From: an uncultured Caulobacter sp.
Lineage (GTDB): Bacteria; Pseudomonadota; Alphaproteobacteria; Caulobacterales; Caulobacteraceae
DNA length: 64,000 nt
Direction: 5' to 3'
NCBI RefSeq assembly: GCF_947036865.1
Contig: NZ_CAMQSF010000008.1
Coordinates: forward strand, 1-64,000
Shown: positions 1 through 64,000 of the stretch, in pieces
Layout: the number at the start of each line of letters is the position of its first letter
How positions within the stretch are numbered: position 1 is the stretch's first letter
Notes under the pieces: generated by a model
The model's input: only the letters and a program-made list of their open reading frames with translations
Told to the model about the DNA's origin: nothing
The model's database searches: none
Made by a program: the position numbers and the translations under genes

Positions 1-1
1 G

Positions 2-1060
2 GAGGATCCCGAGGGCTTGCCGCCGTCGCCCGACCAGATGGCCGCCGACGCCCCTTCGCCGCCGCTGGGCGCGCCGGCGACCCATGACCTGGCGGCGTTG
101 CGGGCGATGGCCCTGCGCGGCGACGCGCTGATCCGCGCCGCGCGCCCCGCGCCGGCGACAGGCGTCGAGACGGTCGCGGCCGGGGTATCGTCCAGCGAGG
201 TGGCGACCGCCCTGGCGACGTCGACCGGGTTCCGGCGAGGCCAGCTCGCCTCGGTCCACAATATCTGGGCGGTCGCGCTGGCGCGGGACGCCGGCGGCGC
301 CGCCAACGACACCGCCGAGAGCGTCGACCGCCGTTTCGAGTCCCTGGAGTCCATGGAGACTCTGGCGGCGCGGGCGGTCGAACGCGCGGTCGGACGGCTC
401 GGCGCGCGCGCGGTGACGACGCACCGCGGCCCGGTGATCTTCGAGGCGCGGGTGGCCACGGCTCTGGTCGGCGCTCTGGTGGGGGCGCTGTCGGGCGCGT
501 CGCAATATCGGGGCGCGACCTTTCTACCCGGCGCCCTGGGGCGGACGGTGGCGGCCGATCACCTGAACCTGACCGAGGATCCGTCCGAGCCCTATGGTCT
601 GGCCAGCGGCGCCTTCGACAGCGAAGGCGTGGCCGGGCGGCGCCGCGCGATCCTGAACGCGGGCGTCGTCGAGGGCTACTTCCTGCGGACCCGCTCGGCG
701 CGGCAGCTGGGCATGGTCTCGACGGGCAACGCCGACGGTCCTTGGAACCTGCGCCTGTCCAGCCGCGCTCCCGGCGGTTCGCTGGAGGCCCTGAGACGCC
801 TGATGGGCCGGGGCCTCGTCGTGACTCGGCTGATGGGCGGCGCGGCCGATCCGGTCACCGGCAACTGGACCTACGCGGTGGCGGGAACCTGGATCGAGGA
901 CGGCGAGCCCGTCCACGCCGTCACCGACGTGACGGTGGGCGGCAATCTGAAGGACATGCTGCGGGCGGTGACGGCGGTCGGCGAGGACATCCACCGCGCC
1001 GGCGCGATCCGAACGGGATCGCTCCTGGTGGACGGGCTGCAGATCGGAGGCGTGGCATGA
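2..1060 (+). CDS. pmbA: PmbA/TldE metalloprotease subunit, 5' end cut by window
   Basis: C-terminal part of a TldE/PmbA-family protein, partner of TldD in the heteromeric TldD/TldE protease that trims peptides (microcin B17 leader and CcdA in Escherichia coli). The frame is already open at the left edge, so the N-terminus lies outside the window; about 350 residues remain of a family usually near 450. The C-terminal half has the gly-rich and asn-rich patterns of the family and ends in DGLQIGGVA. TldE subunits lack the metal site, and no HExxxH is seen here. The stop overlaps the next start as ATGA, so translation is probably coupled to tldD. Confidence in the family is high; the physiological substrate is unknown. 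Confidence 0.88.
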   Translation, partial: EDPEGLPPSPDQMAADAPSPPLGAPATHDLAALRAMALRGDALIRAARPAPATGVETVAAGVSSSEVATALATSTGFRRGQLASVHNIWAVALARDAGGAANDTAESVDRRFESLESMETLAARAVERAVGRLGARAVTTHRGPVIFEARVATALVGALVGALSGASQYRGATFLPGALGRTVAADHLNLTEDPSEPYGLASGAFDSEGVAGRRRAILNAGVVEGYFLRTRSARQLGMVSTGNADGPWNLRLSSRAPGGSLEALRRLMGRGLVVTRLMGGAADPVTGNWTYAVAGTWIEDGEPVHAVTDVTVGGNLKDMLRAVTAVGEDIHRAGAIRTGSLLVDGLQIGGVA

Positions 1061-2520
1061 CGGCCGACGCCGACGCCGCCTTCGTGGCGGTGAGCAACCG
1101 CATTCTGGCGCCCGCCGGTCTGGAGCTCTCGGATCTCTCGCGAACGCTGGGGGCCCTGGCCACGGCGGGAGTCAGCCTGGCCGACCTCTTCTTCGAGTCG
1201 AAGCGCTCGCGGACCTTCCGCTTGGAGGACGGTCGCGTCGTGGGCGGATCTTTCCAGATCGACCAGGGCGTCGGGGCGCGGTCGGCGCGCGGAGCCCAGG
1301 TCGCTTTCGCCCATTCGGCCGCGATGAACCCCGCCGCCTTGGCCACCCTGGCCGAGGCGGTGCGCGCCCTCGACGGCGGCGAGGGCGGTCAGGCGAGCGC
1401 GCCGTCGGCCGCGCCGGCGCCCGCCCATCAGCTCTATCCGGCGATCGACCTGGACGCGGCCGGCGACGCGGCGGCCTGTATCGCGATCCTCGATGTTGTG
1501 GACTCGCGCGCTCGCGGCGCCGATCCGCGCATCGTCCGCGTCAACGCCGTTCTGAGGATCGTCGACCAAGCCATCCTGGTCGCCGATCTCGATGGCCGCC
1601 TCGCCGCCGACATCCGGCCGACCGCTCAGCTGTTCGTCGATGTCGTCGCCGAGGCCGGCGGGCGGCGCGCCCGCGGCCAGGCGGGCCTGGGCGGCCGCCA
1701 CGGCCTGGCGGATCTGTCTGACGAGAGGCTGGCGGCGATGGTCGCCACGGCGGTCGACATGGCCATCATCAATCTCGACGCCCGTCCGGCGCCGACCGGA
1801 ACAATGCCGATCGTGCTCGCGCCTGGGTATCCCGGCGTACTGTTCCACGAGGCGGTGGGGCACGGCCTGGAGGCGGACCATCATCGCAAGAAGCTCTCGG
1901 CCTTCGACGGCAAGCTGGGTCAGCGGATCGCCGCGCCCGGCGTCACAGTCGTCGACGACGGCGCGATCCCGGGCAGCATCGGCTCCCTGGGCGTCGACGA
2001 CGAGGGCGCGCCGGGGCAGCGCACCCCGCTGATCGAGGACGGGGTTCTGACGGGGCTGCTGCAGGATCGCCTGAACGCCGGCCTGATGAACATGCGGCCC
2101 ACCGGCAATGGCCGCCGCCAATCCTATGCCCACCTGCCGATGCCCCGGATGACCAACACCTTCCTGGTCGGCGGTGGGGACAATCCGGCCGACATCGTCG
2201 CCTCGGTTAAGAATGGCCTGTACGCGACCGCCTTCGGCGGCGGGCGGGTCGACACCGTCACCGGCCGCTTCAACTTCTCGACCACCCAGGCCTGGCTGAT
2301 CGAGAACGGCCGCGTCACCGCGCCCGTGGACGGCGCCACGCTGATCGGCGTCGGTCACCAGGCGCTGAGGCATATCTCGATGGTCGGCGACGACCTCCGC
2401 CTCGACGACGGCGTCGCCAGTTGCAGCAAGCAGGGCCAGCATCTCGACGTCGCCGTCGGCCAGCCCACCATCCGCATCGACGAGATGATGGTCGGCGGCG
2501 CCGCCGCCTCATCCCGCTAA
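1057..2520 (+). CDS. tldD: TldD zinc metalloprotease
   Basis: Catalytic subunit of the TldD/TldE protease, 487 residues against 481 in E. coli TldD. The metal-binding motif HEAVGH (HExxxH) is at about residues 264-269, and the downstream blocks NGRRQSYAHLPMPRMTNT and GVGQPT-like C-terminal pattern match E. coli TldD almost word for word. The start is the ATG that overlaps the pmbA stop (ATGA); the longer open frame upstream is only a shadow of pmbA. Together the two genes should form the usual cytoplasmic complex. What is less usual is their operon: they are followed by a thioredoxin-like gene and an unknown gene rather than standing alone. Confidence 0.95.
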   Translation: MTADADAAFVAVSNRILAPAGLELSDLSRTLGALATAGVSLADLFFESKRSRTFRLEDGRVVGGSFQIDQGVGARSARGAQVAFAHSAAMNPAALATLAEAVRALDGGEGGQASAPSAAPAPAHQLYPAIDLDAAGDAAACIAILDVVDSRARGADPRIVRVNAVLRIVDQAILVADLDGRLAADIRPTAQLFVDVVAEAGGRRARGQAGLGGRHGLADLSDERLAAMVATAVDMAIINLDARPAPTGTMPIVLAPGYPGVLFHEAVGHGLEADHHRKKLSAFDGKLGQRIAAPGVTVVDDGAIPGSIGSLGVDDEGAPGQRTPLIEDGVLTGLLQDRLNAGLMNMRPTGNGRRQSYAHLPMPRMTNTFLVGGGDNPADIVASVKNGLYATAFGGGRVDTVTGRFNFSTTQAWLIENGRVTAPVDGATLIGVGHQALRHISMVGDDLRLDDGVASCSKQGQHLDVAVGQPTIRIDEMMVGGAAASSR

Positions 2521-2542
2521 TCGCGTAACGAAAGACAGAGCC

Positions 2543-2890
2543 ATGGCTGAAAACATCACCGTCATCTCGGGCGAAACCCTGGAGCCGATCGACGCCGTCT
2601 CGGGCGAGCGCTTGCAGATGCTGGTGTTTAGCGCCAGCTGGTGCGGGCCGTGCAAGGCGATGGCGCCGGCGGTCGAGGACATCGCCCGCGAGTACGCCGA
2701 CAGCGTGGCGGTCGCCAAGATCGACATCGAGGCCTCGCCCGGCCTGGCCCGGCAGTTCGAGGTGCGCGGCGTGCCGACCCTCGTGGTTCGGCGCGGCGGC
2801 CAGCAGCTCGCCCGTCATGTCGGCGGCCAGAGCCGCACCCGCTTGGCGATCATGCTCGATAAGGCCGTCGAGGGCGGCGCATCCGCATGA
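2543..2890 (+). CDS. Thioredoxin-like protein
   Basis: A 115-residue single-domain thioredoxin fold protein with the redox motif WCGPCK (Cys34 and Cys37) and the cis-proline segment GVPTLV. No signal peptide or membrane segment, so it should act in the cytoplasm as a disulfide reductase or as a dedicated partner of the neighbouring proteins. It lies 22 bases after tldD and overlaps the next gene by four bases (ATGA), which places it in the same operon. Sequence is clearly thioredoxin, but the genome probably carries a separate housekeeping trxA, so I leave the symbol blank. Confidence 0.9.
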   Translation: MAENITVISGETLEPIDAVSGERLQMLVFSASWCGPCKAMAPAVEDIAREYADSVAVAKIDIEASPGLARQFEVRGVPTLVVRRGGQQLARHVGGQSRTRLAIMLDKAVEGGASA

Positions 2891-3513
2891 CCGCCAGCGC
2901 CTTGACGCCGGCGATGCGGACGTTGCGCGCGCAGCTACGCGTCCCGCCGGCGGATCCCGCCTGGGGCCACGTCTCCGACGAAACCCGGCTTCTGGGCTGG
3001 ATGTTGCTCGCCTCGCGCCCCTGGCCGGAGGCGGCGTCGCCGGTCCTGGAAGGCCTTCTGGAGGCGCACCGCGACGGCGTCGAGGATCCGGCGCTGTGGC
3101 GGCGGTTGCGCGGCGAGGCCGTCCAGCTAGGCGACAGCGATGATCGGCTGGCGGGCTTGCTGGGAAAAGTGGCCGAAGCCGCGGCCTGGCCGTTGGCCGA
3201 GGCCGGGGCTGGCCTGACCGAGGTCCTGACCGCCTTGTGCCAGCTCAAGGCGTGGCGCGCCGCGCTGGCCACGGGCTGGACCGAGGCTGACGATGTCGAG
3301 GCGATCGGCATCCTCACCGCGATCAGCGCCGGCGAGGGCTCCGCCGCCGCGCCGTCGCGGGAACAGATCCCCGGCCTGTTCGCCGAGGGCCATCCCAAGC
3401 TGGAAAGACGCTTCTCGGCCCAGCTTCAGGCGGCCACAGCCGCCTATTCGGCGTGCCGCGCCGAGGTCGCCGCCTGGATCGCCGGGGCCTGTCGCCGAGA
3501 CGAGTCGGAATAG
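2887..3513 (+). CDS. Hypothetical protein in tldD operon
   Basis: A 208-residue, alanine- and leucine-rich, probably all-helical cytoplasmic protein that I do not recognise. It has no signal peptide, no evident membrane segment and no catalytic motif that I can name. Its start overlaps the stop of the thioredoxin-like gene (ATGA), and codon use matches the neighbours, so it is a real member of the pmbA-tldD-trx operon. Context suggests an accessory or substrate-recruiting role for the protease, but that is inference only. Confidence 0.7.
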   Translation: MTASALTPAMRTLRAQLRVPPADPAWGHVSDETRLLGWMLLASRPWPEAASPVLEGLLEAHRDGVEDPALWRRLRGEAVQLGDSDDRLAGLLGKVAEAAAWPLAEAGAGLTEVLTALCQLKAWRAALATGWTEADDVEAIGILTAISAGEGSAAAPSREQIPGLFAEGHPKLERRFSAQLQAATAAYSACRAEVAAWIAGACRRDESE

Positions 3514-3550
3514 TCGGCCGATCCGACAGGCGCCGGTGAAGGAACTCGCC

Positions 3551-3592
3551 ATGACGATCGAAGCCCTGCTGATACGCCGAGGCCTGGTCTGA
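3551..3592 (+). CDS. Possible 13-codon peptide gene
   Basis: A very short open frame, MTIEALLIRRGLV, begins at an ATG preceded by AAGGA with seven bases between, a near-ideal ribosome binding site. It lies 37 bases after the last gene of the tldD operon on the same strand. TldD/TldE proteases act on small peptides, so a peptide encoded here is tempting, but an open frame of 13 codons is expected by chance and I have no homology evidence. Treat as a hypothesis. Confidence 0.2.
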   Translation: MTIEALLIRRGLV

Positions 3593-3617
3593 CGGCCTGG
3601 ATTCGGCGCCGCGGACG

Positions 3618-4892
3618 TCAGCCGGCGACGGCGTGGAGGAACTCCAGCTTGGCCACGGGCTCCAGCGGGCCCGCGGCCTTGAGCAGCTTGAAGGCGTCGT
3701 CGGCGGCCTCGATGGCGTGATCGATGTCCGCGTCGGTCATGGCGCTGGTCATGAACATGTTGTGCCAGGGATGGAAGTAGACGCCACGCTTGAGCAGGGC
3801 GTTGTTCCAGAAGTAGCCCTTGGCGCCGGTGGGATCGTCATCGACCATGATCAGCGGCATCTGCGCCGGACCCGTCTGACGCAACCCGAAGCCATGACGG
3901 CTGGCGGCCTCGCCGAGTCCCGAGCGCAGGCGCTCGCCCAGCGTGATGGTCCGCTCCAGATAGTCGGTCTCGCGGATCAGCTTCAGGGTGGCCAGCGAGG
4001 CGGCCATCGGCGCGGCGGAGAACCAGTAGGAGCCGGTGGCGTAGATGGTGGCCGCCGCGAAACGCGCGATATCGGCGCCCAGGAGGGCCGAGATCGGATG
4101 GCCGTTGGCGATCGCCTTGCCCCAGCTGGACAGATCCGGCTTCACGCCGACAAGCGACCAGCCGCAGTCCCGCGCCAGGCGGAAACCGGCGCGGACGTCG
4201 TCGACGATCAGCAGGGCGCCGTGCTCATCGCACAGCTCTCGCGCGCGCCGCGCGTATTCGGGGTCGGGAAGCTCCTGATCGACGAAGGTGTCGTGCTTGA
4301 TCGGCGAGGCGAAGATCGCCGCCAGGTCCGAGCCCGCCTCGCGCACGGCGGCCTCCAGGCTCTCGACGTCGTTGTACTCGTAGAACACCTGGTGGGCGCG
4401 GTCCGAGGGCGTCGTGCCGTTCTTCAGCGGCGTGCACCAGGGCTGAGCGCCGTGATAGGCGCCCTTGGCCAGCACGATGGTCTTCTTCTGGGTGAAGTTG
4501 CGGGCGATCATCATCGCCATGGTCGTGGCGTCCGTGCCGTTCTTGCAGAACATGGCCCAGTCGGCGTGGCTGACCTGGGCCACCAGGGTCTCGGCCAGTT
4601 CGACCATGACCGGGCCGGGACCCGTCATGGTGTCGCCGCGCTTCATCTGGTCGACATAGGCTTGGTCAATGCCCGCATGCCCATAGCCGAACAGGTTGGG
4701 GCCATAGCCGCAGAGGAAATCGACATAGCGGTTGCCGTCGGCGTCCCAGAGATAGGCGCCTTGGGCCCGGTCGAAGAACTGCGGATAGTCGTCCGGCAGC
4801 AGCATGACCGACTGGTGCCCGTACATGCCGTTGGGGATCACGGCCATGGCGCGCTCGCGCAGCGTGGTGTCCTTACTGTTGGTCCAGGTCAT
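3618..4892 (-). CDS. Class III PLP aminotransferase (GSA-aminomutase-like)
   Basis: A 424-residue fold-type I, class III aminotransferase related to glutamate-1-semialdehyde 2,1-aminomutase and aspartate-aminotransferase-family proteins. The PLP aspartate lies in IVDDVRAGFR (about residue 231) and the Schiff-base lysine in SSWGKAIANG (Lys259). It is not the housekeeping HemL in any obvious way, because it faces a sugar kinase/aldolase operon across a shared 81-bp promoter region and so probably serves the same catabolic pathway, moving an amino group on or off an aldehyde or keto sugar fragment. The likely TetR operator sits just downstream of its predicted -10. The exact substrate cannot be read from the sequence. 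Confidence 0.88.
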   Translation of the reverse strand: MTWTNSKDTTLRERAMAVIPNGMYGHQSVMLLPDDYPQFFDRAQGAYLWDADGNRYVDFLCGYGPNLFGYGHAGIDQAYVDQMKRGDTMTGPGPVMVELAETLVAQVSHADWAMFCKNGTDATTMAMMIARNFTQKKTIVLAKGAYHGAQPWCTPLKNGTTPSDRAHQVFYEYNDVESLEAAVREAGSDLAAIFASPIKHDTFVDQELPDPEYARRARELCDEHGALLIVDDVRAGFRLARDCGWSLVGVKPDLSSWGKAIANGHPISALLGADIARFAAATIYATGSYWFSAAPMAASLATLKLIRETDYLERTITLGERLRSGLGEAASRHGFGLRQTGPAQMPLIMVDDDPTGAKGYFWNNALLKRGVYFHPWHNMFMTSAMTDADIDHAIEAADDAFKLLKAAGPLEPVAKLEFLHAVAG

Positions 4893-4912
4893 GTCGAGCG
4901 TCTCGCCGATAA

Positions 4913-4928
4913 GATAGTTTTGACTATC
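4913..4928. promoter_or_regulatory. Probable TetR operator (perfect inverted repeat)
   Basis: GATAGTTTTGACTATC is a perfect 6-4-6 inverted repeat located in the middle of the divergent promoter region. A copy matching 14 of 16 bases lies in front of the TonB receptor of the same module, and a tetR-type gene lies between the two sites. I infer that this is the operator of that regulator, controlling both divergent transcripts. Confidence 0.65.
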
Positions 4929-4956
4929 ATAATGGCTGAGGCATACTGGCTGTCAA
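4920..4956. promoter_or_regulatory. Overlapping divergent promoters
   Basis: Rightward, TTGACT (4920-4925) and CATACT (4942-4947) are 16 bases apart; the -35 lies inside the inverted repeat. Leftward, TTGACA (4951-4956 on the complement) and CATTAT (4929-4934 on the complement) are 16 bases apart, with the repeat just downstream. One bound repressor could therefore silence the kinase operon and the aminotransferase together. Boxes were matched by eye to the sigma-70 consensus. Confidence 0.5.
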
Positions 4957-4973
4957 CATGGGGAGAGACGGCG

Positions 4974-5918
4974 ATGAAGACCGGCCTGACATGCATTGGC
5001 TTGACGACCCTGGACGTGGTGGCGCGGGCCATCGACGCCTTGCCGGAGGGGGAGGGCACCACGCTGATCGAGGGGATCGCCTGCGCGCCGGCGGGAACGG
5101 CGGCGGGGGCGGCCCTGGTCGCCGCCAAGCTGGGCCTCTCGGTCAGGCTGGCCTCGGCGGTGGGCGACGATCTGGTCGGCCGGTTCATCCGAATGGCGCT
5201 GGATGAAGCAGGGGTGGACTTGGCCGCGCTGGAGATCCTTCCGGGCCTGCCGAGCTCGACCACCGTGCTGGCGGTCGACTCGGCGGGGCGTCGGCCGAAC
5301 TTCCACGCCCTCGGGGCGGGCATGCTGGCGGCGGCGACGCCGGCGGCGCTGGAGGCGGCCCGGTCCTCGCGCGTCTTGCATTATGCAGGGATCGGCGGGC
5401 CGCGCCTGGATGGCGGGCCGGGCGCGGAGGTCGTCAAGGCGGCGCGCGAGGCCGGCGCGATCGTGACCTGCGATCTGATCTCGCCCCAGGCCTCGGCGAT
5501 GGACGAACTGAAGCGGCTGTTGCCCGATGTCGACTACTTCATGCCCAGCGCCGCCGAGGCGTTATTCCTGACGGGCCAGGAAGACCTCTTCGCCGCCGCC
5601 GACGTCTTCCGCGACCTGGGCGCGGGCGGGTGCGTGATCAAGAACGGCGGGCGAGGCTCGGTGGTGGTGCTGGACGGCGTCCGCGCGACCTTGCCGGCCC
5701 ATGCCATCAAGCCCGTCGACACGACCAGCTGCGGCGACTCCTACTGCGCGGGCTTCATCGCCGCCCTCGATCGCGGATGGCCGCCGCTGGAGGCCGCGCG
5801 GTTCGCCACCGCCACCGCGGCGCTGGTGGCGCAGGGCCTGGCCACTCTGGGCAAGCTGGAGAGCTTCGAGGCTACCGAGGCGGCGATGCGCCAGATGAGC
5901 CTGAGCGAGGCCGCGTGA
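4974..5918 (+). CDS. PfkB-family carbohydrate kinase
   Basis: A 314-residue ribokinase/PfkB-family kinase. The C-terminal signature DTTSCGDSYCAGF holds the anion hole and catalytic base (Asp255), with SCGD in place of the common GAGD. The N-terminal GTAAGAALVAAKLG block matches the first PfkB signature. The start is the ATG after GGGGAGAGACGGCG; a much longer upstream frame is only the shadow of the opposite aminotransferase. The gene overlaps the aldolase gene (TGATG), and kinase followed by FucA-like aldolase is the classic order for phosphorylating a ketose and then splitting it. It should act in the cytoplasm; the sugar is unknown. Confidence 0.9.
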   Translation: MKTGLTCIGLTTLDVVARAIDALPEGEGTTLIEGIACAPAGTAAGAALVAAKLGLSVRLASAVGDDLVGRFIRMALDEAGVDLAALEILPGLPSSTTVLAVDSAGRRPNFHALGAGMLAAATPAALEAARSSRVLHYAGIGGPRLDGGPGAEVVKAAREAGAIVTCDLISPQASAMDELKRLLPDVDYFMPSAAEALFLTGQEDLFAAADVFRDLGAGGCVIKNGGRGSVVVLDGVRATLPAHAIKPVDTTSCGDSYCAGFIAALDRGWPPLEAARFATATAALVAQGLATLGKLESFEATEAAMRQMSLSEAA

Positions 5919-6568
5919 TGGCCAGCGAAGACGAGAGCGCGCTGCGCCAGCGCATGGCCGAGGTCATGCGGGCCATGGACGCGCGAGGCCTCAATCGCGG
6001 CACCTCCGGCAATGTCTCGGCGCGCTGCGGCGAGGCGATGCTGGTGACGCCCAGCGGCATTCCCGCCTCGCGCCTGACCGCCGAGCACATGGTGCTGGTC
6101 CAGCCGGACGGCGCGACGGCGGCGGCGGCGCTGAAGCCGTCCAGCGAATGGCGGATGCACCAGGGGATTCTGGATCGCCGGCCGGACGTCGGCGCCGTGG
6201 TCCACTGCCATTCGCGGCACGCCACCATCCTGGCGTGCGCCAACAAGCCCATTCCGGCGGTGCACTACATGGTCGCCGTCGGCGGCGGGGCCAGCGTGCC
6301 GGTCGCGCCCTACACCACGTTCGGCTCGGAAGAGCTGGCGGCCGCCGTGGTCGACACGCTGGACGGCCGCTACGCCGCCCTGATGGCCAATCACGGCCAG
6401 ATCGTCGCCGCGCCCAACCTCGACTACGCCCTGGCCATCGCCGAGGAGGTCGAGGAGCAGGCCGCCGTCTATTGGGGGACGCTGGCGATCGGCGGTCCGA
6501 CCCTGCTGGCGGACGACGAGATGATCCGCATCCTGCAACGCTTCAAGTCGTACGGGCAGCGCGGATGA
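5918..6568 (+). CDS. Class II aldolase, L-fuculose-1-phosphate aldolase-like
   Basis: A 216-residue zinc aldolase very close in pattern to E. coli FucA (215 residues). GTSGNVS and PSSEWRMH carry the catalytic glutamate (Glu77), and the zinc ligands are His96 and His98 in HCHSRH plus His159 in ANHG. E. coli FucA has HNH in place of HCH. The family cleaves ketose 1-phosphates to dihydroxyacetone phosphate and an aldehyde; some members are decarboxylases of oxo-acid phosphates. With the preceding kinase it probably forms the core of a sugar-degradation route whose aldehyde or keto product meets the divergent aminotransferase. The start overlaps the kinase stop. Confidence 0.9.
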   Translation: MASEDESALRQRMAEVMRAMDARGLNRGTSGNVSARCGEAMLVTPSGIPASRLTAEHMVLVQPDGATAAAALKPSSEWRMHQGILDRRPDVGAVVHCHSRHATILACANKPIPAVHYMVAVGGGASVPVAPYTTFGSEELAAAVVDTLDGRYAALMANHGQIVAAPNLDYALAIAEEVEEQAAVYWGTLAIGGPTLLADDEMIRILQRFKSYGQRG

Positions 6569-7731
6569 CCGATGCCGTGATGGACGCGACAGCCCCAAGT
6601 GCGAGCCCGGTCGCCGCGCCGTCCCGCCAAGACGCGGCCATCGGCCAGGCCATCGGCGTGGCGGCCCTGCTGATCGCCGGGCTGCAGCCGGTGATCCTGG
6701 GCGCGATGGAGCGGGAAGGGCGGCTCAGCGCCGCCCAGATCGGGCTGGCCGCCACGGCCGAGCTGATGGCTCTGGGCGTCGCCGCCGGCCTGGCGGCGGC
6801 GTTCCTGAAGCCCACCAACATCCGGCTGAAGATGGGGCTGACCTGCCTGCTCCACGCCGGCGCGATGATGGCCACGACCCTGGTCAGCGGCGGGCAGGTC
6901 ATCCTGGCGCGGACCTTCGCCGGCGCCTGCGCGGGGGTGATGCTGTGGCTGGCGATCGGGGTGATCTCGCGATCCTCGCGGCCCGAGCGGGCCTCGGGCG
7001 TGTTCGTGACCGTGCAGACCTTCGCCCAGCTGGTGCTGGCGGCGGCCCTACCGGCGACGGTCATGGTCCATGGCGGCGTCAACGGCGCCCTGACCTCCCT
7101 CGCCGCGATCTCGGTGCTGGCCGCCGTCGCGGCGCTGGCGGGACCCGATCGCCTGGCGCCGTTGCCGAAGACGGAGGAAGGCGGACGCCTGGCCGTTCCC
7201 GCCCTGGCGGGGCTCGCCGCCGTGTTTCTCTGGATGGCCTTCATCGTCGCCCTTTGGGTCTATCTGGAACCGCTGGCCGCCCAGGCGGGCCTTTCGCCGC
7301 GCGAGTCCGGGATGGCGATCGCCCTGGCGCTCGGGCTGCAGGTCCTGGGCGGGGCGACCGCCACCCTGGTCGGCGACCGCGTTCCGCCCGCGAGGCTGTT
7401 GCTCGGCGTCGGCGCGATCAACGCCTTGATCCTGGCGGTGCTGTGGAGCGGCCCTGGGCGTCTCGTATTCGTGGCCTGCGTCGCCGCGTTCGGCTTCCTG
7501 TGGCTGTTCGCCCTGCCGTTCCAGACCCTGCTGCTGATCCGCATCGACCCGACCCGCCGCGCCTCGATGCAGCTGGGCGCGGCTCAGCTCCTGGGCAGCA
7601 GCGCGGGGCCCTTGGCGGCGTCGCTGGTGGTGGGGGACGGTCCCGTCCGCCGGGCGCTGATCCTGTCCGCGGTCTGCCTGGCCCTGGCCCTCAGTCTGAT
7701 CAGCTTCTTGCGGCCGAAGTCGCCCGCGTGA
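6565..7731 (+). CDS. MFS transporter
   Basis: A 388-residue major facilitator protein with about twelve hydrophobic segments separated by short polar loops and an extended polar N-terminus of roughly 25 residues. It overlaps the aldolase stop (ATGA) and ends the kinase-aldolase-transporter operon. I infer that it carries the pathway substrate across the inner membrane after the TonB receptor has brought it through the outer membrane. Its 3' end overlaps the convergent tetR gene by 32 bases. No motif reveals the substrate. Confidence 0.85.
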   Translation: MTDAVMDATAPSASPVAAPSRQDAAIGQAIGVAALLIAGLQPVILGAMEREGRLSAAQIGLAATAELMALGVAAGLAAAFLKPTNIRLKMGLTCLLHAGAMMATTLVSGGQVILARTFAGACAGVMLWLAIGVISRSSRPERASGVFVTVQTFAQLVLAAALPATVMVHGGVNGALTSLAAISVLAAVAALAGPDRLAPLPKTEEGGRLAVPALAGLAAVFLWMAFIVALWVYLEPLAAQAGLSPRESGMAIALALGLQVLGGATATLVGDRVPPARLLLGVGAINALILAVLWSGPGRLVFVACVAAFGFLWLFALPFQTLLLIRIDPTRRASMQLGAAQLLGSSAGPLAASLVVGDGPVRRALILSAVCLALALSLISFLRPKSPA

Positions 7732-8392
7732 GGTGCTGGTAGTAGAGACCGACCATCCAGCAGAGCTCCTCGTTGATCTTGTCCTCGTCCTGGTCGGGCT
7801 CTTCCAGGACCATTTCGGTGGCGGCGTACATCATCTGCGTCGTCAGGCGCGTGGCCGTGCGCAGGCGATCCTCGCTGGCGTGAGGGTTCTCGGTCTTGAG
7901 GATCTCGAACAGGGCCTGGGCGACCATGTCGCGCGAGGTGGTCCGCACCTCCTGCAGCATCGGCAGCGCCCGCAGCGCCCGCAGGATCCAGTCGCCGCCG
8001 GGGAAGTCGCGGGTGATGGCGTTGATCTGCTTCTGCAGGTCGCGGTTCTTGGCGACCGACTCCTCCAGCGAGGACGCCTTGGTCCCCCCGTCCTCCAGCC
8101 AGGCCAGCACCACCTTGTCCTGCGCGTCCATGAGCCGGTGCGCCAACTCCTTCAGCAGCGCGTATTTGTTGGGGAAGTAGCGGTAGAGGGCCGGCGGCGT
8201 CAGGCCGGCGCGCTCGCAGACCAGGTTGGTCGTCAGGCGCTCGAAGCCGACCTCGGCCAGCAACTCGCCGGCGGTGGTCAGGATCGCCTCGAAGGTGTCC
8301 TTGCCGCGCCGGCGCGAGGGCCGAGACTTGGTGTCGAGCGACGGCGTGTCGGTCTTGGGAATAGCGGTCTTGGCGGCGGTGCTTCTTGCCAT
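7700..8392 (-). CDS. TetR-family repressor of the aminotransferase-kinase-aldolase module
   Basis: A 230-residue TetR-family regulator. After a basic, disordered N-terminus of about 30 residues the helix-turn-helix spans roughly residues 50-80 (AGLTPPALYRYFPNK), and the C-terminal ligand domain is divergent as usual. I chose the ATG giving MARST; a TTG 12 codons upstream is less likely. The gene lies 43 bases downstream of the TonB receptor on the same strand and is probably co-transcribed with it, so it would be autoregulated through the operator in front of the receptor. Its own 5' flank carries only a half-site (GATAG). Confidence 0.88.
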   Translation of the reverse strand: MARSTAAKTAIPKTDTPSLDTKSRPSRRRGKDTFEAILTTAGELLAEVGFERLTTNLVCERAGLTPPALYRYFPNKYALLKELAHRLMDAQDKVVLAWLEDGGTKASSLEESVAKNRDLQKQINAITRDFPGGDWILRALRALPMLQEVRTTSRDMVAQALFEILKTENPHASEDRLRTATRLTTQMMYAATEMVLEEPDQDEDKINEELCWMVGLYYQHLTRATSAARS

Positions 8393-8435
8393 GCGCTGGT
8401 GATAGCAAGAATGCCCGCCGCCGACCAACCGCCGC

Positions 8436-10694
8436 CTAGTAGTGGTATCGCAGGAAGACGCCCAGGCTGCGTGGGCGGTTCATGCTGAGCAGGTCCTCGC
8501 CCAGGCTGTCGATGTTGGAGATCGACACGACGTAGGTCTTGTCGAACAGGTTCCGCGCGAAGGCGCCCGCCTCGATCTTCTGGTCCGGCGAGCGCCAGCT
8601 GACCTGGGCCCCGGCGATCCACACCGCGTCCTGCGACAGCCGCTCGGCGTTCGAGTTGTCGAAATAGACCTTGGACGAATAGTTGGCGTCGACATTGGCG
8701 ACGATCGAGGCGCCGTTGGCCAGCGGGGCGACATAGGTCGCGGACGTGTTGAAGGTCACCTTGGGCGACTGTGGCAGCCAGTTGCCGGTGAAGTCCTGAC
8801 CCTCGCTGAAATAGTCGCCGTACTTGGCGTGCAGCAGCGAGACGCCGGCGGTCAGGGTCAGGGGCTGGATCGGCCGCGCCGTGATCTCGGCCTCGCCGCC
8901 GTAGACCTTGGAGTTGGCGGCGTTGTCCAGCACCAGCACGGTCAGACCGTTGCGCAGCGCTTGCGCGAAGACCTGCTGGTTCTTGTAGTCGTAGTAGAAG
9001 CCCGACACGTTCAGCCGCACGCGGCGATCCAGGAACTCGGACTTCACGCCGACTTCGTAGGCGTCGAGGGTCTCGTTGTCGTAGGGCTCGACCTCCGCCG
9101 GCGTGGTGGCCAGGCCGCCGAAGAAGCCGCCGCTCTTATAGCCGCGGTTATAGGTGGCGTAGAGGTTGGCGTCGTCGCTCAGCGCGTAGCGCAGGCCCAG
9201 CCGTCCCGAGAACGCCGAGAAGGTCTTCTTCTGGTCCGAGGTCAGCAGGACGATCAGCCCGTCCTCGATCTGGCTGCGATAGTTCATGTGCTTGTCGTCG
9301 GCTGACCAGCGCAGGCCGACCGTGCCCGTCAGCTTGTCGGTCAGCTTGTAGTCGGCCTGGCCGAAGAGGGCGTAGCCCTTGGTGGTCTGGGTGTATGGCC
9401 AGCCGAACACCGCGACGCTGTTTTCGGGGCTGAGGCCGGTGGGGTTGTCCGGCGTGATGAACTGCGGGCGCAGGTCGCGCAGGGTGTCCTGGCGCGTGTT
9501 GTCCCGGACCGTCTCGTCCATGAAGTAGGCGCCGAGCACCCAATTGGCGCGGCCCGACGGATTGTCGGACTGCAGGCGCAGCTCCTGGGTGAACTGATGC
9601 TGACGTGAGCGGTAGTTGATCTCCAGCATCCGGGCCGGGCTGCCGTCGGTGTTCTCCATGTCGTTGCGGTGGGCCCATTGCCAGGCCGTCACCGAGACCA
9701 GCTGCACGCCCTTGAAGGTCCAGGTCGCCTGGTTGGAGGCGCCGAACAGGTCGACCTTGTCCTTCCCCTCCAGATTGGCGTCGAGGGCGCGGCTGTTGTT
9801 GTCGGTGTCGGCATAGCCGAGCAGGTCCGCGCAAGCGCCGCTGGCATAGGCGTTGGGCGCGCACAGGCCGTTGGGTCCGGTCGCGGCGGCCGTGGACGGG
9901 AACAGGGCGCGGTGCTGCGGGGCGATGGCGTCGCCCCGGTTCACGTAGCGACTGACCTGGGTCAGCATCTCGAATTTGTCGGTCGGCGTGTAGAGCAGCG
10001 ACAGCCGGCCGGCCCAGTGGTCGGCGGCGTTGACGTCGTGGCCGGTCACCCGGTTGTAGGTGTAACCGTCGTCCTTGACCCACTGGCCGGCGGCGCGGAA
10101 GGCGAGTTTGTCGGCGATGATCGGGCCGCCCACCGCCGCCTCGGCCGTCACGGCGTTGAAGGTGGCGTATTCCACCGAGGCGTCGGCGGTTAAGGTCTGG
10201 GTCGGGCGCTTCGTGGTGATGTTGATCGCGCCGCCGTTGGTGTTGCGGCCATAGAGCGTGCCTTGCGGGCCGCGCAGCACCTCGACCTGCGCCAGGTCGT
10301 AGAACCCGGCCATCTGCGCGAGGGGCGAGCCGATATAGACGCCGTCGACATAGACCCCGACGCCGCTGGAGGCGTTGGGATTGAAGTCGCTGAGCCCGAC
10401 GCCGCGAATATAGATCTTGGGATTGGCGGCCGCGTCGTTGGCGCTGATCCGCATGCCCGGCGCCATGTTGTTGAGCGCCAGGACGTTGTTGACACCGCGC
10501 GCGGCGAGGGTGTCGGCGGTGAGGGCGGTGACCGCGACGGGAACGTCCTGCAGGTTCTCGGCGCGCTTTTGCGCGGTCACGACGATCTCCGCGATCGCGG
10601 TGTCGTCCTGAGGCGACGTTACGGTCGACTGCGCGGCGGCGAGACCACCGGAGATCGCCCAGGCGGATACGCCCATCAGCCAAGCTGACTTCAT
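8436..10694 (-). CDS. TonB-dependent outer-membrane receptor
   Basis: A 752-residue TonB-dependent receptor. A signal peptide ends near AAAQS, followed by the IVVTAQKRAENLQDVPVAV segment typical of the large Caulobacter/sphingomonad receptor group, a plug domain with VEVLRGPQGTLYGRNTNGG, and a 22-strand type barrel ending in aromatic YHY. It should import the substrate of the adjacent kinase-aldolase-aminotransferase module, energised by TonB. The gene is headed by a near-perfect copy of the TetR operator and is followed closely by the tetR gene. Nothing in the sequence indicates iron or cobalamin as ligand; a sugar derivative is more likely from context. Confidence 0.93.
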   Translation of the reverse strand: MKSAWLMGVSAWAISGGLAAAQSTVTSPQDDTAIAEIVVTAQKRAENLQDVPVAVTALTADTLAARGVNNVLALNNMAPGMRISANDAAANPKIYIRGVGLSDFNPNASSGVGVYVDGVYIGSPLAQMAGFYDLAQVEVLRGPQGTLYGRNTNGGAINITTKRPTQTLTADASVEYATFNAVTAEAAVGGPIIADKLAFRAAGQWVKDDGYTYNRVTGHDVNAADHWAGRLSLLYTPTDKFEMLTQVSRYVNRGDAIAPQHRALFPSTAAATGPNGLCAPNAYASGACADLLGYADTDNNSRALDANLEGKDKVDLFGASNQATWTFKGVQLVSVTAWQWAHRNDMENTDGSPARMLEINYRSRQHQFTQELRLQSDNPSGRANWVLGAYFMDETVRDNTRQDTLRDLRPQFITPDNPTGLSPENSVAVFGWPYTQTTKGYALFGQADYKLTDKLTGTVGLRWSADDKHMNYRSQIEDGLIVLLTSDQKKTFSAFSGRLGLRYALSDDANLYATYNRGYKSGGFFGGLATTPAEVEPYDNETLDAYEVGVKSEFLDRRVRLNVSGFYYDYKNQQVFAQALRNGLTVLVLDNAANSKVYGGEAEITARPIQPLTLTAGVSLLHAKYGDYFSEGQDFTGNWLPQSPKVTFNTSATYVAPLANGASIVANVDANYSSKVYFDNSNAERLSQDAVWIAGAQVSWRSPDQKIEAGAFARNLFDKTYVVSISNIDSLGEDLLSMNRPRSLGVFLRYHY

Positions 10695-10741
10695 GCCTAA
10701 CTCCCCATCTCACCCAGTACTGCGACTGCTTTCGCAAATAC

Positions 10742-10757
10742 GATAATAAAAACTATC
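10742..10757. promoter_or_regulatory. Second TetR operator copy, upstream of TonB receptor
   Basis: On the minus strand GATAGTTTTTATTATC matches 14 of 16 bases of the perfect repeat between the aminotransferase and kinase genes and has the same 6-4-6 spacing. It lies 48 bases before the receptor start and just after a TTGCCA (10759-10764, complement) that could be the -35, so a bound repressor would block RNA polymerase. Confidence 0.6.
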
Positions 10758-11098
10758 TATTGGCAAGGGGGCAGGTGGCGACATCGTCCGGACGGTCGAC
10801 CGCGCGGCGGGGCGAAGGCCCGAGCTGGAGCGGACGCCGAGCCAGGCGGCGCGTCCAAGGCGGCTAGGCGGAGCGTGAAAAATGCGCCCATGTCCTGGGC
10901 GATCGCGGCCGCGACCGGGGCGTGATCGGTCGCCTCGGGCCGCCCGCGTCGCGTGGCCTCAGGCGTCGGCGAGCTGGAGCCGCCAGGTCAGGGCGACAAG
11001 CGGCGCCGGCGCCGTGTGGTCCCCGGAAGGCCCGGCGGCCTTGGAGAGGCCGCTCATCGCGCCGCTCCGCCGTCCGCTCGGACCTTTCTTATGGCGTT
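10758..11098. other. Intergenic stretch with no convincing gene
   Basis: About 340 bases between the TonB receptor promoter and the end of the GH2 gene. It is GC-rich and shows no repeat, hairpin with T-run or recognisable domain. On the minus strand a 32-codon frame (10959-11057, starting MSGLSKAAG and preceded by GGAG) has protein-like composition, and a second minus frame further on reads AQDMGAFFTLRLA. They may be remnants of one decayed gene, but I cannot support a call. Confidence 0.4.
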
Positions 11099-13792
11099 TC
11101 AGTGTTTGGCCGGATCGAGCGGCGTGATCTCGATCGCCGAGACGATCGCGTCGGCCTTGATCGGGATAAAGCGCAGCGTCAGTCCCTGGTCCCGCGCCTC
11201 GACCTCGAACGTCTTGTCGAGCGCCTTGAGGGCGCCGCCCGCCTCGGCGGCGACGTCCAGGGCCTTGAGCGCCGGCGTGTCGTTGGCCACGACGTCGAAG
11301 CGCCGCTCGCCGGCGGCGAGCTTGGGCTCCACGAAGGTCAGGCGGACGCTGTAGCGGCCTGGCGCGACCGGAATGGCGTAGACGAACCGACCCTGGCGGT
11401 AGCTCGTGGCCACGTCGACCTCGTCGGTCCCGGTTATGGCGGCGCGCACCTCCGGGCGTCCGTAGTCGGCGGGCGTATTGGCCGAAAGGGCCTCGCCGCC
11501 CTGGAAGAAGGCGTCCGATCCGAACCGCGCCTTCTTGCCCGCGCCGATCAGCGCTCCCGCGTCGATGCGGATCGGGGCGTTGGGCTCGGCTGGACGCCGC
11601 CAGGTGATCCGGTCCTCGACCTTGCGCCCGTCGAACGCGGCCGTCGCGACCAGGACGTTCTCGCCGGGAGCCAGGCGCACGGCGGGCCACACGCAGACGC
11701 GCCCGGGACAGTCGGCGCGCTGTCCCAGCGACCGGCCGTTCAGCGTCAGGTCCGTGGTCGCGCCGTTCGAATAGACGCGTACGTCGGTGATCGGATAGGC
11801 GCGATCGACATAGCGGCGACCATTGATGTGGACGGTCGGGTTGGTCGTCCAGTTGGCCTTGTAGAAGTACCACGCGTCCTTGCGGATCTTGCGGTCGTAG
11901 GTGACCAGGCCCTTGGTGTTGATGTCGTCGGCGTCGCCCTCGTGGCGGATCGTGGTGCCGAAGTCGAAGGCGTTCCACAGCCAGGAGGCCCATAGATAGG
12001 GACGCTGGGACAGCGCCGCCCAGGCGGTCTCGTGGATGTAGCTCTCATACTCCTCGGGCTGGGTCCGTCCGCGCGAGTCGACCGGGCCGCCCAGCACATC
12101 GTCCGTGTGCAAAGTGACGCCGCCGCCGGCCCCGTACTCGGTCACCGACAGCGGTTGACGCGGACGCTTGGCGTGCAAGGCGTCGAGGTGCGGGCCCAGG
12201 TCGTCGGCCGCGCCGAAGTACCAGCCGAAATAGCGGTTGGCGCCGCCCAGATCGGCGGCTTCGGCGGTCGTCGGCACGTCGACGCCGGGGGCGAACACCC
12301 GGCCTTCGCAGCAGGTCGCCAGCGCCGTCGGGCGCGCCGGGTCCTCCGCGCGCGCGAGGGCGTTCAGCGCCTTCAGCAGCGGGATGGGATCAGGGGCCTT
12401 GCCGTCCTTGTAGCCGGTCAGGAAGGCGGGGAACGAATTGCCGAAATCGACCTCGTTGGCGATGCCCCAGCTGGCGACCGAAGCGTGATTGTAGTTCTGT
12501 CGGATCAGCTCCCGCAGCTGCTGCTTGGCGTTCTCGACCAGGGCGGGCGTCGGCTCCATGGCGCCGCCGATCGTCCAGGCTGAGACCAGCGGGATCTCGT
12601 CCCACAGGACGAAGCCGTACTTGTCCGCCAGATCGTGGATGGTCTGGCCGTGCTGGTAGTGGGTCAGGCGGAGGGTATTGGCGCCCATCTCGCGCAGGAT
12701 GGCCATGTCCTCTTCGATATCGGCCGGCGAAACGGCCCAGCCCTTGCCCTCGCGATCCTGGTGATAGCCCACCCCGTGCAGGCGATAGGGCTTGCCGTTC
12801 AGCAGGAAGCCCTTGTCGGGATCGAACGCCATCTGGCGCACGCCGAACGGCGTGGAGACGCGGTCGAGAACCTTCCCGTCGCGACCGATCAGTTCGGTCT
12901 CCAGGCGATAGAGATACGGGTCGGCCACGCCGTTCCAGAGATGCGGGTTGCCCAACGCCAGGGAGAGCTCGGCTTCACGACCGGCCTTTCCCGTCAGCAC
13001 CGCCGAGGCGCTCGCTTCGGCGGCCAGCTTTCCCGCGGCGTCGTAGAGGCGGGCGGCGACGCGCACCGGCGTCGCCTTGGCCAGGTCGTTGCGCAAGCGC
13101 GCGCGGACCTGGATCTCGGCCTTGTCGGCCGTCAGGGCGCTCGCGCGGGCGTAGACGCCGGGGCCGCCGAAATCGAGCATGTCGAAGTGGACGGCGTTGG
13201 TGAGGACCAGAACGGCCGGCCGATAGAGGCCGCCATGCACGAAGAAGTCGCCGGTCAGCGGCAGGTTGTCGGCGGTCGAGGAGCCCGGCGCGGGCTTGCT
13301 GTTGTCCGTGCGCACGACCAGCAGGTTCTGGCCGTCCGACCGCAGGGCGTCTGTGGCGTCCAGGCGGAACCGCGAAAAGCCGCCCTGGTGCTCGCCCAGA
13401 TAGACGCCGTTCAGCCACACCTTGGCCGCGCGGCTGGCGGCGTCGAACTGCAGGTAGGCGCGCCGGCCGTCCAGCTTGGGCGCGGCGAAGGCGAGGCGGT
13501 ACCAGCCGATCCCCTGGACCTTGTTGATGTCCTTGGCCGCGTGCAGGCGCTGGACGGGGCCGGGGAGATAGAGTCCGACACGGTTCCAGGTGTGGGGAAC
13601 GCTGACGCGGCTCCAATCCTTGTCGTCGAAGTCGGGGCGCTCGACGCCGGTCAGCGTGTCGTCCTGCCGAAACCGCCAGTCCTGGGCCAGCGAGGTCTCG
13701 ACCCTGACCGGGCTGGCAGGGGCGGGGGCGGCGACAGACGCCGCGGGCGCGACGAGGGCGGCCAGGGTCGTGGCCAGGAGCAATCGTTTCAT
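11099..13792 (-). CDS. Secreted GH2 beta-glycosidase with C-terminal malectin-like domain
   Basis: An 897-residue glycoside hydrolase family 2 enzyme, beta-galactosidase or beta-glucuronidase type. A signal peptide covers about residues 1-22, the jelly-roll sugar-binding domain follows, and the TIM barrel has the acid/base in GIANEVDF (Glu447) and the nucleophile in SVTEYGAGG (Glu552). The last 150 residues (FVEPKLAAGERRFDVVAND onwards) resemble a malectin-type carbohydrate-binding domain. The start was chosen as the ATG behind GGGGAGG; an upstream frame extension lacks a signal. It lies 94 bases downstream of the gntR gene on the same strand and faces a TonB receptor across it, so it should cut a plant-type oligosaccharide in the periplasm. 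Confidence 0.92.
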   Translation of the reverse strand: MKRLLLATTLAALVAPAASVAAPAPASPVRVETSLAQDWRFRQDDTLTGVERPDFDDKDWSRVSVPHTWNRVGLYLPGPVQRLHAAKDINKVQGIGWYRLAFAAPKLDGRRAYLQFDAASRAAKVWLNGVYLGEHQGGFSRFRLDATDALRSDGQNLLVVRTDNSKPAPGSSTADNLPLTGDFFVHGGLYRPAVLVLTNAVHFDMLDFGGPGVYARASALTADKAEIQVRARLRNDLAKATPVRVAARLYDAAGKLAAEASASAVLTGKAGREAELSLALGNPHLWNGVADPYLYRLETELIGRDGKVLDRVSTPFGVRQMAFDPDKGFLLNGKPYRLHGVGYHQDREGKGWAVSPADIEEDMAILREMGANTLRLTHYQHGQTIHDLADKYGFVLWDEIPLVSAWTIGGAMEPTPALVENAKQQLRELIRQNYNHASVASWGIANEVDFGNSFPAFLTGYKDGKAPDPIPLLKALNALARAEDPARPTALATCCEGRVFAPGVDVPTTAEAADLGGANRYFGWYFGAADDLGPHLDALHAKRPRQPLSVTEYGAGGGVTLHTDDVLGGPVDSRGRTQPEEYESYIHETAWAALSQRPYLWASWLWNAFDFGTTIRHEGDADDINTKGLVTYDRKIRKDAWYFYKANWTTNPTVHINGRRYVDRAYPITDVRVYSNGATTDLTLNGRSLGQRADCPGRVCVWPAVRLAPGENVLVATAAFDGRKVEDRITWRRPAEPNAPIRIDAGALIGAGKKARFGSDAFFQGGEALSANTPADYGRPEVRAAITGTDEVDVATSYRQGRFVYAIPVAPGRYSVRLTFVEPKLAAGERRFDVVANDTPALKALDVAAEAGGALKALDKTFEVEARDQGLTLRFIPIKADAIVSAIEITPLDPAKH

Positions 13793-13855
13793 CGGCAAGC
13801 CTCCCCGCGCGTCGCTCGACGGCGACTTTGAGGGAAGCTTAGCGGATCCGATCAA

Positions 13856-13890
13856 ATCTGCCAGATCAATTTTAGAAATTGGTCAGTCAG
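13856..13890. promoter_or_regulatory. Candidate GntR operator upstream of GH2
   Basis: AATTGGTCAGTCAG (13877-13890) repeats, with one change, the first 14 bases of the AATTGGTCAGACAGACC element upstream of the divergent TonB receptor. Next to it ATCTG-C-CAGAT (13856-13866) is a perfect inverted repeat. The elements overlap the 3' end of gntR and lie 64-98 bases before the GH2 start, where a GntR site controlling GH2 would be expected. Confidence 0.45.
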
Positions 13891-14687
13891 GTTTCGTCGG
13901 CCGCCATCGAGAACCGCGCGCGTACGCCGGCGGCGGCGCGGCGGGCCTCTTCCAGGGCCATCTCCTCGGTCGTGAACAGCAGGTGGTCCATCACGGCGGC
14001 GAGGTGGGCGCGCATCGCGGTCCGGGCGGCCTGGGGATCGCGGGCTTTCAGGGCTTCGACGATGCGGCGATGCTCCGCCACGACGGGGCGGATCTTGGCG
14101 CTGCGGGCCTTGTCGTGGAGGAGGGCGCAGGCCGGCGAGGTGGAGCGCAGCCGCCAGAGTTCGTCGATCATCAGCACGATCCCCGCGTTCCGCGTCGCCC
14201 GGGCGATCGTCATGTGAAATTCGCGGTCCGCGTCCTCCGTCACCTGGGCGCGGAGGTTCTCCTCGGTCATCGCCTCGAGCAGACCTTCAAGCTTGGCCAC
14301 CTCGTCGTCGGTGACGTGCTTCGCGGCCAAGGCGGCCGCCTCGCCCTCGAAGGCGAGCCGGGTTTCGGTCAACTCGAACGCGGTGATGGCGAAGCCGGGG
14401 TGATCTTCTCGGCCTGGCAGCTTGCGGACATAGGCGCCCGACCCGACGCGAATGTCGATATAGCCCTGGACCTCCAGCGCGATCAGCGCCTCGCGCACGG
14501 CGGGTCGGCTGGCGCCGTACTCCGCGCACAGCTCGCGCTCGGCGGGCAGGCGGCTGCCGAGCGCGTAGCGTCCGGCCAAGAGGTCGTCGAAGATGTGGCG
14601 GGCCAGCCGTTGATAGATGCGATCGCCGGTGATGGCGCCGTCGTCGACGGTCGCCCGATCCGCTCCGCCCTTCGCGCGCGCTGCCAA
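13887..14687 (-). CDS. GntR-family regulator, FCD subfamily
   Basis: A 266-residue FadR/FCD-type GntR regulator. The winged helix lies at about residues 24-90 (LPAERELCAEYGASRPAVREAL), followed by an all-helical FCD ligand domain with the metal-site arginine/aspartate/histidine pattern (AFEGEAA, REFHMTIA, EHRRIVEAL). The start is a TTG: GGGAGG ends seven bases upstream and an in-frame TGA lies just before it, while the nearby ATG is in another frame. It stands between the GH2 gene and a divergent TonB receptor and probably represses both; FCD regulators commonly sense organic acids or uronate-type intermediates. Confidence 0.9.
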   Translation of the reverse strand: MAARAKGGADRATVDDGAITGDRIYQRLARHIFDDLLAGRYALGSRLPAERELCAEYGASRPAVREALIALEVQGYIDIRVGSGAYVRKLPGREDHPGFAITAFELTETRLAFEGEAAALAAKHVTDDEVAKLEGLLEAMTEENLRAQVTEDADREFHMTIARATRNAGIVLMIDELWRLRSTSPACALLHDKARSAKIRPVVAEHRRIVEALKARDPQAARTAMRAHLAAVMDHLLFTTEEMALEEARRAAAGVRARFSMAADET

Positions 14688-14694
14688 TCGTCAT

Positions 14695-14700
14695 CCTCCC
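14695..14700 (-). promoter_or_regulatory. Ribosome binding site that fixes the gntR TTG start
   Basis: GGGAGG on the minus strand is seven bases before TTG. The ATG that lies between them belongs to a different frame and would be only one base from the Shine-Dalgarno core, so TTG is the better start. Confidence 0.6.
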
Positions 14701-14789
14701 TTCGCCGCGGGGTCGGGCGGTCGCCGCCACCGTCTCGCGATCCTCCGCGATTGTGCCCTGGCGCGGCGAAGATGTCAGGCAAAAAGAGG

Positions 14790-14831
14790 TTGACCCGATT
14801 TTTAACCACCCAAGAATTGGTCAGACAGACC
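14790..14831 (+). promoter_or_regulatory. TonB receptor promoter overlapped by GntR operator
   Basis: TTGACC (14790-14795) and AAGAAT (14812-14817) are 16 bases apart. The element AATTGGTCAGACAGACC (14815-14831), containing the inverted repeat GGTC-N5-GACC, begins inside the -10. A related copy precedes GH2. This placement fits repression by the adjacent FCD-type GntR protein. Confidence 0.5.
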
Positions 14832-14874
14832 GAGTGCGACCGGACAGACCGGCGTAAGAACAATTGGAGGGGAA

Positions 14875-17166
14875 ATGAACAGGCGTCTTCTTTGGATGGC
14901 GAGCGTCGCCATGATCGCCACGGCGGGCCAAGCCTGGGCGCAGGCCGCGCCGCGCGCCGCCGACCAGAACACCGCGCTGGAGGAAATCGTCGTCACCGCG
15001 CAGAAGCGCGAGCAGAACCTGCAGGACGTCCCCGTCGCCGTCAGCGCCGTCACCAGCGAGCAGCTGGAAGCCCGCAACGTGGCGCAGGTCACCGACGTGG
15101 TCCGCGTCTCGCCCAGCCTGACGGTCACCGAGAACACCAACGCCACCGGCAACAGCATCAATCTGCGCGGGATCGGCACCTTCTCGTTCAGCATCGGCAT
15201 CGAGCCCAGCGTCGCGGTCGTGGTCGACGACGTGGCGCTGCTGCAGCAGGCCCAGGCCTTCTCGGGCCTGAACGACATCGCCCGCCTCGAAGTCCTGCGG
15301 GGGCCCCAGGGCACGCTGTTCGGCAAGAACGCCGCCGCCGGCGTGATCAATATCGTGACCCAGAAGCCGACCAAGACCCTGACGAGTTCGGTGGGCGGGA
15401 CCCTGACCAGCGACGGCGAGAAGCGCGTGGAGGGGATGGTCTCGGGACCGATCTCCGACAAGGCCGGCTTCCGCCTCAACGCCTTCTATGGCGACCGCGA
15501 CGGCTACATCAAAAATCTCAACACCGGTCACAAGCTGAACGGCGAGCGCGCCTATGGCCTGCGGGCGCGCCTCGAGCTGGATCCCACCGATAATCTGAAC
15601 ATCAGCCTCACGGCCTCGCACACCAACACCAAGACCGACGGCCAGGTGCGGACCTTCCAGAGCATCAAGCCCGGCGCCGCCGCGTTCGGCGCGCCGCTGG
15701 CCCTCTCGGCCGTCGGGCTGACGCCGGGCGACGACAACTACAAGATCCGCCTCGACACCGAGCCCAAGAACACCAGCAAGCAGACCATGCTGACCGGTCG
15801 CGCCAGCCTGGACCTGGGCGGCGCCAACCTGGTCTCGATCACCAGCTATCAGGACTGGCGGTTCCGGTTCCTGGAGGACCTCGACACCCTGGGTTCGCCG
15901 ACCTTGCTGAACCCGGCGGACCCGACCAGCGTCCTGCCCACCGGCTCGACGGCCGGCGGCCCGTTCCATTCGACGAACTTCACCCAGGAGCTGCGGCTGG
16001 TCTCCAGCGGCGCCCGCAAGCTCGACTATCTGTTCGCCCTGTTCTACGCCAATGGCGACTCCGACCGCTCGTTCTCGCGCGGGCCGAACGCGGCCACCAG
16101 CTGGGCGGCGACGGCCGGAACCCGCACGCTGGCGGCCTTCACCCAGATGACCTACCACGTCGGCGAGCGCACGCACCTCGACGGCGGGGTGCGCTTCAAC
16201 CACGAAGCCATCGAGGCGACCTTCATCAACCGCACGCCGACCGCCTCGCCGCCGGCCAACAACGCCAGCTGCCTGTCGGTGTGCGCCGGCAAGTCCAAGG
16301 ACGACCACGTCACCTACAAGATGGCCCTGCGCCAGGATCTGGCAGACGACGTCATGGCCTACGCCTCGTTCTCGACGGGCTATAAGGGACAAGGCTTCGA
16401 CATCAGCACCGGCTTCAACCCCGGCCGCGCCGCCAAGCCGGTCCGGCCGGAGACCAGCAAGGCCTACGAGTTGGGCCTGAAGAGCCGCATCCTCGACAAG
16501 CGCGTGCAACTGAACGTCACCGGCTTCCTGACCGACTTCACCGACTTCCAGGCCCAGGGCGGGGTGACCCAGCCCGACGGCACCATCGTGCCGCAGCTCA
16601 GCAACGTGGGCTCCCTGCGCAGCAAGGGCGTGGAGGTCGAGGCCTCGGCCAAGCCGGTCCGCGCGCTGCGCATCGACGCTTCCGCCGCCTACACCGACGC
16701 CACGATCCGCGAGTTCGCCAACGCGCCGTGCTACACCAACCAGACCCTGGCCCAGGGCTGCCGTCCGGTGGGCGGCGCGAACTTCCAGGACCTTTCGGGC
16801 AAGCCCTTGGCCAACTCGCCGAAGTTCAAGTACTCGCTGTCGGGCGTCTATGACGTTTCGATGCCGAGCATGCCCTTCGATGGCTTCGTCACCGCCGAGT
16901 ACACCCACCAGAGCGGGGTGATGCTGGACCTGCTGGGGTCGCCGATCTCGCGCCAGAAGGCCTATGGCGTGGTCAATGCCAGCCTGGGCGTGGCCGGTCG
17001 CGACGAGGCCAACTATCGCGTCGCCCTGTTCGTCAACAACCTGTTCGACCAGCACTACGCCACGTCGCTGGGCTACACCGGCTCGTCCAACGCCGGCGCC
17101 GTGGCCCAGCTGCTGCCGCGCAATTCCCGGCGCTATGTCGGCGTCCGCGCGCGGATGGGCTTCTGA
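14875..17166 (+). CDS. TonB-dependent outer-membrane receptor
   Basis: A 763-residue TonB-dependent receptor with signal peptide to about residue 22 (QAWAQA), the IVVTAQKREQNLQDVPVAV segment, plug motif LEVLRGPQGTLFGKNAAAG and a barrel ending in a terminal phenylalanine (RMGF), the outer-membrane insertion signal. The start follows GGAGGGGAA closely. It diverges from the gntR-GH2 pair and is followed by a strong terminator and then by a lacI-GH3 pair, so it probably takes up a plant oligosaccharide or a uronate-containing fragment. A candidate GntR operator overlaps its promoter. Confidence 0.93.
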   Translation: MNRRLLWMASVAMIATAGQAWAQAAPRAADQNTALEEIVVTAQKREQNLQDVPVAVSAVTSEQLEARNVAQVTDVVRVSPSLTVTENTNATGNSINLRGIGTFSFSIGIEPSVAVVVDDVALLQQAQAFSGLNDIARLEVLRGPQGTLFGKNAAAGVINIVTQKPTKTLTSSVGGTLTSDGEKRVEGMVSGPISDKAGFRLNAFYGDRDGYIKNLNTGHKLNGERAYGLRARLELDPTDNLNISLTASHTNTKTDGQVRTFQSIKPGAAAFGAPLALSAVGLTPGDDNYKIRLDTEPKNTSKQTMLTGRASLDLGGANLVSITSYQDWRFRFLEDLDTLGSPTLLNPADPTSVLPTGSTAGGPFHSTNFTQELRLVSSGARKLDYLFALFYANGDSDRSFSRGPNAATSWAATAGTRTLAAFTQMTYHVGERTHLDGGVRFNHEAIEATFINRTPTASPPANNASCLSVCAGKSKDDHVTYKMALRQDLADDVMAYASFSTGYKGQGFDISTGFNPGRAAKPVRPETSKAYELGLKSRILDKRVQLNVTGFLTDFTDFQAQGGVTQPDGTIVPQLSNVGSLRSKGVEVEASAKPVRALRIDASAAYTDATIREFANAPCYTNQTLAQGCRPVGGANFQDLSGKPLANSPKFKYSLSGVYDVSMPSMPFDGFVTAEYTHQSGVMLDLLGSPISRQKAYGVVNASLGVAGRDEANYRVALFVNNLFDQHYATSLGYTGSSNAGAVAQLLPRNSRRYVGVRARMGF

Positions 17167-17225
17167 TCGACGGCTCTCTTCTCTGGATCTTCCTCCCCCA
17201 GAGACCCTTGCCGCCGTGGCGGCGG

Positions 17226-17259
17226 GCGGCGCGGCTTCAGGCCGCGCCGCTATTTTTAT
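17226..17259 (+). terminator. Rho-independent terminator after TonB receptor
   Basis: A perfect 10-bp stem, GCGGCGCGGC paired with GCCGCGCCGC, has a five-base TTCAG loop and is followed directly by TATTTTTAT. It lies 60 bases after the receptor stop and separates it from the lacI gene. Confidence 0.9.
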
Positions 17260-17325
17260 CGGCGCGGTCGTCCTTTCGCCGCGCGAGAGACTCGTCCGCC
17301 GGGCGTTTCCTGCTAGAGGGAGCGG

Positions 17326-18369
17326 ATGGCCAGGAATGACCGTAAAGGCGTGACGATCGTCGACATCGCCCGCGAGGCGGGGGTGTCGATCAAGACCGTC
17401 TCGCGGGTGATCAACCGAGAGGAAGGGGCCGGCGCCGAGGTGCGGGCGCGCGTCCAGGCGATCATCGACAAGCACGACTATCGCCCCAACGCCTCGGCTC
17501 GGAACCTATCGAGCCGACGCAGCTATCTGATCGGCGTCATCTTCCTGCGGCTGGTCAGTCACCATTATGTCGGCGAGGTGCAGGCGGGCGCGCTGCGGGC
17601 CGCCCGCCGGGCGGGCTACCAGTTGGTGGTCGAGCAGGTGGAGGCCGCCGACGGCCGCTTCGACCTGGAAGCCTTCGCGGCCGTGCTGGCCAATGTGGCG
17701 TTCGACGGGGTCGTCCTGACGCCACCGCTCTGCGATGATCAGGACGTGCTCGCGGCGGTCGAGGCCGCCGGCGTCGCCTATGTCCGCATGGCGCCCAACA
17801 CCGAGCCGGGCAGGGCGCCCTTCGTCTGGATGGATGACCTGGAGGCCGCGCGCGAACAGACGCTGGGGCTTTGGGACATGGGACATCGCCGTATTGCGTT
17901 CGTCGGCGGTCCCTCCGATCACCGCGCCGCCGTGCAGCGGCGCGAAGGCTACCTCCAGGCGATGCGCGAGCGCGGCGTCGCCGTGCCGGCCGAATGGATC
18001 GCTCCCGGCGACTTCTTCGGCCTGTCCGGCTTCTACGCCGGCGAGGCGCTGCTGGCGCTCGACCCGCGGCCGACGGCGATCTTCGCCGGCAATGACGAGA
18101 TGGCGCTGGGCGTGCTGGCCGCCGCCGCCAAGCACGGGGTCGCGGTGCCCGAGGCGCTCTCGGTCGTCGGCTTCGACAACGCCCCGGCCGGAGAGATGTC
18201 CTGGCCCCGGCTGACCACGGTGCACCAGCCCACGGCCGAAATGGCGGAGGCGGCGGTGGAGATGCTGGTCAAGCGCTTCGGCGACGCGCGCTTCCGCGAG
18301 CAGATCACCGAACAGAAGCTCGACTACCGCCTCGTTGTCCGAGGCTCGGCGGCCCCGCCACGGGGCTGA
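17326..18369 (+). CDS. LacI-family transcriptional regulator
   Basis: A 347-residue LacI-family repressor. The N-terminal helix-turn-helix (VTIVDIAREAGVSIKTVSRV, about residues 9-28) is followed by the hinge and a periplasmic-binding-protein-like effector domain with the FVGGPSDH and FAGNDEMALG blocks. The start follows GAGGGAG at good spacing. Downstream, between this gene and GH3, are two palindromes of the type bound by LacI proteins, so it most likely controls the GH3 gene in response to a sugar released from the substrate. It could also act on the receptor upstream. Confidence 0.93.
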   Translation: MARNDRKGVTIVDIAREAGVSIKTVSRVINREEGAGAEVRARVQAIIDKHDYRPNASARNLSSRRSYLIGVIFLRLVSHHYVGEVQAGALRAARRAGYQLVVEQVEAADGRFDLEAFAAVLANVAFDGVVLTPPLCDDQDVLAAVEAAGVAYVRMAPNTEPGRAPFVWMDDLEAAREQTLGLWDMGHRRIAFVGGPSDHRAAVQRREGYLQAMRERGVAVPAEWIAPGDFFGLSGFYAGEALLALDPRPTAIFAGNDEMALGVLAAAAKHGVAVPEALSVVGFDNAPAGEMSWPRLTTVHQPTAEMAEAAVEMLVKRFGDARFREQITEQKLDYRLVVRGSAAPPRG

Positions 18370-18436
18370 AGCTTCCGCCGCCCGACGCCTTGCAAGACCC
18401 TGGCGGCCGACAGCGTTATCAACGGTCCGTGGGCTA

Positions 18437-18474
18437 GACAACGTTGTCGTAGAGGCATACGACAACGTTGTCGT
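18437..18474. promoter_or_regulatory. Tandem LacI-type operators
   Basis: GACAACGTTGTC occurs twice (18437-18448 and 18461-18472), centre to centre 24 bases apart, and the second extends to the perfect 16-bp palindrome ACGACAACGTTGTCGT (18459-18474). A central CG within an even palindrome is typical of LacI-family operators. The pair lies between lacI and the GH3 gene, about 145-180 bases before the GH3 start. Confidence 0.75.
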
Positions 18475-18616
18475 TATCCGGGGCGAAGACCTAGGCGCGG
18501 CAAGGGCCTCAATCGGGGAGGCCGGAGGAAACGAAACGGCGCGTCCGCGCGACCACGAGGTCGCGGCGCCCGCTGAACGCTCGTCCCGCGTCCCCACCAG
18601 CTTGGAACGGCGAAGG

Positions 18617-20818
18617 ATGATCACCGCGTCCCGACTTCTCACCCTCAATGCGAGCCTCGCGGTGCTGGCGCTCGCCGTCCCGGCGCGAGCCGCCGACCGG
18701 CCCTGGATGAACGTGAAGCTCTCGCCGGACGAACGGGCGGCCTTGCTGGAGAAGGAGATGACGCTCGACGAGCGGATCGGCCTCGTCCACGGACCGATGT
18801 CGATGCCGATCTTCGGGATCAGGAAGCCGGACGGCGCGATCGGTTCGGCCGGCTACATCCCGGGCGTTCCGCGCCTGGGCGTGCCGGCGGTCAATGAGAG
18901 CGACGCCAGCCTGGGCGTGACCAATCCTCTGGGCGTGCGGCCGGGCGACGGCGCCACCGCGCTGGCCTCGGGCCTTTCCCTGGCGGCCACCTTCAACACC
19001 AAGCTGGCCTACGAGGGCGGCGCGGTCGTCGGCCGCGAGGCGCGCGCCAAGGGGTTCAACGTCCAGCTCGCCGGCGGCGTGAACCTGGCCCGCGACCCGC
19101 GCAACGGCCGCAATTTCGAGTATCTGGGCGAAGATCCCTGGCTCGCCGGCAATATGGCGGCGGCGCAGATTAGCGGCATTCAGGCCCAGCGCGTCGTCTC
19201 GACCATCAAGCACTTCTCGCTGAACGGCCAGGAGACCAATCGCCACTTCGCCAATTCGGTGATCGACGAGGCCGCGCATCGGGAAAGCGACCTGCTGGCG
19301 TTCCAGATCGCCATCGAGAAGGGCCAGCCCGGCGCGGTGATGTGCGCCTACAACCTGGTGAACGGCGACTACAGCTGCGGCAACAATCACCTGCTCAACG
19401 CGGTGCTCAAGCGCGACTGGGGCTACAAGGGCTGGGTGATGTCGGACTGGGGCGCGGTCCACGCGACCGACTATATCCTCAGGGGCCTGGACCAGCAGTC
19501 GGGCGAGCAGCTTGACGCCAAGGTCTGGTTCGGCGAGCCCCTGAAGACGGCGGTCGAGAAGGGCGAGGTTCCCGCCGCGCGTCTGTCGGACGCGACGCGG
19601 CGCATCCTGCGCTCGATGTTCGCCGCCGGCCTGTTCGATAAGCCGGTGACCCCCGGCGGCGCGATCGACTACGACGCCAATGCCGAGGTCGCCCGCGCGG
19701 CGGCGGCGGAAGGCATCGTGCTGCTGAAGAACCGTTCGGGGCTTCTGCCTCTGGCCAAGACCGCCAAGACGATCGCCGTGATCGGCGGCCACGCCGACGC
19801 GGGCGTGCTGTCGGGCGGCGGTTCCTCTCAGGTCGTGCCGCCTGGCGGCGCCAAGCGCGTCGTGCCCTTGGGCGGCGAGGGCATGATGGGGGCGTTCCGC
19901 AGCCAGTACTTCAACGGCTCCTCGCCCCTGGCGGCGATCCGCAAGGCCGCGCCGGGCGCCAAGGTCACCTTCGACGATGGCCGCTATGTCGCCTCGGCCG
20001 TCGCCGCCGCCAAGGCCGCCGACGTCGTGATCGTGTTCGGCAACCAGTGGATGGGCGAAGGCGAGGACGCCTACGACCTTTCGCTGCCGAACGGCCAAGA
20101 CGCGCTGATCGCCGCGGTGGTCGCGGCCAATCCCAACGCCGTCGTGGTGCTGCAGACCGGCGGCCCGGTCTCGATGCCGTGGCTGACCGACGCCGGCGCG
20201 GTCGTGGAGGCCTGGTACGCCGGCGTCAAGGGCGGCGAGGCGATCGCCGACGTGCTGTTCGGGGCGATCAATCCGTCCGGCCGCCTGCCGATCACCTTCC
20301 CGGCCTCGATCGACCAGTATCCCCGCGCCCAGCTGCCGGGTCTGGGCGCGCCCGAGAAGACGCGCTTCGACGTCGTCTATTCGGAAGGCGCGGACATCGG
20401 CTACCGGCGCTTCGCCGCCAGCGGTCAGAAGCCGCTTTTCCCGTTCGGCTACGGCCTGTCCTACACCAGCTTCGCCTACGGCAATCTCAAGGTCACGGGC
20501 GGCGAGACCCTGACGGTCAGCTTCGACGTGACCAACACCGGGCAGCGGACGGGCAAGGACGCGCCGCAGGTCTATCTGACCGGCGCGCCCGGCAAGGCGA
20601 CGCAGCGGCTGATCGGCTTCGACAAGGTCGAGCTCCAGCCGGGCGAGACGCGCAAGGTCACGCTCACCGCCGATGCGCGGCTCCTGGGTCGCTTCGACGT
20701 CAAGACCAATCGCTGGGTGCTCGACAAGGGCGCCTATCAGGTCGGCGTCGGCGCGGCCGCCGACAACCTGGCCCTGAAGGGCTCCGCCGATCTGCGCGCC
20801 CGAACCCTGAAGCCCTAG
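18617..20818 (+). CDS. Secreted GH3 beta-glucosidase-type enzyme
   Basis: A 733-residue family 3 glycoside hydrolase. A signal peptide covers about residues 1-25 (cleavage after PARAA), the nucleophile aspartate is Asp277 in VMSDWGAVH, KHFSLNGQETNRH carries the conserved KH-x-NxxE/NR substrate site, and a fibronectin type III-like C-terminal domain follows the alpha/beta sandwich. I chose the first ATG, which stands directly after GAAGG; a TTG five codons upstream would give better spacing to nothing obvious. It probably hydrolyses beta-linked glucosides or xylosides in the periplasm, under LacI control. Confidence 0.93.
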   Translation: MITASRLLTLNASLAVLALAVPARAADRPWMNVKLSPDERAALLEKEMTLDERIGLVHGPMSMPIFGIRKPDGAIGSAGYIPGVPRLGVPAVNESDASLGVTNPLGVRPGDGATALASGLSLAATFNTKLAYEGGAVVGREARAKGFNVQLAGGVNLARDPRNGRNFEYLGEDPWLAGNMAAAQISGIQAQRVVSTIKHFSLNGQETNRHFANSVIDEAAHRESDLLAFQIAIEKGQPGAVMCAYNLVNGDYSCGNNHLLNAVLKRDWGYKGWVMSDWGAVHATDYILRGLDQQSGEQLDAKVWFGEPLKTAVEKGEVPAARLSDATRRILRSMFAAGLFDKPVTPGGAIDYDANAEVARAAAAEGIVLLKNRSGLLPLAKTAKTIAVIGGHADAGVLSGGGSSQVVPPGGAKRVVPLGGEGMMGAFRSQYFNGSSPLAAIRKAAPGAKVTFDDGRYVASAVAAAKAADVVIVFGNQWMGEGEDAYDLSLPNGQDALIAAVVAANPNAVVVLQTGGPVSMPWLTDAGAVVEAWYAGVKGGEAIADVLFGAINPSGRLPITFPASIDQYPRAQLPGLGAPEKTRFDVVYSEGADIGYRRFAASGQKPLFPFGYGLSYTSFAYGNLKVTGGETLTVSFDVTNTGQRTGKDAPQVYLTGAPGKATQRLIGFDKVELQPGETRKVTLTADARLLGRFDVKTNRWVLDKGAYQVGVGAAADNLALKGSADLRARTLKP

Positions 20819-20829
20819 TCCCCAGTCTT

Positions 20830-20856
20830 CCGTCGGCGGGCGCCGCTCGCCGACGG
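20830..20856 (+). terminator. Weak hairpin after GH3
   Basis: A perfect 9-bp stem (CCGTCGGCG/CGCCGACGG) with a nine-base loop stands 12 bases after the GH3 stop. It is followed only by CTTG, not by a T-run, so it may be a Rho-dependent or mRNA-stabilising hairpin rather than a true terminator. Confidence 0.35.
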
Positions 20857-20890
20857 CTTGAGCCGCCCTGACGCCACGCGCGGGAGATCA

Positions 20891-21124
20891 ATGATGAACA
20901 TGGTGCTTGTCGATCCCGAACAGGTTTACGTCATCCGCAAGGCGCTGCCGGCGGTGACCAAGGTCTGGCTCCAGGAAGTCCTGGGCGTCAGCGAGACGAC
21001 CTGGCGGTCGCTGCGCGACGGCCGGCCGATCCGACAGTCGACCTACGATCGGCTGCTCGCGAGGCTTGAGAGGGCCGAGATCGGCGCGCCACCCGCTCGC
21101 GCGGGCCATGGCGCTTCGGCATAG
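20891..21124 (+). CDS. Small helix-turn-helix-like protein
   Basis: A 77-residue basic protein. The stretch KVWLQEVLGVSETTWRSLRDG with the following RQSTYDRLLARLER looks like a helix-turn-helix DNA-binding unit. The start has GGGAG four bases upstream, counting from its end. A few codons further in-frame upstream are open but lack a better signal. It stands alone between GH3 and the convergent glycan operon; a small transcription factor is the best guess. I do not recognise the family. Confidence 0.55.
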   Translation: MMNMVLVDPEQVYVIRKALPAVTKVWLQEVLGVSETTWRSLRDGRPIRQSTYDRLLARLERAEIGAPPARAGHGASA

Positions 21125-21242
21125 GCTGCGTAGAGGCCTCCGGACGGTCGGCGAAGGTCATCTCGACGCGTCGCTTGTCGAAAGCGGGCCAGAGGGTTCC
21201 GACCCTTGCGCGCCGAAGCTCGTCCACGGGCGGAGCGGCCGG

Positions 21243-22601
21243 TCAGCGCCAGCGGTCGAGGATCTTGCCGAGGCGTCCTCGACCGTAGGCCAGGGCGACG
21301 TAGACGCTCAGCACGCTGCGCGCCCAGGCGCGATAGAGGGCGGGCCGTCGCAGGCGTCGGGCCAGCCAGAACAACCGATGGCTGGTCCGCGCGATGTGGC
21401 GGCGGGCGCTATAGATCAGCTTGCGACGCGGCGGAAGGTCGGTCCGCGGCGCGACTCGCTTGGCGAGAGGCAAGGCCGGCGGCGTAACGGCCAGTCGGTA
21501 GGCCAGGCCCTCGCGGCGCTGGCGGAAGGCCGCCGCCTGGGTTTCGGCCACCGTATCCGCCGTCGCCGGGGTGAGCGCCAGCCGCCCATCGGCCGCGGCC
21601 TCTTCGAACAGCACGTGCAGGGCCGGATCGCGGACGATCGCCACATTGTGCCCGCGCCCATCGGCGCTGTAGGGCTCGATCCAGGCGTCGCCGACCGTCA
21701 GGTCCGCCGTCTCGCCGGCGACGTCGTCGCACCAGTCGCAGGCCGAGTTCTGGAAGAAGCCGGCGCCCCAGTCGCCGTCGTCCATGTCCCACCAGTGCTT
21801 GCGGCGCTGGTCTCCGCCGGGCAGGTCGATCGCGGCGACGTACCAGTTGGCGGGCTGGTCCGGGATCTTGAGCCGGAAGTCGAAGCCTTCCGCGTCCTCC
21901 AGTCGGGCGTCCATCTGCCAGGCGAAGCTCTCGGCCATCCGCGCGCTCTTCATGTGGCCGCAGAACAGCGCGATCGTGTGGGTGATCCGCTCGGCCAGCC
22001 TGGGGTCCTGGGCGCGCAGCAGATGGATGGCCTTGATGAAGCAGGGAACGCCGATCACCGCGTAGCGACCCGGCGCGGCGAGGATGGCGCGCACCACCCC
22101 GGAAAGTTCGACCGGGTAGTAGCGCGACTTGGCGCCGGCGCGCAGCGCGTCGACGTTGCGAGAGACCACGTAGCTGAACAGGCGTTCGCCGGGGTCGGGC
22201 GCGACGTGGGCGACGGCGTCGATGAGGCCGCGTTCCATCAGGGTCGCGGCGGTCCAGGTCGCCAGGCCCCCGGAACTGGCGCGGGCGCGGTAGTCGCCCT
22301 CGGCGACATAGCCGATATAGGTCGCCTCGTGCCGCCCCAGGCGCTCGTCTCGCCCCGTGGCCGCGGGAAACCGCGCGGTCGCGATGGCGTCCTCGTCGGC
22401 GGCGCCGGGCGAGAAAGGACAGGTTCGGGCGAAGGCGAGGCTGGCGACCTCGGCCGCCGGTCCCCGGGGCTTCAACTGGCCGAAGGCGTCGAGCTTCATC
22501 TCCAGCGCTTCGGCGCGAAGGCCCGCGCAGCCGCCGCAGCCGACGCAGAGGCCGGCGCGGACCACCTCGTCCGGCGATAGGGCTTGATGGGGCTGATCCA
22601 T
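21243..22601 (-). CDS. FrhB/FdhB-like iron-sulfur oxidoreductase of the glycan locus
   Basis: A 452-residue protein with the coenzyme F420 hydrogenase/dehydrogenase beta-subunit N and C domains. Cysteines at 19, 22 and 25 (CVGCGGC) plus Cys61 followed by proline form a ferredoxin-like 4Fe-4S site. The C-terminal 80 residues are arginine-rich. In polysaccharide loci such proteins often travel with pyruvyltransferases and do not imply F420 use; their reaction is poorly defined, perhaps a reduction of a sugar or cofactor. It is the last gene of a ten-gene leftward operon, three bases after the pyruvyltransferase. Confidence 0.8.
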   Translation of the reverse strand: MDQPHQALSPDEVVRAGLCVGCGGCAGLRAEALEMKLDAFGQLKPRGPAAEVASLAFARTCPFSPGAADEDAIATARFPAATGRDERLGRHEATYIGYVAEGDYRARASSGGLATWTAATLMERGLIDAVAHVAPDPGERLFSYVVSRNVDALRAGAKSRYYPVELSGVVRAILAAPGRYAVIGVPCFIKAIHLLRAQDPRLAERITHTIALFCGHMKSARMAESFAWQMDARLEDAEGFDFRLKIPDQPANWYVAAIDLPGGDQRRKHWWDMDDGDWGAGFFQNSACDWCDDVAGETADLTVGDAWIEPYSADGRGHNVAIVRDPALHVLFEEAAADGRLALTPATADTVAETQAAAFRQRREGLAYRLAVTPPALPLAKRVAPRTDLPPRRKLIYSARRHIARTSHRLFWLARRLRRPALYRAWARSVLSVYVALAYGRGRLGKILDRWR

Positions 22602-22604
22602 GGG

Positions 22605-23663
22605 CTAGGCGAGCGCCGTGTCGAGAAAGGCGTCCGAACGCGCCCTCAACGCCGCGATCCGCGCCTCGACGATCGGTTCCGGCGGCGTGGTCATCAGATG
22701 ATCGATCCGGTCGGGGGAGGCGTCGTCGCCGATGAGCCGATCCTCGGCCCCGAGACTGGTCAGCAGGTCCCCGATCTTGTCGGCGCGATAGGGCGTGCCG
22801 ACGCAGACGAACGGCTTGCGTTCGGCCAAGGCGAAGACGCAGCCGTGGAAGAAGTTCGTCACGATCCCCGAGGCGCTGGCCATCGCCTCGGCGAACGCCT
22901 CCGGGCCCGCGTCCAGCGTCTGGGCGTCGGCCCAGGCGTTGCGGTAGCCGAAGCTCAACAGCCGGCGACCGCGTCGCCCCGCCCAAGCGCTAAGCGCGCG
23001 CTGGAGCCAGGCGGGAAAGCCATGACCGTAGACGATCACCTCGCCCGATGACGCCGACGCGGCGCGCGGCGGGGCGAATTGCAGACAGGGGTCCAGCACG
23101 CGCGGCGCCTCGAGGCCCAAAGCGCCGCGAGCCAGTCGTCGGGCGTTCTCGTCGCGAACGGAGATATGGGCGAAACCGCGCAGCAAACTGGCGAGGCCGT
23201 CGTCCAGCCCCGCGTCGCCGTGATTGCCGACGCTGGCGGCGTAGGCCGCGATCCGGTCGGCGTTCAGCCCCTGGCCGAAGAACACCGGCTCGCCGCCGTA
23301 CCACGGATGGCGCAGGTTCCAGACCTCGTCGCTGCCGACCACGACGATATCCTGGCGATCCATGCGCGCGGGCGCCTTGAGGTCGAACGGCTTCGACATC
23401 GGTAGGCGCCCGAAGGCGTCGAAGAAGGCCCGTGTCTTGTCGGCATAGGCGCGCCGATCCTCGGCCGGGGTCGGGGCGGGAAGGTGGGGCGACAGCGCGC
23501 AACGCCACTCCGCGCGATCCACGCGCGGCGAGCGATGATCCAGCAGCTGGGCGTCGTGGCCACGCGCCCTCAGGCCCTCGACCAGGCGTCGGGCCTGCCA
23601 GTACGAACCATAGTTGATGCAGCGATGGAAGGTCAGGACGCCGACGCGCTTGGGGCGGGTCAT
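22605..23663 (-). CDS. Polysaccharide pyruvyltransferase family protein
   Basis: A 352-residue member of the polysaccharide pyruvyltransferase (CsaB/GumL/ExoV) family, which transfers pyruvate from phosphoenolpyruvate to form a ketal on a sugar. Family marks are the N-terminal HRCINYGSYWQARRL, VVGSDEVWN in the middle and NFFHGCVFALAERKPFV near the C-terminus. The start is the ATG giving MTRPKRVG. It is cytoplasmic, with two bases between it and the upstream epimerase gene. It probably adds an acidic pyruvate to the glycan built by this locus. Confidence 0.85.
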   Translation of the reverse strand: MTRPKRVGVLTFHRCINYGSYWQARRLVEGLRARGHDAQLLDHRSPRVDRAEWRCALSPHLPAPTPAEDRRAYADKTRAFFDAFGRLPMSKPFDLKAPARMDRQDIVVVGSDEVWNLRHPWYGGEPVFFGQGLNADRIAAYAASVGNHGDAGLDDGLASLLRGFAHISVRDENARRLARGALGLEAPRVLDPCLQFAPPRAASASSGEVIVYGHGFPAWLQRALSAWAGRRGRRLLSFGYRNAWADAQTLDAGPEAFAEAMASASGIVTNFFHGCVFALAERKPFVCVGTPYRADKIGDLLTSLGAEDRLIGDDASPDRIDHLMTTPPEPIVEARIAALRARSDAFLDTALA

Positions 23664-23665
23664 GC

Positions 23666-24667
23666 CTAGGCCACGAGCTCCGTCTCGTCCTGACGGGGTC
23701 GCGGGCGGTCCTGGGCCTCGAACCAGGCGATGGTGGTCCGCAGGCCATCGCCGAGGCTGGTGGTCGGCCGCCAGCCCAGGATCTCGATCGCGCGAGTGAT
23801 GTCGGGACGGCGGCGTCGCGGGTCGTCGACCGGCAGGCGCTGGTGGACGACCTTCGACGACGAGCCCGTCAGCTCCAGCACGACCTCGACCAGCTGGCGG
23901 ATGGTCAGTTCCTCCGGATTTCCGAGATTGACGGGGCCGCGCGGCGAGACCGGGTGCTCCATCAGACGCATCAGGCCTTCGACGAGGTCGGCGACGAAGC
24001 AGAACGAGCGGGTCTGGGCGCCGTCGCCGAAGACGGTGATGTCCTCTCCGGCGATGGCTTGGCTCACGAGGTTCGAGACCACCCGGCCATCGTGGGCCGA
24101 CAGACGCGGACCGTAGGTGTTGAAGATCCGGGCCACCCGCACCTCGGCGCGGCCCAGGCGCTCGAAGTCGAAGCACAGGGCCTCGGCGGCCCGCTTGCCC
24201 TCGTCGTAGCAGGCGCGAGGGCCAGTGCAGTTGACGTTGCCCCAGTCGCTCTCGACCTGCGGGTGGGCGATCGGATCGCCATAGACCTCGCTGGTCGAGG
24301 CTTGCAGCAGGCGCGCGCCATCGCGTTCGGCCAGCCTCAGCAGGCGGTCGGTTCCCAGGACGCTGGTCAGCAGCGTGTGCTCCGGATCGCGCTGATAGAG
24401 CGGCGGCGAGGCGGCGCAGGCCAGATTGTAGATGCGGTCGAACCGCGTCCGGCTTACGCGCGTCGGCAGCGGTCTGACGATGTCGCCGATGCGGAGTCTG
24501 AACCGCTCGTGCGCCTCCAGCCGGCGCAGGTTGTCGCGCGAGCCGGTCTGCAGGTTGTCGAGGCAGACCACCCGGTGCCCGTCGGCGATCAGCCGTTCGC
24601 AGAGGTGCGAGCCCACGAAGCCGGCGCCGCCGGCGACGAGGATGGAGAGCGACGTCTTCTCAGGCAT
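23666..24667 (-). CDS. NAD-dependent epimerase/dehydratase, UDP-xylose synthase-like
   Basis: A 333-residue extended short-chain dehydrogenase. GGAGFVG (residues 13-19) binds NAD, and STSEVYG with Tyr154 and Lys158 in YDEGK forms the catalytic set. The pattern NLACAASPPLYQRDP and RACYDEGKRAAE is that of UDP-glucuronate decarboxylase and the related dTDP-glucose dehydratases. It probably makes UDP-xylose or a related sugar nucleotide for the locus. Its start overlaps the end of the upstream glycosyltransferase by eight bases. Confidence 0.82.
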   Translation of the reverse strand: MPEKTSLSILVAGGAGFVGSHLCERLIADGHRVVCLDNLQTGSRDNLRRLEAHERFRLRIGDIVRPLPTRVSRTRFDRIYNLACAASPPLYQRDPEHTLLTSVLGTDRLLRLAERDGARLLQASTSEVYGDPIAHPQVESDWGNVNCTGPRACYDEGKRAAEALCFDFERLGRAEVRVARIFNTYGPRLSAHDGRVVSNLVSQAIAGEDITVFGDGAQTRSFCFVADLVEGLMRLMEHPVSPRGPVNLGNPEELTIRQLVEVVLELTGSSSKVVHQRLPVDDPRRRRPDITRAIEILGWRPTTSLGDGLRTTIAWFEAQDRPRPRQDETELVA

Positions 24668-25751
24668 GGGCGACCTCGGCGACAGGGGGCGAAAGCGGGG
24701 CGCGGGCCGCCGCGAGCAACAGGCGCTCCAGTTCGAGCACGCGGTGACGGGCGGTGTGGGCGCCGAGGATCTTCTGGCGTCCGGCTTGACCGATCCGTCG
24801 CGGCAGGTCGACGGGGGCGGCGAGCGCCGCCAGCACGGCGGCGCCGTCGTCGGCCAGGATGATCTCGTGGTCCGGCTCGAACAGCGTCTCGATCCCGTCC
24901 CACCGGTCGGAGATGATCGCCGCCCCGCAGGCCGCCGCCTCGAACAGGCGGACGCTGGGGCTGTAGCCGGCCGCCGACATGTCGGCGCGGGTGACATTCA
25001 GCGTGAAGCGGCTGGCGCCGTAGAAGGCCGGGTGCTCGGCGGGACCGACATGGTCGATCCGTTCGACGTTATCCGGCCAGGCGATGTCGGCGGGATATTG
25101 CGGCCCGGCGACGCAGAACTTCAGGTGCGGCGCCGCGCGGGCCGGTTCCAGCAGCAGGCGCTCCAGGATCGGCTGGCGATCGACGCTGTACGTGCCCAGA
25201 TAGCTGAGGTCCCAGCGCTTGGCCGTCTCGATCGGCCGATAGAGGTCGGCGTCCACCGAGCAATAGAGGGCGCGGGCGGCGGGCGAGCCCAGGTCGCGCT
25301 CGATGCGCCGCAGCGTCGGCCCGCCGGTGAACGACAGATAGAGGTCGTAGCGCGGGATCAGGTCCGCCGACAGATAGTCGAGCGGGCCGGCCTGCAGATT
25401 GGCCAGGGTGACCGGGGTGTCGATATCGTAGAACGCCTTCACGCCCCGCGCGTGGGTCAGCACCCAGTCGCCGATCGCCGCGCCTTCGGGCACGTAGGAA
25501 CCGACGATCACGGCGTCGGCCGCCGCGATCTCCGACCGCCAGGCCTCAAGGCCGGCGAGGTCATCATAGAAGGCCAGCCGGCAGAAGTCGGGTTCGAGGT
25601 CGCGGTGCGCCGCGTACCAGGGAACGTCCCGCTCCAGGAACAGGATGTCGTGACCGCGCTCGGCGAAGGCCTTCAGCAGCGCGCGATAGGTGGTGGCGTG
25701 GCCATTGCCCCAGGACGAGGAGAGGGCGAGGCCGAGGACGACGAGCTTCAC
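24660..25751 (-). CDS. CgeB-like glycosyltransferase (first of three)
   Basis: A 363-residue GT-B protein resembling the CgeB-type glycosyltransferases. The N-terminus LVVLGLALSSSWGNGHATTYRALLKAFAERGH and the C-terminal half with RLFEAAACGAAIISDRWDGIETLF match two neighbours, showing that the three arose by duplication. The start is GTG, overlapping the upstream stop as GTGA and preceded by GGGAG. No signal peptide; it should act at the cytoplasmic face. Donor and acceptor are unknown. Confidence 0.78.
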   Translation of the reverse strand: MKLVVLGLALSSSWGNGHATTYRALLKAFAERGHDILFLERDVPWYAAHRDLEPDFCRLAFYDDLAGLEAWRSEIAAADAVIVGSYVPEGAAIGDWVLTHARGVKAFYDIDTPVTLANLQAGPLDYLSADLIPRYDLYLSFTGGPTLRRIERDLGSPAARALYCSVDADLYRPIETAKRWDLSYLGTYSVDRQPILERLLLEPARAAPHLKFCVAGPQYPADIAWPDNVERIDHVGPAEHPAFYGASRFTLNVTRADMSAAGYSPSVRLFEAAACGAAIISDRWDGIETLFEPDHEIILADDGAAVLAALAAPVDLPRRIGQAGRQKILGAHTARHRVLELERLLLAAARAPLSPPVAEVAHA

Positions 25752-26842
25752 GCCAGGCTCCCTTCGCGCTTCAGATCGACGGCGTGGCGCAGCAGCTGAT
25801 CCACCTCCGCGCCGCGCCGGGCGTAGGTGTGTTCGGCCAGCACCCGCTGGCGGGCGGCCTGGCCGATGGCGCGGGCGCGCTCGGGCGTCAGGGCGCGGAG
25901 ATGCTCGGCCACGTCCTGGCCGTCGCGGGCGACCAGAACCTCCTCGTTGGGCGCGAGGAACAGTTCGAGGCCCTCCCAGGCGTCCGTGATCAGGCAGCCG
26001 GCGGCGCCGGCGGCTTCGAAGACGCGCGTGGCCGGGGAGAAGCCGACCTCGGCCATCGAGTCCCGGGCGACGTTCAGCACCGCCAGGGGCGAGCCGTTGA
26101 ACGCGTTGTGATCGGCGGTGCCGACATGCCCCAGGCGCTCGACATTGTCGGGCATGGGCTTGTCGTCCCAACCCGAGCCGCCCAGCAGGAACCGGCGGTC
26201 GGGGAGGCGGGCGGCGGCGTCGAGGAAGAACCGCTCCACCCGCCGCTCGCGATCCGGCAGGCGGTTGGCCAGGAAGTTCAGATCCCGGGCGAAGCGGGGC
26301 TCGATCGGGACGGGATGATGCGTATGCGGGTCCAGGGCGTTGTAGATCGGCTGGCACGCGCGGGCCCCGAGGCGCTTGTAGGCGTCGATCACCGGCGGCC
26401 CGCCGCCATAGGTCAGCACGAAGTCCAGTCTCTCTAGCGCCTGGCGCAGCGGATGGTCGGGCGCGGGCGTGATCTCGGCCAGGGTGGCCGGCGCGTCGAC
26501 GTCCCAGAACACCTTGACCGCGTGCGGCGCGGCGGCCGCGACCAGGCCGGCGATCAGCCGGTCGTCGAACACGCCGACCCCGCTGGCCTTGACCACGACG
26601 TCGGCGTCGCCGGACTCCTGAATGACCGCGTCGACCGCCGACTCCGTCGCGTCATAGACGACCACGCGGGCCCACGCCGGCGGTTCGATGTCGCGGTGCT
26701 TCTGGCGATCGAAGGCGTCCGGCTCGTAGAAGACGATCTGGTGGCCTCGCCCGGCCAGGTCGCGCAGAAGGCCCCTGTAATAGGTCGCCGCGCCGTTCCA
26801 GTAGGCGGACAAGAGGCTCGATCCGTAGAAGGCGATCTTCAT
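25748..26842 (-). CDS. CgeB-like glycosyltransferase (second of three)
   Basis: A 364-residue GT-B protein with the N-terminus MKIAFYGSSLLSAYWNGAA and the C-terminal block RVFEAAGAAGCLITDAWEGLELF, in parallel with its two neighbours. It lacks a signal peptide. The start overlaps the stop of the upstream gene by four bases (ATGA), and its own stop overlaps the next start (GTGA). Three related transferases in a row suggest that each adds one sugar of a short repeat or oligosaccharide. Confidence 0.78.
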   Translation of the reverse strand: MKIAFYGSSLLSAYWNGAATYYRGLLRDLAGRGHQIVFYEPDAFDRQKHRDIEPPAWARVVVYDATESAVDAVIQESGDADVVVKASGVGVFDDRLIAGLVAAAAPHAVKVFWDVDAPATLAEITPAPDHPLRQALERLDFVLTYGGGPPVIDAYKRLGARACQPIYNALDPHTHHPVPIEPRFARDLNFLANRLPDRERRVERFFLDAAARLPDRRFLLGGSGWDDKPMPDNVERLGHVGTADHNAFNGSPLAVLNVARDSMAEVGFSPATRVFEAAGAAGCLITDAWEGLELFLAPNEEVLVARDGQDVAEHLRALTPERARAIGQAARQRVLAEHTYARRGAEVDQLLRHAVDLKREGSLA

Positions 26843-27951
26843 GCGACGCTCTCCAAGGCGGGGGCCGCGCCGATCCGGCGAAGGATCGCCAGCAGCTCGT
26901 CGACTCTGTGGGCGCAGGTGTGGCGGGCGCGGATGGTCTCCAGCCCGTGCTGGGCGAGGCTTTGGCGAAGTTCCGGATCGGCCGCGACGGCGCGCAGGTG
27001 CGTCGTCATCGCCGCGCGATCCTCGCCGATCAGATAGTCGGTTCCCGGCCGGAACAGGCCCTCCACGTCGCGCCACGGCGCGCTGACCAGGGGGATGCCG
27101 CAGGCCAGGGCCTCGAAGACGCGAATGGTCGGGATGCCGGGCAAGGCCTCGACATAGAACCGTCGCGGCACGTGGGCCGTGGCCAGGCGCCGGGCGAACG
27201 CGCGCGGAACCGCGGCGTTGGCCAGCCAGCCGCGATAGGTCGCGCCATACCGGGCCAGCAGCGCCTTGGCCGCTTCCGGATAGCGGACGCCGTGAATGTC
27301 CAGCGACAGCCCCGCGTCTCGGGCGGGCGCCAGCAGATAGGCCTCGATCTCGGCCGTCCGCTCGCCATCGCCCCAGTTGCCGATCCAGACCAGGCCTTGC
27401 CGCTCGCCCTCATGAGCCGGGGGCTGGAACACCGTGACGTCGGCGGCCTCGTGCCAGACGAACACCCGATCGCCCCAGCCCCAGCGGCGGTAGACCGCCG
27501 CGAGCGTCTCGCCGAAGGCCAGCACGCCGTCATAGCCGTCGAGATCGAAGGCGCGGATGGCGTCCGGATCGCTGACGGCGCGGTGGTGGGTGTCGTGGAA
27601 CAGCAGGGTGAACCGCCCGCCGGCCTTTCGCTTGGCGCCCAAGGCCGCGACCAGCGCGGGGTCGCTCCATTCGTGGACGATCACCAGATCGGCGTCGGCG
27701 GCTTGGTCCACGGCCTCGCCGAGCCGGCCGTAGGCGCGCCAGTCGAGGTCGGGATAGGTCTCGCGAAAGGGCGTCAGGCCCCGCTCGCCGTGGTCGGCGA
27801 GCAGGCTGGCCAGGCTCCAGGCGCCGTCGGGCTCCAAGGCGGTGACCACATGGCCGCGGCGGCCGAGGTCGCGCAGCACGCCGCGCAGGAAATGCGCGTT
27901 GCCGTGGTTCCAGCACGAGCTCAGCGAATGGGTGAAATAGACGATCCTCAC
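26839..27951 (-). CDS. CgeB-like glycosyltransferase (third of three)
   Basis: A 370-residue GT-B protein beginning MRIVYFTHSLSSCWNHGNAHF from a GTG start that overlaps the upstream stop (GTGA). The donor-binding half contains YVEALPGIPTIRVFEALACG and PLVSAPWRDVEGLF, as in the two following genes. It is predicted cytoplasmic or membrane-associated. It belongs to the same translationally coupled operon; specificity cannot be inferred. Confidence 0.78.
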   Translation of the reverse strand: MRIVYFTHSLSSCWNHGNAHFLRGVLRDLGRRGHVVTALEPDGAWSLASLLADHGERGLTPFRETYPDLDWRAYGRLGEAVDQAADADLVIVHEWSDPALVAALGAKRKAGGRFTLLFHDTHHRAVSDPDAIRAFDLDGYDGVLAFGETLAAVYRRWGWGDRVFVWHEAADVTVFQPPAHEGERQGLVWIGNWGDGERTAEIEAYLLAPARDAGLSLDIHGVRYPEAAKALLARYGATYRGWLANAAVPRAFARRLATAHVPRRFYVEALPGIPTIRVFEALACGIPLVSAPWRDVEGLFRPGTDYLIGEDRAAMTTHLRAVAADPELRQSLAQHGLETIRARHTCAHRVDELLAILRRIGAAPALESVA

Positions 27952-29078
27952 GCGGCGACCTCCCGGCGAACGGACGGCCCCAGGCCTGGCGCGAGGCGGG
28001 CATAGATGTCGAGGACGCCGGCGGTCATGGCCTCGACCCCGTAGCGCGCCGCTTGCGCCCGGGCCGCCAGGCCCAGCGCCTCGCGACGATGATCATCGTC
28101 GCAGAGGGCCTGGATCGCGCTGGCGAAGGCCGCGTCGTCACGCCCCGGCGCGAACAGGGCCGCGCCGTTCCACAATTCCCGAAAGGTCGGAATGTCGCTC
28201 AGCACCAGGGCGCAGCCCGCCTGCGCGGCCTCCAGCACGCCAAGGCCGAACGGCTCGTAGAGGGAAGCCGAGGCGAAGATCGCGGCGGCGCTCAGCTCGA
28301 CGCGCACCGCCTCGGCGGAGAGGCGGCCGACCGCGATGGCGTCATCGACGCGTCGCCGCTCGCCGTGCGGACCCGTCAGCGGGCCGATCGCCTTGAGCGG
28401 AAAGGGCAGGCGCGCGGCCGCGCGATCCAGAGTCGCGATGTTCTTGCCGTCGTCCCACAGGCGCCCGGTGGTCACGACTCCGGACCGCGACGCCCGCGCC
28501 GGCGCGGTGTCCGGCCGGCGGCCGTTCGGAACGACGAAGGGCCTGACCGTGTCGTAGGCCCGCATGGTGTCGTCGGCGAAGGCGCCGCTGGGCGCGATCA
28601 CCGCGTCCGAGGCGAGCAGGCCGCGCCGATGGGCCTCGATCCGCCAGCGGAAATCCTCGGGCGGCGGCCCGCCGCGCACCGCGCGCCACCAGGTCGCCAG
28701 GCACGAGTGCGCGACGCTGACGACCGGCTGCCGGAACCGCGCCGCGCCGGCGAGGGCCGGGGCGTTCAGGTGAACCAGATCCACGCCAAGCTCGGCGGCC
28801 AAGTCGCTGACGCCCCGCCCGGCCTGATCCAAAGCCCGCGCGTCCTCGGCCGTCCAATCGAGCGGCAGCCCCGTGTCGATCAAGTCAAGGCCCGGGGTGG
28901 CGGCGGCCTCGGCGATCTGGTCGGCGGTCGGGGGCGGGCCCAGGACCGCGAGGCTGACGCGGACGCCCGCCTCGGCCAGACCGGCCGCGAGATCCAGGGC
29001 ATAGGTCCAGACCCCGCCGACGGCGTCGGTCGTCATCAGCACATGCCGTCCCTCGTCAGGCGTCGCCGGGGCCTTCAA
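27948..29078 (-). CDS. Family 4-type glycosyltransferase
   Basis: A 376-residue GT-B transferase of the GT4 type. The N-terminal HVLMTTDAVGGVWTYALDLA and the donor motif SLYEPFGLGVLEAAQAG with E-x7-E spacing are typical. The start appears to be TTG overlapping the upstream stop (TTGA) with GGGGGCGG nearby; an internal ATG at residue 15, directly before TTDAVGG, is an alternative that would fit the usual family length. It belongs to the ten-gene glycan operon. Confidence 0.85.
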   Translation of the reverse strand: MKAPATPDEGRHVLMTTDAVGGVWTYALDLAAGLAEAGVRVSLAVLGPPPTADQIAEAAATPGLDLIDTGLPLDWTAEDARALDQAGRGVSDLAAELGVDLVHLNAPALAGAARFRQPVVSVAHSCLATWWRAVRGGPPPEDFRWRIEAHRRGLLASDAVIAPSGAFADDTMRAYDTVRPFVVPNGRRPDTAPARASRSGVVTTGRLWDDGKNIATLDRAAARLPFPLKAIGPLTGPHGERRRVDDAIAVGRLSAEAVRVELSAAAIFASASLYEPFGLGVLEAAQAGCALVLSDIPTFRELWNGAALFAPGRDDAAFASAIQALCDDDHRREALGLAARAQAARYGVEAMTAGVLDIYARLAPGLGPSVRREVAA

Positions 29079-30127
29079 GAGACCGCCCCCACGCGACGCG
29101 GAGCGGCCGCTGGTCTCTCGCGTTCGAGCCAGTCGGCGAGGCGCGCGACGCCATCGCGCCAGGCGACCGGCTGTCCCAGGCCTAGCAGCGCCCGCGCCTT
29201 GCCGGCGTCCGAGACGTAGTAGCGCTGGTCGCCCGGCCGCCAGCCCTCGAAGCGGGTCTCGACGCGCCGGCCGATCAGCCGCTCGATATGGTCGATCAGG
29301 GTCAGCAGGCTGATGGCGTTGGCCGCGCCGCCGCCGAGATTGAACGCCTGGCCCTTGACGGCCTCGATCCGGTCGAGCGCCGCGACATAGGCGTCGACCG
29401 CGTCGTCGACGAACAGCACGTCACGCACCTGCCGGCCGTCGCCATAGAGGGTGATGGGCTCGCCGGCCAGGGCGCGGATCAGGAAGTGGGCGACCCAGCC
29501 CTGATCCTCGGTCCCCATCTGCCGGGGGCCATAGATGCAGCTCATCCGCAGCACGCAGGTCGGCAGATCGAAGCTGCGCGCGTAGTCCAGCACGTACTGG
29601 TCCGCCGCGCCCTTCGAGCACCCATAGGGCGTATGGAAATCCAGCGGCCGGTCCTCCGCGACGCCGGCGCGTCGCATGGCCGGATCGGTTGGCCGATAGG
29701 CGCCGTCCGTCAGCGCCAGCCCGACATCGCCCAGGTCGCCATAGACCTTGTTGGTGCTCGCGAAGATCACCGGCGCCTCGGCCCGGCGCGCGGCCTCCAG
29801 TACGTTGACGGCGCCGCCGACATTGATCTCGAAGTCCTCGATCGGATCGACAAGGCTGGTGGTCACCGCCACCTGGGCGGCGAGGTGAAACACCGCGTCG
29901 GCGCTGGCGAGCGCCTCGTCCACCGCGCGGCGGTCGCGGATGTCGGCGATGGTCGAGCGGACGCGCCTGGGATGCCGCTGCTTCAGCCATGCCAGGTTCC
30001 GCTCGACACCGGGGCGGGCCAGGGCGTCGAGCACCACGACGTCGCGTCCCGCGCCGGCCAGGCGGTCGACGAGATTGCTGCCGATAAAGCCGGCGCCGCC
30101 GGTGACGACGATCGGGCCGCCGGTCAT
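29075..30127 (-). CDS. NAD-dependent epimerase, CDP-paratose 2-epimerase-like
   Basis: A 350-residue extended short-chain dehydrogenase with GGAGFIG near the N-terminus and the YGCSK catalytic Tyr/Lys pair. The segments GVERNLAWLKQRHP and RMSCIYGPRQMGTEDQGW resemble CDP-paratose/tyvelose 2-epimerases (RfbE) more than UDP-glucose 4-epimerase. It probably epimerises a nucleotide sugar for the glycan. The start overlaps the upstream epimerase stop by four bases. Confidence 0.82.
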   Translation of the reverse strand: MTGGPIVVTGGAGFIGSNLVDRLAGAGRDVVVLDALARPGVERNLAWLKQRHPRRVRSTIADIRDRRAVDEALASADAVFHLAAQVAVTTSLVDPIEDFEINVGGAVNVLEAARRAEAPVIFASTNKVYGDLGDVGLALTDGAYRPTDPAMRRAGVAEDRPLDFHTPYGCSKGAADQYVLDYARSFDLPTCVLRMSCIYGPRQMGTEDQGWVAHFLIRALAGEPITLYGDGRQVRDVLFVDDAVDAYVAALDRIEAVKGQAFNLGGGAANAISLLTLIDHIERLIGRRVETRFEGWRPGDQRYYVSDAGKARALLGLGQPVAWRDGVARLADWLERERPAAAPRRVGAVS

Positions 30128-31236
30128 GCCACCAGTCCCCGCAGTTCCAGCTCCTTGCGCGCTTCGGCGACCCGGTCCTCGGCCTCCTGGCGCGAGACCC
30201 ACTCGGCCAGCTCCGCCAAGCCCTCGCCGAAGTCGCGCCGCGCCGCGTAGCCGAGGCGCTCGCGGGCCTTGGTCAGGTCGGGAATGCAGTGGCGGATGTC
30301 GCCGGCCCGGGACTTGCCGGTGATCTCGGGCGTCAGGTCCGACCGCCCCATCGAGGCGGCCTGCAAGCGGGCGACGTCCGCGATCGTGCGATCCTCGCCA
30401 CTGGCGATGTTGAACACCTCGCCATCGGCCGAGGCCTCTTTCAGCGCCAGGACGAAGGCCTCGGCGATGTCGGTGACGTGGACGAAGTCGCGGCGCTGCA
30501 ACCCGTCCTCGAAGATCATCGGCGGCTGGCCGTTGGCGATCCGCGAGGCGAAGATCGCCAGCACGCCGGTATAGGGATTGGAAAGCGCCTGGCCCGGGCC
30601 ATAGACGTTCCACAGGCGCAAGGCCGCGCCCTCCATCCCGTACTGCCGGGTGAGGGTAAGGGTCAGCCGCTCCTGCACATATTTGCCGATCGCGTAGACC
30701 GACTTCAGGGCGGTCGGCTTGGTCTCCGGCGTCGGGGCAGGGGTCAGCGGGCGACCCCGTTCGTCGCGCGGATCCCACGACCCGTCAGGGCCGCGTCCGT
30801 CGCGGATGACCTCGTCGCGGATCTCGCCGTCGGCGGTGCGATAGCGTCCCTCGCCATAGACGCTCATCGACGAGGCGGTGACGACCCGGCGCACCGGATT
30901 GTCGATCAGCTGCTGAAACAGCACGGCGGTCCCGAGATCGTTGACCGAGGTATAGCGATCGACCGCGTACATGCTCTGACCGACGCCCACCTCGGCGGCG
31001 AGGTGGACGACGGCGTCGACGCTCTTTAGAGCCCGCCGCACGGCGGTCTCATCGCGCACGTCGCCGACGATCAACTCGACCTCCGCGTCGAGCTCGGTCG
31101 GCCGCTCGCGGCGGGGGTGGACCTGCTCGATCAGGCTGTCGAGCACGCGGACCCGATGGCCGTCGCGCAGCAGGGCGCGCGCCAGCCAGCGGCCGATGAA
31201 GCCGGCGCCGCCGGTGATCAGAACGGTTTCCGACAT
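30124..31236 (-). CDS. NAD-dependent epimerase/dehydratase, dTDP-rhamnose 4-epimerase-like
   Basis: A 370-residue extended short-chain dehydrogenase. GGAGFIG binds NAD, ASSMSVYG and SVYAIGKYVQE carry the catalytic Ser/Tyr/Lys, and LWNVYGPGQALSNPYTGV is the substrate-side loop. The insertion with DPRDERGRPLTPAPTPE is seen in dTDP-L-rhamnose 4-epimerase-like proteins. It is the third nucleotide-sugar enzyme of the operon and follows the small first gene by seven bases. The nucleotide and sugar are not certain. Confidence 0.82.
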   Translation of the reverse strand: MSETVLITGGAGFIGRWLARALLRDGHRVRVLDSLIEQVHPRRERPTELDAEVELIVGDVRDETAVRRALKSVDAVVHLAAEVGVGQSMYAVDRYTSVNDLGTAVLFQQLIDNPVRRVVTASSMSVYGEGRYRTADGEIRDEVIRDGRGPDGSWDPRDERGRPLTPAPTPETKPTALKSVYAIGKYVQERLTLTLTRQYGMEGAALRLWNVYGPGQALSNPYTGVLAIFASRIANGQPPMIFEDGLQRRDFVHVTDIAEAFVLALKEASADGEVFNIASGEDRTIADVARLQAASMGRSDLTPEITGKSRAGDIRHCIPDLTKARERLGYAARRDFGEGLAELAEWVSRQEAEDRVAEARKELELRGLVA

Positions 31237-31243
31237 CCCGGCC

Positions 31244-31513
31244 TCAGCGCTGCACGAACTTGGAGAAGCGGCTGAGCTGGCCGTCCTTGGTTTCGTCCTG
31301 CTCCAGCAGGGCGAGCTTGTTGTCGTCGAAGATGCGGAAGAAGGTCTCCCAGTCGATCTCCTCCAGCGCGTCGTCCTTGTCGCCGAAGTCGAAGCGCAGG
31401 ACGCCGCCGCCGTCCTTGTCGGCGGTCGCCTTGACGCGCGCCGGCCGCCCGCCGCGCTCTTCCGCCCACCGACGAATGGCGTCGTGGTCCGTGATCGACT
31501 TGGCTTGGCTCAT
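31244..31513 (-). CDS. Small conserved acidic protein, first gene of glycan operon
   Basis: An 89-residue soluble acidic protein with ITDHDAIRRWAEERGGRPARVK at the N-terminus and LRFDFGDKDDALEEIDWETFFRIFDDNKLALL after it. Proteins of this pattern are common in alphaproteobacteria and are sometimes mislabelled glucan branching enzyme; I know no established function. It is the promoter-proximal gene of the leftward operon and may have a stress-type promoter of its own. Confidence 0.75.
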   Translation of the reverse strand: MSQAKSITDHDAIRRWAEERGGRPARVKATADKDGGGVLRFDFGDKDDALEEIDWETFFRIFDDNKLALLEQDETKDGQLSRFSKFVQR

Positions 31514-31542
31514 GGCGCGTCCCTTGCTGAACTTGGCAAGGC

Positions 31543-31568
31543 AACACGATCTTCTTGTTGTAAGTTCC
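31543..31568 (-). promoter_or_regulatory. Possible EcfG-type promoter, leftward
   Basis: On the minus strand GGAAC and TGTT are 17 bases apart, one mismatch from the alphaproteobacterial EcfG/SigT consensus GGAAC-N16/17-CGTT. The -10 ends 30 bases before the 89-residue gene. Confidence 0.35.
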
Positions 31569-31705
31569 TCAGCTAAGTTGCTGTGCTCAAGTTATCAAAC
31601 AATATGATTCAAGCAATTACCGTTCCCGTTGATCAAATGTTATTATCATTTGTTGTTCTGTTTCGGGTTTGAGATCCATCATTTGATGTAAACGCGGCCG
31701 TCTCA

Positions 31706-31731
31706 GGAACAAAGGTCTCGTCGAGAGCGTC
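31706..31731 (+). promoter_or_regulatory. Possible EcfG-type promoter, rightward
   Basis: GGAAC and CGTC are 17 bases apart, one mismatch from the EcfG/SigT consensus, and end 50 bases before the inositol-phosphate synthase gene. Together with the leftward element it hints at stress control of the locus. Confidence 0.35.
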
Positions 31732-31781
31732 CTGCAGCTACAAAGCTGCCGCACGGGGCGGGGCTCCTCCGAACAGGGATC

Positions 31782-32909
31782 ATGATGGCTCGCAGGAAAC
31801 TCCGCGTGGGACTGGTCGGCGTCGGCAACTGCGCCTCGTCCTTCGTGCAGGGGCTTGGCCACTACGCGGACGCCGCCGCCAACGCGCCGCCGCCGGGGCT
31901 GATGCATGTCGACCTGGGCGGCTACCACGTCGCCGACATCGAGATCGCCAGCGCCTTCGACATCCACGCGGGCAAGGTCGGGCGCGACGTGGCCGAGGCG
32001 GTGTTCGCCGCGCCGAACAACACGATGCGTTTCGCGCAGCCGTCGCGGACCGGCGCCGTCGTGCGGCGCGGCCCCACCCTGGACGGCATCGGCCGCTATC
32101 TGGCCGACGAGATCGAGGAAGCCAACGCGCCCGCCGTCGACGTGGCCGAGGAACTGCGCCGCACCGGCACCGACGTCCTCGTTTCGTATCTGCCAGTCGG
32201 CTCGCAGGCGGCGACCGAGTTCTACGCCGAACAGGCCCTGGCCGCCGGCTGCGCCTTCGTTAACTGCATCCCGGTGTTCATCGCCTCGGACCCGGCGTGG
32301 GCGAGGCGGTTTCGCGAGCGCGGCCTGCCGATCGTCGGCGACGACATCAAGAGCCAGGTCGGCGCCACGATCATCCACCGGATGCTGACCAACCTCTTCA
32401 AGGATCGCGGCGTGCGGATCGACCGCACCTATCAGCTGAATTTCGGCGGCAACACCGACTTCAAGAACATGCTGGAGCGCGAGCGGCTGGCGTCCAAGAA
32501 GGTGTCCAAGACCCAGGCCGTCACCAGCCAGTTCGAGACCGCGCCAGACGCCGACGACGTGCATGTCGGCCCCAGCGACTTCGTGCCCTGGCTTACGGAC
32601 CGCAAGTGGGCCCATATCCGCGTCGAGGGCACGGCCTTCGGCGGCGCGCCGTTGAACGTCGAGTTGAAGCTCGAGGTCTGGGACAGCCCGAACTCTGCCG
32701 GCGTGGTCATCGACGCGGTGCGCTGCGCCAAGCTGGGACTGGATCGCGGGCTGGCCGGCCCGCTGGAGGCGCCGTCCAGCTATTTCATGAAGTCGCCGCC
32801 GCGTCAGTTCTCGGACGACGAAGCCCACCGGCGGACGGAGCGCTTCATCGCCGGCCTGCGCGAGGACGACGGCGAGGCGGCGATCACGGGCGCTCGCCTG
32901 GCGTCATGA
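31782..32909 (+). CDS. ino1: Inositol-1-phosphate synthase
   Basis: A 375-residue myo-inositol-1-phosphate synthase of the short prokaryotic type found in actinobacteria and archaea. It converts glucose 6-phosphate to inositol phosphate with internal NAD redox. Marks are [11 protein letters not shown] at the NAD site, [24 protein letters not shown] and [12 protein letters not shown] with the catalytic lysines. The family is uncommon in proteobacteria. It is the first gene of the rightward eight-gene operon, so inositol phosphate is probably the first intermediate of the pathway encoded here. Confidence 0.9.
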
Positions 32910-33508
32910 GCTTGACCGTGCACCTGATCCGCCACGGGGCCACCGATGCTTTGGGGGTCTCGCTCAGCGGCCGTACGAACGCGGCGCTGAACGGCGTGGG
33001 CGCGGCCCAGGCGCGGGCGCTCGCGAGCCGTCTCGCCGGAGAGACGGTCGACGTTCTCTACAGCAGCCCGCTGGAGCGCGCCTTGCGCACGGCCGAACCG
33101 CTCGCCGAGGCCAAGGGACTGGCGGTCGAGATCGCCGAGCCGCTCAACGAAATCGACCTGGGCGACTGGACCGGCGCGCGCTTCGAGGATCTCGACCATG
33201 CGCCGGAATGGGCGTTCTGGAACGCCGGTCGCAGCCAGCACCGCGCTCCGAATGGCGAGAGCATGCTGGAGGTCCAGGCGCGGGTCGCCCGTTGGCTGGA
33301 GCGGATCTGGCGCGCGCGCGGCGGCGGCGTGGTGGCGGCCGTGTCCCACGCCGACGTGATCAAGGCGGCCCTGGCCCACGCCCTGGGTCTCTGTCTCGAC
33401 CACCACGCGCGGCTGGAGATCTCCCCGGCCTCGCTCAGCACCGTCGTGATCGGGTCGTGGGGGCTCAATGTGCAACGCGTGAACGAGGTGACCCCATGGT
33501 CGGAATGA
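32906..33508 (+). CDS. Histidine phosphatase (phosphoglycerate-mutase-like)
   Basis: A 200-residue histidine phosphatase with the RHG motif (LIRHGATD, His9), [10 protein letters not shown] and the second histidine in [11 protein letters not shown]. Its start overlaps the ino1 stop (ATGA). Given the position directly after inositol-phosphate synthase, removal of phosphate from an inositol or sugar phosphate is a reasonable guess, but the family also includes cobalamin and cofactor-independent roles. Confidence 0.85.
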
Positions 33509-34287
33509 GCCGCGAGACGATCAAGGCTCGGGTCGAGGCCCTGGGGCAGTGGTTCCACAACCTCGATCTGGACGGCGTGGCGACCGCGCCGGACCACTTC
33601 CTGCACGACTACCCGAACGTCAAATGGCGGCGCTTCGAGCACGCCATTCCGGCGGACCTGACCGGCAAGAGCGTGCTCGATATCGGCTGTAACGCGGGCT
33701 TCTATTCACTGGAGATGAAGCGACGGGGCGCGGGCCGGGTGCTCGGGATCGATTTCGACGACCGCTACCTCGAGCAGGCCCGCTTCGCCGCCGAGGTGAA
33801 GGGCGCGGACATCGAGTTTCGCAAGCTGTCGGTCTACGACGTCGCCAGCCTGGGCGAGCGCTTCGACGTCGTCCTGTTCATGGGCGTGCTGTACCACCTG
33901 CGTCACCCGCTGCTCGCGCTGGACTTGATCCACGACCACGTCGTCGGCGACCTTCTGGTCTATCAGTCGATGCAGCGCGGCTCCGACGCGATCGCGCCCG
34001 TCCGCGAGGACTACGGCTTCTTCGAGGACAAGCATTTCGACGACCCCGGCTATCCGAAGATGCACTTCATCGAGGGCCGCTATTCGGGCGACCCGACCAA
34101 CTGGTGGGCGCCGAACGCCGCCTGCTCGGCGGCGATGCTGCGCAGCGCCGGCTTCGAGATCGTCGACCATCCGGAAAGCGAGATCTTCGTCTGCCGCCGC
34201 GTCGGCGGGGCGGGGGACGGCGCGGTCTATCCGGCGCGGCCAAAGCCGAACGGCAAGAACGGACATTCAAACGGGGACGCGCGATGA
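33496..34287 (+). CDS. SAM-dependent methyltransferase (TIGR04290-like)
   Basis: A 263-residue class I methyltransferase with the SAM-binding motif VLDIGCNAGFYS and the WFHNLDL and LYHLRHPL blocks that recall the CmoB/DUF1698-like group and the TIGR04290 family, which in other genomes also sits in uncharacterised glycan neighbourhoods. I selected the ATG giving MVGMS, behind GAGGTG; a second ATG three codons later is possible. It overlaps the phosphatase by 13 bases. Likely role: methylating the glycan or its inositol or lipid part. Confidence 0.8.
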   Translation: MVGMSRETIKARVEALGQWFHNLDLDGVATAPDHFLHDYPNVKWRRFEHAIPADLTGKSVLDIGCNAGFYSLEMKRRGAGRVLGIDFDDRYLEQARFAAEVKGADIEFRKLSVYDVASLGERFDVVLFMGVLYHLRHPLLALDLIHDHVVGDLLVYQSMQRGSDAIAPVREDYGFFEDKHFDDPGYPKMHFIEGRYSGDPTNWWAPNAACSAAMLRSAGFEIVDHPESEIFVCRRVGGAGDGAVYPARPKPNGKNGHSNGDAR

Positions 34288-35210
34288 TCGAGGCGGTCAA
34301 GATCTGGAACGAGCCGAACAACAAGTCGCACTGGGACCCCAATCTCGATCCCGAATGGGACCTGTTCGCCGAGATGACGCGTCTGGCCGGCCAGGCGATC
34401 GCGGCCGAGGCGCCGGGCCTGACCCGGGTGCTCGGCGGCATGTCGCCGATCGATCCGTCTTTCGTGCGGCGTCTGGAGGCCAAGGGCGCGCTCGATCATG
34501 TGGATGTGCTGGCCGTCCATGGCTTTCCGCTGGACTGGAATCTGTGGTCGATCGACGAGTGGCCGGCCAAGCTCGAGGAAATCAAGGCCGTCACCGACAA
34601 ACCGGTCTGGGTCACCGAGGTCGGCGTCTCCAGCTTCGGCTCGGAGGAGGTCCAGGCCTGGGGGGTCAAGAAGACCGCCGACCTGCTGATCGGCCGCGCG
34701 CCGCGCGTCCACTGGTACAGCCTCTATGATCTGCCCAAGACTTGGGAAGCCACGACGCGTCACCGGGAGGCCGAGGGCTCGTCCTACTACCGGCACTTCC
34801 ACATGGGCCTGTTGCGCGAGGACGGAACGCCCAAGCCGGGGCTGGAGGTCTACGCCGACCACGCCGGCCAGATGGGCCTTTGCCAATGGTTCCACTTCCA
34901 GGACCATCGGCTCGACGAAGCGGTCGCGTGGATGAAGCGGCTGGGCGTGCGCCACCTGCGCACGGGCCTGTCGTGGGCGGACAGCTTCCGCCCGGACGCC
35001 CTGGCCTGGTTCGACCGGCAGATGGAGGCCCTGGCGGACTTCGAGGTGACCGTGACCTTCTGCTTCACGCCCGAGCACCGCGGCCTGGAGCCGCATCACA
35101 CCAGCCCGCCCCAGATCGTCGAAGAGTACGCGGACTTCTGCGCCGCCATGGTGCGCCGCTACGCGCCGCGCGTCGGCGCGGCGGTCGAACCGCTGCGCGC
35201 GGTCGGCTAG
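34284..35210 (+). CDS. Clan-A glycosidase-like TIM barrel with swapped halves
   Basis: A 308-residue protein related to clan GH-A (GH39/GH5-like) enzymes. The acid/base motif WNEPN is at residues 8-12 and the nucleophile motif in VWVTEVGVSSFG at Glu112, so strands 4-8 of the barrel come first. Residues from about 220 onward (LGVRHLRTGLSWADS, VTVTFCFTPEHRG, PPQIVEEYADFCAAMVRRYAP) look like strands 1-3, which normally precede WNEPN. The order is what a circular permutation would give. There is no signal peptide. It overlaps the methyltransferase gene by four bases. Cytosolic action on an intermediate, or a transglycosylase or non-catalytic role, is possible. Confidence 0.75.
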   Translation: MIEAVKIWNEPNNKSHWDPNLDPEWDLFAEMTRLAGQAIAAEAPGLTRVLGGMSPIDPSFVRRLEAKGALDHVDVLAVHGFPLDWNLWSIDEWPAKLEEIKAVTDKPVWVTEVGVSSFGSEEVQAWGVKKTADLLIGRAPRVHWYSLYDLPKTWEATTRHREAEGSSYYRHFHMGLLREDGTPKPGLEVYADHAGQMGLCQWFHFQDHRLDEAVAWMKRLGVRHLRTGLSWADSFRPDALAWFDRQMEALADFEVTVTFCFTPEHRGLEPHHTSPPQIVEEYADFCAAMVRRYAPRVGAAVEPLRAVG

Positions 35211-35213
35211 GCC

Positions 35214-35717
35214 GTGGGAGACGGATGCGATCTGGACTGGATCACCGAGGATCTCGCGATCGGCGGCTGCTGCGCGCCCGAGGCGCTGGCGAGCTTGGCG
35301 CGCGACCACCGGCTGGGCGCGGTGATCGACGCGCGCGCCGAGGCGATCGACGAGGCCGCGGCCTGGGAAAGCCAGGGCGTCGTCTTTCTGAGCCTGCCCA
35401 CCGAGGATCACGCGGCCGTTACGCCGGAGATGCTGCGGACCGGACTGGACTTCGCCGAGCGCGCCCAGCGGACGGGGCGACGCCTGCTGATCCATTGCCA
35501 ACACGGGATCGGCCGTTCGGTGATGCTGGCCCTGTGCGTGCTGGTCGAGCGGGGCATGGGGGCGCTTGAAGCGCTCGTCCTGGTCAAGTCGCGCCGTCGC
35601 AAGGCTTCGCCCAGCGTCGAGCAGATCGAGGCTTGGCGCGCTTGGTTGTCGCGGCGGGGACAGGCCGCCCCGAGCTTCGAGGCTTGCGCGGCGATCGCCT
35701 ATGCGCGGGCGGGCTGA
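35214..35717 (+). CDS. Dual-specificity/tyrosine-type phosphatase
   Basis: A 167-residue cysteine phosphatase with the P-loop HCQHGIGRS (Cys95, Arg101) and a likely general acid Asp65 in LPTEDHAAV. The start seems to be GTG three bases after the preceding stop; the ribosome site is weak. Members act on phosphotyrosine, but several also act on phosphoinositides and sugar phosphates, which would suit an inositol pathway. Its stop overlaps the start of the next gene (TGATG). Confidence 0.85.
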   Translation: MGDGCDLDWITEDLAIGGCCAPEALASLARDHRLGAVIDARAEAIDEAAAWESQGVVFLSLPTEDHAAVTPEMLRTGLDFAERAQRTGRRLLIHCQHGIGRSVMLALCVLVERGMGALEALVLVKSRRRKASPSVEQIEAWRAWLSRRGQAAPSFEACAAIAYARAG

Positions 35718-37450
35718 TGCGGGTCTATGGCGACCGGGCGCGGACGGGATCCGCCAGCGCCGCCCTCGACGCGCTCGCCGAGGGCGTCGCCGAAACGCGG
35801 GCGCGCCGGGGCCTCGACCGCCATGCGCGGCTCACGCGCCTGCTGATCGACGCCGCCGCGCTGCACCAGGGTGTCGCCGACCTCGAACTCGCCCGTGACG
35901 GCGTCGACGACACCACCGTCGCGCAGAGCGTCGGGCTGGAGGTCCTCTCGCGCCTTGCCGGCGCGGTCGCCATGTCGTGGGACGACCCCGCCCACGCGGC
36001 GCCGCTGGGCTTGGGAGACGCGCTCACCCGATGGCGGACGAGCCTGCCGGCCGAGCCCTTGTCGCTTCGCGTCGCCGAGGGCTTCGCCCACTACGCGGTC
36101 TATCCCGAGGCCTATTTCGAGGCCACGCGCGCGACGAGGTGGGCGGCGCCGCCTTGCGTGATCGGCCTGCGCAGCATCGGCGCGGCCCTGGCGCCCATGG
36201 TCAGCGCCGCTTTTCCGCCGGGAACGCGCGTGGTCGCGCCGCGCCCGGTCGGCGAGCCCTTCGCGCGTCATCTGGCGTTGAGCGCGGCCGTTCGGCGCGA
36301 CCTGCTGAGCCATGCCGGTCCCTATGCGATCGTCGACGAAGGCCCGGGGCTGTCGGGGAGTTCGTTCGGCGCGGTCGGCGACCTTCTGGAGGACGCGGGC
36401 GTGAGCCCCGAGCGGATCGTCTATCTGCCCAGCCACGATGGCGCGCCGGGGCCGATGGCCAGCGGGCGGCATCGGCGGCGCTGGGACCTCGCGCGGCGGT
36501 CGGCGGCCGACTTCGATCGCTGGATCGGCCCGTCTCGCCTGGCGTCCTGGTGTGCCAAAACGCTCGGCGCGCCGTCGGGCCCGCCCGTCGACCTGTCGGG
36601 CGGCCGCTGGCGCGCGGACGGCGCCGCGCCGGTCCTGCCGATGCTGGAACGCCGCAAGTTCCGCGTCGAGACGCCGACGGGCGCGTGGCTGCTGAAGTTC
36701 GCCGGCCTGGGCGAGGAGGGCGAGGCCAAGGCCGAGCGGGCGCGGGCGCTCGCCGCCGACGGCTTCTGCCCCGAGACGGGCGGGCTGTTGCACGGCTTTC
36801 TCGCCGCCCGCTGGATCGCGGACGCGCGGCCTCTCGACCCCGAGTGCTGGGGCCGCGCCCGTCTTATGGACCACCTGGCCCGTTACCTGGCTTTCCGCGC
36901 CGACCGGTTTCCGGCGCGCGTCGAGGAGGGCGCCGGCCTGGAGGCCCTGGCGGAGATGGCCGCGATCAATGCCGGCGAGGCGCTTGGCCACGCCGTCGGG
37001 CAGGCCGTGGCGCGACGGCTGCGGGCCCTGCTAGCGGATGCGCCGGCCAGCCGTCCCGTCCATGTCGACGCGCGCCTGCATGGCTGGGAATGGCTGGTGA
37101 CGCCGGACGGGCGTCTGCTGAAGACCGACGCGGTCGACCATTCGCGCGGCCACGATCTCGTCGGCTGTCAGGACATCGCCTGGGACGTGGCCGGCGCCGA
37201 GCTGGAGCTGGGTCTGTCGGAGGCCGAGACCGACCGACTCGCGGCGATCCTCGGCGTCGCGCCACCGCTGCTGGCGATCCACCGCGCCTGCTACCCCGCC
37301 TTCCAGCTGGGCCTTTGGAGCTTCGCGCCCGCCGAGGAGGCCTCGCGCGTCGAGACGCACGCCCGCCGATATCGCGAGGCGCTGCGGCGCTTCGCCGACC
37401 AAACCTCAGGAGAAGACTCATGGATGGAACCTCGCCGCCGGGCGACCTGA
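35717..37450 (+). CDS. Two-part protein, PRTase-like middle and kinase-like C-terminus
   Basis: A 577-residue protein I cannot place in a named family. Residues 200-217 (GPYAIVDEGPGLSGSSF) resemble the PRPP-binding loop of phosphoribosyltransferases and are followed by a helix and RIVYLPSHD. Residues about 300-500 resemble aminoglycoside-phosphotransferase-type kinases: a lysine in TGAWLLKFAG and a catalytic-loop-like VHVDARLHGWEWL followed by LLKTDAVDH. The expected HxD-x4-N pattern is altered. It sits between a phosphatase and a dehydrogenase in the inositol operon and could phosphorylate or activate an inositol or sugar. The next gene's ribosome site lies inside its 3' end. Confidence 0.65.
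   Translation: MRVYGDRARTGSASAALDALAEGVAETRARRGLDRHARLTRLLIDAAALHQGVADLELARDGVDDTTVAQSVGLEVLSRLAGAVAMSWDDPAHAAPLGLGDALTRWRTSLPAEPLSLRVAEGFAHYAVYPEAYFEATRATRWAAPPCVIGLRSIGAALAPMVSAAFPPGTRVVAPRPVGEPFARHLALSAAVRRDLLSHAGPYAIVDEGPGLSGSSFGAVGDLLEDAGVSPERIVYLPSHDGAPGPMASGRHRRRWDLARRSAADFDRWIGPSRLASWCAKTLGAPSGPPVDLSGGRWRADGAAPVLPMLERRKFRVETPTGAWLLKFAGLGEEGEAKAERARALAADGFCPETGGLLHGFLAARWIADARPLDPECWGRARLMDHLARYLAFRADRFPARVEEGAGLEALAEMAAINAGEALGHAVGQAVARRLRALLADAPASRPVHVDARLHGWEWLVTPDGRLLKTDAVDHSRGHDLVGCQDIAWDVAGAELELGLSEAETDRLAAILGVAPPLLAIHRACYPAFQLGLWSFAPAEEASRVETHARRYREALRRFADQTSGEDSWMEPRRRAT
37408..37412 (+). promoter_or_regulatory. Ribosome binding site inside the kinase-like gene
   Basis: AGGAG lies seven bases before ATG at 37420, in the frame of the dehydrogenase. 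This favours the start giving MDGTSPPGDL over the ATG ten codons later that overlaps the stop of the kinase-like gene. Confidence 0.6.
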
Positions 37451-38403
37451 TGCGCGCCGCCGTCGTCGTCGGTCCTGGCCAGATGGTGGTCCAAAACGTG
37501 CCCAGGCCGGAACCTGGTCCGGGCCAGGTCCGCGTCAGGCTGGAGGGCTGCGGCGTCTGCGCCTCGAACCTGACGCCCTGGGCCGGTCCGGAGTGGATGA
37601 GCTTTCCGACCGAGCCCGGCGGTCTGGGCCACGAGGGCTGGGGCGTGGTCGACGCGGTCGGGGAGGGCGTGAGCGACCTGGCCATCGGGGATCGCGTCGC
37701 CGCGCTGTCGTACCGCAGCTACGCCGAATACGATGTCGTCGACGCGGCGGCGGCGGTCCGCCTGCCCGAGAGCCTCGCTGGCCAGCCCTTCCCCGGAGAG
37801 CCGCTGGGCTGCGCGATGAACATCTTCGCGCGGTCGGACATCCGGCCCGGCCAGACCGTGGCCATCGTCGGGGCGGGTTTCCTGGGCGCGGTGCTGACCC
37901 GGTTGGCGACCCACGCCGGCGCGCGGGTGATCGCCATCTCGCGGCGCGCCTATTCCCTGGATGTCGCGCGTCGCATGGGCGCGGTCGAGACGGTCGAGAT
38001 GGGCGAGCGCTGGAAGGTGGTCGAGGCGGTCAAGCTGCTGACCGACGAGCGCTTGTGCGAGCGGGTGATCGAGGCCGTCGGCAAGCAGGAGGCGCTGGAT
38101 CTCGCGACCGAGCTGACGGCCGAGCGCGGTCGACTGATCGTCGCCGGCTACCACCAGGATGGTCCGCGTCAGGTGAACATGTGGCTGTGGAACTGGCGCG
38201 GCCTCGACGTGATCAACGCGCACGAGCGCGACCCGGCGGTCTATGCCGACGGGGTGCGCGCGGCGATCGCGGCGGTGGAGGCGGGCGTCATCGATCCGCG
38301 CGCGCTGCTCACCCACGCCTATCCGCTGGAGCGGCTGGACGAGGCGCTGGACGCCACGCGCGACCGACCGGACGGCTTCCTCAAGGCTCTGGTGACGCCA
38401 TGA
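37420..38403 (+). CDS. Zinc-type alcohol/sorbitol dehydrogenase family (MDR)
   Basis: A 327-residue medium-chain dehydrogenase. GCGVCASN and GHEGWGVVDAVG match the N-terminal catalytic domain, and AIVGAGFLGAVLTRLA is the NAD(P)-binding fold. The usual second structural zinc cysteine cluster is not apparent. Members oxidise polyols such as sorbitol, inositol and threonine. In an operon with inositol-phosphate synthase and a Gfo/Idh oxidoreductase, it may oxidise an inositol or a sugar hydroxyl. The gene overlaps the preceding one by 31 bases if the better ribosome site is used. Confidence 0.82.
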   Translation: MDGTSPPGDLMRAAVVVGPGQMVVQNVPRPEPGPGQVRVRLEGCGVCASNLTPWAGPEWMSFPTEPGGLGHEGWGVVDAVGEGVSDLAIGDRVAALSYRSYAEYDVVDAAAAVRLPESLAGQPFPGEPLGCAMNIFARSDIRPGQTVAIVGAGFLGAVLTRLATHAGARVIAISRRAYSLDVARRMGAVETVEMGERWKVVEAVKLLTDERLCERVIEAVGKQEALDLATELTAERGRLIVAGYHQDGPRQVNMWLWNWRGLDVINAHERDPAVYADGVRAAIAAVEAGVIDPRALLTHAYPLERLDEALDATRDRPDGFLKALVTP

Positions 38404-39422
38404 CCGACACGATGATCGCTTCTCGAAGCCAAGCGAACCTCCGCTCGCCGCGCGTGGGCTTTCTGGGCGTCGGCTGGATTGGTCGACACCGTCTCCAGGC
38501 GCTGATCGAGGCCGGCGTGGTCGAGGCCGTCGGCGTGGCCGACCCTTCTCCGGAGATGCTGGACGCGGCGCTGGAACTCGCGCCTGGGGCCTCGGCGGTC
38601 GATGGCTTGCACGGGCTGCTGGACCTTGATCTGGACGGGCTGGTCATCGCCACGCCCAGCGCGCTGCACGCCCGGCAGTCCATCGCGGCGCTCGAGCGCG
38701 GCGTTGCGGTGTTCTGCCAGAAGCCGCTGGGCCGCGACCGCGCCGAGGTCGCCGCCGTGGTCGAGACCGCCCGCCGGGCCGATCGCCTGCTGGCGGTGGA
38801 CCTGTCGTATCGCCACGTCGAGGCCATGCGCCGCGTACGGGACATCGTCGCCGCCGGCGAGATCGGCCGCGTCTTTCACGTCGACCTGACCTTCCATAAC
38901 GCCTACGGACCGGACAAGGCGTGGTTCTACGACCCGGCCCTGGCCGGCGGCGGCTGCGTCATGGATCTGGGCACGCACCTGGTCGATCTGGCGCTATGGA
39001 CCTTGGACGGCCCCGAGATCGCCAGCGTGTCCAGCGCGCTGCTCTCCGGCGGGCGCCCGCTTGGCGCCGACATGGTCGAGGACTTCGGGGTGGCGACCCT
39101 GACCCTGTCCAGCGGCGCGGTCGTGCGCCTGGCCTGCTCATGGCGCCTGCCGGCGGGCCAGGACGCCGTGATCTCGGCGGCCTTCTACGGGACCGAGGGC
39201 GGGGTGGCGTTCAGCAATGTCGGCGGCTCGTTCTACGACTTCGCGGCCGAAAGGCTGCGCGGCCAAACCCGGGAAAGGCTGGTCTCGCCGCCGGACGCCT
39301 GGGGCGGACGCGCCGCCGTGGCCTGGGCGCGCGGTCTGGCGGGCGGCGGACGGTTCGATCCCGAAGCGGACAAGCTGGTTCGCCTGGCGGAGACCTTGGA
39401 CCGGATCTACGCGGGCCGATAG
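38400..39422 (+). CDS. Gfo/Idh/MocA oxidoreductase
   Basis: A 340-residue Gfo/Idh/MocA-family NAD(P)-dependent oxidoreductase, the family of inositol 2-dehydrogenase. GFLGVGWIGRHRL binds the nucleotide, and FHNAYGPDKAWFYDPALAGGGCVMDLGTHLVDLALW contains the GG-x5-DxxxH catalytic segment. The usual EKP motif reads CQKPLG, with Gln in place of Glu and the catalytic lysine kept. It ends the rightward operon and overlaps the previous gene by four bases. Likely substrate: an inositol, inosose or nucleotide sugar. Confidence 0.87.
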   Translation: MTDTMIASRSQANLRSPRVGFLGVGWIGRHRLQALIEAGVVEAVGVADPSPEMLDAALELAPGASAVDGLHGLLDLDLDGLVIATPSALHARQSIAALERGVAVFCQKPLGRDRAEVAAVVETARRADRLLAVDLSYRHVEAMRRVRDIVAAGEIGRVFHVDLTFHNAYGPDKAWFYDPALAGGGCVMDLGTHLVDLALWTLDGPEIASVSSALLSGGRPLGADMVEDFGVATLTLSSGAVVRLACSWRLPAGQDAVISAAFYGTEGGVAFSNVGGSFYDFAAERLRGQTRERLVSPPDAWGGRAAVAWARGLAGGGRFDPEADKLVRLAETLDRIYAGR

Positions 39423-39447
39423 GGCGGGGCGATCGGGCGCCGACGCG

Positions 39448-39645
39448 TTACGACCGTTCGACGTCCCGCTCGAGGGCCTGGCGCTTCTCGGGAAAGCGTT
39501 CCGGATCGTCGTAGAGCGCCTTCGTCGCGGCCTCCGTCAGCCGGTCGTTGGCGCGGTTGCGGGTCTTGTACTGGATCATGCCGTAGATCAGCGCGACGAA
39601 GAGGAGGCCCACGCCGACCCCGAAGAGGATTTCCGGCTGAAACAT
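39448..39645 (-). CDS. Small single-span membrane protein
   Basis: A 65-residue protein with one hydrophobic segment (about residues 6-25, FGVGVGLLFVALIYGMIQY) followed by a basic, helical cytoplasmic tail. I chose the ATG behind GAGGTG; a GTG two codons earlier is also in frame. It is separated from the upstream fusion gene by a terminator and lies tail to tail with the Gfo/Idh gene. I do not recognise a function. Confidence 0.6.
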   Translation of the reverse strand: MFQPEILFGVGVGLLFVALIYGMIQYKTRNRANDRLTEAATKALYDDPERFPEKRQALERDVERS

Positions 39646-39670
39646 CGTCACCTCGCGCTCGTCGGTCCAG

Positions 39671-39705
39671 AAAATGGAGCCCCGGTGTCACGACACCGGG
39701 GCTCC
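39671..39705 (-). terminator. Rho-independent terminator downstream of GT-Glf fusion
   Basis: GGAGCCCCGGTGTC and its exact complement are separated by two bases; the top base pairs would open to give a normal loop. On the minus strand the hairpin is followed by ATTTT. It stands 100 bases after the stop of the glycosyltransferase-mutase fusion. Confidence 0.85.
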
Positions 39706-39804
39706 GACGCCGCGTCATGCTGGGGGGAAGAGCTGGCGGCGTCGGGAGGGTAACTTCCAGCGCGCCGCCGCTCCGGCGATTAACTTACGAGGGCCGGCCG
39801 CCGA

Positions 39805-42174
39805 TCAGGCGTCCCCCACCGCCGAGCCGATCTCCGCGCCCTTGAGGACCCGGCCTTCGCGCTCGGCCAGTCGGCGGAAGGTGGCCAGAGCCTGCCCCAC
39901 CACCTGGTCCATGTTGTAGTAGCGATAGCTCGCCAACCGGCCGACGAAGGTCACGCCGCGCTCGGCCAGGGCCAGCGCTTCGTAGCGCTTGTAGAGCGCC
40001 TGGTTTTCGGGTCGCGGGATCGGATAGTAGGGATCGCCCGTGGCCGACGGATGCTCGTAGGTGATCGTCGTCTTGCGGTGGCTCTGGCCGGTGATGTGCT
40101 TGTACTCGCTGACCCGCGTATAGGGCACGTCCTCGGCGGGATAGTTGACGGTCCCCACCGGCTGGAACCATTCCTGGTCGTGGGTCTCGTGGCGGAACCT
40201 CAGGCTGCGATAAGGCAGGGCCCCGAAGCGCTGATCGAAATAGTCGTCGATCGGACCCGTATAGACCACGTGGTCGAACACGGTCTCGCCCCGCACGTCC
40301 TCCCAATCGACGCCGGTCTCGACGGTGATGTTGGGATGATCGACCATGGCCTCGAACATCCGCGTGTAGCCGGCGGCGGGCATGGCCTGGAAGCTGTCGG
40401 TGAAATAGCGGTCGTCGGTGTTGACCCGGGTCGGGACGCGAGCCGTGACCGACTTGTCCAGCTCCGAGGGGTCAAGGCCCCACTGCTTGCGCGTATAGCC
40501 CCGGAAGAAGCGCTCGTAGAGATCGCGGCCGATCGCCGAGATCACGACATCCTCGGAGGTCCGGACGCTGGCCACCGGCTCGGCGCGGCTGGCCAGGAAG
40601 GCGGCCGCCTCGTCGTCGGAGGTCAGGTTCAGGCCATAGAGCCCGTTCAGGGTGGTGCGGTTGATCGGCATCGGCAGCAGGCCGGCGCTGGTCCGCGCCA
40701 GGACGCGGTGCTCGTAAGGCCGCCAGCGCGTGAAGCGCGACAGATAGGCCGCCACGTCCTCGCTGTTGGTGTGGAAGATGTGCGGCCCGTAGCGGTGCAT
40801 CAGCACACCGTCGGCGTTGTACTCGTCATAGGCGTTGCCGCCGATGTGCGGGCGGCGATCGACCAGCAGGACCCGCTTGCCCAGGCCCGCCGCCAGGCGT
40901 TCGGCCAGGACGCTGCCCGCGAAGCCGGCGCCGACCACGACATAGTCGAACGGCCTCTGGCGCGAGGCGGGCCTGATGGCCGGCGCATAGGGCAGGGCGA
41001 CCTTGATGTCGGCGCTGGCCTGGCGGGCGCGCCGGGCGATGGCGGTCTCCATTCGGCCGTTCATGGCGCGGAAGGTCTCGTCCCAGGACAGATCGGCGAG
41101 GGCCGCGTCCACGCGGGGCAGCCAGGTCTCGGGCCTCCTGGCGTCCTCCAGCGCCTCGGCGCAGGCGGCCACGAAGCCCTCGGCGTCGGCGGCGATCCGC
41201 ACGCCCGGCAAGGCGCCGTAGTGCCGGACGACGTCGGTGATCGGCGTCGAGACCACCGGACGGCCGCCGGCGAGATATTCCGGCGTCTTGGTCGGGCTGA
41301 TGAACCGCGTGGACTCGTTGATCGCGAACGGCATCAGGGCCACGTCCCAGCCCGCCAGATAGTCTGGGAGCGCGGCGTAGGACTTGCCGCCCAGATAGGC
41401 GATGTTGGCGCGTCGGGGCAGAGCCTCGGGGTCGATCTTGACCACCGGGCCGACCAGCACGAGCGTCCAATCCGGGCGCGCGTCGGCGACGGCGGCGATC
41501 AGATCAAGATCCATGCGCTCGTCGATCACGCCATAGAAGCCCAGGCGCGGGGTTCCAAGGCCCGCCTGGTCCGCCGGCGTGTCCCGCGACGCGCGGGCCT
41601 TGGCGAAGTGGTCGCGATCCACGCTGGACGGGAAGGGGTGGATGTCGCCGTGGGCCGAACGCTTGGCCTCGTACAGGCTGTAGCCGCCAGTGAAGACCAC
41701 GTCGGCGGCCGCCAGCAGTTCCCGCTCCAGCGCGACCAGGGCCGGCGGGGCGAACTTGAAGTTCGCCAGCTCGTCCATGCAGTCATAGACCACGCAGGCG
41801 CCCGACACGGACCGCGAGAACGGCAGCATCATCGGCGTGTAGTACCAGCGCGCCCGCACCGGTCGGCCGGCGATGAGCTCGGTCAAGAGACGCCCCAAGG
41901 TGGCGTCGCGGGCCTCGTCGTCGAGGTTCGGGTCGAGCATCGGCGTGGCGACCACGACGCCGGTTTCCAGGCAGACCCGCGTCTCGACGCGCGGATCCCC
42001 TTCGCCGGGGCGAGGCTCCTCCCAGAAGATCACCGGCCGCTGCTGGGCGAACCGGCTCATCAGATGCTGTGGGCGCTGGAAGACGAAGTCCCAGCGGAGG
42101 TGAGAAAAGCAAACGATAAGAGCGTCATCGGCCGCGCGGCCAGTCCGATTAGCGTTCAGTGAAGACGGCGGCAC
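39805..42174 (-). CDS. Glycosyltransferase fused to UDP-galactopyranose mutase
   Basis: A 789-residue two-domain protein. Residues about 15-390 form a GT-B glycosyltransferase (CFSHLRWDFVFQRPQHLMSRF at the N-terminus, SPTKTPEYLAGGRPVVSTP at the donor site). Residues about 409-785 are a complete UDP-galactopyranose mutase (Glf) with FAD motif GAGFAGSVLAERLA and the RYGPHIFHTN, WGLDP and RVPTRVNTDDRYF blocks. Glf alone is usually about 370-390 residues, so this is a true fusion and not a read-through. The start is GTG behind GGGAG. It should make UDP-galactofuranose and may pass it directly to a galactofuranosyl or other transfer step. Confidence 0.9.
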   Translation of the reverse strand: MPPSSLNANRTGRAADDALIVCFSHLRWDFVFQRPQHLMSRFAQQRPVIFWEEPRPGEGDPRVETRVCLETGVVVATPMLDPNLDDEARDATLGRLLTELIAGRPVRARWYYTPMMLPFSRSVSGACVVYDCMDELANFKFAPPALVALERELLAAADVVFTGGYSLYEAKRSAHGDIHPFPSSVDRDHFAKARASRDTPADQAGLGTPRLGFYGVIDERMDLDLIAAVADARPDWTLVLVGPVVKIDPEALPRRANIAYLGGKSYAALPDYLAGWDVALMPFAINESTRFISPTKTPEYLAGGRPVVSTPITDVVRHYGALPGVRIAADAEGFVAACAEALEDARRPETWLPRVDAALADLSWDETFRAMNGRMETAIARRARQASADIKVALPYAPAIRPASRQRPFDYVVVGAGFAGSVLAERLAAGLGKRVLLVDRRPHIGGNAYDEYNADGVLMHRYGPHIFHTNSEDVAAYLSRFTRWRPYEHRVLARTSAGLLPMPINRTTLNGLYGLNLTSDDEAAAFLASRAEPVASVRTSEDVVISAIGRDLYERFFRGYTRKQWGLDPSELDKSVTARVPTRVNTDDRYFTDSFQAMPAAGYTRMFEAMVDHPNITVETGVDWEDVRGETVFDHVVYTGPIDDYFDQRFGALPYRSLRFRHETHDQEWFQPVGTVNYPAEDVPYTRVSEYKHITGQSHRKTTITYEHPSATGDPYYPIPRPENQALYKRYEALALAERGVTFVGRLASYRYYNMDQVVGQALATFRRLAEREGRVLKGAEIGSAVGDA

Positions 42175-42338
42175 ATAAATCTCCCTGGTAATTTGGGAGA
42201 GAAGAAACGAACGAAGTCCGGGTTTCCTGGAATATGTTTTGATGTTCTGGGGATACCCTGCGGGTGGACAACAAATTTTATCGTCCGTGCTCCATGGCCC
42301 CGTGTCCGCTTTCAGAGACTTGTTTCGCTGGAGGTGGA

Positions 42339-44096
42339 ATGCTCGAGCTCTGGGGCGGTCACGAATGCACGGTGAACCGCGTCCGCGACGATTATCGCGA
42401 TCAGTCGGTCATCAGCGGCCATGACACGCGGGTCGCCGACCTCGACCTGTTCGCGGCGGCCGGGTGCCGAGCGCTTCGCTATCCGGTGCTGTGGGAGCGG
42501 GTCTCGCCCCGCCGGGACGATCCGCCCGACTGGACCTGGAGCGACGAGCGCCTGAAGCGCCTGCGCGCCCTTTCCATCAGACCCATCGTCGGGCTCTGTC
42601 ACCACGGATCGGGGCCGCGCCACACCGACCTCCTGGATCCGGAGTTCGCGCCGGGGCTGGCGGCGCATGCCCAGGCGGTCGCGGAGCGCTATGACTGGAT
42701 CGAGGACTGGACGCCGGTCAACGAGCCGCTGACCACCGCGCGCTTCAGCGCCCTCTACGGCCACTGGCATCCGCACGCCGCGGACGAGGGCGCGTTCTGG
42801 ACCGCGCTCTTGAACCAGATCGACGCGGTGCGGCTGTCGATGCGCGCCATTCGCCGCGCGCGGCCGGACGCGCGCCTGATCCAGACGGAGGACCTGGGGC
42901 GCACCTACGCGACGCCGCCGCTGCGCGAGCAGGCCGATTTTGAGAACCTGCGGCGTTGGATGACCTGGGATCTCTTGACCGGGCGGGTTGACCGCGAACA
43001 CGGTCTTTTCGAGCGGCTGGACCTTTATGGTCTGGGTGACCGGCTGCGGGCCATCGCCGACGCGCCCTGTCCGCCCGACGTCCTGGGCGTCAACCATTAC
43101 CTGACCAGCGAGCGCTTTCTCGATCACCGGCTTGAGCGCTACCCGCCCGAGCGCCACGGCGGCAACGCGACGGTGCGCTATGCCGATGTCGAGGCGGTTC
43201 GGGTGCTGCTGCCCGGACCCGACGGGCTGGAAGGCGTCCTGCGCGAGACCCACGCGCGCTACGGCCTTCCGATGGCGGTGACCGAGGTTCACAACGGCTG
43301 CACGCGCGAGGAGCAGATGCGCTGGCTTCTGGAGGCCTGGCGGGCGGCGGAGCGCCTGCGGGCGGACGATATCCCGGTGATCGGGGTCACGGCTTGGTCG
43401 TTGCTGGGGGCGTTCGACTGGGACAGCCTGCTGACGCGCGCGACAGGCTCGTACGAGCCGGGCGTCTTCGATCTTCGCGATGGGGCGCCTCGCCCGACCG
43501 GCCTGGCGACCCTGATGAAGGCCCTTGCCGAACGGGCCGATCCGCCGCCGGCGGCGCTGGGCGCGGGCTGGTGGCGGCGCGACATCCGACTGGAATACGC
43601 GCCGGTCCGTCGCCCTCTGGACGACCCGCCGCCGACCTGGCTCAGGACTCCCGAGGCCGGACCGCCTCTGGTGATCCTGGGGGACGGAACGCTCGGGCAA
43701 GCGGTGGCGCAAGCCTGCCTCTGGCGCGGGCTCGACTATCGGATCGTCGGCGACCGCGCGAAGGCCGGGGCGCTGATCGATGGCGAGCGCCCGTGGGCGA
43801 TCATCGCCGCCCTCGACGCGGCCGAGGCGCGAGATGACCTGGTCGTTCGCTGGGCGGCGGCCAGCGCGATCCGTGGCCTGGCCTTCTTGGCGCTGGTCGG
43901 CGGCGACAGCGTGTCCGAACCCCTGGTCGCCGAACTGCTGGCCATGGACGCGCGGATCCTCATCGCCGAGTTCGGCGCCGACGTCGCCGTGGCGGAGCCC
44001 GAGGGGCGGGCGCGCCTGGATCAGGCGCTGGACTTGCTGATCGATGGCGAACGCGGTCGCCGCTTGCTCACGCGGCCCTGGGTGACAGCGGAATGA
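42339..44096 (+). CDS. GH1-like domain fused to RmlD-like Rossmann domain
   Basis: A 585-residue protein. Residues about 1-430 are a family 1 glycosidase-like barrel with acid/base TPVNEP (Glu129) and nucleophile TEVHNG (Glu316, where family 1 usually has TENG). Residues about 450-585 start with PPLVILGDGTLGQAVAQACLWRGLDYRIVG, the NAD-binding beginning of dTDP-4-dehydrorhamnose reductase, but the domain is much shorter than RmlD and lacks its YxxxK. No signal peptide. The start has GGAGG five bases away. A cytosolic glycosidase joined to a nucleotide-sugar-like domain suggests synthesis or editing of a glycan rather than digestion. Confidence 0.82.
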   Translation: MLELWGGHECTVNRVRDDYRDQSVISGHDTRVADLDLFAAAGCRALRYPVLWERVSPRRDDPPDWTWSDERLKRLRALSIRPIVGLCHHGSGPRHTDLLDPEFAPGLAAHAQAVAERYDWIEDWTPVNEPLTTARFSALYGHWHPHAADEGAFWTALLNQIDAVRLSMRAIRRARPDARLIQTEDLGRTYATPPLREQADFENLRRWMTWDLLTGRVDREHGLFERLDLYGLGDRLRAIADAPCPPDVLGVNHYLTSERFLDHRLERYPPERHGGNATVRYADVEAVRVLLPGPDGLEGVLRETHARYGLPMAVTEVHNGCTREEQMRWLLEAWRAAERLRADDIPVIGVTAWSLLGAFDWDSLLTRATGSYEPGVFDLRDGAPRPTGLATLMKALAERADPPPAALGAGWWRRDIRLEYAPVRRPLDDPPPTWLRTPEAGPPLVILGDGTLGQAVAQACLWRGLDYRIVGDRAKAGALIDGERPWAIIAALDAAEARDDLVVRWAAASAIRGLAFLALVGGDSVSEPLVAELLAMDARILIAEFGADVAVAEPEGRARLDQALDLLIDGERGRRLLTRPWVTAE

Positions 44097-45822
44097 CCTC
44101 GGCGGGCGCCAGGCCCGCCTCGCGGGCCAGATGGGCGAAGCGCCCGTTCTGGTCCACCAGGTCCGCGAACGTCCCGCGCTCGACGATCCGGCCCTTGTCG
44201 AGCACCAGGATCAGATCGGCGTCGACGATGGTCGAGAGGCGATGGGCGATCACGAAGGTGGTGCGCCCGCGCGCGGCGTTGTCCAGCGCGGCCTTGACCT
44301 TGGCCTCGGTGACGGTGTCGAGCGCGCTGGTCGCTTCATCCAGGATCAGGATCGGCGCGTTCTTGAGAATGGCGCGCGCGATCGCCAGGCGCTGCCGTTC
44401 GCCGCCCGAGAGGAGCTGGCCGCGTTCGCCGATCACGAAATCCAGGCCACCCTCCTTGTCCTGAACGAACTCCCAGGCCTCGGCGGCGACCAGCGCCGCC
44501 TGAAGCTCGGCGTCCGTGGCTTCGGGCCGCGCCATCCGCAGGTTTTCGCCGATCGACCGATTGAAGAGGCCGGCCTCTTGGAACACCACCGCGATCGAGG
44601 CGCGCAGCGAGGCCAGCGTGGTCTCGCGCAGATCGCGGCCGTCGATGGTGATGCGGCCAAGATCGGGTTCGCGGATGCGCTGCAACAGCGACATCATCGT
44701 CGTCTTGCCCGCGCCGGAGGACCCCACCAGCGCGACCGTCGCGCCGGCCGGCACGCTCACGTTCAGATCGAAGACGCCCAGGTCGTTGCGATCGCAGATC
44801 CAATGGGTGACGCCCTCGAAAGCCACCTCGCCGCGAGCGTTCTCCAGCGGCCGCGCGTCGGGCGCGTCGCTGAAGCCCTGGCGCTCGTCGATCAGGGCGA
44901 AGAAGGCCTTCAGCGTCGGCAGGCCCACGAACAGGCGCGACAACGAGCTGGACAGCAGGTCCAGACGTCCGATCAGCAGGGTCGCGAAGCCGCCGAAGGC
45001 GACGATCTCGCCCAGGCTCGATTGGCCATGCGCCGCCATGGCGCCGCCCACGGCATAGATGGAGACCAGCGCGATCGTCGAGGCGCTGCGCGTGAGGACG
45101 ATCAGCAGGGCCCACCAGTTGAGCACGGGAAACTGGGCTTTCAGCAACTGCTGGGAAAGCTGCCGCAGCTTGGCGGTCTCGCTGTACAGATTGGCGTAGG
45201 CCTGGACGACCGAGACGTTGGCGACGACGTCGCCGATGCGGCTGGACACCGCCTGCGCCTGATCGTCGACGCTGCGCTGGCCGCTCTCCGTGCGCCGGAT
45301 GACGTAGAGATTGGCGGCCACGTAGATCCCCGCCAGCGCGACGAGCACGCCGGCCAGGCCGGGATTCATCCAGAACGCCACGGGGATCATCAGCGCCAGG
45401 GCGAAGAGCGCCGGCATCTGCTCCCGTAGAAAGCCCAGCAGCACCCAGAAGAGGCTGTCGCCGCCGGCGGTCATGATCCGGACCAGCCGGCTCGTGCCGC
45501 GCTCGGAGATGAGGGCGCTGGGCAGGGTCACGGCGTTGTCGAACGCCTCGGTCATGGCCTGCAGCCGTCGGCGGTGGGACAGCCGGTCGGCGACGATCGA
45601 CGCCGTCACCCCGGCGCCGACGCCCAGGGCGCTGACGGCGGCCCAGGCGGCGATGTAGGGCCAGGCGGCGGCGCCGCGGCCGACCGCGCCCACCACCTTG
45701 CCGAACACGATCGGGTCGAGCAGGGCCACGGCGCCCAAGACGAGATTGGCGCCGACGATGATGGCGGCGCGGCGACGTTCCTGGATCAGGGAGGCGATCG
45801 CGCGACGATAGATCGAGAACAT
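44068..45822 (-). CDS. NdvA-like ABC exporter (TM-NBD half transporter)
   Basis: A 584-residue ABC exporter subunit. Six transmembrane segments lie in residues 1-310; the nucleotide domain has Walker A GSSGAGKTT (about 367-375), signature LLSGGERQRLAIARAI, Walker B ILILDEATSALD and the H-loop IAHRLST. The pattern is closest to NdvA/ChvA cyclic beta-1,2-glucan exporters. No cyclic glucan synthase (NdvB, nearly 3000 residues) is in the window. It lies tail to tail with the GH1-RmlD gene, overlapping by 29 bases. It is the best candidate for moving the product of this locus across the inner membrane. Confidence 0.85.
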   Translation of the reverse strand: MFSIYRRAIASLIQERRRAAIIVGANLVLGAVALLDPIVFGKVVGAVGRGAAAWPYIAAWAAVSALGVGAGVTASIVADRLSHRRRLQAMTEAFDNAVTLPSALISERGTSRLVRIMTAGGDSLFWVLLGFLREQMPALFALALMIPVAFWMNPGLAGVLVALAGIYVAANLYVIRRTESGQRSVDDQAQAVSSRIGDVVANVSVVQAYANLYSETAKLRQLSQQLLKAQFPVLNWWALLIVLTRSASTIALVSIYAVGGAMAAHGQSSLGEIVAFGGFATLLIGRLDLLSSSLSRLFVGLPTLKAFFALIDERQGFSDAPDARPLENARGEVAFEGVTHWICDRNDLGVFDLNVSVPAGATVALVGSSGAGKTTMMSLLQRIREPDLGRITIDGRDLRETTLASLRASIAVVFQEAGLFNRSIGENLRMARPEATDAELQAALVAAEAWEFVQDKEGGLDFVIGERGQLLSGGERQRLAIARAILKNAPILILDEATSALDTVTEAKVKAALDNAARGRTTFVIAHRLSTIVDADLILVLDKGRIVERGTFADLVDQNGRFAHLAREAGLAPAEVIPLSPRAA

Positions 45823-46015
45823 GGACCGACTCGCAAAAAGGACGAGCCGCCGATATGGCGCCGGACGCCGAAGCGCGCAGCCGGACATGTCGTCTCGGCG
45901 GCGTGGCGAATGGAAGCACCCGCCGCCGCCGACGAGCCCCGACGCGTGGCTTTTCCTGGGGCGCGGAACGGCCCCGGCGGCGCGCCGTTTGGCCGGCGGT
46001 TCCTTGCGAGGTCGA

Positions 46016-46921
46016 ATGCACGATCAGTCGCCCCTGACGGCGGACAGGACGTCGGCCCTGCCTTGGCGCGGCGGCGAGGTGGCACGCGCCTTCCTTGAGG
46101 TCGGCGGCCACGCCCTGGCCTATGCGGAGGTCGGACAAGGGCGCCCCTTGGTCCTGATCCACGGAACCCTGACCACGCTGGACGACATGGCCCTGGCCCT
46201 GTCGGACTTGCTGGCGCCGGGCCGTCGCCTGATCGCCGTGGATCGCCCGGGCTTCGGACGGAGCGGCCGCGATCGGCTCTCCGGCGCTGGGATCTTCGCC
46301 CAGGCGCGCGGTCTCTGGCGCGGCCTTGATCAGCTAGGCGTCGAGCGCCCGATCATTGTCGGCCACTCCTTCGGCGCGTCGGTCGCGGTGGCCATGGCGG
46401 TGCTGCGTCCCGCCGCCGTCGCGGGCGTGGTGGCCCTGGCGCCGCTCGTGATCCCGGAGTGGCGGCTGGAGCATCTGATCTTCGGTCCGCGCGCCTGGCC
46501 GGGATCCGGCGACCTGCTGGCCGCCACGGCGCACGCCGGGCTCGATCGCGGGCTTCTGCCGATCCTGTGGCGCGCGATGTTCCTGCCCCAGGCCATGCCG
46601 CCGTCCATGACGCGGGCCTTCCCGTTCGATCTGGCCGGCGAGGCGGCGGCCACCATGCGCATCGGCGAGGATTGCCTGGCCGTCGGGCCGGAGCTCCTGG
46701 CGTTGCTGGCGAGGGTCGGGGCGCTGGATGTTCCTCTGGAGATCCTGGGCGGCGACAGCGACCTGGTGGTCAACAACACCCTGCATGGGCGGCTTCTCGC
46801 GGCGCTGGCGCCGCGCGCTCGGTTCAGCCCGCTGCCGGGCGTGGGCCACATGATCCACCACGCCGCGCCAGAGGTGGTCGCCGCGGCGGTGGAGCGGCTC
46901 GAGCGCGCCGGGAGCGCCTAG
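46016..46921 (+). CDS. Alpha/beta hydrolase
   Basis: A 301-residue alpha/beta hydrolase with oxyanion segment LVLIHGTL, nucleophile elbow GHSFGAS (Ser118), the acid in GGDSDLVV and the catalytic histidine in GVGHMIHH. No signal peptide, so cytoplasmic. The start is the ATG behind GCGAGG. It diverges from the ABC exporter with 193 bases between and ends 13 bases before the convergent nuoD. The ester substrate is not evident. Confidence 0.82.
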   Translation: MHDQSPLTADRTSALPWRGGEVARAFLEVGGHALAYAEVGQGRPLVLIHGTLTTLDDMALALSDLLAPGRRLIAVDRPGFGRSGRDRLSGAGIFAQARGLWRGLDQLGVERPIIVGHSFGASVAVAMAVLRPAAVAGVVALAPLVIPEWRLEHLIFGPRAWPGSGDLLAATAHAGLDRGLLPILWRAMFLPQAMPPSMTRAFPFDLAGEAAATMRIGEDCLAVGPELLALLARVGALDVPLEILGGDSDLVVNNTLHGRLLAALAPRARFSPLPGVGHMIHHAAPEVVAAAVERLERAGSA

Positions 46922-46934
46922 TCCGCCGTCTCCC

Positions 46935-48143
46935 TCAGCGGTCGACCTCGCCGAAGACGATGTCCAGCGAGCCCAGGATCGCCGACACGTCGGCCAGCAT
47001 ATGGCCGCGCGTCATCCAGTCCATGCCGGCCAGGTGGGCGAAGCCGGGCGCGCGGATCTTGCACTTGTACGGCTTGTTCGTCCCGTCGCTGACCAGATAG
47101 ACGCCGAACTCGCCCTTGGGCGCCTCGAGCGCCGCATAGACCTCGCCGGGCGGGGTGTGGAAGCCCTCGGTGTAGAGCTTGAAGTGCTGTATCATCGCCT
47201 CCATCGACCGCTTCATGTCGGCGCGCGGCGGCGGCGCGATCTTGCGGTCGTCGGTCCGCACCGGACCTGGCTCCTTGCGCAGGCGGTCGCAGGCCTGGCG
47301 GATGATCTTGGTCGACTCCCGCATCTCCTGCATGCGGCAGAGATAGCGATCATAGCAATCGCCTTTCCTGCCCAGCGGGATATCGAACTCGAAGTCGTTA
47401 TAGTTCTCGTACGGCTGGCTGCGACGCAGGTCCCAGGCGACGCCCGAGCCGCGCAGCATCACGCCGGAGAAGCCCCAGGCCAGGGCCTGGTCCTGGCTGA
47501 CCACGCCGATGTCGACATTGCGGCCCTTGAACACCCGGTTGCCGGTGATCAGACCCTCGATGTCGTCCAGCACCTTGGGAAAGGCCTTCGCCCAATCGTC
47601 GATGTCCTCGATCAGGTCCGGCGGAACGTCCTGGCGAACGCCGCCGGGACGGATCAGGTTGGCGTGCAGCCGCGAGCCGCTGGCGCGTTCGTAGAACACC
47701 ATCAGCTTCTCGCGCTCCTCGAAGCCCCAAAGCGGCGGGGTCAGGGCGCCGACGTCCATGGCCTGGGTCGTCACGTTCAGCAGGTGGTTCAGGACCCGGC
47801 TGATCTCGTCGAACAGCACGCGGATCGTCTGGGCGCGGATCGGCACGTCGACGCCGAGCAGCTTTTCGACGGCCAGGCAGAAGCCGTGTTCCTGGCTGAT
47901 CGGCGCCACATAGTCGAGGCGGTCGAAATAGGGGATGATCTGCAGATAGGGGCGGGCCTCGGCCAGCTTCTCGGTGCCTCGATGCAGCAAGCCGATATGC
48001 GGATCGACGCGCTCGACGACCTCGCCGTCCAACTCCAGCACCAGGCGCAGGACGCCGTGCGCCGCCGGGTGCTGGGGGCCGAAATTGATGTTGAACTTGC
48101 GGACCGGCGTCTCGGGCGTCGCGCCGGGCTCGGGATCGGACAT
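46935..48143 (-). CDS. nuoD: NADH-quinone oxidoreductase subunit D, isolated copy
   Basis: A 402-residue, full-length NuoD, the 49-kDa subunit of complex I that forms part of the quinone site. [47 protein letters not shown] and the C-terminal [13 protein letters not shown] are all intact, and the quinone-site His and Tyr in these motifs are present. I used the ATG behind GGGGG; one four codons upstream is also in frame. None of the other nuo genes is adjacent, which is unusual since nuoD belongs to the nuoA-N operon. It is either an extra paralogue or a relocated single copy. Confidence 0.93.
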
Positions 48144-48177
48144 GTCGGCCCCCATTTGGTCGTCAGCGCCGGAAGGT

Positions 48178-48771
48178 TCAGTGACTCATGGACCCGCTCA
48201 TGCCCCCGTCGCCCTTGCGCAGCATGTCGAGGTGCATGGTGACGACCGGGACGATCTTGCCGGCGGCCTTCCTGAGGTTCTCATCGTCGCCGTTCCGGGC
48301 GTAGGCGCCATGCAGCGCCAGCGCCTCCTGGTGCGCGCGCAGCTGCTGGCTGACGTACAGCGTGTCGAACGCCGAGCCGTCCGCGCCCTGCAACTGGCTC
48401 AACATGGCTTGCTGGTCGGCGCGCAAGGCGGGCGGCGGCGCGCTCGACAGGCCGCTCTTGCGCGCGGCGGCCATGACCATCTGCGTGCTGGCGGTGTGGT
48501 CCTTGACCATTCGCTGGCCGAAGGCGCGGAGATCGGGGCGCGAGGCCTTGTCGGCGGCCATCTGGCCCGACTGGATCTCGAAGGCGTCCGACTGACCGGC
48601 CATCATCACGAAGGCGGGGGCGGCGGGCGGCGAGGCGGCGTCGCTCGCGGCAGATCCAGCGGAAGTCGACTGGGCGGAAGTGGACTGGGTTGAAGTCGAT
48701 TGGGCGGAAGTCGACTGGGCGGCGGCGGCCGTGGTCCAGGCCAGGGCGGCGGCGACGATCAGGGTGCGCAT
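48178..48771 (-). CDS. Periplasmic DUF4142 protein with Ser/Thr/Gln repeat
   Basis: A 197-residue secreted protein: signal peptide to about residue 18 (TTAAAAQS), then a five-residue repeat (QSTSA) about four times, then the four-helix DUF4142 domain (residues about 55-185; [25 protein letters not shown]). The domain belongs to a ferritin-like helical group of unknown function, often stress-induced. It has a second family member 6 kb away. It lies 34 bases upstream of nuoD on the same strand and could be co-transcribed with it. Confidence 0.85.
48660..48722. repeat. 15-bp tandem repeat inside DUF4142 gene
   Basis: About four copies of a 15-base unit (GGAAGTCGACTGGGC with small changes) encode the [10 protein letters not shown] linker after the signal peptide. 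Copy number could vary by slippage without changing the frame. Confidence 0.8.
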
Positions 48772-48887
48772 CGGAGGTCCTCGAGGGTGACCGCCGGTCG
48801 CGGCCTCGGCAACCCAATGCGTGGCCGGCGCCGCGGGCGCCCGCTAGTGCCTTTTGGCATCGCCGCGCGGGGGCGAACGGCGAGCCG

Positions 48888-49301
48888 TCAGCGCTGCATG
48901 CGCATCAGCTCGTCCATCGGCATCATGTTGTGGTTCAGGTGGCCCATGATCCAGAGCGAGCCGACCACGATCAGGAACACCACCATGACCCCGAAGGCCA
49001 GGGCCAGCACGTTGTTGGTGTTGTCGGGGCCGGTGGTGACATGCAGGAAGAATACGAGGTGGACGCCCATCTGGGCGATGGCCAGCACGATCAGCGCCAC
49101 GGGGATGGCCGGCGCCCAGACCAGGCCGCCGCGCGCCAGCACGAAGGCGGCCACGGTCAGCACGACCGAAAACCCCAGGCCGAGATGGGTGTTGGTCACC
49201 CAATGGCCGGCGCTCTCCTCGGGCGCGTCGCCGGGGGCGTGGTCCTCGCGGTCGTCCATGTCGCCGGCGCGGCGAAGGGGTTGGTCTTCGAGAGTGCTCA
49301 T
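48888..49301 (-). CDS. cyoD: Cytochrome bo3 ubiquinol oxidase subunit IV
   Basis: A 137-residue CyoD with three hydrophobic segments, including GFSVVLTVAAFVLA and QMGVHLVFFLHV, the latter a family hallmark. A charged N-terminal extension of some 30 residues is longer than in E. coli CyoD (109 residues). The start overlaps the cyoC stop by four bases. Last gene of the cyoABCD operon; no cyoE (haem O synthase) follows it here. Confidence 0.93.
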   Translation of the reverse strand: MSTLEDQPLRRAGDMDDREDHAPGDAPEESAGHWVTNTHLGLGFSVVLTVAAFVLARGGLVWAPAIPVALIVLAIAQMGVHLVFFLHVTTGPDNTNNVLALAFGVMVVFLIVVGSLWIMGHLNHNMMPMDELMRMQR

Positions 49302-49993
49302 GGGGCGGCCGCCAGCAGATAGACGATGGTGAAGATGCCGATCCAGACGATGTCCAGCGCGTGCCAGAAGAGGTTGAAGCACAGCAGCCGGTGCATCATT
49401 TCCTGGCGGAAGCCCTTGAACTGGACCTGGGCCATCATCGTGGCCAGCCACAGCCCGCCGATCGTGACGTGAACGCCGTGCAGGCCCACGAGGCCGAAAA
49501 AGCCGGTCAGCATGGCGCTGCGCTGGGGCGTGATCCCCCTGGCGGCCAGATCGAGAAATTCCTGGAGCTCAAGAGCCACGAAGGCCAGGCCCAGAAGGCC
49601 GGTGAGCAGCAGGAAGACCTGGGTCCAGAGCTTGTTGCGGGCGTTGGTCGCGGCGAACGACAGGCCGCAGGTGTAGCTGGACAACAGCAGGCAGGCGGTC
49701 TCCCAGCCGACGCGCTTGAGGTCGACGATCTGAGCGATGGTCGGGCCGCCCGCCGTCGCGCCGCGCAGCACCGCGAAGGCCGCGAAGAAGCAGGCGAACA
49801 TCACGATGTCGCTGAGCAGAAAGATCCAGAAGCCATAGCCGACGATGACGCGCTTGCGCGCGGGACCCGTCTCTCCATGGCCGGCGCCGGGGACGGGCGC
49901 GGCGGGGCCGTGAGCGCGATGGCCCAGGCGGTGAGGGTCCTCGCGCAGGCGCCGCAGCGCCTCCAGGCTGGCGGGCAGGCCGGTGTCGGTCAC
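49298..49993 (-). CDS. cyoC: Cytochrome bo3 ubiquinol oxidase subunit III
   Basis: A 231-residue CyoC, haem-copper oxidase subunit III, with five hydrophobic segments. GFWIFLLSDIVMFACFFAAF, GLHGVHVTIGGLW and FWHALDIVWIGIFTIVYL are typical. The start is GTG overlapping the cyoB stop (GTGA). It stabilises the oxidase complex in the inner membrane. Confidence 0.94.
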   Translation of the reverse strand: MTDTGLPASLEALRRLREDPHRLGHRAHGPAAPVPGAGHGETGPARKRVIVGYGFWIFLLSDIVMFACFFAAFAVLRGATAGGPTIAQIVDLKRVGWETACLLLSSYTCGLSFAATNARNKLWTQVFLLLTGLLGLAFVALELQEFLDLAARGITPQRSAMLTGFFGLVGLHGVHVTIGGLWLATMMAQVQFKGFRQEMMHRLLCFNLFWHALDIVWIGIFTIVYLLAAAP

Positions 49994-52005
49994 GACGCGG
50001 ACTCCTCGCGCGGCAGGCGGGCCAGCAGGGCCGTCCGCGCCTCGCGCCGGGCCCGGTCGAGGCGCGCGACCTCCTCGGCGGGGACCTCGTGTTCGTGCGC
50101 GTCGCGCCAGGCGAAGACCACGAAGCCGGCGAAGGCCGCGACCAGGGCCGCGACGGCCACCCACCAGATGTGCCAGACCATCGAAAAGCCGAACACGAAG
50201 GTGAAGAAGGCGGTGTAGATTCCGACGGGGCTGTTGAGCGGCATCTCGATCGGCGCGTAGTCGGGCTCGGGACCCAGTTGCTGGCTTTCCAGCGCGCGCC
50301 GCTTGATGTCCCAATAGGCTTCCTCGCCCTCGACATCGGGCATGACCGCGAAGTTGAAGAACGGCGGCGGCGAGGCGGTCGCCCATTCCAGCGAGCGGCC
50401 GTCCCAGGGATCGCCGGTGACGTCTCGCAGCGTGTCGCGATGTCGAATGCTGACCACCAGCTGGATGATCTGGGCCGCGACGCCCAGGGCGAGGATCGCC
50501 ACACCGACGACGGAGACATAGAGGCCCGGCGCCCAGTCGGGCACGTTCACGTGCTGCAGGCGGCGGGTCATGCCCTGCAGGCCCAGCACATAGAGCGGCG
50601 TGAACGTGACCCAGAAACCGGTGAAGGCCAGCCAGAACGCCGCCTTGCCCCAGCCGGCGTGCAGGCGAAAGCCGAAGACCTTGGGAAACCAGAACTCGAG
50701 CCCCGCGAACACCGCGAACACCACCGCCCCGACGATGACGTTGTGGAAGTGGGCGACCAGGAACATCGAGTTGTGGGTCAGGAAGTCAGCCGGCGGAATG
50801 GCCAGCAGCACGCCCGTCAGGCCGCCGATGATGAAGGTGAAGATGAAGCCCATCGACCACAGCATCGGGACCTCGAACCGCACCCGTCCGCCGTACATCG
50901 TGAAGATCCAGTTGTAGATCTTCACGCCGGTGCCGACGGCGATGATGCTGGACGAGATCCCGAAGAAGGTGTTGACCGCCGCGCCCGCGCCCATGGTGAA
51001 GAAGTGGTGCAGCCAGACCAGCATCGAGACGACGCAGATGAACAGCGTCGCGGCGACCATCGAGCGGTAGCCGAACAACGGCTTTCCGGAAAAGGTCGGG
51101 AAGATCTCCGAGAAGATGCCGAAGGCGGGCAGCACCAGGATGTACACCTCCGGGTGACCCCACGCCCAGACGAGGTTCACGAACATCATCGGATTGCCGC
51201 CGGCGGTGTTGGTGAAATAGTGCCAGTCCAGGTACCGATCGAGGGTCAGCATCGCCAAGGTGGCGGTCAGGATCGGGAAGGCCGCGACGATCAGCAGGCA
51301 CGAGGCCAGCGCCGTCCAGCAGAAGATCGGCATCCGCAGATAGCTCATGCCCGGACAGCGCATCTTCAGCACCGTCGTGACGATATTGATCCCGGTGATT
51401 AGGGTCCCGATCCCGGATATCTGCACCGCCCAAAGGTAGTAGTCGACGCCGACCCCGGGAGAGTAGGCGTTCTCGCTGAGCGGCGGGTACGGCAGCCAGC
51501 CGGTGCGGGCGAACTCACCGACGAACAGGGACACATTGACCAGCAGCGCGCCGCTGGCCGTCAGCCAGAAGCCCACCGAGTTGAAGGTCGGAAAGGCCAC
51601 GTCCCGCACGCCCAGCTGCAGCGGCACCAGATAGTTCATGAAGGCCAGCACCAGCGGCATGGCCCCGAACAGGATCATGATCGTGCCGTGGGCCGTGAAG
51701 ATCTGGTTGTAGTGCTCGGGCGGCAGATAGCCTTCGCCGCCGCCGACCGCCATGGCCTGGTGCGTGCGCATCATGATCGCGTCGGCGAACCCGCGGATCA
51801 GCATCAGCGTCCCGAGCAGGCCGTACATGACGCCGATCCGCTTATGGTCGACGCTGGTGATCCACTCGCGCCACAGATAGGGCCACCAGCCCTTGACCGT
51901 CGCCAGGACCAGCACGCCCAGCATCGCCAGCAGGATCACCACGGAGGTGATCAGCGGGATGGGCTGGCTGAACGGAACGGCCGACCAGTCGAGCTTTCCA
52001 AACAT
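49990..52005 (-). CDS. cyoB: Cytochrome bo3 ubiquinol oxidase subunit I
   Basis: A 671-residue CyoB. Residue numbering coincides with E. coli CyoB: His106 for haem b, His284/Glu286/Tyr288 in GHPEVY, the CuB pair His333-His334, and the quinol-site residues Arg71, Asp75, His98 and Gln101 are all present. It is therefore a quinol, not cytochrome c, oxidase that reduces O2 to water and pumps protons. It follows cyoA by two bases and overlaps cyoC. Confidence 0.97.
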   Translation of the reverse strand: MFGKLDWSAVPFSQPIPLITSVVILLAMLGVLVLATVKGWWPYLWREWITSVDHKRIGVMYGLLGTLMLIRGFADAIMMRTHQAMAVGGGEGYLPPEHYNQIFTAHGTIMILFGAMPLVLAFMNYLVPLQLGVRDVAFPTFNSVGFWLTASGALLVNVSLFVGEFARTGWLPYPPLSENAYSPGVGVDYYLWAVQISGIGTLITGINIVTTVLKMRCPGMSYLRMPIFCWTALASCLLIVAAFPILTATLAMLTLDRYLDWHYFTNTAGGNPMMFVNLVWAWGHPEVYILVLPAFGIFSEIFPTFSGKPLFGYRSMVAATLFICVVSMLVWLHHFFTMGAGAAVNTFFGISSSIIAVGTGVKIYNWIFTMYGGRVRFEVPMLWSMGFIFTFIIGGLTGVLLAIPPADFLTHNSMFLVAHFHNVIVGAVVFAVFAGLEFWFPKVFGFRLHAGWGKAAFWLAFTGFWVTFTPLYVLGLQGMTRRLQHVNVPDWAPGLYVSVVGVAILALGVAAQIIQLVVSIRHRDTLRDVTGDPWDGRSLEWATASPPPFFNFAVMPDVEGEEAYWDIKRRALESQQLGPEPDYAPIEMPLNSPVGIYTAFFTFVFGFSMVWHIWWVAVAALVAAFAGFVVFAWRDAHEHEVPAEEVARLDRARREARTALLARLPREESAS

Positions 52006-52007
52006 GG

Positions 52008-52925
52008 TCAGCGCCTTCCTTCTGGAGTCTTCTCGCGGCCGGCGTGGCCTTGCCCTTCCGGCGCGGGACCCGGGGCGGGGGCGATCGCGCCCATGGCGAT
52101 GGCGTGGAACAGGTGCGGGTCGATCGAGCCATAGCCGCGCGGCGCCAGGTTCGCGCTCTGACGCGCAAGCTCGGCATAGGCGGCGCGGTCCAGCGGCGGC
52201 CCGGCCCCGCGCGCCCGGGCGGCCCAGGCGTCGAAGTCTCGCTGCGGAACGCTCTGGACCTCGAACTGCATGTCCGAGAAGCCGTCCCCGGAGAACTGCG
52301 CCGAGGTTCCCCACAGCCGCTCCGGCTTATCGGCCTGCAGGTGCAGCTGCGAGACCATGCCCGGCATCGCGTAGACCATCGAGCCCAGGCGCGGCACGAA
52401 GAAGACGTTGAAGACGCTGGCCGAGGTCAGCGAGAAGTGGACGGGACGTCCGGCCGGCACGACCAATTGGTTGACGCTGGCCACCCCCTGCTCGGGGTAG
52501 ATGAACAGCCATTTCCAGTCCAGCGAGACGACCTGCACCTCGACCGGCGGGCTCTTGGAGGGCAGGGGGCGAAACGGATCGAGCTGGTAGGAGCCGATCC
52601 AGATCAAGCCGCCCAGGAACATGATCGTCAGGGTGGGGATCGACCAGACGACGGCCTCGATCCGCCCGGAGTACGACCAGTGCGGCAGGTACTTGGCCTT
52701 GGTGTTCGAGGCGCGATAGCGCCAGGCGATCCAGAAGGCCAGCAGGATCGTCGGCACCACGATGGCCAGCATGATGAAGGTGGCGTTGATCAGGATCGCC
52801 GCGTCGCCCGCCCCGACGGGTCCCGCCGGATCCAGCACGCCGCCCGAGCACCCGCCGACACACGCCAACGACAGTCCCGCGAGGGCCCGCGCGAGCCGCG
52901 TTCTCCGGGCGGGACGATGATGCAT
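52008..52925 (-). CDS. cyoA: Cytochrome bo3 ubiquinol oxidase subunit II (lipoprotein)
   Basis: A 305-residue CyoA. A lipoprotein signal ends at VGGC (Cys26), two transmembrane helices follow, and the cupredoxin domain contains VEVQVVSLDWKWLFIYPEQG and VFNVFFVPRLGSMVYAMPGM. The CuA ligands of cytochrome c oxidases are absent, as expected for a quinol oxidase. It is the first gene of cyoABCD. I could not find a clear sigma-70 promoter in the 189 bases upstream. Confidence 0.95.
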   Translation of the reverse strand: MHHRPARRTRLARALAGLSLACVGGCSGGVLDPAGPVGAGDAAILINATFIMLAIVVPTILLAFWIAWRYRASNTKAKYLPHWSYSGRIEAVVWSIPTLTIMFLGGLIWIGSYQLDPFRPLPSKSPPVEVQVVSLDWKWLFIYPEQGVASVNQLVVPAGRPVHFSLTSASVFNVFFVPRLGSMVYAMPGMVSQLHLQADKPERLWGTSAQFSGDGFSDMQFEVQSVPQRDFDAWAARARGAGPPLDRAAYAELARQSANLAPRGYGSIDPHLFHAIAMGAIAPAPGPAPEGQGHAGREKTPEGRR

Positions 52926-53054
52926 GCCAAGCGCTCCCCTCGGCGCGTCGCGCGGCCGACGAGGGTCACAACGCGCGTCCGGCGAACAAGGTCAGGCTTT
53001 TGCCAAATGAGAAGCCGACGCGCGCGTGGCGAGGCGCTTTGGCCGACGCCGGGA

Positions 53055-53079
53055 GGAACCCGCGCGGCGGGTCGTCGTT
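53055..53079 (+). promoter_or_regulatory. EcfG/SigT-type general stress promoter
   Basis: GGAAC and CGTT are exactly 16 bases apart, a perfect match to the alphaproteobacterial general-stress sigma factor consensus. The -10 lies 35 bases before the DUF3597 gene start. Confidence 0.75.
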
Positions 53080-53114
53080 GCCGTCTGACCCCTCACGACG
53101 ACCCAAGGATGCTC

Positions 53115-53519
53115 ATGAGCCTGTTCTCGAAGATCATGGACAAGATCTTTCACGCCCCGCGCGCGACGACGCCGGTCGGCGCCGCCCCTTCGGCGTCGGC
53201 TGCACCCGCGAACAGCGCGCCCGCCCCGACGCCCGCCCCGACGCCCTCCGTCGCCATGCCGCCGGTCGACGTCGAAGCGGTGCTCGCGTCGATGGCCGAG
53301 ATGGACAATGGCGGCGGCAATTGGCGGTCCTCGATCGTCGATCTTCTCAAGCTCCTGAAGCTCGATTCCAGCCTGGAGGCCCGCAAGGCCCTGGCCGACG
53401 AGTTGGGCGTCCACGCGGCCGAGCCCGGCAGCGCCGAGCAGAACATCGCCCTGCACAGGGCCGTGATGCGCCGCCTGGCCGAGAACGGCGGACTGGTCCC
53501 CGACAGTTTCTATCGCTGA
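53115..53519 (+). CDS. DUF3597 protein
   Basis: A 134-residue protein of the DUF3597 type: N-terminal LFSKIMDKIFHA, an alanine/proline-rich linker, then the C-terminal domain VDVEAVLASMAEMDNGGGNWRSSIVDLLKLLKLD. Function unknown; the domain is common in alphaproteobacteria and is probably envelope-associated. The second of two close ATGs was chosen because AAGG is six bases before it. The EcfG-type promoter upstream marks it as a likely general stress gene. Its stop overlaps the next gene (TGATG). Confidence 0.85.
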   Translation: MSLFSKIMDKIFHAPRATTPVGAAPSASAAPANSAPAPTPAPTPSVAMPPVDVEAVLASMAEMDNGGGNWRSSIVDLLKLLKLDSSLEARKALADELGVHAAEPGSAEQNIALHRAVMRRLAENGGLVPDSFYR

Positions 53520-54451
53520 TGCCGGGCCAGCGGGCGGACGCGGCGCTGGGCGCCGTGCTCCAGCATCTCGACTCGGCGGGCTACGACTTCACGACGCCGA
53601 ACCCGGCCACCGTGCGGCGGTGGCTGTCGCGCCCGCCGCCCGCCCGCCCGGACTTGCGGGACATTCTCGGGTGGGGCTTTCCGTTTCGGCGGGGCGACCT
53701 TCCCGAGGCGTTGTTCGAGGCCTTGAGGGAAGCCGGCGCGCTTGTCGAAAGCGACCGGGGGCAGCGCGCCCGGATCCGGGCGGCGCGGGTGGACGGCAGG
53801 CTGTTCCTTCATTCGGCCTGCGCGGGCGCCGGACCCGACGCGGTCTTCGTCGGTCCGGACAGCTATCGTTTCGCGGCCCTGATCGGGCGGGAGATCGGCG
53901 CGGCGCCGGTCCGGCGCGCGCTCGATGTCGGAACGGGCGCGGGCGTCGGGGCGGTGGTCACCGGCGCGCGGGTTCCGGGCGCGCGGATCTTCGCCAGCGA
54001 CGTCAACGCGGCGGCCCTGCGCCTGGCCAGCGCCAACGCGGCGCACGCCGGCGTGTCGGCGACCTTCCGGCTGTCGCCCGGTCTGGACGACGCTCCGTCC
54101 GACCTCGACCTCATCGTCGCCAATCCGCCCTATGTCGCCGGCGATAGCGGCCGGGCCTACAAGGACGGCGGCGGCGAGCTCGGCGAAGGCTTGGCCCTCG
54201 ACTGGGCGAGGACGGCCCTGGCGCGTCTGGCGCCGGGCGGGCGGATGATCCTCTATACCGGCGCTCCCATCCGCGCCGGAGGGCGGGACGTGGTTCGAGA
54301 CGGCCTGGAAGCCCTCGTCTCCGCCGTCGGCGCGTCGCTCGCCTATTCCGAGCTCGACCCGGACATCTTCGCCAGCGAACTCGGCCGCGCCCCGTATGCC
54401 GATGTCGAGCGGATCGCGGCGATCGGCGCGGTGATCCGGAAGCCCGAATAG
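53519..54451 (+). CDS. PrmC/HemK-like methyltransferase
   Basis: A 310-residue SAM-dependent methyltransferase with ALDVGTGAGVGAV (about residues 135-147), the acidic SAM residue in ASDVNAAAL and the amide-site motif NPPY (202-205). NPPY proteins methylate glutamine, adenine or similar planar nitrogens. This gene is a paralogue of, rather than, the release-factor methyltransferase, since the N-terminal domain differs from PrmC. It overlaps the DUF3597 gene by one base and may share its stress promoter. Confidence 0.82.
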   Translation: MPGQRADAALGAVLQHLDSAGYDFTTPNPATVRRWLSRPPPARPDLRDILGWGFPFRRGDLPEALFEALREAGALVESDRGQRARIRAARVDGRLFLHSACAGAGPDAVFVGPDSYRFAALIGREIGAAPVRRALDVGTGAGVGAVVTGARVPGARIFASDVNAAALRLASANAAHAGVSATFRLSPGLDDAPSDLDLIVANPPYVAGDSGRAYKDGGGELGEGLALDWARTALARLAPGGRMILYTGAPIRAGGRDVVRDGLEALVSAVGASLAYSELDPDIFASELGRAPYADVERIAAIGAVIRKPE

Positions 54452-54480
54452 GGCGCGCGGCACATCGTTTGGTCTAGCGG

Positions 54481-54505
54481 CGAACCGACCCGGGCCGTCC
54501 GCGTT
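54481..54505 (+). promoter_or_regulatory. Probable EcfG-type promoter for DUF4142 lipoprotein
   Basis: CGAAC and CGTT are 16 bases apart, one mismatch (first base) from the consensus seen intact upstream of the DUF3597 gene. The -10 is 25 bases before the start codon. Confidence 0.5.
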
Positions 54506-54530
54506 GGATGCGGTCTAACGGGAGATACTC

Positions 54531-55148
54531 ATGGCTCGATACATCTTGCTGACCGCCGCCGCCGTGGCGGCCCTTTCCATGGCCGCGTGCCAGAAGAAGG
54601 ACGCCGCCCCCAACCCCGCCGAGCCGGGCACCGGCAACGCCGCCGTCAACGCCGCCCAGGACGCGACCTCGGCCGCGGTCGGCACGGCGTCGGCCTCGAC
54701 GGCGGGACCGATCAACACCGACGCCTTCGTCGCCAATGCGGTGATCAGCGACATGTACGAGATCCAGGCCGGCCGCATCGCCCAGCAGAAGGGGCAGTCG
54801 AAGGCGGTCAAGGACTTCGGCAAGATGATGGTCACCGACCACACGGCGCTGTCCAACAGCATGAAGCCGCTGATCGCCGCCGCCGGCAAGACCGCGCCGA
54901 CCGGGCTCGACGAGCGCCGCAAGGGCATGATCGACAATCTGAACGCCGCCTCGGCCCAGGATTTCGACAAGGTCTATCTGGACCAGCAGGACGCCGCTCA
55001 CAACGAGGCCCTGACCTTGATGCGGGGCTATGGCGAGCGCGGCGACGACGCTGGTCTGCGCGGCGCGGCCCAGCAGGCCGTGACCAAGATCCAGGCTCAC
55101 CTCGATCACGTCGCCCAGCTGAAATCGGCGGGCGGCGCGGGCCAATAA
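54531..55148 (+). CDS. DUF4142 lipoprotein
   Basis: A 205-residue lipoprotein. The lipobox MAAC (Cys20) follows a short hydrophobic segment; a disordered Ala/Asn/Thr-rich linker runs to residue 60, and the helical DUF4142 domain covers the rest (FVANAVISDMYEIQAGRIAQ, MMVTDHTALSN, HLDHVAQL). It is a paralogue of the secreted DUF4142 protein near nuoD. A stress-type promoter is likely upstream. Function unknown. It lies tail to tail with dctD, 19 bases apart. Confidence 0.87.
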   Translation: MARYILLTAAAVAALSMAACQKKDAAPNPAEPGTGNAAVNAAQDATSAAVGTASASTAGPINTDAFVANAVISDMYEIQAGRIAQQKGQSKAVKDFGKMMVTDHTALSNSMKPLIAAAGKTAPTGLDERRKGMIDNLNAASAQDFDKVYLDQQDAAHNEALTLMRGYGERGDDAGLRGAAQQAVTKIQAHLDHVAQLKSAGGAGQ

Positions 55149-55167
55149 GCGCGTCGTCGGGGCGGGT

Positions 55168-56520
55168 CTAGGTCGCCGGCCCGCCCCGACGATAGGTCGC
55201 GAGATCGATCTCGTGGCGCTCGATCTTGTCGTAGAAGGTCTTGCGAGGGATCTTCAGCAGGTCCAACGCCTTGCGCACGTCGCCGCCGCTGCTGGCCAGC
55301 GCTTCCTTGATCACCTGCGCCTCGTAGGTGGCCACGCGGGCCGGAAGCGGCGGCGGCGCGTCGTCGGCGTCGCGCGGTCCATCCTCGGCCAGGCCCAGCG
55401 CGACCCGCTGGGCGAAGTGGCCCAGTTCCCGCACATTGCCAGGCCAGTCGTGGTTGTGCAGCCGCCAGCGCACGGCGTCGTCGATGGCCGGCTGCGGCTG
55501 GCCCAGCCGCTCCGCGGCGCGGGCGAGAAAGTGCGCGAACAACAGCGGCACGTCCTCGCGCCGCTCGCGCAGCGCCGGGATGCGGACCCGCACGACGTCC
55601 AACCGGTGAAAAAGGTCCTGCCGGAACGCGCCCGTCGCCACGGCCTCGGCCAGGTTGATCTTCGCGGCGGCCACCACCCGTATGTCCAAGGTGCGCGCAT
55701 GGTTCGAGCCCACCGGCGTGATCTCGCGCTCTTCCAGCACGCGCAGGAAGCGGCCCTGGGCGTCGCTCGACAGCGTCTCGACCTCGTCGAGGAACAGGGT
55801 TCCGCGATCGGCTTGCTCTATGCGGCCGGTGCGCTGGCGCAAGGCGCCGTTGAACGCGCCGAGCTCGTGGCCGAAGAGCTCGCTGTCCAGCGCGGCGGCG
55901 GGGAGGGCGGCGCAGTCCACGGCGACGAACGGATGGTCGCGGCGGCGGCCCCAGGCGTGCAGGGCCCGGGCGGCCAGCTCCTTGCCGACGCCCGTCTCGC
56001 CCTCCAGCAGCACGTCGACATCGGCCGACGCCAGCTGCCGCAGGGTGGCGCGCAGGCGCTCCATGACCTGCGTCTGGCCGATCAGCGGCCAGTCGCTCTG
56101 GGCCTGGGCCGCGAGCGTCCGCAAGGCGCGGTTCTCCAGGACCAGCCGCCGCTTCTCCATCGCGCGGCGGACGCTGGAGACCAGGCGGTCGGGCGCGTAG
56201 GGCTTGGCGACGAAGTCGTAGACGCCGTCGTGCATCGCCTCGACGGCCTCGGCGACGTCGGCGTGCCCCGTGATCAGGATGACAGGCAGGTCCTCGTCCT
56301 GGTCCTTCAGCCGCCGAAAGAGCTGGCGGCCGTCCATCCGGGGCATGCGGATGTCGCTGATCACCACGCCCGGAAACCCGGCGGAAAGGGCGGCCAGGGC
56401 CGTCTCGGCCGAGCCGAAGGCGAGAACCTCGAACCCCGCCAGTTGCAGGGTCTGGACGTTGGCGTCGCGCAAAACCTCGTCGTCGTCGACGAAGGCGACC
56501 TTGTTGACCGTCTCGGACAT
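55168..56520 (-). CDS. dctD: C4-dicarboxylate response regulator DctD, sigma-54 activator
   Basis: A 450-residue NtrC-family regulator. Receiver domain 1-125 with phosphoacceptor Asp56 (VVISDIRMPRMDG); AAA+ domain about 145-380 with Walker A GETGVGKE (174-181); Fis-type helix-turn-helix at the C-terminus (DVRKALDLLKIPRKTFYDKI). The sigma-54 contact loop reads GAFNGA (221-226) instead of GAFTGA. It follows dctB by two bases, so the two-component pair is one operon. It should activate dctA with sigma-54 when dicarboxylate is sensed, if the altered loop is functional. Confidence 0.9.
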   Translation of the reverse strand: MSETVNKVAFVDDDEVLRDANVQTLQLAGFEVLAFGSAETALAALSAGFPGVVISDIRMPRMDGRQLFRRLKDQDEDLPVILITGHADVAEAVEAMHDGVYDFVAKPYAPDRLVSSVRRAMEKRRLVLENRALRTLAAQAQSDWPLIGQTQVMERLRATLRQLASADVDVLLEGETGVGKELAARALHAWGRRRDHPFVAVDCAALPAAALDSELFGHELGAFNGALRQRTGRIEQADRGTLFLDEVETLSSDAQGRFLRVLEEREITPVGSNHARTLDIRVVAAAKINLAEAVATGAFRQDLFHRLDVVRVRIPALRERREDVPLLFAHFLARAAERLGQPQPAIDDAVRWRLHNHDWPGNVRELGHFAQRVALGLAEDGPRDADDAPPPLPARVATYEAQVIKEALASSGGDVRKALDLLKIPRKTFYDKIERHEIDLATYRRGGPAT

Positions 56521-56522
56521 TT

Positions 56523-58352
56523 CTAACGCGCCTTGGGCAGGGACATGACGAAGCGGGCGCCGCCGTGGCCCGGCTCCAGGGAAAGCTCGCCGCCGAACTC
56601 GGCGACGATGTCGCGGCTGATCACCAGCCCAAGGCCGAGCCCGCGCGGCTTGGTCGTCGCGAAGGGCGTGAACAGGGTCCTGGCCGCCTCGGCCGCGACG
56701 CCGGGGCCGTTGTCGGCGACCAGGATCCGCACCTGCGCGCGCTTGGTGAGGACCTGCACGCGGATTTCGGGATCGGGCGTGCGCTCCACGGCTTCCAAGG
56801 CGTTTTGCAGCAGGTTCACCAGAACCTGTTCCAGGCGGAACCGCTCGGCCATCACCCGGGCCGACTCGTCGCCGATGTCGCGGACGATGCTGACGCCTTG
56901 CTGGCGGGCGCGCGGGCCGACCAGCAGCAGGGCGCCGTCGACGGCGTCCCTCACCGTCACCACCGAGGCCGGGGCGCCCGACTTGCGCGCGAATGCGCGG
57001 AGCTCGTCGGTGATCAGACCGATCCGGTCGGTCAGGCCGGCGATCAGGCCGAGATTGGCCTTGGCGGTCCGGTCGTCGTCGCGGTCGAGCAGGACGGCGG
57101 CGTTGTCGGCATAGGCGCGGATCGCGGCGACGGGCTGGTTGATCTCGTGAGCCACCCCGGCGGCGATCTGGCCCAGCGTCGCCAGCTTGTTCGACTGGAT
57201 CAGTTCGTCCCGCATCAGGTGGACATGGGCCTCGGCGCGTCGGCGCTCCTCCATCTCCACTCTGAGGCGGCGGTTGGAGTCGCTGAGTTCGGCGGTGCGT
57301 TCGGCGACCCGCGCTTCCAGTTCGCGCCGGGCGGCCTCCTGCCGGGCCGCGCGGACGGCGGCCTCGCCGCGCCAGCGCAGCAGCAGGGCCGCGACGCCGC
57401 AGATGGCCAGGCCGATCAGGAGCGTGATGGCCCGTGCGGCCGTCACGGCGGTGCGCAGCGCCGCTCCGACCGGGGTCAGGGTGTAGACGGTCCAGCCGCC
57501 GGCCCCCAGATCCACGCTGGCGGCCATGTAGCGTGTCTCGTTCTGCCCCGGCGGCGACACCGTCGTCAGCACGGGCGGGCGATGCGGCAGCGGCGGCGGA
57601 TCGGCCCGCAGGACCGCGAACGGCGCGTCGCCGAAGCGGTGCTCGGCCCGCAGTCGACCCTGTTCGACACCGGGCAGGGGCGACAGGGTCGAGAACCGCC
57701 AGGCGGGGATCGACGTCACCAGGATGACGCCGTTCGGATCGGCCGCGAAGGCGGGTTCGGCGGCGGACCACTCGGCCTCCAGCGCCTCGAACTCGACCTT
57801 CACGACGACGACGCCGAGCACGCCGTTCGGGCCGTCGACGCGGCGCGACATGAAGAGGCCAGGGCGACGGCTGACCGTTCCGAGCGCGAAGAGCTCGGCG
57901 ACGCCGTCGGCGCGGGCGTTCTTGAAATAGGGGCGAAAGCTGTAGTCCGAGCCGACGAAGCTGGTCGGCTCGCGCCAGTTGCTGGCGGCGATGGTCACGC
58001 CCTTGGCGTTCAGCACATAGATGACCGCCGCGCGGGTGCCGCCGCTCAGGGTCTCGAGCTTGCGGTTCAGGGCGTCGACGCCGCGCGGGTCGGCCGAGCG
58101 CAGGGTCTCGGCGACGTCCGCGTCCTGGGCCAGCACGAAGGGCAGGGAGCGGTGCTTGGCCAACTCGCTGCGCAGAACGGCCGCGTGCAAGGTCGCCGAG
58201 GTCTGGGCCTGACGCGCCAGATCGCTGGTGGCGCGACGCTCGACCACCGCCCCAGCGAAGCCGACCGCGCCGGCCAGCAATATCGCGCCGAGCGTGACGA
58301 ACACCACCCAGCGGCGCGCGATCGGATCGGTCAGATTTGGCGGCCAGGCCAT
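56523..58352 (-). CDS. dctB: C4-dicarboxylate sensor histidine kinase DctB
   Basis: A 609-residue membrane histidine kinase with two transmembrane segments (about 14-36 and 303-326) around a double-PAS-like periplasmic domain (SDYSFRPYFKNARADG, GTVSRRPGLFMSRRV, typical of DctB). A coiled coil at about 330-375 joins to the H-box GVAHEINQPVAAIRAYADNA (His402), and N, G1 and G2 boxes follow (NLLQNALEAV, DNGPGV, GLGLGLVIS). It senses succinate, malate or fumarate and phosphorylates DctD. It diverges from dctA. Confidence 0.92.
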   Translation of the reverse strand: MAWPPNLTDPIARRWVVFVTLGAILLAGAVGFAGAVVERRATSDLARQAQTSATLHAAVLRSELAKHRSLPFVLAQDADVAETLRSADPRGVDALNRKLETLSGGTRAAVIYVLNAKGVTIAASNWREPTSFVGSDYSFRPYFKNARADGVAELFALGTVSRRPGLFMSRRVDGPNGVLGVVVVKVEFEALEAEWSAAEPAFAADPNGVILVTSIPAWRFSTLSPLPGVEQGRLRAEHRFGDAPFAVLRADPPPLPHRPPVLTTVSPPGQNETRYMAASVDLGAGGWTVYTLTPVGAALRTAVTAARAITLLIGLAICGVAALLLRWRGEAAVRAARQEAARRELEARVAERTAELSDSNRRLRVEMEERRRAEAHVHLMRDELIQSNKLATLGQIAAGVAHEINQPVAAIRAYADNAAVLLDRDDDRTAKANLGLIAGLTDRIGLITDELRAFARKSGAPASVVTVRDAVDGALLLVGPRARQQGVSIVRDIGDESARVMAERFRLEQVLVNLLQNALEAVERTPDPEIRVQVLTKRAQVRILVADNGPGVAAEAARTLFTPFATTKPRGLGLGLVISRDIVAEFGGELSLEPGHGGARFVMSLPKAR

Positions 58353-58370
58353 GATCGCTGGTCCTCTCTC

Positions 58371-58388
58371 TGTGCGGATTTTCGCACA
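58371..58388. promoter_or_regulatory. Inverted repeat between dctB and dctA, possible DctD site
   Basis: TGTGCG-GATTTT-CGCACA is a perfect 6-6-6 inverted repeat 19 bases before dctB and about 210 bases before dctA. Spacing, symmetry and location suit an upstream activating site for DctD on dctA, or feedback on dctB. I could not find a clear -24/-12 sigma-54 promoter in the 243-bp gap. Confidence 0.5.
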
Positions 58389-58595
58389 AACGTGGCGTCC
58401 AGAGGAGGGAATTCCGCCACGATCCGCGCGACGCGCGTCGCCGTCCCGGCGTCGAAGTTTAAATAAAACAACGTGTTGTGGCTTCCCTCGGGATCGCTTG
58501 CGCGACCTTCTGGCAACGAGGATCGTCTATCCAAGCGCCTCGGCAAAGGGGCGCGGGATGGAAACGCGGCCTACGGGCCGAGCCAAGAGGCGCGC

Positions 58596-59939
58596 GTGCA
58601 GACGATCCAACCGGCGGCCCCGACGGGGTCCAAGGAGCGGCCCAAGCCGTTCTTCACTCACCTTTACTTCCAGGTGCTGGTCGCGATCGTGCTCGGCGGC
58701 GCCATCGGCCATTACTATCCCGAGGTCGGCCAAGCGCTGAAGCCGCTGGGCGACGCCTTCATCAAGCTGGTGAAGATGGTCATCGCGCCGGTGATCTTCC
58801 TGACCGTGGTCACCGGCATCGCCGGCCTGCGCGATCTGGAGAAGGTCGGCCGCGTGGCCCTGAAGGCCCTGATCTATTTCCTGGTGTTCTCGACCCTGGC
58901 CCTGGTCGTCGGCCTGATCGTCGCCAATGTCGTCCAGCCGGGCGCGGGCATGAACATCGACCCCGCCACCCTGAAGGCGGGCAAGGTCGCCGAATACGCC
59001 GCCAAGGCTCACGACCAGAGCGTCGTCGGCTTCCTGATGAACATCATTCCCAACACCGTGGTCAGCGCCTTCGCCGAGGGCGAGATCCTGCAGGTGCTGT
59101 TGATCTCGCTGCTGTTCGGCCTGTCCCTGACCCTGGTCGGCGACCCGGCCAAGCCGGTGGTGGACTTCCTGGAGGTGGTCGCCCAGGCCTTCTTCAAGTT
59201 CGTGCACATCGTGATGAAGGCCGCGCCGATCGGCGCCTTCGGGGCCTTCGCCTTCACGATCGGCAAGTACGGCCTGGGCTCCGTGGCGAACCTGGCCCTG
59301 CTGGTCGGGACCTTTTACCTGACCTCGGCGCTGTTCGTCGTGGTCGTGCTCGGCGCGGTGGGCTTGGTCAACGGCTTCTCGATCCTGAGCCTGATCCGCT
59401 ACCTGAAGGCCGAACTGCTGCTGGTGCTGGGCACCAGTTCCTCGGAAGCGGCGCTGCCCAGCCTGATCGAGAAGCTGGAAAAGGCCGGCTGCCCGAAGTC
59501 GGTCGTCGGGCTGGTCGTGCCGCTCGGCTACTCGTTCAATCTGGACGGCACCAACATCTACATGACCCTGGCGGCGCTGTTCATCGCCCAGGCCACCGGC
59601 GTGCATCTGTCCTGGGAGCAGCAGGCGCTGCTGCTGGGCGTGGCCATGCTGAGCTCCAAGGGCGCGGCCGGCGTCACCGGCGCGGGCTTCATCACCCTGG
59701 CGGCGACCCTGTCGGTCGTCCCGTCGGTGCCCGTGGCCGGCATGGCCCTGATCCTGGGCGTCGACCGCTTCATGTCCGAGTGCCGAGCCCTGACCAACTT
59801 CATCGGCAACGCGGTGGCGGCGATCGTCGTCTCGCGCTGGGAACGCGGTCTCGACGGCGCGGCCCTGAAGGCCGCCCTGCATCCGAACAAGGCCCCGCCC
59901 TCCGGGGGCGGACCGGTACCCGACCCGGCCCGCCCCTGA
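58596..59939 (+). CDS. dctA: C4-dicarboxylate transporter DctA
   Basis: A 447-residue DctA of the dicarboxylate/amino acid:cation symporter family. About eight membrane helices plus two re-entrant hairpins; the serine-rich loop [12 protein letters not shown] and [18 protein letters not shown] are the substrate-binding signatures. The likely start is GTG with AGAGG five bases upstream, because the longer frame adds a polar, poorly conserved stretch. It imports succinate, malate and fumarate and is regulated by the divergent DctB/DctD pair. A TonB receptor follows after 58 bases. Confidence 0.94.
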
Positions 59940-59997
59940 GCGGCGGCCGAACCTCGACGAAACGCAGTCAGAACAAGAACATTGGGGAGCTAAGAGC

Positions 59998-62900
59998 GTG
60001 ACGAACCAAACCCATCGCGGATACCGCCGCCGCCTCGGTCAGGGCGTGGCCCTGGCCGCCCTGCTGATCGCCACCGGCGCGGCGGCCCAGCAGGCTTCCG
60101 AAGCCATCAAGGTCGAGGAGATCGTCGTGGTCGGCAGCCAGATCAAGGGGGCCAAGACCACCGCCGCCTTGCCGGTCACGGTGCTGGACAACGCCCAGAT
60201 CGCCGCCACCGGCGCGGTGTCGGGCGATGACCTGTTCCGCTCGATCCCGCAGATGGGCGACGTCTTCATCAATCCCAGCAACGCGCCCCAGACCAGCAAC
60301 TCCACGCGCGGCGACGTCAATTCGATCAACCTGCGCAGCCTGGGCGTCGGCAACACCCTGGTGCTGCTGAACGGCCGCCGCCTGGTCTCGCACCCGACCA
60401 GCCAATCGTCGGGCACGGTGCCGCTGCTGGGCTACAACGCCAACGCCATCCCGACCGCCAATCTCGAGCGCCTGGAAGTGCTGCGCGACGGCGCCGCCGC
60501 CATCTACGGCTCCGACGCGGTGGCCGGCGTGGTCAACACCGTCCTGCAGGACAATTTCAACGGCCTGACCATGGACGCCCAGTACGGCTGGGCCGAAGGC
60601 ACGCACCGCAAGGAATACACCAGCAACATCTTCGCGGGCCGCAGCTTCGCCGAGGGGCGAGGCAATATCTCGGTGAACGGCAACTTCACCTGGCGGACCG
60701 CCCAGCGGCCCAGCGACCGACCCTACACGGCGACCCAGGACCTGCGCTCGCTGTTCGCCGGCTATCCGGACTACGCCGCCAGCAGCGCGCCAGACAACCG
60801 CGGCAACCAGAACTCGTTCGCCAACGTCACGGTGTTCGGCGTCACCAACGCCATCCGCCAGGGGACGACGGCCCTGACCACCGCGGCCGGCGCCGCTCAC
60901 ATTCAGCCCAACACCATCGCCGGCTGCGCGACCCAGCTGGCCAACGGTCTTTGCTTGGGCACGGGCAACCTCGCGACCGGCAGCACGGCCAACGCCTATC
61001 GCTACAACGCCCCGCAAGGCGACGCGACGACGATCCAGCCCGCGATCAAGCGGCAGAACGTCTTCCTGAACGGTCACTACGACATTACCGACAATCTGAC
61101 CGCCTATGGCGAGCTCGGCTTCTATCACGCGACGTCGGAGGGCCTGACCACCCAGGGCACCAGCCTGGTGGCGATCGGCGTGCCCGCGACCAACTACTGG
61201 AACCCCTTCGGCCCGGTCACCTTCGCCAACGGCCAGGCCAATCCCAATCGCCTGCCGAACCTGACCAACGTGTCCGTCAACGGCGCGGCGGTGACCTTCA
61301 CCAACTATCGCTTCAACGATCTGGGACCCAACAAGGTCGAGGTCGAGAATTATCAGACGCGCTTCCTGGCGGGCCTGAAGGGCGAGAAGTGGGGCTGGAA
61401 CTTCGACTCGGCGGTTCTCTATTCGAAGGCCGACGCCAAGGACGAGAGCGACGGGATCGACAGCAAGAAGCTGGCGGCCCAGCTCGCCCTGTCGACGCCC
61501 GACGCCTATAACCCGTTCAACGGCGGCTGCCTGGACGGCACGGGCGGCAAGGACTGCACGCCCAGCTCCCAGGCGGCGCTGGACGCCATCCGCTTCCGCC
61601 TGAAGCGCCACTCGACCACCACCCTGACGCTGGCCGACTTCAAGGTCTCAAAGCCCGAACTGCTGACCATCTGGAGCGGTCCGGTCGGCATCGCCGCCGG
61701 CGTCGAGTTCCGCCACGAGACCCAGCAGGACCGCCGTGACCCGATGGTCGACGGCCGCACGCCGTTCACGGATCCGGTGACGGGCAACACCAGCAACAGC
61801 AATGTCACCGGCGTCAACGACACGCCCAGCACCAAGGGCTCGCGCAATGTCGGCTCGGCCTTCGCCGAACTGGCCCTGCCGCTGGTCTCGCCGGAGATGA
61901 ACATCCCGCTGGTGCGCCGCGTCGACGTCCAGCTGGCCGGTCGCTACGAGCACTACAGCGACTTCGGCTCGGTCGCGAAGCCCAAGATCGCCTTCGCCTG
62001 GGACGTGGTCGACGGCGTTCGGTTCCGCGGCTCCTGGCAGAAGGGCTTCCGCGCCCCGAACCTGGAGACCACCAACCCGTTCAGCTATTCGCGGACCAAT
62101 ACGGTCACCGACTATTACCGCTGCGAGGCCGACCTGCGCGCCGGCCGCATCTCGACCTTCACAGCCTGCACGCGCAGCGTCGGCATCCGCTTCACCACGG
62201 CCGGCAATCCCGACCTCAAGGCCGAGGAGAGCGAGAACTATTCGATCGGCGCGGTGCTGCAGCCGACCTTCATCCCCCAGCGGTTCGGTCGCTTCACCTT
62301 CACCGTCGACCGCTGGCAGATCAAGCAGACCGGCATCGTCGGCTCGCTGGGCTCGACCAACATCGCCGTCCAGGACTATCTGTTCCGCCTGACCGGCTCG
62401 AACAACGCCAACGTCATCCGCGCCGCCCCGACGGTCGACGACGTCGCCTTCTTCAACGGCACGGGCCTGGCGCCGGTGGGCCAGATCCTCGAAATCCGCG
62501 ACCAGTTCAAGAACCTGCAGCCCCAGACGGTCAGCGGCATCGACTACGGCCTGGACTGGAGCCTGCGGACCAAGGATTTCGGTCGGTTCAGCGTGAACAT
62601 CGACGCCACCTTCATGGACAAGTTCTCGCAGCAGCTCTCGCCGCCGATCGCCGATCTGTTCGCCGCGCGCGACAAGGGCACGATCAACCGCGCCACGCCG
62701 CTGACCGATCCGGGCAATCTGCTGAAGAAGAACGGCAAGCCCAAGTGGAAGTGGAACGGCACGGCCACCTGGCGCGGCGGTCCGGTGCAGATCGGCGCCT
62801 CGGTGATCTATACCGGCGCGGTGCTGGACACCGACTTCCTGTCGACGGCCGGCGAGCCCTGGCGCGTTCAGCCGCTGACCACGGTCAACCTCTATGGCCA

Positions 62901-63063
62901 GTATCGCTTTAGCCAGAAGGGCTGGGCCAACGACACCCGCATCCGGGTGGGCGCGCGGAACCTGTTCGACAAGGATCCGCCCTTGTCGTCGTCGGGCTAC
63001 ATCGGCTCGCTATACAATCCGTACGCTCGCTACTGGTACATGAGCATCGCCAAGTCGTTCTGA
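59998..63063 (+). CDS. Large TonB-dependent receptor downstream of dctA
   Basis: A 1021-residue TonB-dependent receptor. Signal peptide to about residue 31 (ATGAAAQQ), TonB box region VEEIVVVGSQIKG, plug with LEVLRDGAAAIYGSDAVAGVVN and barrel ending in terminal KSF. The GSxIxG segment and length fit the group that binds sugars or peptides in sphingomonads and caulobacters. The start is GTG behind GGGGAG. It is 58 bases after dctA on the same strand with no terminator between, so it may be co-transcribed and take in substrates that feed dicarboxylate uptake, or be simply adjacent. Confidence 0.93.
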   Translation: MTNQTHRGYRRRLGQGVALAALLIATGAAAQQASEAIKVEEIVVVGSQIKGAKTTAALPVTVLDNAQIAATGAVSGDDLFRSIPQMGDVFINPSNAPQTSNSTRGDVNSINLRSLGVGNTLVLLNGRRLVSHPTSQSSGTVPLLGYNANAIPTANLERLEVLRDGAAAIYGSDAVAGVVNTVLQDNFNGLTMDAQYGWAEGTHRKEYTSNIFAGRSFAEGRGNISVNGNFTWRTAQRPSDRPYTATQDLRSLFAGYPDYAASSAPDNRGNQNSFANVTVFGVTNAIRQGTTALTTAAGAAHIQPNTIAGCATQLANGLCLGTGNLATGSTANAYRYNAPQGDATTIQPAIKRQNVFLNGHYDITDNLTAYGELGFYHATSEGLTTQGTSLVAIGVPATNYWNPFGPVTFANGQANPNRLPNLTNVSVNGAAVTFTNYRFNDLGPNKVEVENYQTRFLAGLKGEKWGWNFDSAVLYSKADAKDESDGIDSKKLAAQLALSTPDAYNPFNGGCLDGTGGKDCTPSSQAALDAIRFRLKRHSTTTLTLADFKVSKPELLTIWSGPVGIAAGVEFRHETQQDRRDPMVDGRTPFTDPVTGNTSNSNVTGVNDTPSTKGSRNVGSAFAELALPLVSPEMNIPLVRRVDVQLAGRYEHYSDFGSVAKPKIAFAWDVVDGVRFRGSWQKGFRAPNLETTNPFSYSRTNTVTDYYRCEADLRAGRISTFTACTRSVGIRFTTAGNPDLKAEESENYSIGAVLQPTFIPQRFGRFTFTVDRWQIKQTGIVGSLGSTNIAVQDYLFRLTGSNNANVIRAAPTVDDVAFFNGTGLAPVGQILEIRDQFKNLQPQTVSGIDYGLDWSLRTKDFGRFSVNIDATFMDKFSQQLSPPIADLFAARDKGTINRATPLTDPGNLLKKNGKPKWKWNGTATWRGGPVQIGASVIYTGAVLDTDFLSTAGEPWRVQPLTTVNLYGQYRFSQKGWANDTRIRVGARNLFDKDPPLSSSGYIGSLYNPYARYWYMSIAKSF

Positions 63064-63083
63064 TCTAGCGACGCTCCGGCTGG

Positions 63084-63127
63084 CCGCTTCCGTCCTCCCC
63101 CGGAAGCGGACGCCGTCCTTTCGTTTT
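63084..63127 (+). terminator. Likely terminator after large TonB receptor
   Basis: CCGCTTCCG pairs with CGGAAGCGG (9 bp, eight-base loop), followed after a few bases by TCCTTTCGTTTTT. It lies 20 bases after the receptor stop. Confidence 0.65.
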
Positions 63128-63148
63128 TCGCGTGATGAGGTCCGTCAG

Positions 63149-64000
63149 GTGCTGAAGCTCTCCGTCGCCGTCTTGGGTCTGGCCTTGTCCGCGACCGTCG
63201 TCCACGCCCAGCCGGTCGAAAGGTCCTGTCCGGAGGGACTCCCCGCCGAGACCAAGTGCCTGGCCGGCCAGGACGCCAACGGCGCCTACTACTGGATCGC
63301 CGTCCCGAAGGCCTGGAACGGGACGCTGGTGGTTCACACCCACGGCGGGCCGCGCCTGAAGGCGCCCAAGCCCGACGACGCTCTGGAGGACCTGGAGCGG
63401 TTTTCCGTCACCGTCGCCGAGGGCTATGCCTGGGCCGGTTCGAACTATCGCCGCGAAGGCTATGGCGTGCGCTCGGCCGCCGAGGACAGCGACAACCTGC
63501 GGAAACTGTTCTGGGACACATTCGGCCGGCCCAAGCGCACCTTGCTGCACGGCCAGTCCTGGGGCGGCAATGTCGCGGCCAAGACCGCCGAGCTCTATGG
63601 TCAAGGCGCCGACGGCAGGCCGGTCTATGACGGCGTCATCCTGACCAGCGGCGTGCTGGGCGGCGGCACGCGCAGCTACGATTTCCGCGCCGACCTCCGG
63701 GCGGTCTACCAGTTCTACTGCGGCAATCACCCGGCCAAGGACGAGGCGCAGTACCCGCTCTGGCAGGGCCAGCCGGTCGGCTCGAAACTGACCAACAGGC
63801 AGCTGGACGAGCGGCTCAACGCCTGCACGGGCGTTGATCTGCCGGCCGGCCAGCGCACGGCGGCGCAAAAGCGCAATCTCGCCAACATCCTGGCCGTCAC
63901 GCGCATTCCGGAGCGCACGCTGGGCAGCCACCTTGGCTGGGCGACCTTCACCTTCGCCGACATGGTCAACAAGCGCCTGGGCGGCAAGAACCCGTTTTCG
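63149..64000 (+). CDS. Secreted alpha/beta hydrolase, 3' end cut by window
   Basis: An open frame that runs off the right edge, at least 284 residues. It begins at GTG with GAGG eight bases upstream and encodes a signal peptide (LKLSVAVLGLALSATVVHAQP), then an alpha/beta hydrolase core with VVHTHGG at the oxyanion site and GQSWGGN at the nucleophile elbow. Four cysteines in the visible part fit a periplasmic, disulfide-bonded enzyme. It could hydrolyse an ester or peptide bond in the ligand of the preceding TonB receptor. It follows a terminator, so it may have its own promoter. Confidence 0.8.
   Translation, partial: MLKLSVAVLGLALSATVVHAQPVERSCPEGLPAETKCLAGQDANGAYYWIAVPKAWNGTLVVHTHGGPRLKAPKPDDALEDLERFSVTVAEGYAWAGSNYRREGYGVRSAAEDSDNLRKLFWDTFGRPKRTLLHGQSWGGNVAAKTAELYGQGADGRPVYDGVILTSGVLGGGTRSYDFRADLRAVYQFYCGNHPAKDEAQYPLWQGQPVGSKLTNRQLDERLNACTGVDLPAGQRTAAQKRNLANILAVTRIPERTLGSHLGWATFTFADMVNKRLGGKNPFS

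Follow-up and report, generated by a model that had tools for sequence, protein, structure and literature searches.

Which product is made by two long divergent operons of an uncultured Caulobacter sp., one of which opens with a gene for inositol-phosphate synthesis, is the question raised by the locus described here. The locus lies within a 64,000-nucleotide stretch of DNA (contig NZ_CAMQSF010000008.1; hereafter the window). The original prediction, made from the sequence alone, was a route to an inositol-linked, pyruvylated, possibly galactofuranose-containing oligosaccharide or glycolipid. Its account of the layout is real, although some genes were missed or called differently, and its interpretation is supported in part. 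As predicted, this inositol- and nucleotide-sugar-dependent glycan locus has no characterised counterpart, in that no assigned product was found in the literature searched (subscription journals fell mostly outside this search). A cytoplasmic pathway to a soluble, inositol-headed, O-methylated hetero-oligosaccharide that may serve as a general-stress protectant is tentatively proposed from the gene content, and is favoured over a glycolipid.

Organization of the Two Operons

The leftward operon (− strand) comprises ten genes (31513 to 21243) and the rightward operon (+ strand) eight (31782 to 39422). Most genes within both overlap or lie a few bases apart, with a maximum gap of 32 bases. Relatives were collected by a scan with the glycosidase of the rightward operon (at least 537 confirmed), and gene neighbourhoods were counted in the best 80 of these (best loci).

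The rightward operon opens, as had been stated, with Ino1, an inositol-3-phosphate synthase of the actinobacterial type (31782–32909; ATG at 31782 is preferred over 31806 from the sequence and the list of open reading frames). Ino1 matches PF01658 at 122 bits (cut-off, 27 bits) and Mycobacterium tuberculosis 1gr0 at 477 bits across 349 residues, and these two matches together identify it as an inositol-3-phosphate synthase. A PF01658 search of the host genome gives the window Ino1 as its single match, whereas a PF07994 search of the same genome gives no Ino1 match; the latter result therefore reflects a blind spot of that profile, not absence of Ino1. The enzyme had been called uncommon in proteobacteria; it is uncommon but not rare, as it occurs in 29 of 289 sampled alphaproteobacterial genomes.

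Two phosphatases were predicted downstream, and both are recovered by domain matches. A histidine-phosphatase-family protein (32906–33508; PF00300 [His_Phos_1], 169 bits; 72/80 best loci) is presumed to be an inositol (or glycosyl-inositol) phosphate phosphatase, and a dual-specificity-type phosphatase (35214–35717; PF00782 [DSPc], 46 bits; 5/80) is accessory. Between them lie two genes that had been overlooked, encoding a SAM methyltransferase (33496–34287; TIGR04290, 383.7 bits against a cut-off of 300; 77/80) and a permuted PslG-like (GH39-type) glycosidase (34284–35210). The next protein, of 577 amino acids (35717–37450; 23/80, every one below 50% identity), has no family assigned. A DEGPGLSGSSF motif and kinase-like C-terminal motifs are seen by eye only, and searches of Pfam, NCBIfam, and PDB give no usable relative, so neither the predicted kinase-like assignment nor a phosphoribosyltransferase/kinase reading is retained; 54 PDB matches, almost all to Bcl-xL and none with an E value below 0.058, were treated as noise. 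The operon ends, as predicted, with a Zn-dependent MDR dehydrogenase (37420–38403; PF00107, PF08240) and a Gfo/Idh oxidoreductase (38400–39422), both accessory and each present in 22 of the 80 best loci. The former is inosose-dehydrogenase-like (NF041097, scyllo-inosose 3-dehydrogenase, 89.7 bits, below the cut-off of 450) and the latter inositol-dehydrogenase-like (top NCBIfam match TIGR04380, 87 bits, below the cut-off of 355).

The leftward operon starts beside the divergent promoter with a conserved 89-amino-acid protein for which a family search gave no match (31244–31513; 16/80). Two SDR enzymes follow, one of the NDP-sugar 4-epimerase type (30124–31236; PF01370; 6wjb, 149 bits; 68/80) and one CDP-tyvelose 2-epimerase-like (29075–30127; 9rl0, 283 bits; 1orr, 257 bits; 62/80). 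Four glycosyltransferases are encoded next: a GT4 enzyme (27948–29042; PF13439, PF13692; 69/80) and three CgeB-like enzymes that match PF13524, numbered 3 (26839–27951; 117 bits; 72/80, at 50% identity or more in 65), 2 (25748–26842; 139 bits; 71/80), and 1 (24660–25751; 132 bits; at 50% identity or more in 53/80, with only a less similar extra paralogue in 18 others). A UDP-glucuronate decarboxylase (UDP-xylose synthase; 23666–24667; 4gll/2b69, 333 bits) is counted in 30/80, its gene often lying at or past the edge of the examined stretch. The last two genes are accessory and paired: the predicted polysaccharide pyruvyltransferase (22605–23663; PF04230, 87 bits) and an FrhB/FdhB-like protein (21243–22601; PF04432, PF04422). 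Both occur in the same four loci, two of the best 80 (L050, L056) and those of Sinorhizobium meliloti (L112) and Paracoccus yeei (L114).

A hydropathy scan, a threshold test only, detects no membrane segment (19 residues of mean hydropathy ≥1.8) in any of the 18 operon proteins, in agreement with the predicted lack of Wzx/Wzy. The conserved core likewise contains no integral membrane flippase, polymerase, or exporter of the kind that would define a Wzx/Wzy- or ABC-dependent locus.

The Permuted Glycosidase and a Sister Cluster

PslG, the endoglycosidase of the Pseudomonas Psl locus, is presumably a GH39 member. The window glycosidase resembles it in having a similar barrel by sequence and two candidate catalytic glutamates, but the similarity is weak (5bx9; E 7.7e-7, 32 bits), and the window enzyme is permuted and has no N-terminal hydrophobic segment by hydropathy. 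PslG residues 25–128 align to profile positions 200–293 and residues 132–321 to positions 3–186, that is, in crossed order. Crossed alignments are also obtained between the window-type glycosidase and six unpermuted relatives, and the canonical strand order is not seen. After rotation the glycosidase aligns in one piece, at 138–149 bits instead of 97–114 plus 45–55 bits. Glu10 (in an NEP motif) and Glu112 are invariant in nine of nine aligned rows and, from their position, are the candidate catalytic residues. This circular permutation appears to be new.

The ino1 and histidine-phosphatase genes go with the permuted enzyme. In a sister cluster, found in six genomes, an unpermuted glycosidase is fused to a sugar 2-epimerase (57–62% identical to the window's 2-epimerase), and the same transferases, epimerases, UDP-xylose synthase, and methyltransferase are kept, whereas Ino1 is absent genome-wide from all six. 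The locus had been described as inositol-centred; inositol is not central to the locus family as a whole, as the sister genomes lack Ino1. This sister cluster, with its fused unpermuted glycosidase and without Ino1, also appears to be new.

Distribution of the Locus

The neighbourhood check proposed with the original prediction finds the same gene set in many genera, in rearranged orders, and the set is thus more than a chance grouping. About a dozen genes are common to many soil, plant-associated, and nitrogen-fixing bacteria, and ino1 lies close to the glycosidase gene in 73 of the 80 best loci. Copies are also carried by S. meliloti pSymB (245375–248743), Azospirillum plasmids, and Paracoccus plasmids; we take the region near pSymB 245 kb to correspond to gene numbers SMb2023x–2025x. 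The pyruvyltransferase, FrhB-like, MDR, and Gfo/Idh genes co-travel with the locus in P. yeei and S. meliloti. Within the host's taxonomic family, the core glycosidase occurs in 12 of 149 genomes when it is itself the query; the 577-amino-acid protein as query found 9 of 149, missing copies that lack this protein. A tree of 75 loci (all three proteins at 85% coverage; support values left aside) places the window together with Phenylobacterium and a MAG from Caulobacteraceae; elsewhere in the tree, orders are mixed. In one genome of the same class (G424), a second weak match lies on stretch L125.

Of the best 80 loci, 31 carry a gene of a radical SAM family, 11 a PIG-L deacetylase, and 8 an extra glycosyltransferase. 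The one scanned member of the radical SAM family passes TIGR04295 (B12_rSAM_oligo, a B12 radical SAM protein), for which the window's genome has no match. TIGR04290 and TIGR04295 are hypothetical equivalogs whose NCBIfam entries carry no function and whose names are absent from the papers searched. Since the window methyltransferase passes one and a scanned relative the other, part of this cassette had already been seen by the curators.

Promoter Motifs and the General Stress Response

The divergent intergenic region (31514–31781) contains, by motif scan, GGAAC-N17-CGTC at 31706, with one mismatch to the EcfG motif. This site is weak on its own because 5 of 100 shuffles score as well, and the exact motif is absent from the region; EcfG control in the window itself is at most a possibility. 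Across the whole window, GGAAC-N15-18-CGTT is seen twice against a shuffle mean of 1.37, which is no excess.

Upstream of ino1 in related loci, GGAAC-N16/17-[CG]GTT is found in 37 of 76 loci; six control patterns occur in 0, 0, 4, 1, 2, and 2 of these loci. The 76 loci are 73 of the best 80 plus L112–L114 (an earlier count used 72), and the promoter counts exclude loci in which the g28 start was unusable or the upstream sequence too short. With the counted genera assigned, as we assume, to Hyphomicrobiales, the motif precedes ino1 in 36 of 42 loci inside this order and in 1 of 34 outside it. For Microvirga and Bradyrhizobium together, 30 of 31 loci have the motif before ino1, whereas it precedes 8 of 209 other genes and 1 of 253 genes inside the cluster; this arrangement appears to be new. 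Four further ino1 upstream regions lack it. In two of five sister clusters, GGAAC-N16-GGTT lies 100–110 bases before the first gene, against a background of 0.02 per 500 bases, and in the other three the motif is missing. SpoVR, DUF444, and PrkA, which have a role in stress, are encoded nearby in 13 Microvirga loci.

The upstream motif agrees with published EcfG motifs (PMC3892343, PMC6599016). The latter paper also lists glycosyltransferase and glycosidase genes as EcfG-dependent. A full-text search on SMb2023x–2025x returned PMC12542648 and did not return the S. meliloti sigma-factor paper PMC6180224, so these genes are not among the RpoE2 targets named in the main text of the sigma-factor paper, which counts against stress control of the S. 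meliloti copy. By the motif counts, the locus probably belongs to the general stress response in some groups. With the motif at 1/34 outside Hyphomicrobiales and the window copy mismatched, stress control is proposed for those groups and is no more than possible in the window's organism.

A Proposed Cytoplasmic Pathway

In the proposed pathway, Ino1 would convert glucose-6-phosphate to inositol-3-phosphate, and the histidine phosphatase would strip the phosphate, either ahead of the first sugar transfer or once it has taken place. The GT4 and three CgeB-like transferases may then attach about four sugars, with UDP-xylose and epimerised NDP-hexoses as putative donors; the methyltransferase would cap one hydroxyl, and the permuted glycosidase would act in the cytoplasm to trim or transglycosylate the chain. 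The MDR and Gfo/Idh enzymes of the window might convert inositol to another isomer or oxidise a sugar, and its pyruvyltransferase and FrhB-like protein might add a pyruvate ketal. Among the recurrent neighbour families given a name, no glycan exporter, polymerase, lipid transferase, flippase, ligase, or chain-length gene is recognised. Several observations count against a soluble protectant: the operons have an NdvA-like exporter gene about 5 kb away, next to a GH1-like gene that co-occurs with the core glycosidase (see below), the glycosidase stands apart from most of the cluster in five Methylobacterium loci, and characterised pyruvyltransferases act on surface glycans. Another exporter could also move the finished oligosaccharide.

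The Neighbouring Module and Alternative Products

Beyond the rightward operon lie three genes for which the predicted identities largely hold. A glycosyltransferase–UDP-galactopyranose mutase (Glf) fusion (39805–42060, − strand) passes TIGR00031 (372.6 bits; cut-off, 303.75) and matches PF13692 (38.8 bits), and an NdvA/ChvA-like ABC exporter (44068–45822, − strand) scores 581.6 bits against TIGR01192, narrowly below the cut-off of 585.4. The protein between them, called a GH1–RmlD fusion, is GH1-like in one half (42339–44096, + strand; PF00232, 28.9 bits); its Rossmann-like half has no Pfam match to RmlD (E 0.001). This C-terminal half looks shorter than in most relatives, as 14 of 18 strong relatives lie in open frames of at least 719 amino acids.

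A glycolipid or periplasmic oligosaccharide that is linked to inositol, carries pyruvate and galactofuranose, and leaves through the NdvA-like transporter would draw on these genes. In its favour, the exporter and the Glf fusion stand within 7 kb and the operon carries the pyruvyltransferase. The GH1-like gene also co-occurs with the core glycosidase (8 of 12 family genomes with it, against 9 of 137; kinship is ignored in this comparison). Yet within 10 kb of the 80 best core loci, relatives of Glf, the GH1-like protein, and the ABC exporter number 0, 0, and 3, the last weak (24–33% identity), so the galactofuranose and export part of the prediction finds weak support at best. Relatives of the module also stand without the core in stretches of Sphingobium, Azospirillum brasilense p4, and Deinococcus (GH1-like only); on A. 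brasilense p4, Glf, beta-glucosidase, and ABC genes lie in a row. The ABC gene falls just under the ChvA cut-off; unlike in NdvA/ChvA cyclic glucan export, no cyclic glucan synthase gene was noticed in the locus, and the ABC gene is not conserved with the core. Neither a lipid transferase nor any sign of a lipid acceptor is recognised in the conserved core, against the glycolipid part of the prediction. This product is considered rather unlikely, and a separable module that neighbours the pathway without supplying a step in it is the favoured reading of the three genes.

Only slightly less probable, and unlikely as well, is a cytoplasmic oligosaccharide joined to a known surface polysaccharide or LPS by enzymes encoded elsewhere. 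A set of four transferases, three NDP-sugar enzymes, and one pyruvyltransferase is typical of surface glycan loci, and one copy of the locus is on pSymB, a replicon rich in surface glycan loci; the lack of membrane segments in the operon proteins and of the surface-assembly families named above argues against it. A small molecule built from inositol, similar to mycothiol or to a cyclitol glycoside and acting as a signal, a cofactor, or in the manner of an antibiotic, is improbable. It would suit Ino1, the GT4 enzyme with its weak similarity to MshA (34 bits), the PIG-L deacetylase and extra glycosyltransferase of some loci, the methyltransferase, and the inositol/inosose dehydrogenase-like enzymes; four transferases is a high number for such a compound, Ino1 is missing from the sister loci, and neither an MshC-like cysteine ligase nor an aminotransferase is found among the 18 operon proteins. 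A mycothiol-like cofactor in particular is a weak rival: the window shares an actinobacterial-type Ino1 and a GT4 enzyme with the Ino1–MshA pathway, but its proteins miss the TIGR03450 (mycothiol-type INO1 equivalog; 527 bits, cut-off 638) and TIGR03449 cut-offs, and MshB, MshC, and MshD are unmatched among the operon proteins. Bradyrhizose, the inositol-fused sugar of Bradyrhizobium LPS, was raised by Ino1 and set aside because the locus also occurs in Caulobacteraceae, Azospirillum, and Microvirga.

Implications

The favoured soluble, methylated, inositol-headed oligosaccharide has a functional analogy, with no claim of homology, in the galactinol/raffinose-family oligosaccharides of plants, which are inositol-based and stress-linked. 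A pathway common to nitrogen-fixing symbionts (S. meliloti pSymB, Bradyrhizobium, Mesorhizobium), Azospirillum, and other Alphaproteobacteria seems to be without an assigned product. The locus points to a definite origin for inositol in bacteria seldom regarded as inositol makers, and offers a testable tie to the general stress response. Because the permuted glycosidase has unpermuted counterparts that are joined to a sugar epimerase, the order of evolutionary steps can be worked out. More speculatively, and doubtful at present, the locus may represent a widespread, undescribed class of stress-induced inositol oligosaccharides, with a permuted cytoplasmic GH39-like transglycosylase acting on an inositol acceptor. 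If this is true, the permutation, the split from the 2-epimerase, and the recruitment of Ino1 would mark a switch from the sugar-headed product of the sister cluster to an inositol-headed one.

Layout of the Cluster

The two divergent operons of the original prediction, ten genes leftward (31513 to 21243) and eight rightward (31782 to 39422), were borne out by gene calls made with a codon-usage script on this 4.25 Mb, 95-contig source genome. In both operons, successive genes mostly overlap by 1–31 bases or lie a few bases apart (largest gap, 32 bases). ATG 31782 is the better start for Ino1. The rightward operon encodes, in order, Ino1, a histidine phosphatase, a TIGR04290 methyltransferase, a PslG-like protein (34284–35210, + strand), a dual-specificity phosphatase, a 577-aa protein (35717–37450, + strand), an MDR dehydrogenase and a Gfo/Idh oxidoreductase. 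The leftward operon encodes an 89-aa protein, a 4-epimerase-type SDR, a CDP-tyvelose 2-epimerase-like SDR, a GT4, three CgeB-like transferases (CgeB being the name used for PF13524 proteins), a UDP-glucuronate decarboxylase, a pyruvyltransferase and an FrhB-like protein. The MDR and Gfo/Idh dehydrogenases score far under the cut-off of inositol-related models, and inositol is therefore only a conjectural substrate for both. The 577-aa protein belongs to an orphan family in which DEGPGLSG, a motif that by eye resembles those of phosphoribosyltransferases, is invariant; a second motif, KxDxxDH, is C-terminal.

Distribution of the Cluster

Neighbourhood analysis in other genomes, the check proposed with the original prediction, revealed that the gene set recurs in many relatives. 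In a genome scan with a nine-row glycosidase alignment as the query (relatives accepted at E 1e-3), at least 537 of 592 pattern matches were confirmed as relatives, some of which may be unpermuted or come from other settings. Of these, the best 80 were kept with loci of at most 21 kb, in which edge genes are undercounted; they are 72–86% identical and, according to their titles, all alphaproteobacterial. Among these best 80 loci (of at least 537), the commonest companions are the methyltransferase (77), Ino1 (73), the phosphatase (72), CgeB-like transferases 3 (72) and 2 (71), the GT4 (69), and the 4-epimerase-type and 2-epimerase-like SDRs (68 and 62), followed by the UDP-glucuronate decarboxylase (30), the 577-aa protein (23), MDR (22), Gfo/Idh (22), the 89-aa protein (16), the dual-specificity phosphatase (5), the pyruvyltransferase (2) and FrhB (2). 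CgeB-like transferase 1 is present at 50% identity or more in 53 of the 80, and a less similar paralogue alone in 18 more. Of the seven loci lacking Ino1, five are from Methylobacterium and the other two are on short contigs, of 4.6 and 11.4 kb. The order of cluster genes varies from genus to genus, which speaks for their functional coupling. S. meliloti has a further copy on pSymB, A. lipoferum one on AZO_p5 and Paracoccus yeei one on a plasmid; the Paracoccus and S. meliloti copies also carry the pyruvyltransferase, FrhB, MDR and Gfo/Idh genes.

Within the genus, the glycosidase was found in one of 75 species, the window's own. Within the family, it is full length in 12 of 149 genomes, with a broken remnant in one other, and the cluster is present at all nine neighbourhoods inspected among those 12, the window included. 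At 10691–11808 of locus L031 (genome G011), adjoining fragments of ino1, the glycosidase gene and the 577-aa gene form a decayed remnant of the locus. In the class sample of 289 genomes, 12 have a glycosidase match (the permuted form in six) and 29 have Ino1; in the phylum sample, TIGR04290 was passed by 10 of 299 genomes, every one labelled as the same class or as the window's own. This patchy occurrence fits horizontal transfer. Two NCBIfam hypothetical equivalogs mark the cassette, which thus had not gone entirely unseen; no paper already assigning it a product was found in the literature searched, which lay mostly outside subscription journals.

The Permuted Glycosidase and a Sister Cluster

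On alignment to PslG, the PslG-like glycosidase is circularly permuted at the sequence level: PslG residues 25–128 match profile residues 200–293 (a piece that is weak on its own, at 6 bits), and PslG residues 132–321 match profile residues 3–186. Six alphaproteobacterial genomes in the class sample encode relatives with the usual segment order. The window protein in its natural order aligns to each of these in two crossed pieces (97–114 and 45–55 bits), and a rotated copy aligns in one (138–149 bits, query 3–286). The permutation cut sits immediately before the NEP motif, and an MIEA start is common to all nine aligned rows, consistent with the annotated starts in the S. meliloti, A. lipoferum and P. 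yeei copies.

In these six genomes (loci L119–L124), the unpermuted PslG-like domain shares one open frame with a CDP-tyvelose 2-epimerase-like SDR that is 57–62% identical to the window's 2-epimerase. Five 20-kb stretches around this fusion contain genes for a UDP-glucuronate decarboxylase, three CgeB-like transferases, a GT4, a B12 radical SAM protein, a 4-epimerase and a methyltransferase; Ino1 and the histidine phosphatase were not found beside the fusion in these stretches. A PF01658 search detected Ino1 in none of the six genomes with the fused unpermuted form and in five of the six sampled ones with the permuted form, the sixth (G294) being a draft of 270 contigs (Fisher p 0.015, kinship ignored). 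The view of the locus as inositol-centred thus holds for the Ino1-bearing branch and not for the whole family of clusters, in which inositol belongs to a single branch.

The Neighbour Module and Flanking Genes

The GT-Glf fusion (39805–42060), GH1-like protein (42339–44096) and NdvA-like ABC exporter (44068–45822) had been counted with the cluster. Among the best 80 loci (of at least 537), their relatives occur in none, none and three (weak), respectively. Within the family, 8 of the 12 genomes with the glycosidase have a GH1-like gene (E < 1e-100) versus 9 of 137 others (Fisher p 2e-6, kinship ignored), and from this co-occurrence the two genes may serve the same lifestyle. Relatives of all three also recur away from the core. 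In Sphingobium yanoikuyae (L116), the Glf and GH1-like genes are divergent and lie beside a lone NuoD gene; on A. brasilense p4, Glf, beta-glucosidase and ABC genes stand in a row, and the latter two products share only 28% and 36% identity, respectively, with their counterparts in the window.

The window's GH1-like protein has 585 aa. Of its 18 strong relatives in the family, 14 have open frames of at least 719 aa and align with it only as far as about residue 420–510; by this comparison, its C-terminal sugar-nucleotide half looks shortened. A NuoD-like gene stands alone at 46935–48155 (610 bits), and no further complex I gene was noticed next to it; its product is 64% identical to the S. yanoikuyae NuoD. 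Terminal-oxidase-like genes lie near the cluster, at 48888–52838, and cyoABCD, 39–55% identical to these, adjoins the A. lipoferum AZO_p5 copy of the cluster.

A Promoter Motif Upstream of ino1

The motif GGAAC-N16/17-[CG]GTT lies upstream of ino1 in 37 of 76 loci, and six altered control patterns occur there in 0, 0, 4, 1, 2 and 2 of the 76. It agrees with the EcfG motifs of R. etli (GGAAC-N16-CGTT; PMC3892343) and S. melonis (GGAAC-N17-20-GTT; PMC6599016). The strict CGTT-ending form is present in 32 of 72 ino1 upstream regions versus 18 of 654 for other genes. In Microvirga and Bradyrhizobium, 30 of 31 ino1 genes have the motif, against a background of 8 in 209 for other genes and 1 in 253 for cluster-internal ones; on the divergent 4-epimerase/89-aa side the count is 12 of 43. 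Spacer and distance are unlike in the two genera, and loci inside one genus are non-independent. The motif precedes the first gene in two of five sister clusters. Other observations speak against EcfG control: outside Hyphomicrobiales the motif was found in 1 of 34 loci, it was found in none of four further ino1 upstream regions from other genomes, and the window's own ino1 promoter copy has one mismatch. Exact EcfG-like motifs number two in the whole window, no more than chance; one, at 45965–45989, lies 51 bases upstream of an alpha/beta hydrolase gene (46016). The main texts of the published regulons searched contained no list naming cluster genes, and the probable locus numbers of the S. 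meliloti pSymB region are absent from the main text of a sigma-factor paper (PMC6180224).

Likely Product and Role

Recurrent extra families named near the cluster are a nucleotidyltransferase, a B12 radical SAM protein, phosphopentomutase, SpoVR, DUF444, PrkA, PIG-L and a glycosyltransferase; a potassium-channel-like family, named by eye and from the A. lipoferum annotation, occurs in eight Azospirillum loci. The nucleotidyltransferase gene is present in 38 loci, in 32 of which its neighbour is an additional CgeB-like paralogue. Fifteen loci (L066, L079, L081, L082, L085–L088, L092, L095, L096, L100, L101, L103, L105) have a phosphopentomutase (DeoB) family gene within or close to the cluster, and SpoVR, DUF444 and PrkA all lie near the cluster in the same 13 Microvirga loci (L052, L055, L057–L059, L061–L064, L067, L068, L074, L080).

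None of the 18 operon proteins has a membrane segment by hydropathy, and the extra families that were named included nothing recognised as an exporter of glycans, a polymerase or a transferase acting on lipids, in keeping with the polymerase and flippase originally reported as missing. For these reasons the simplest product would be a soluble cytoplasmic oligosaccharide and, because of the promoter motif, its simplest role would be stress protection; we propose both tentatively, as possibilities somewhat short of an even chance.
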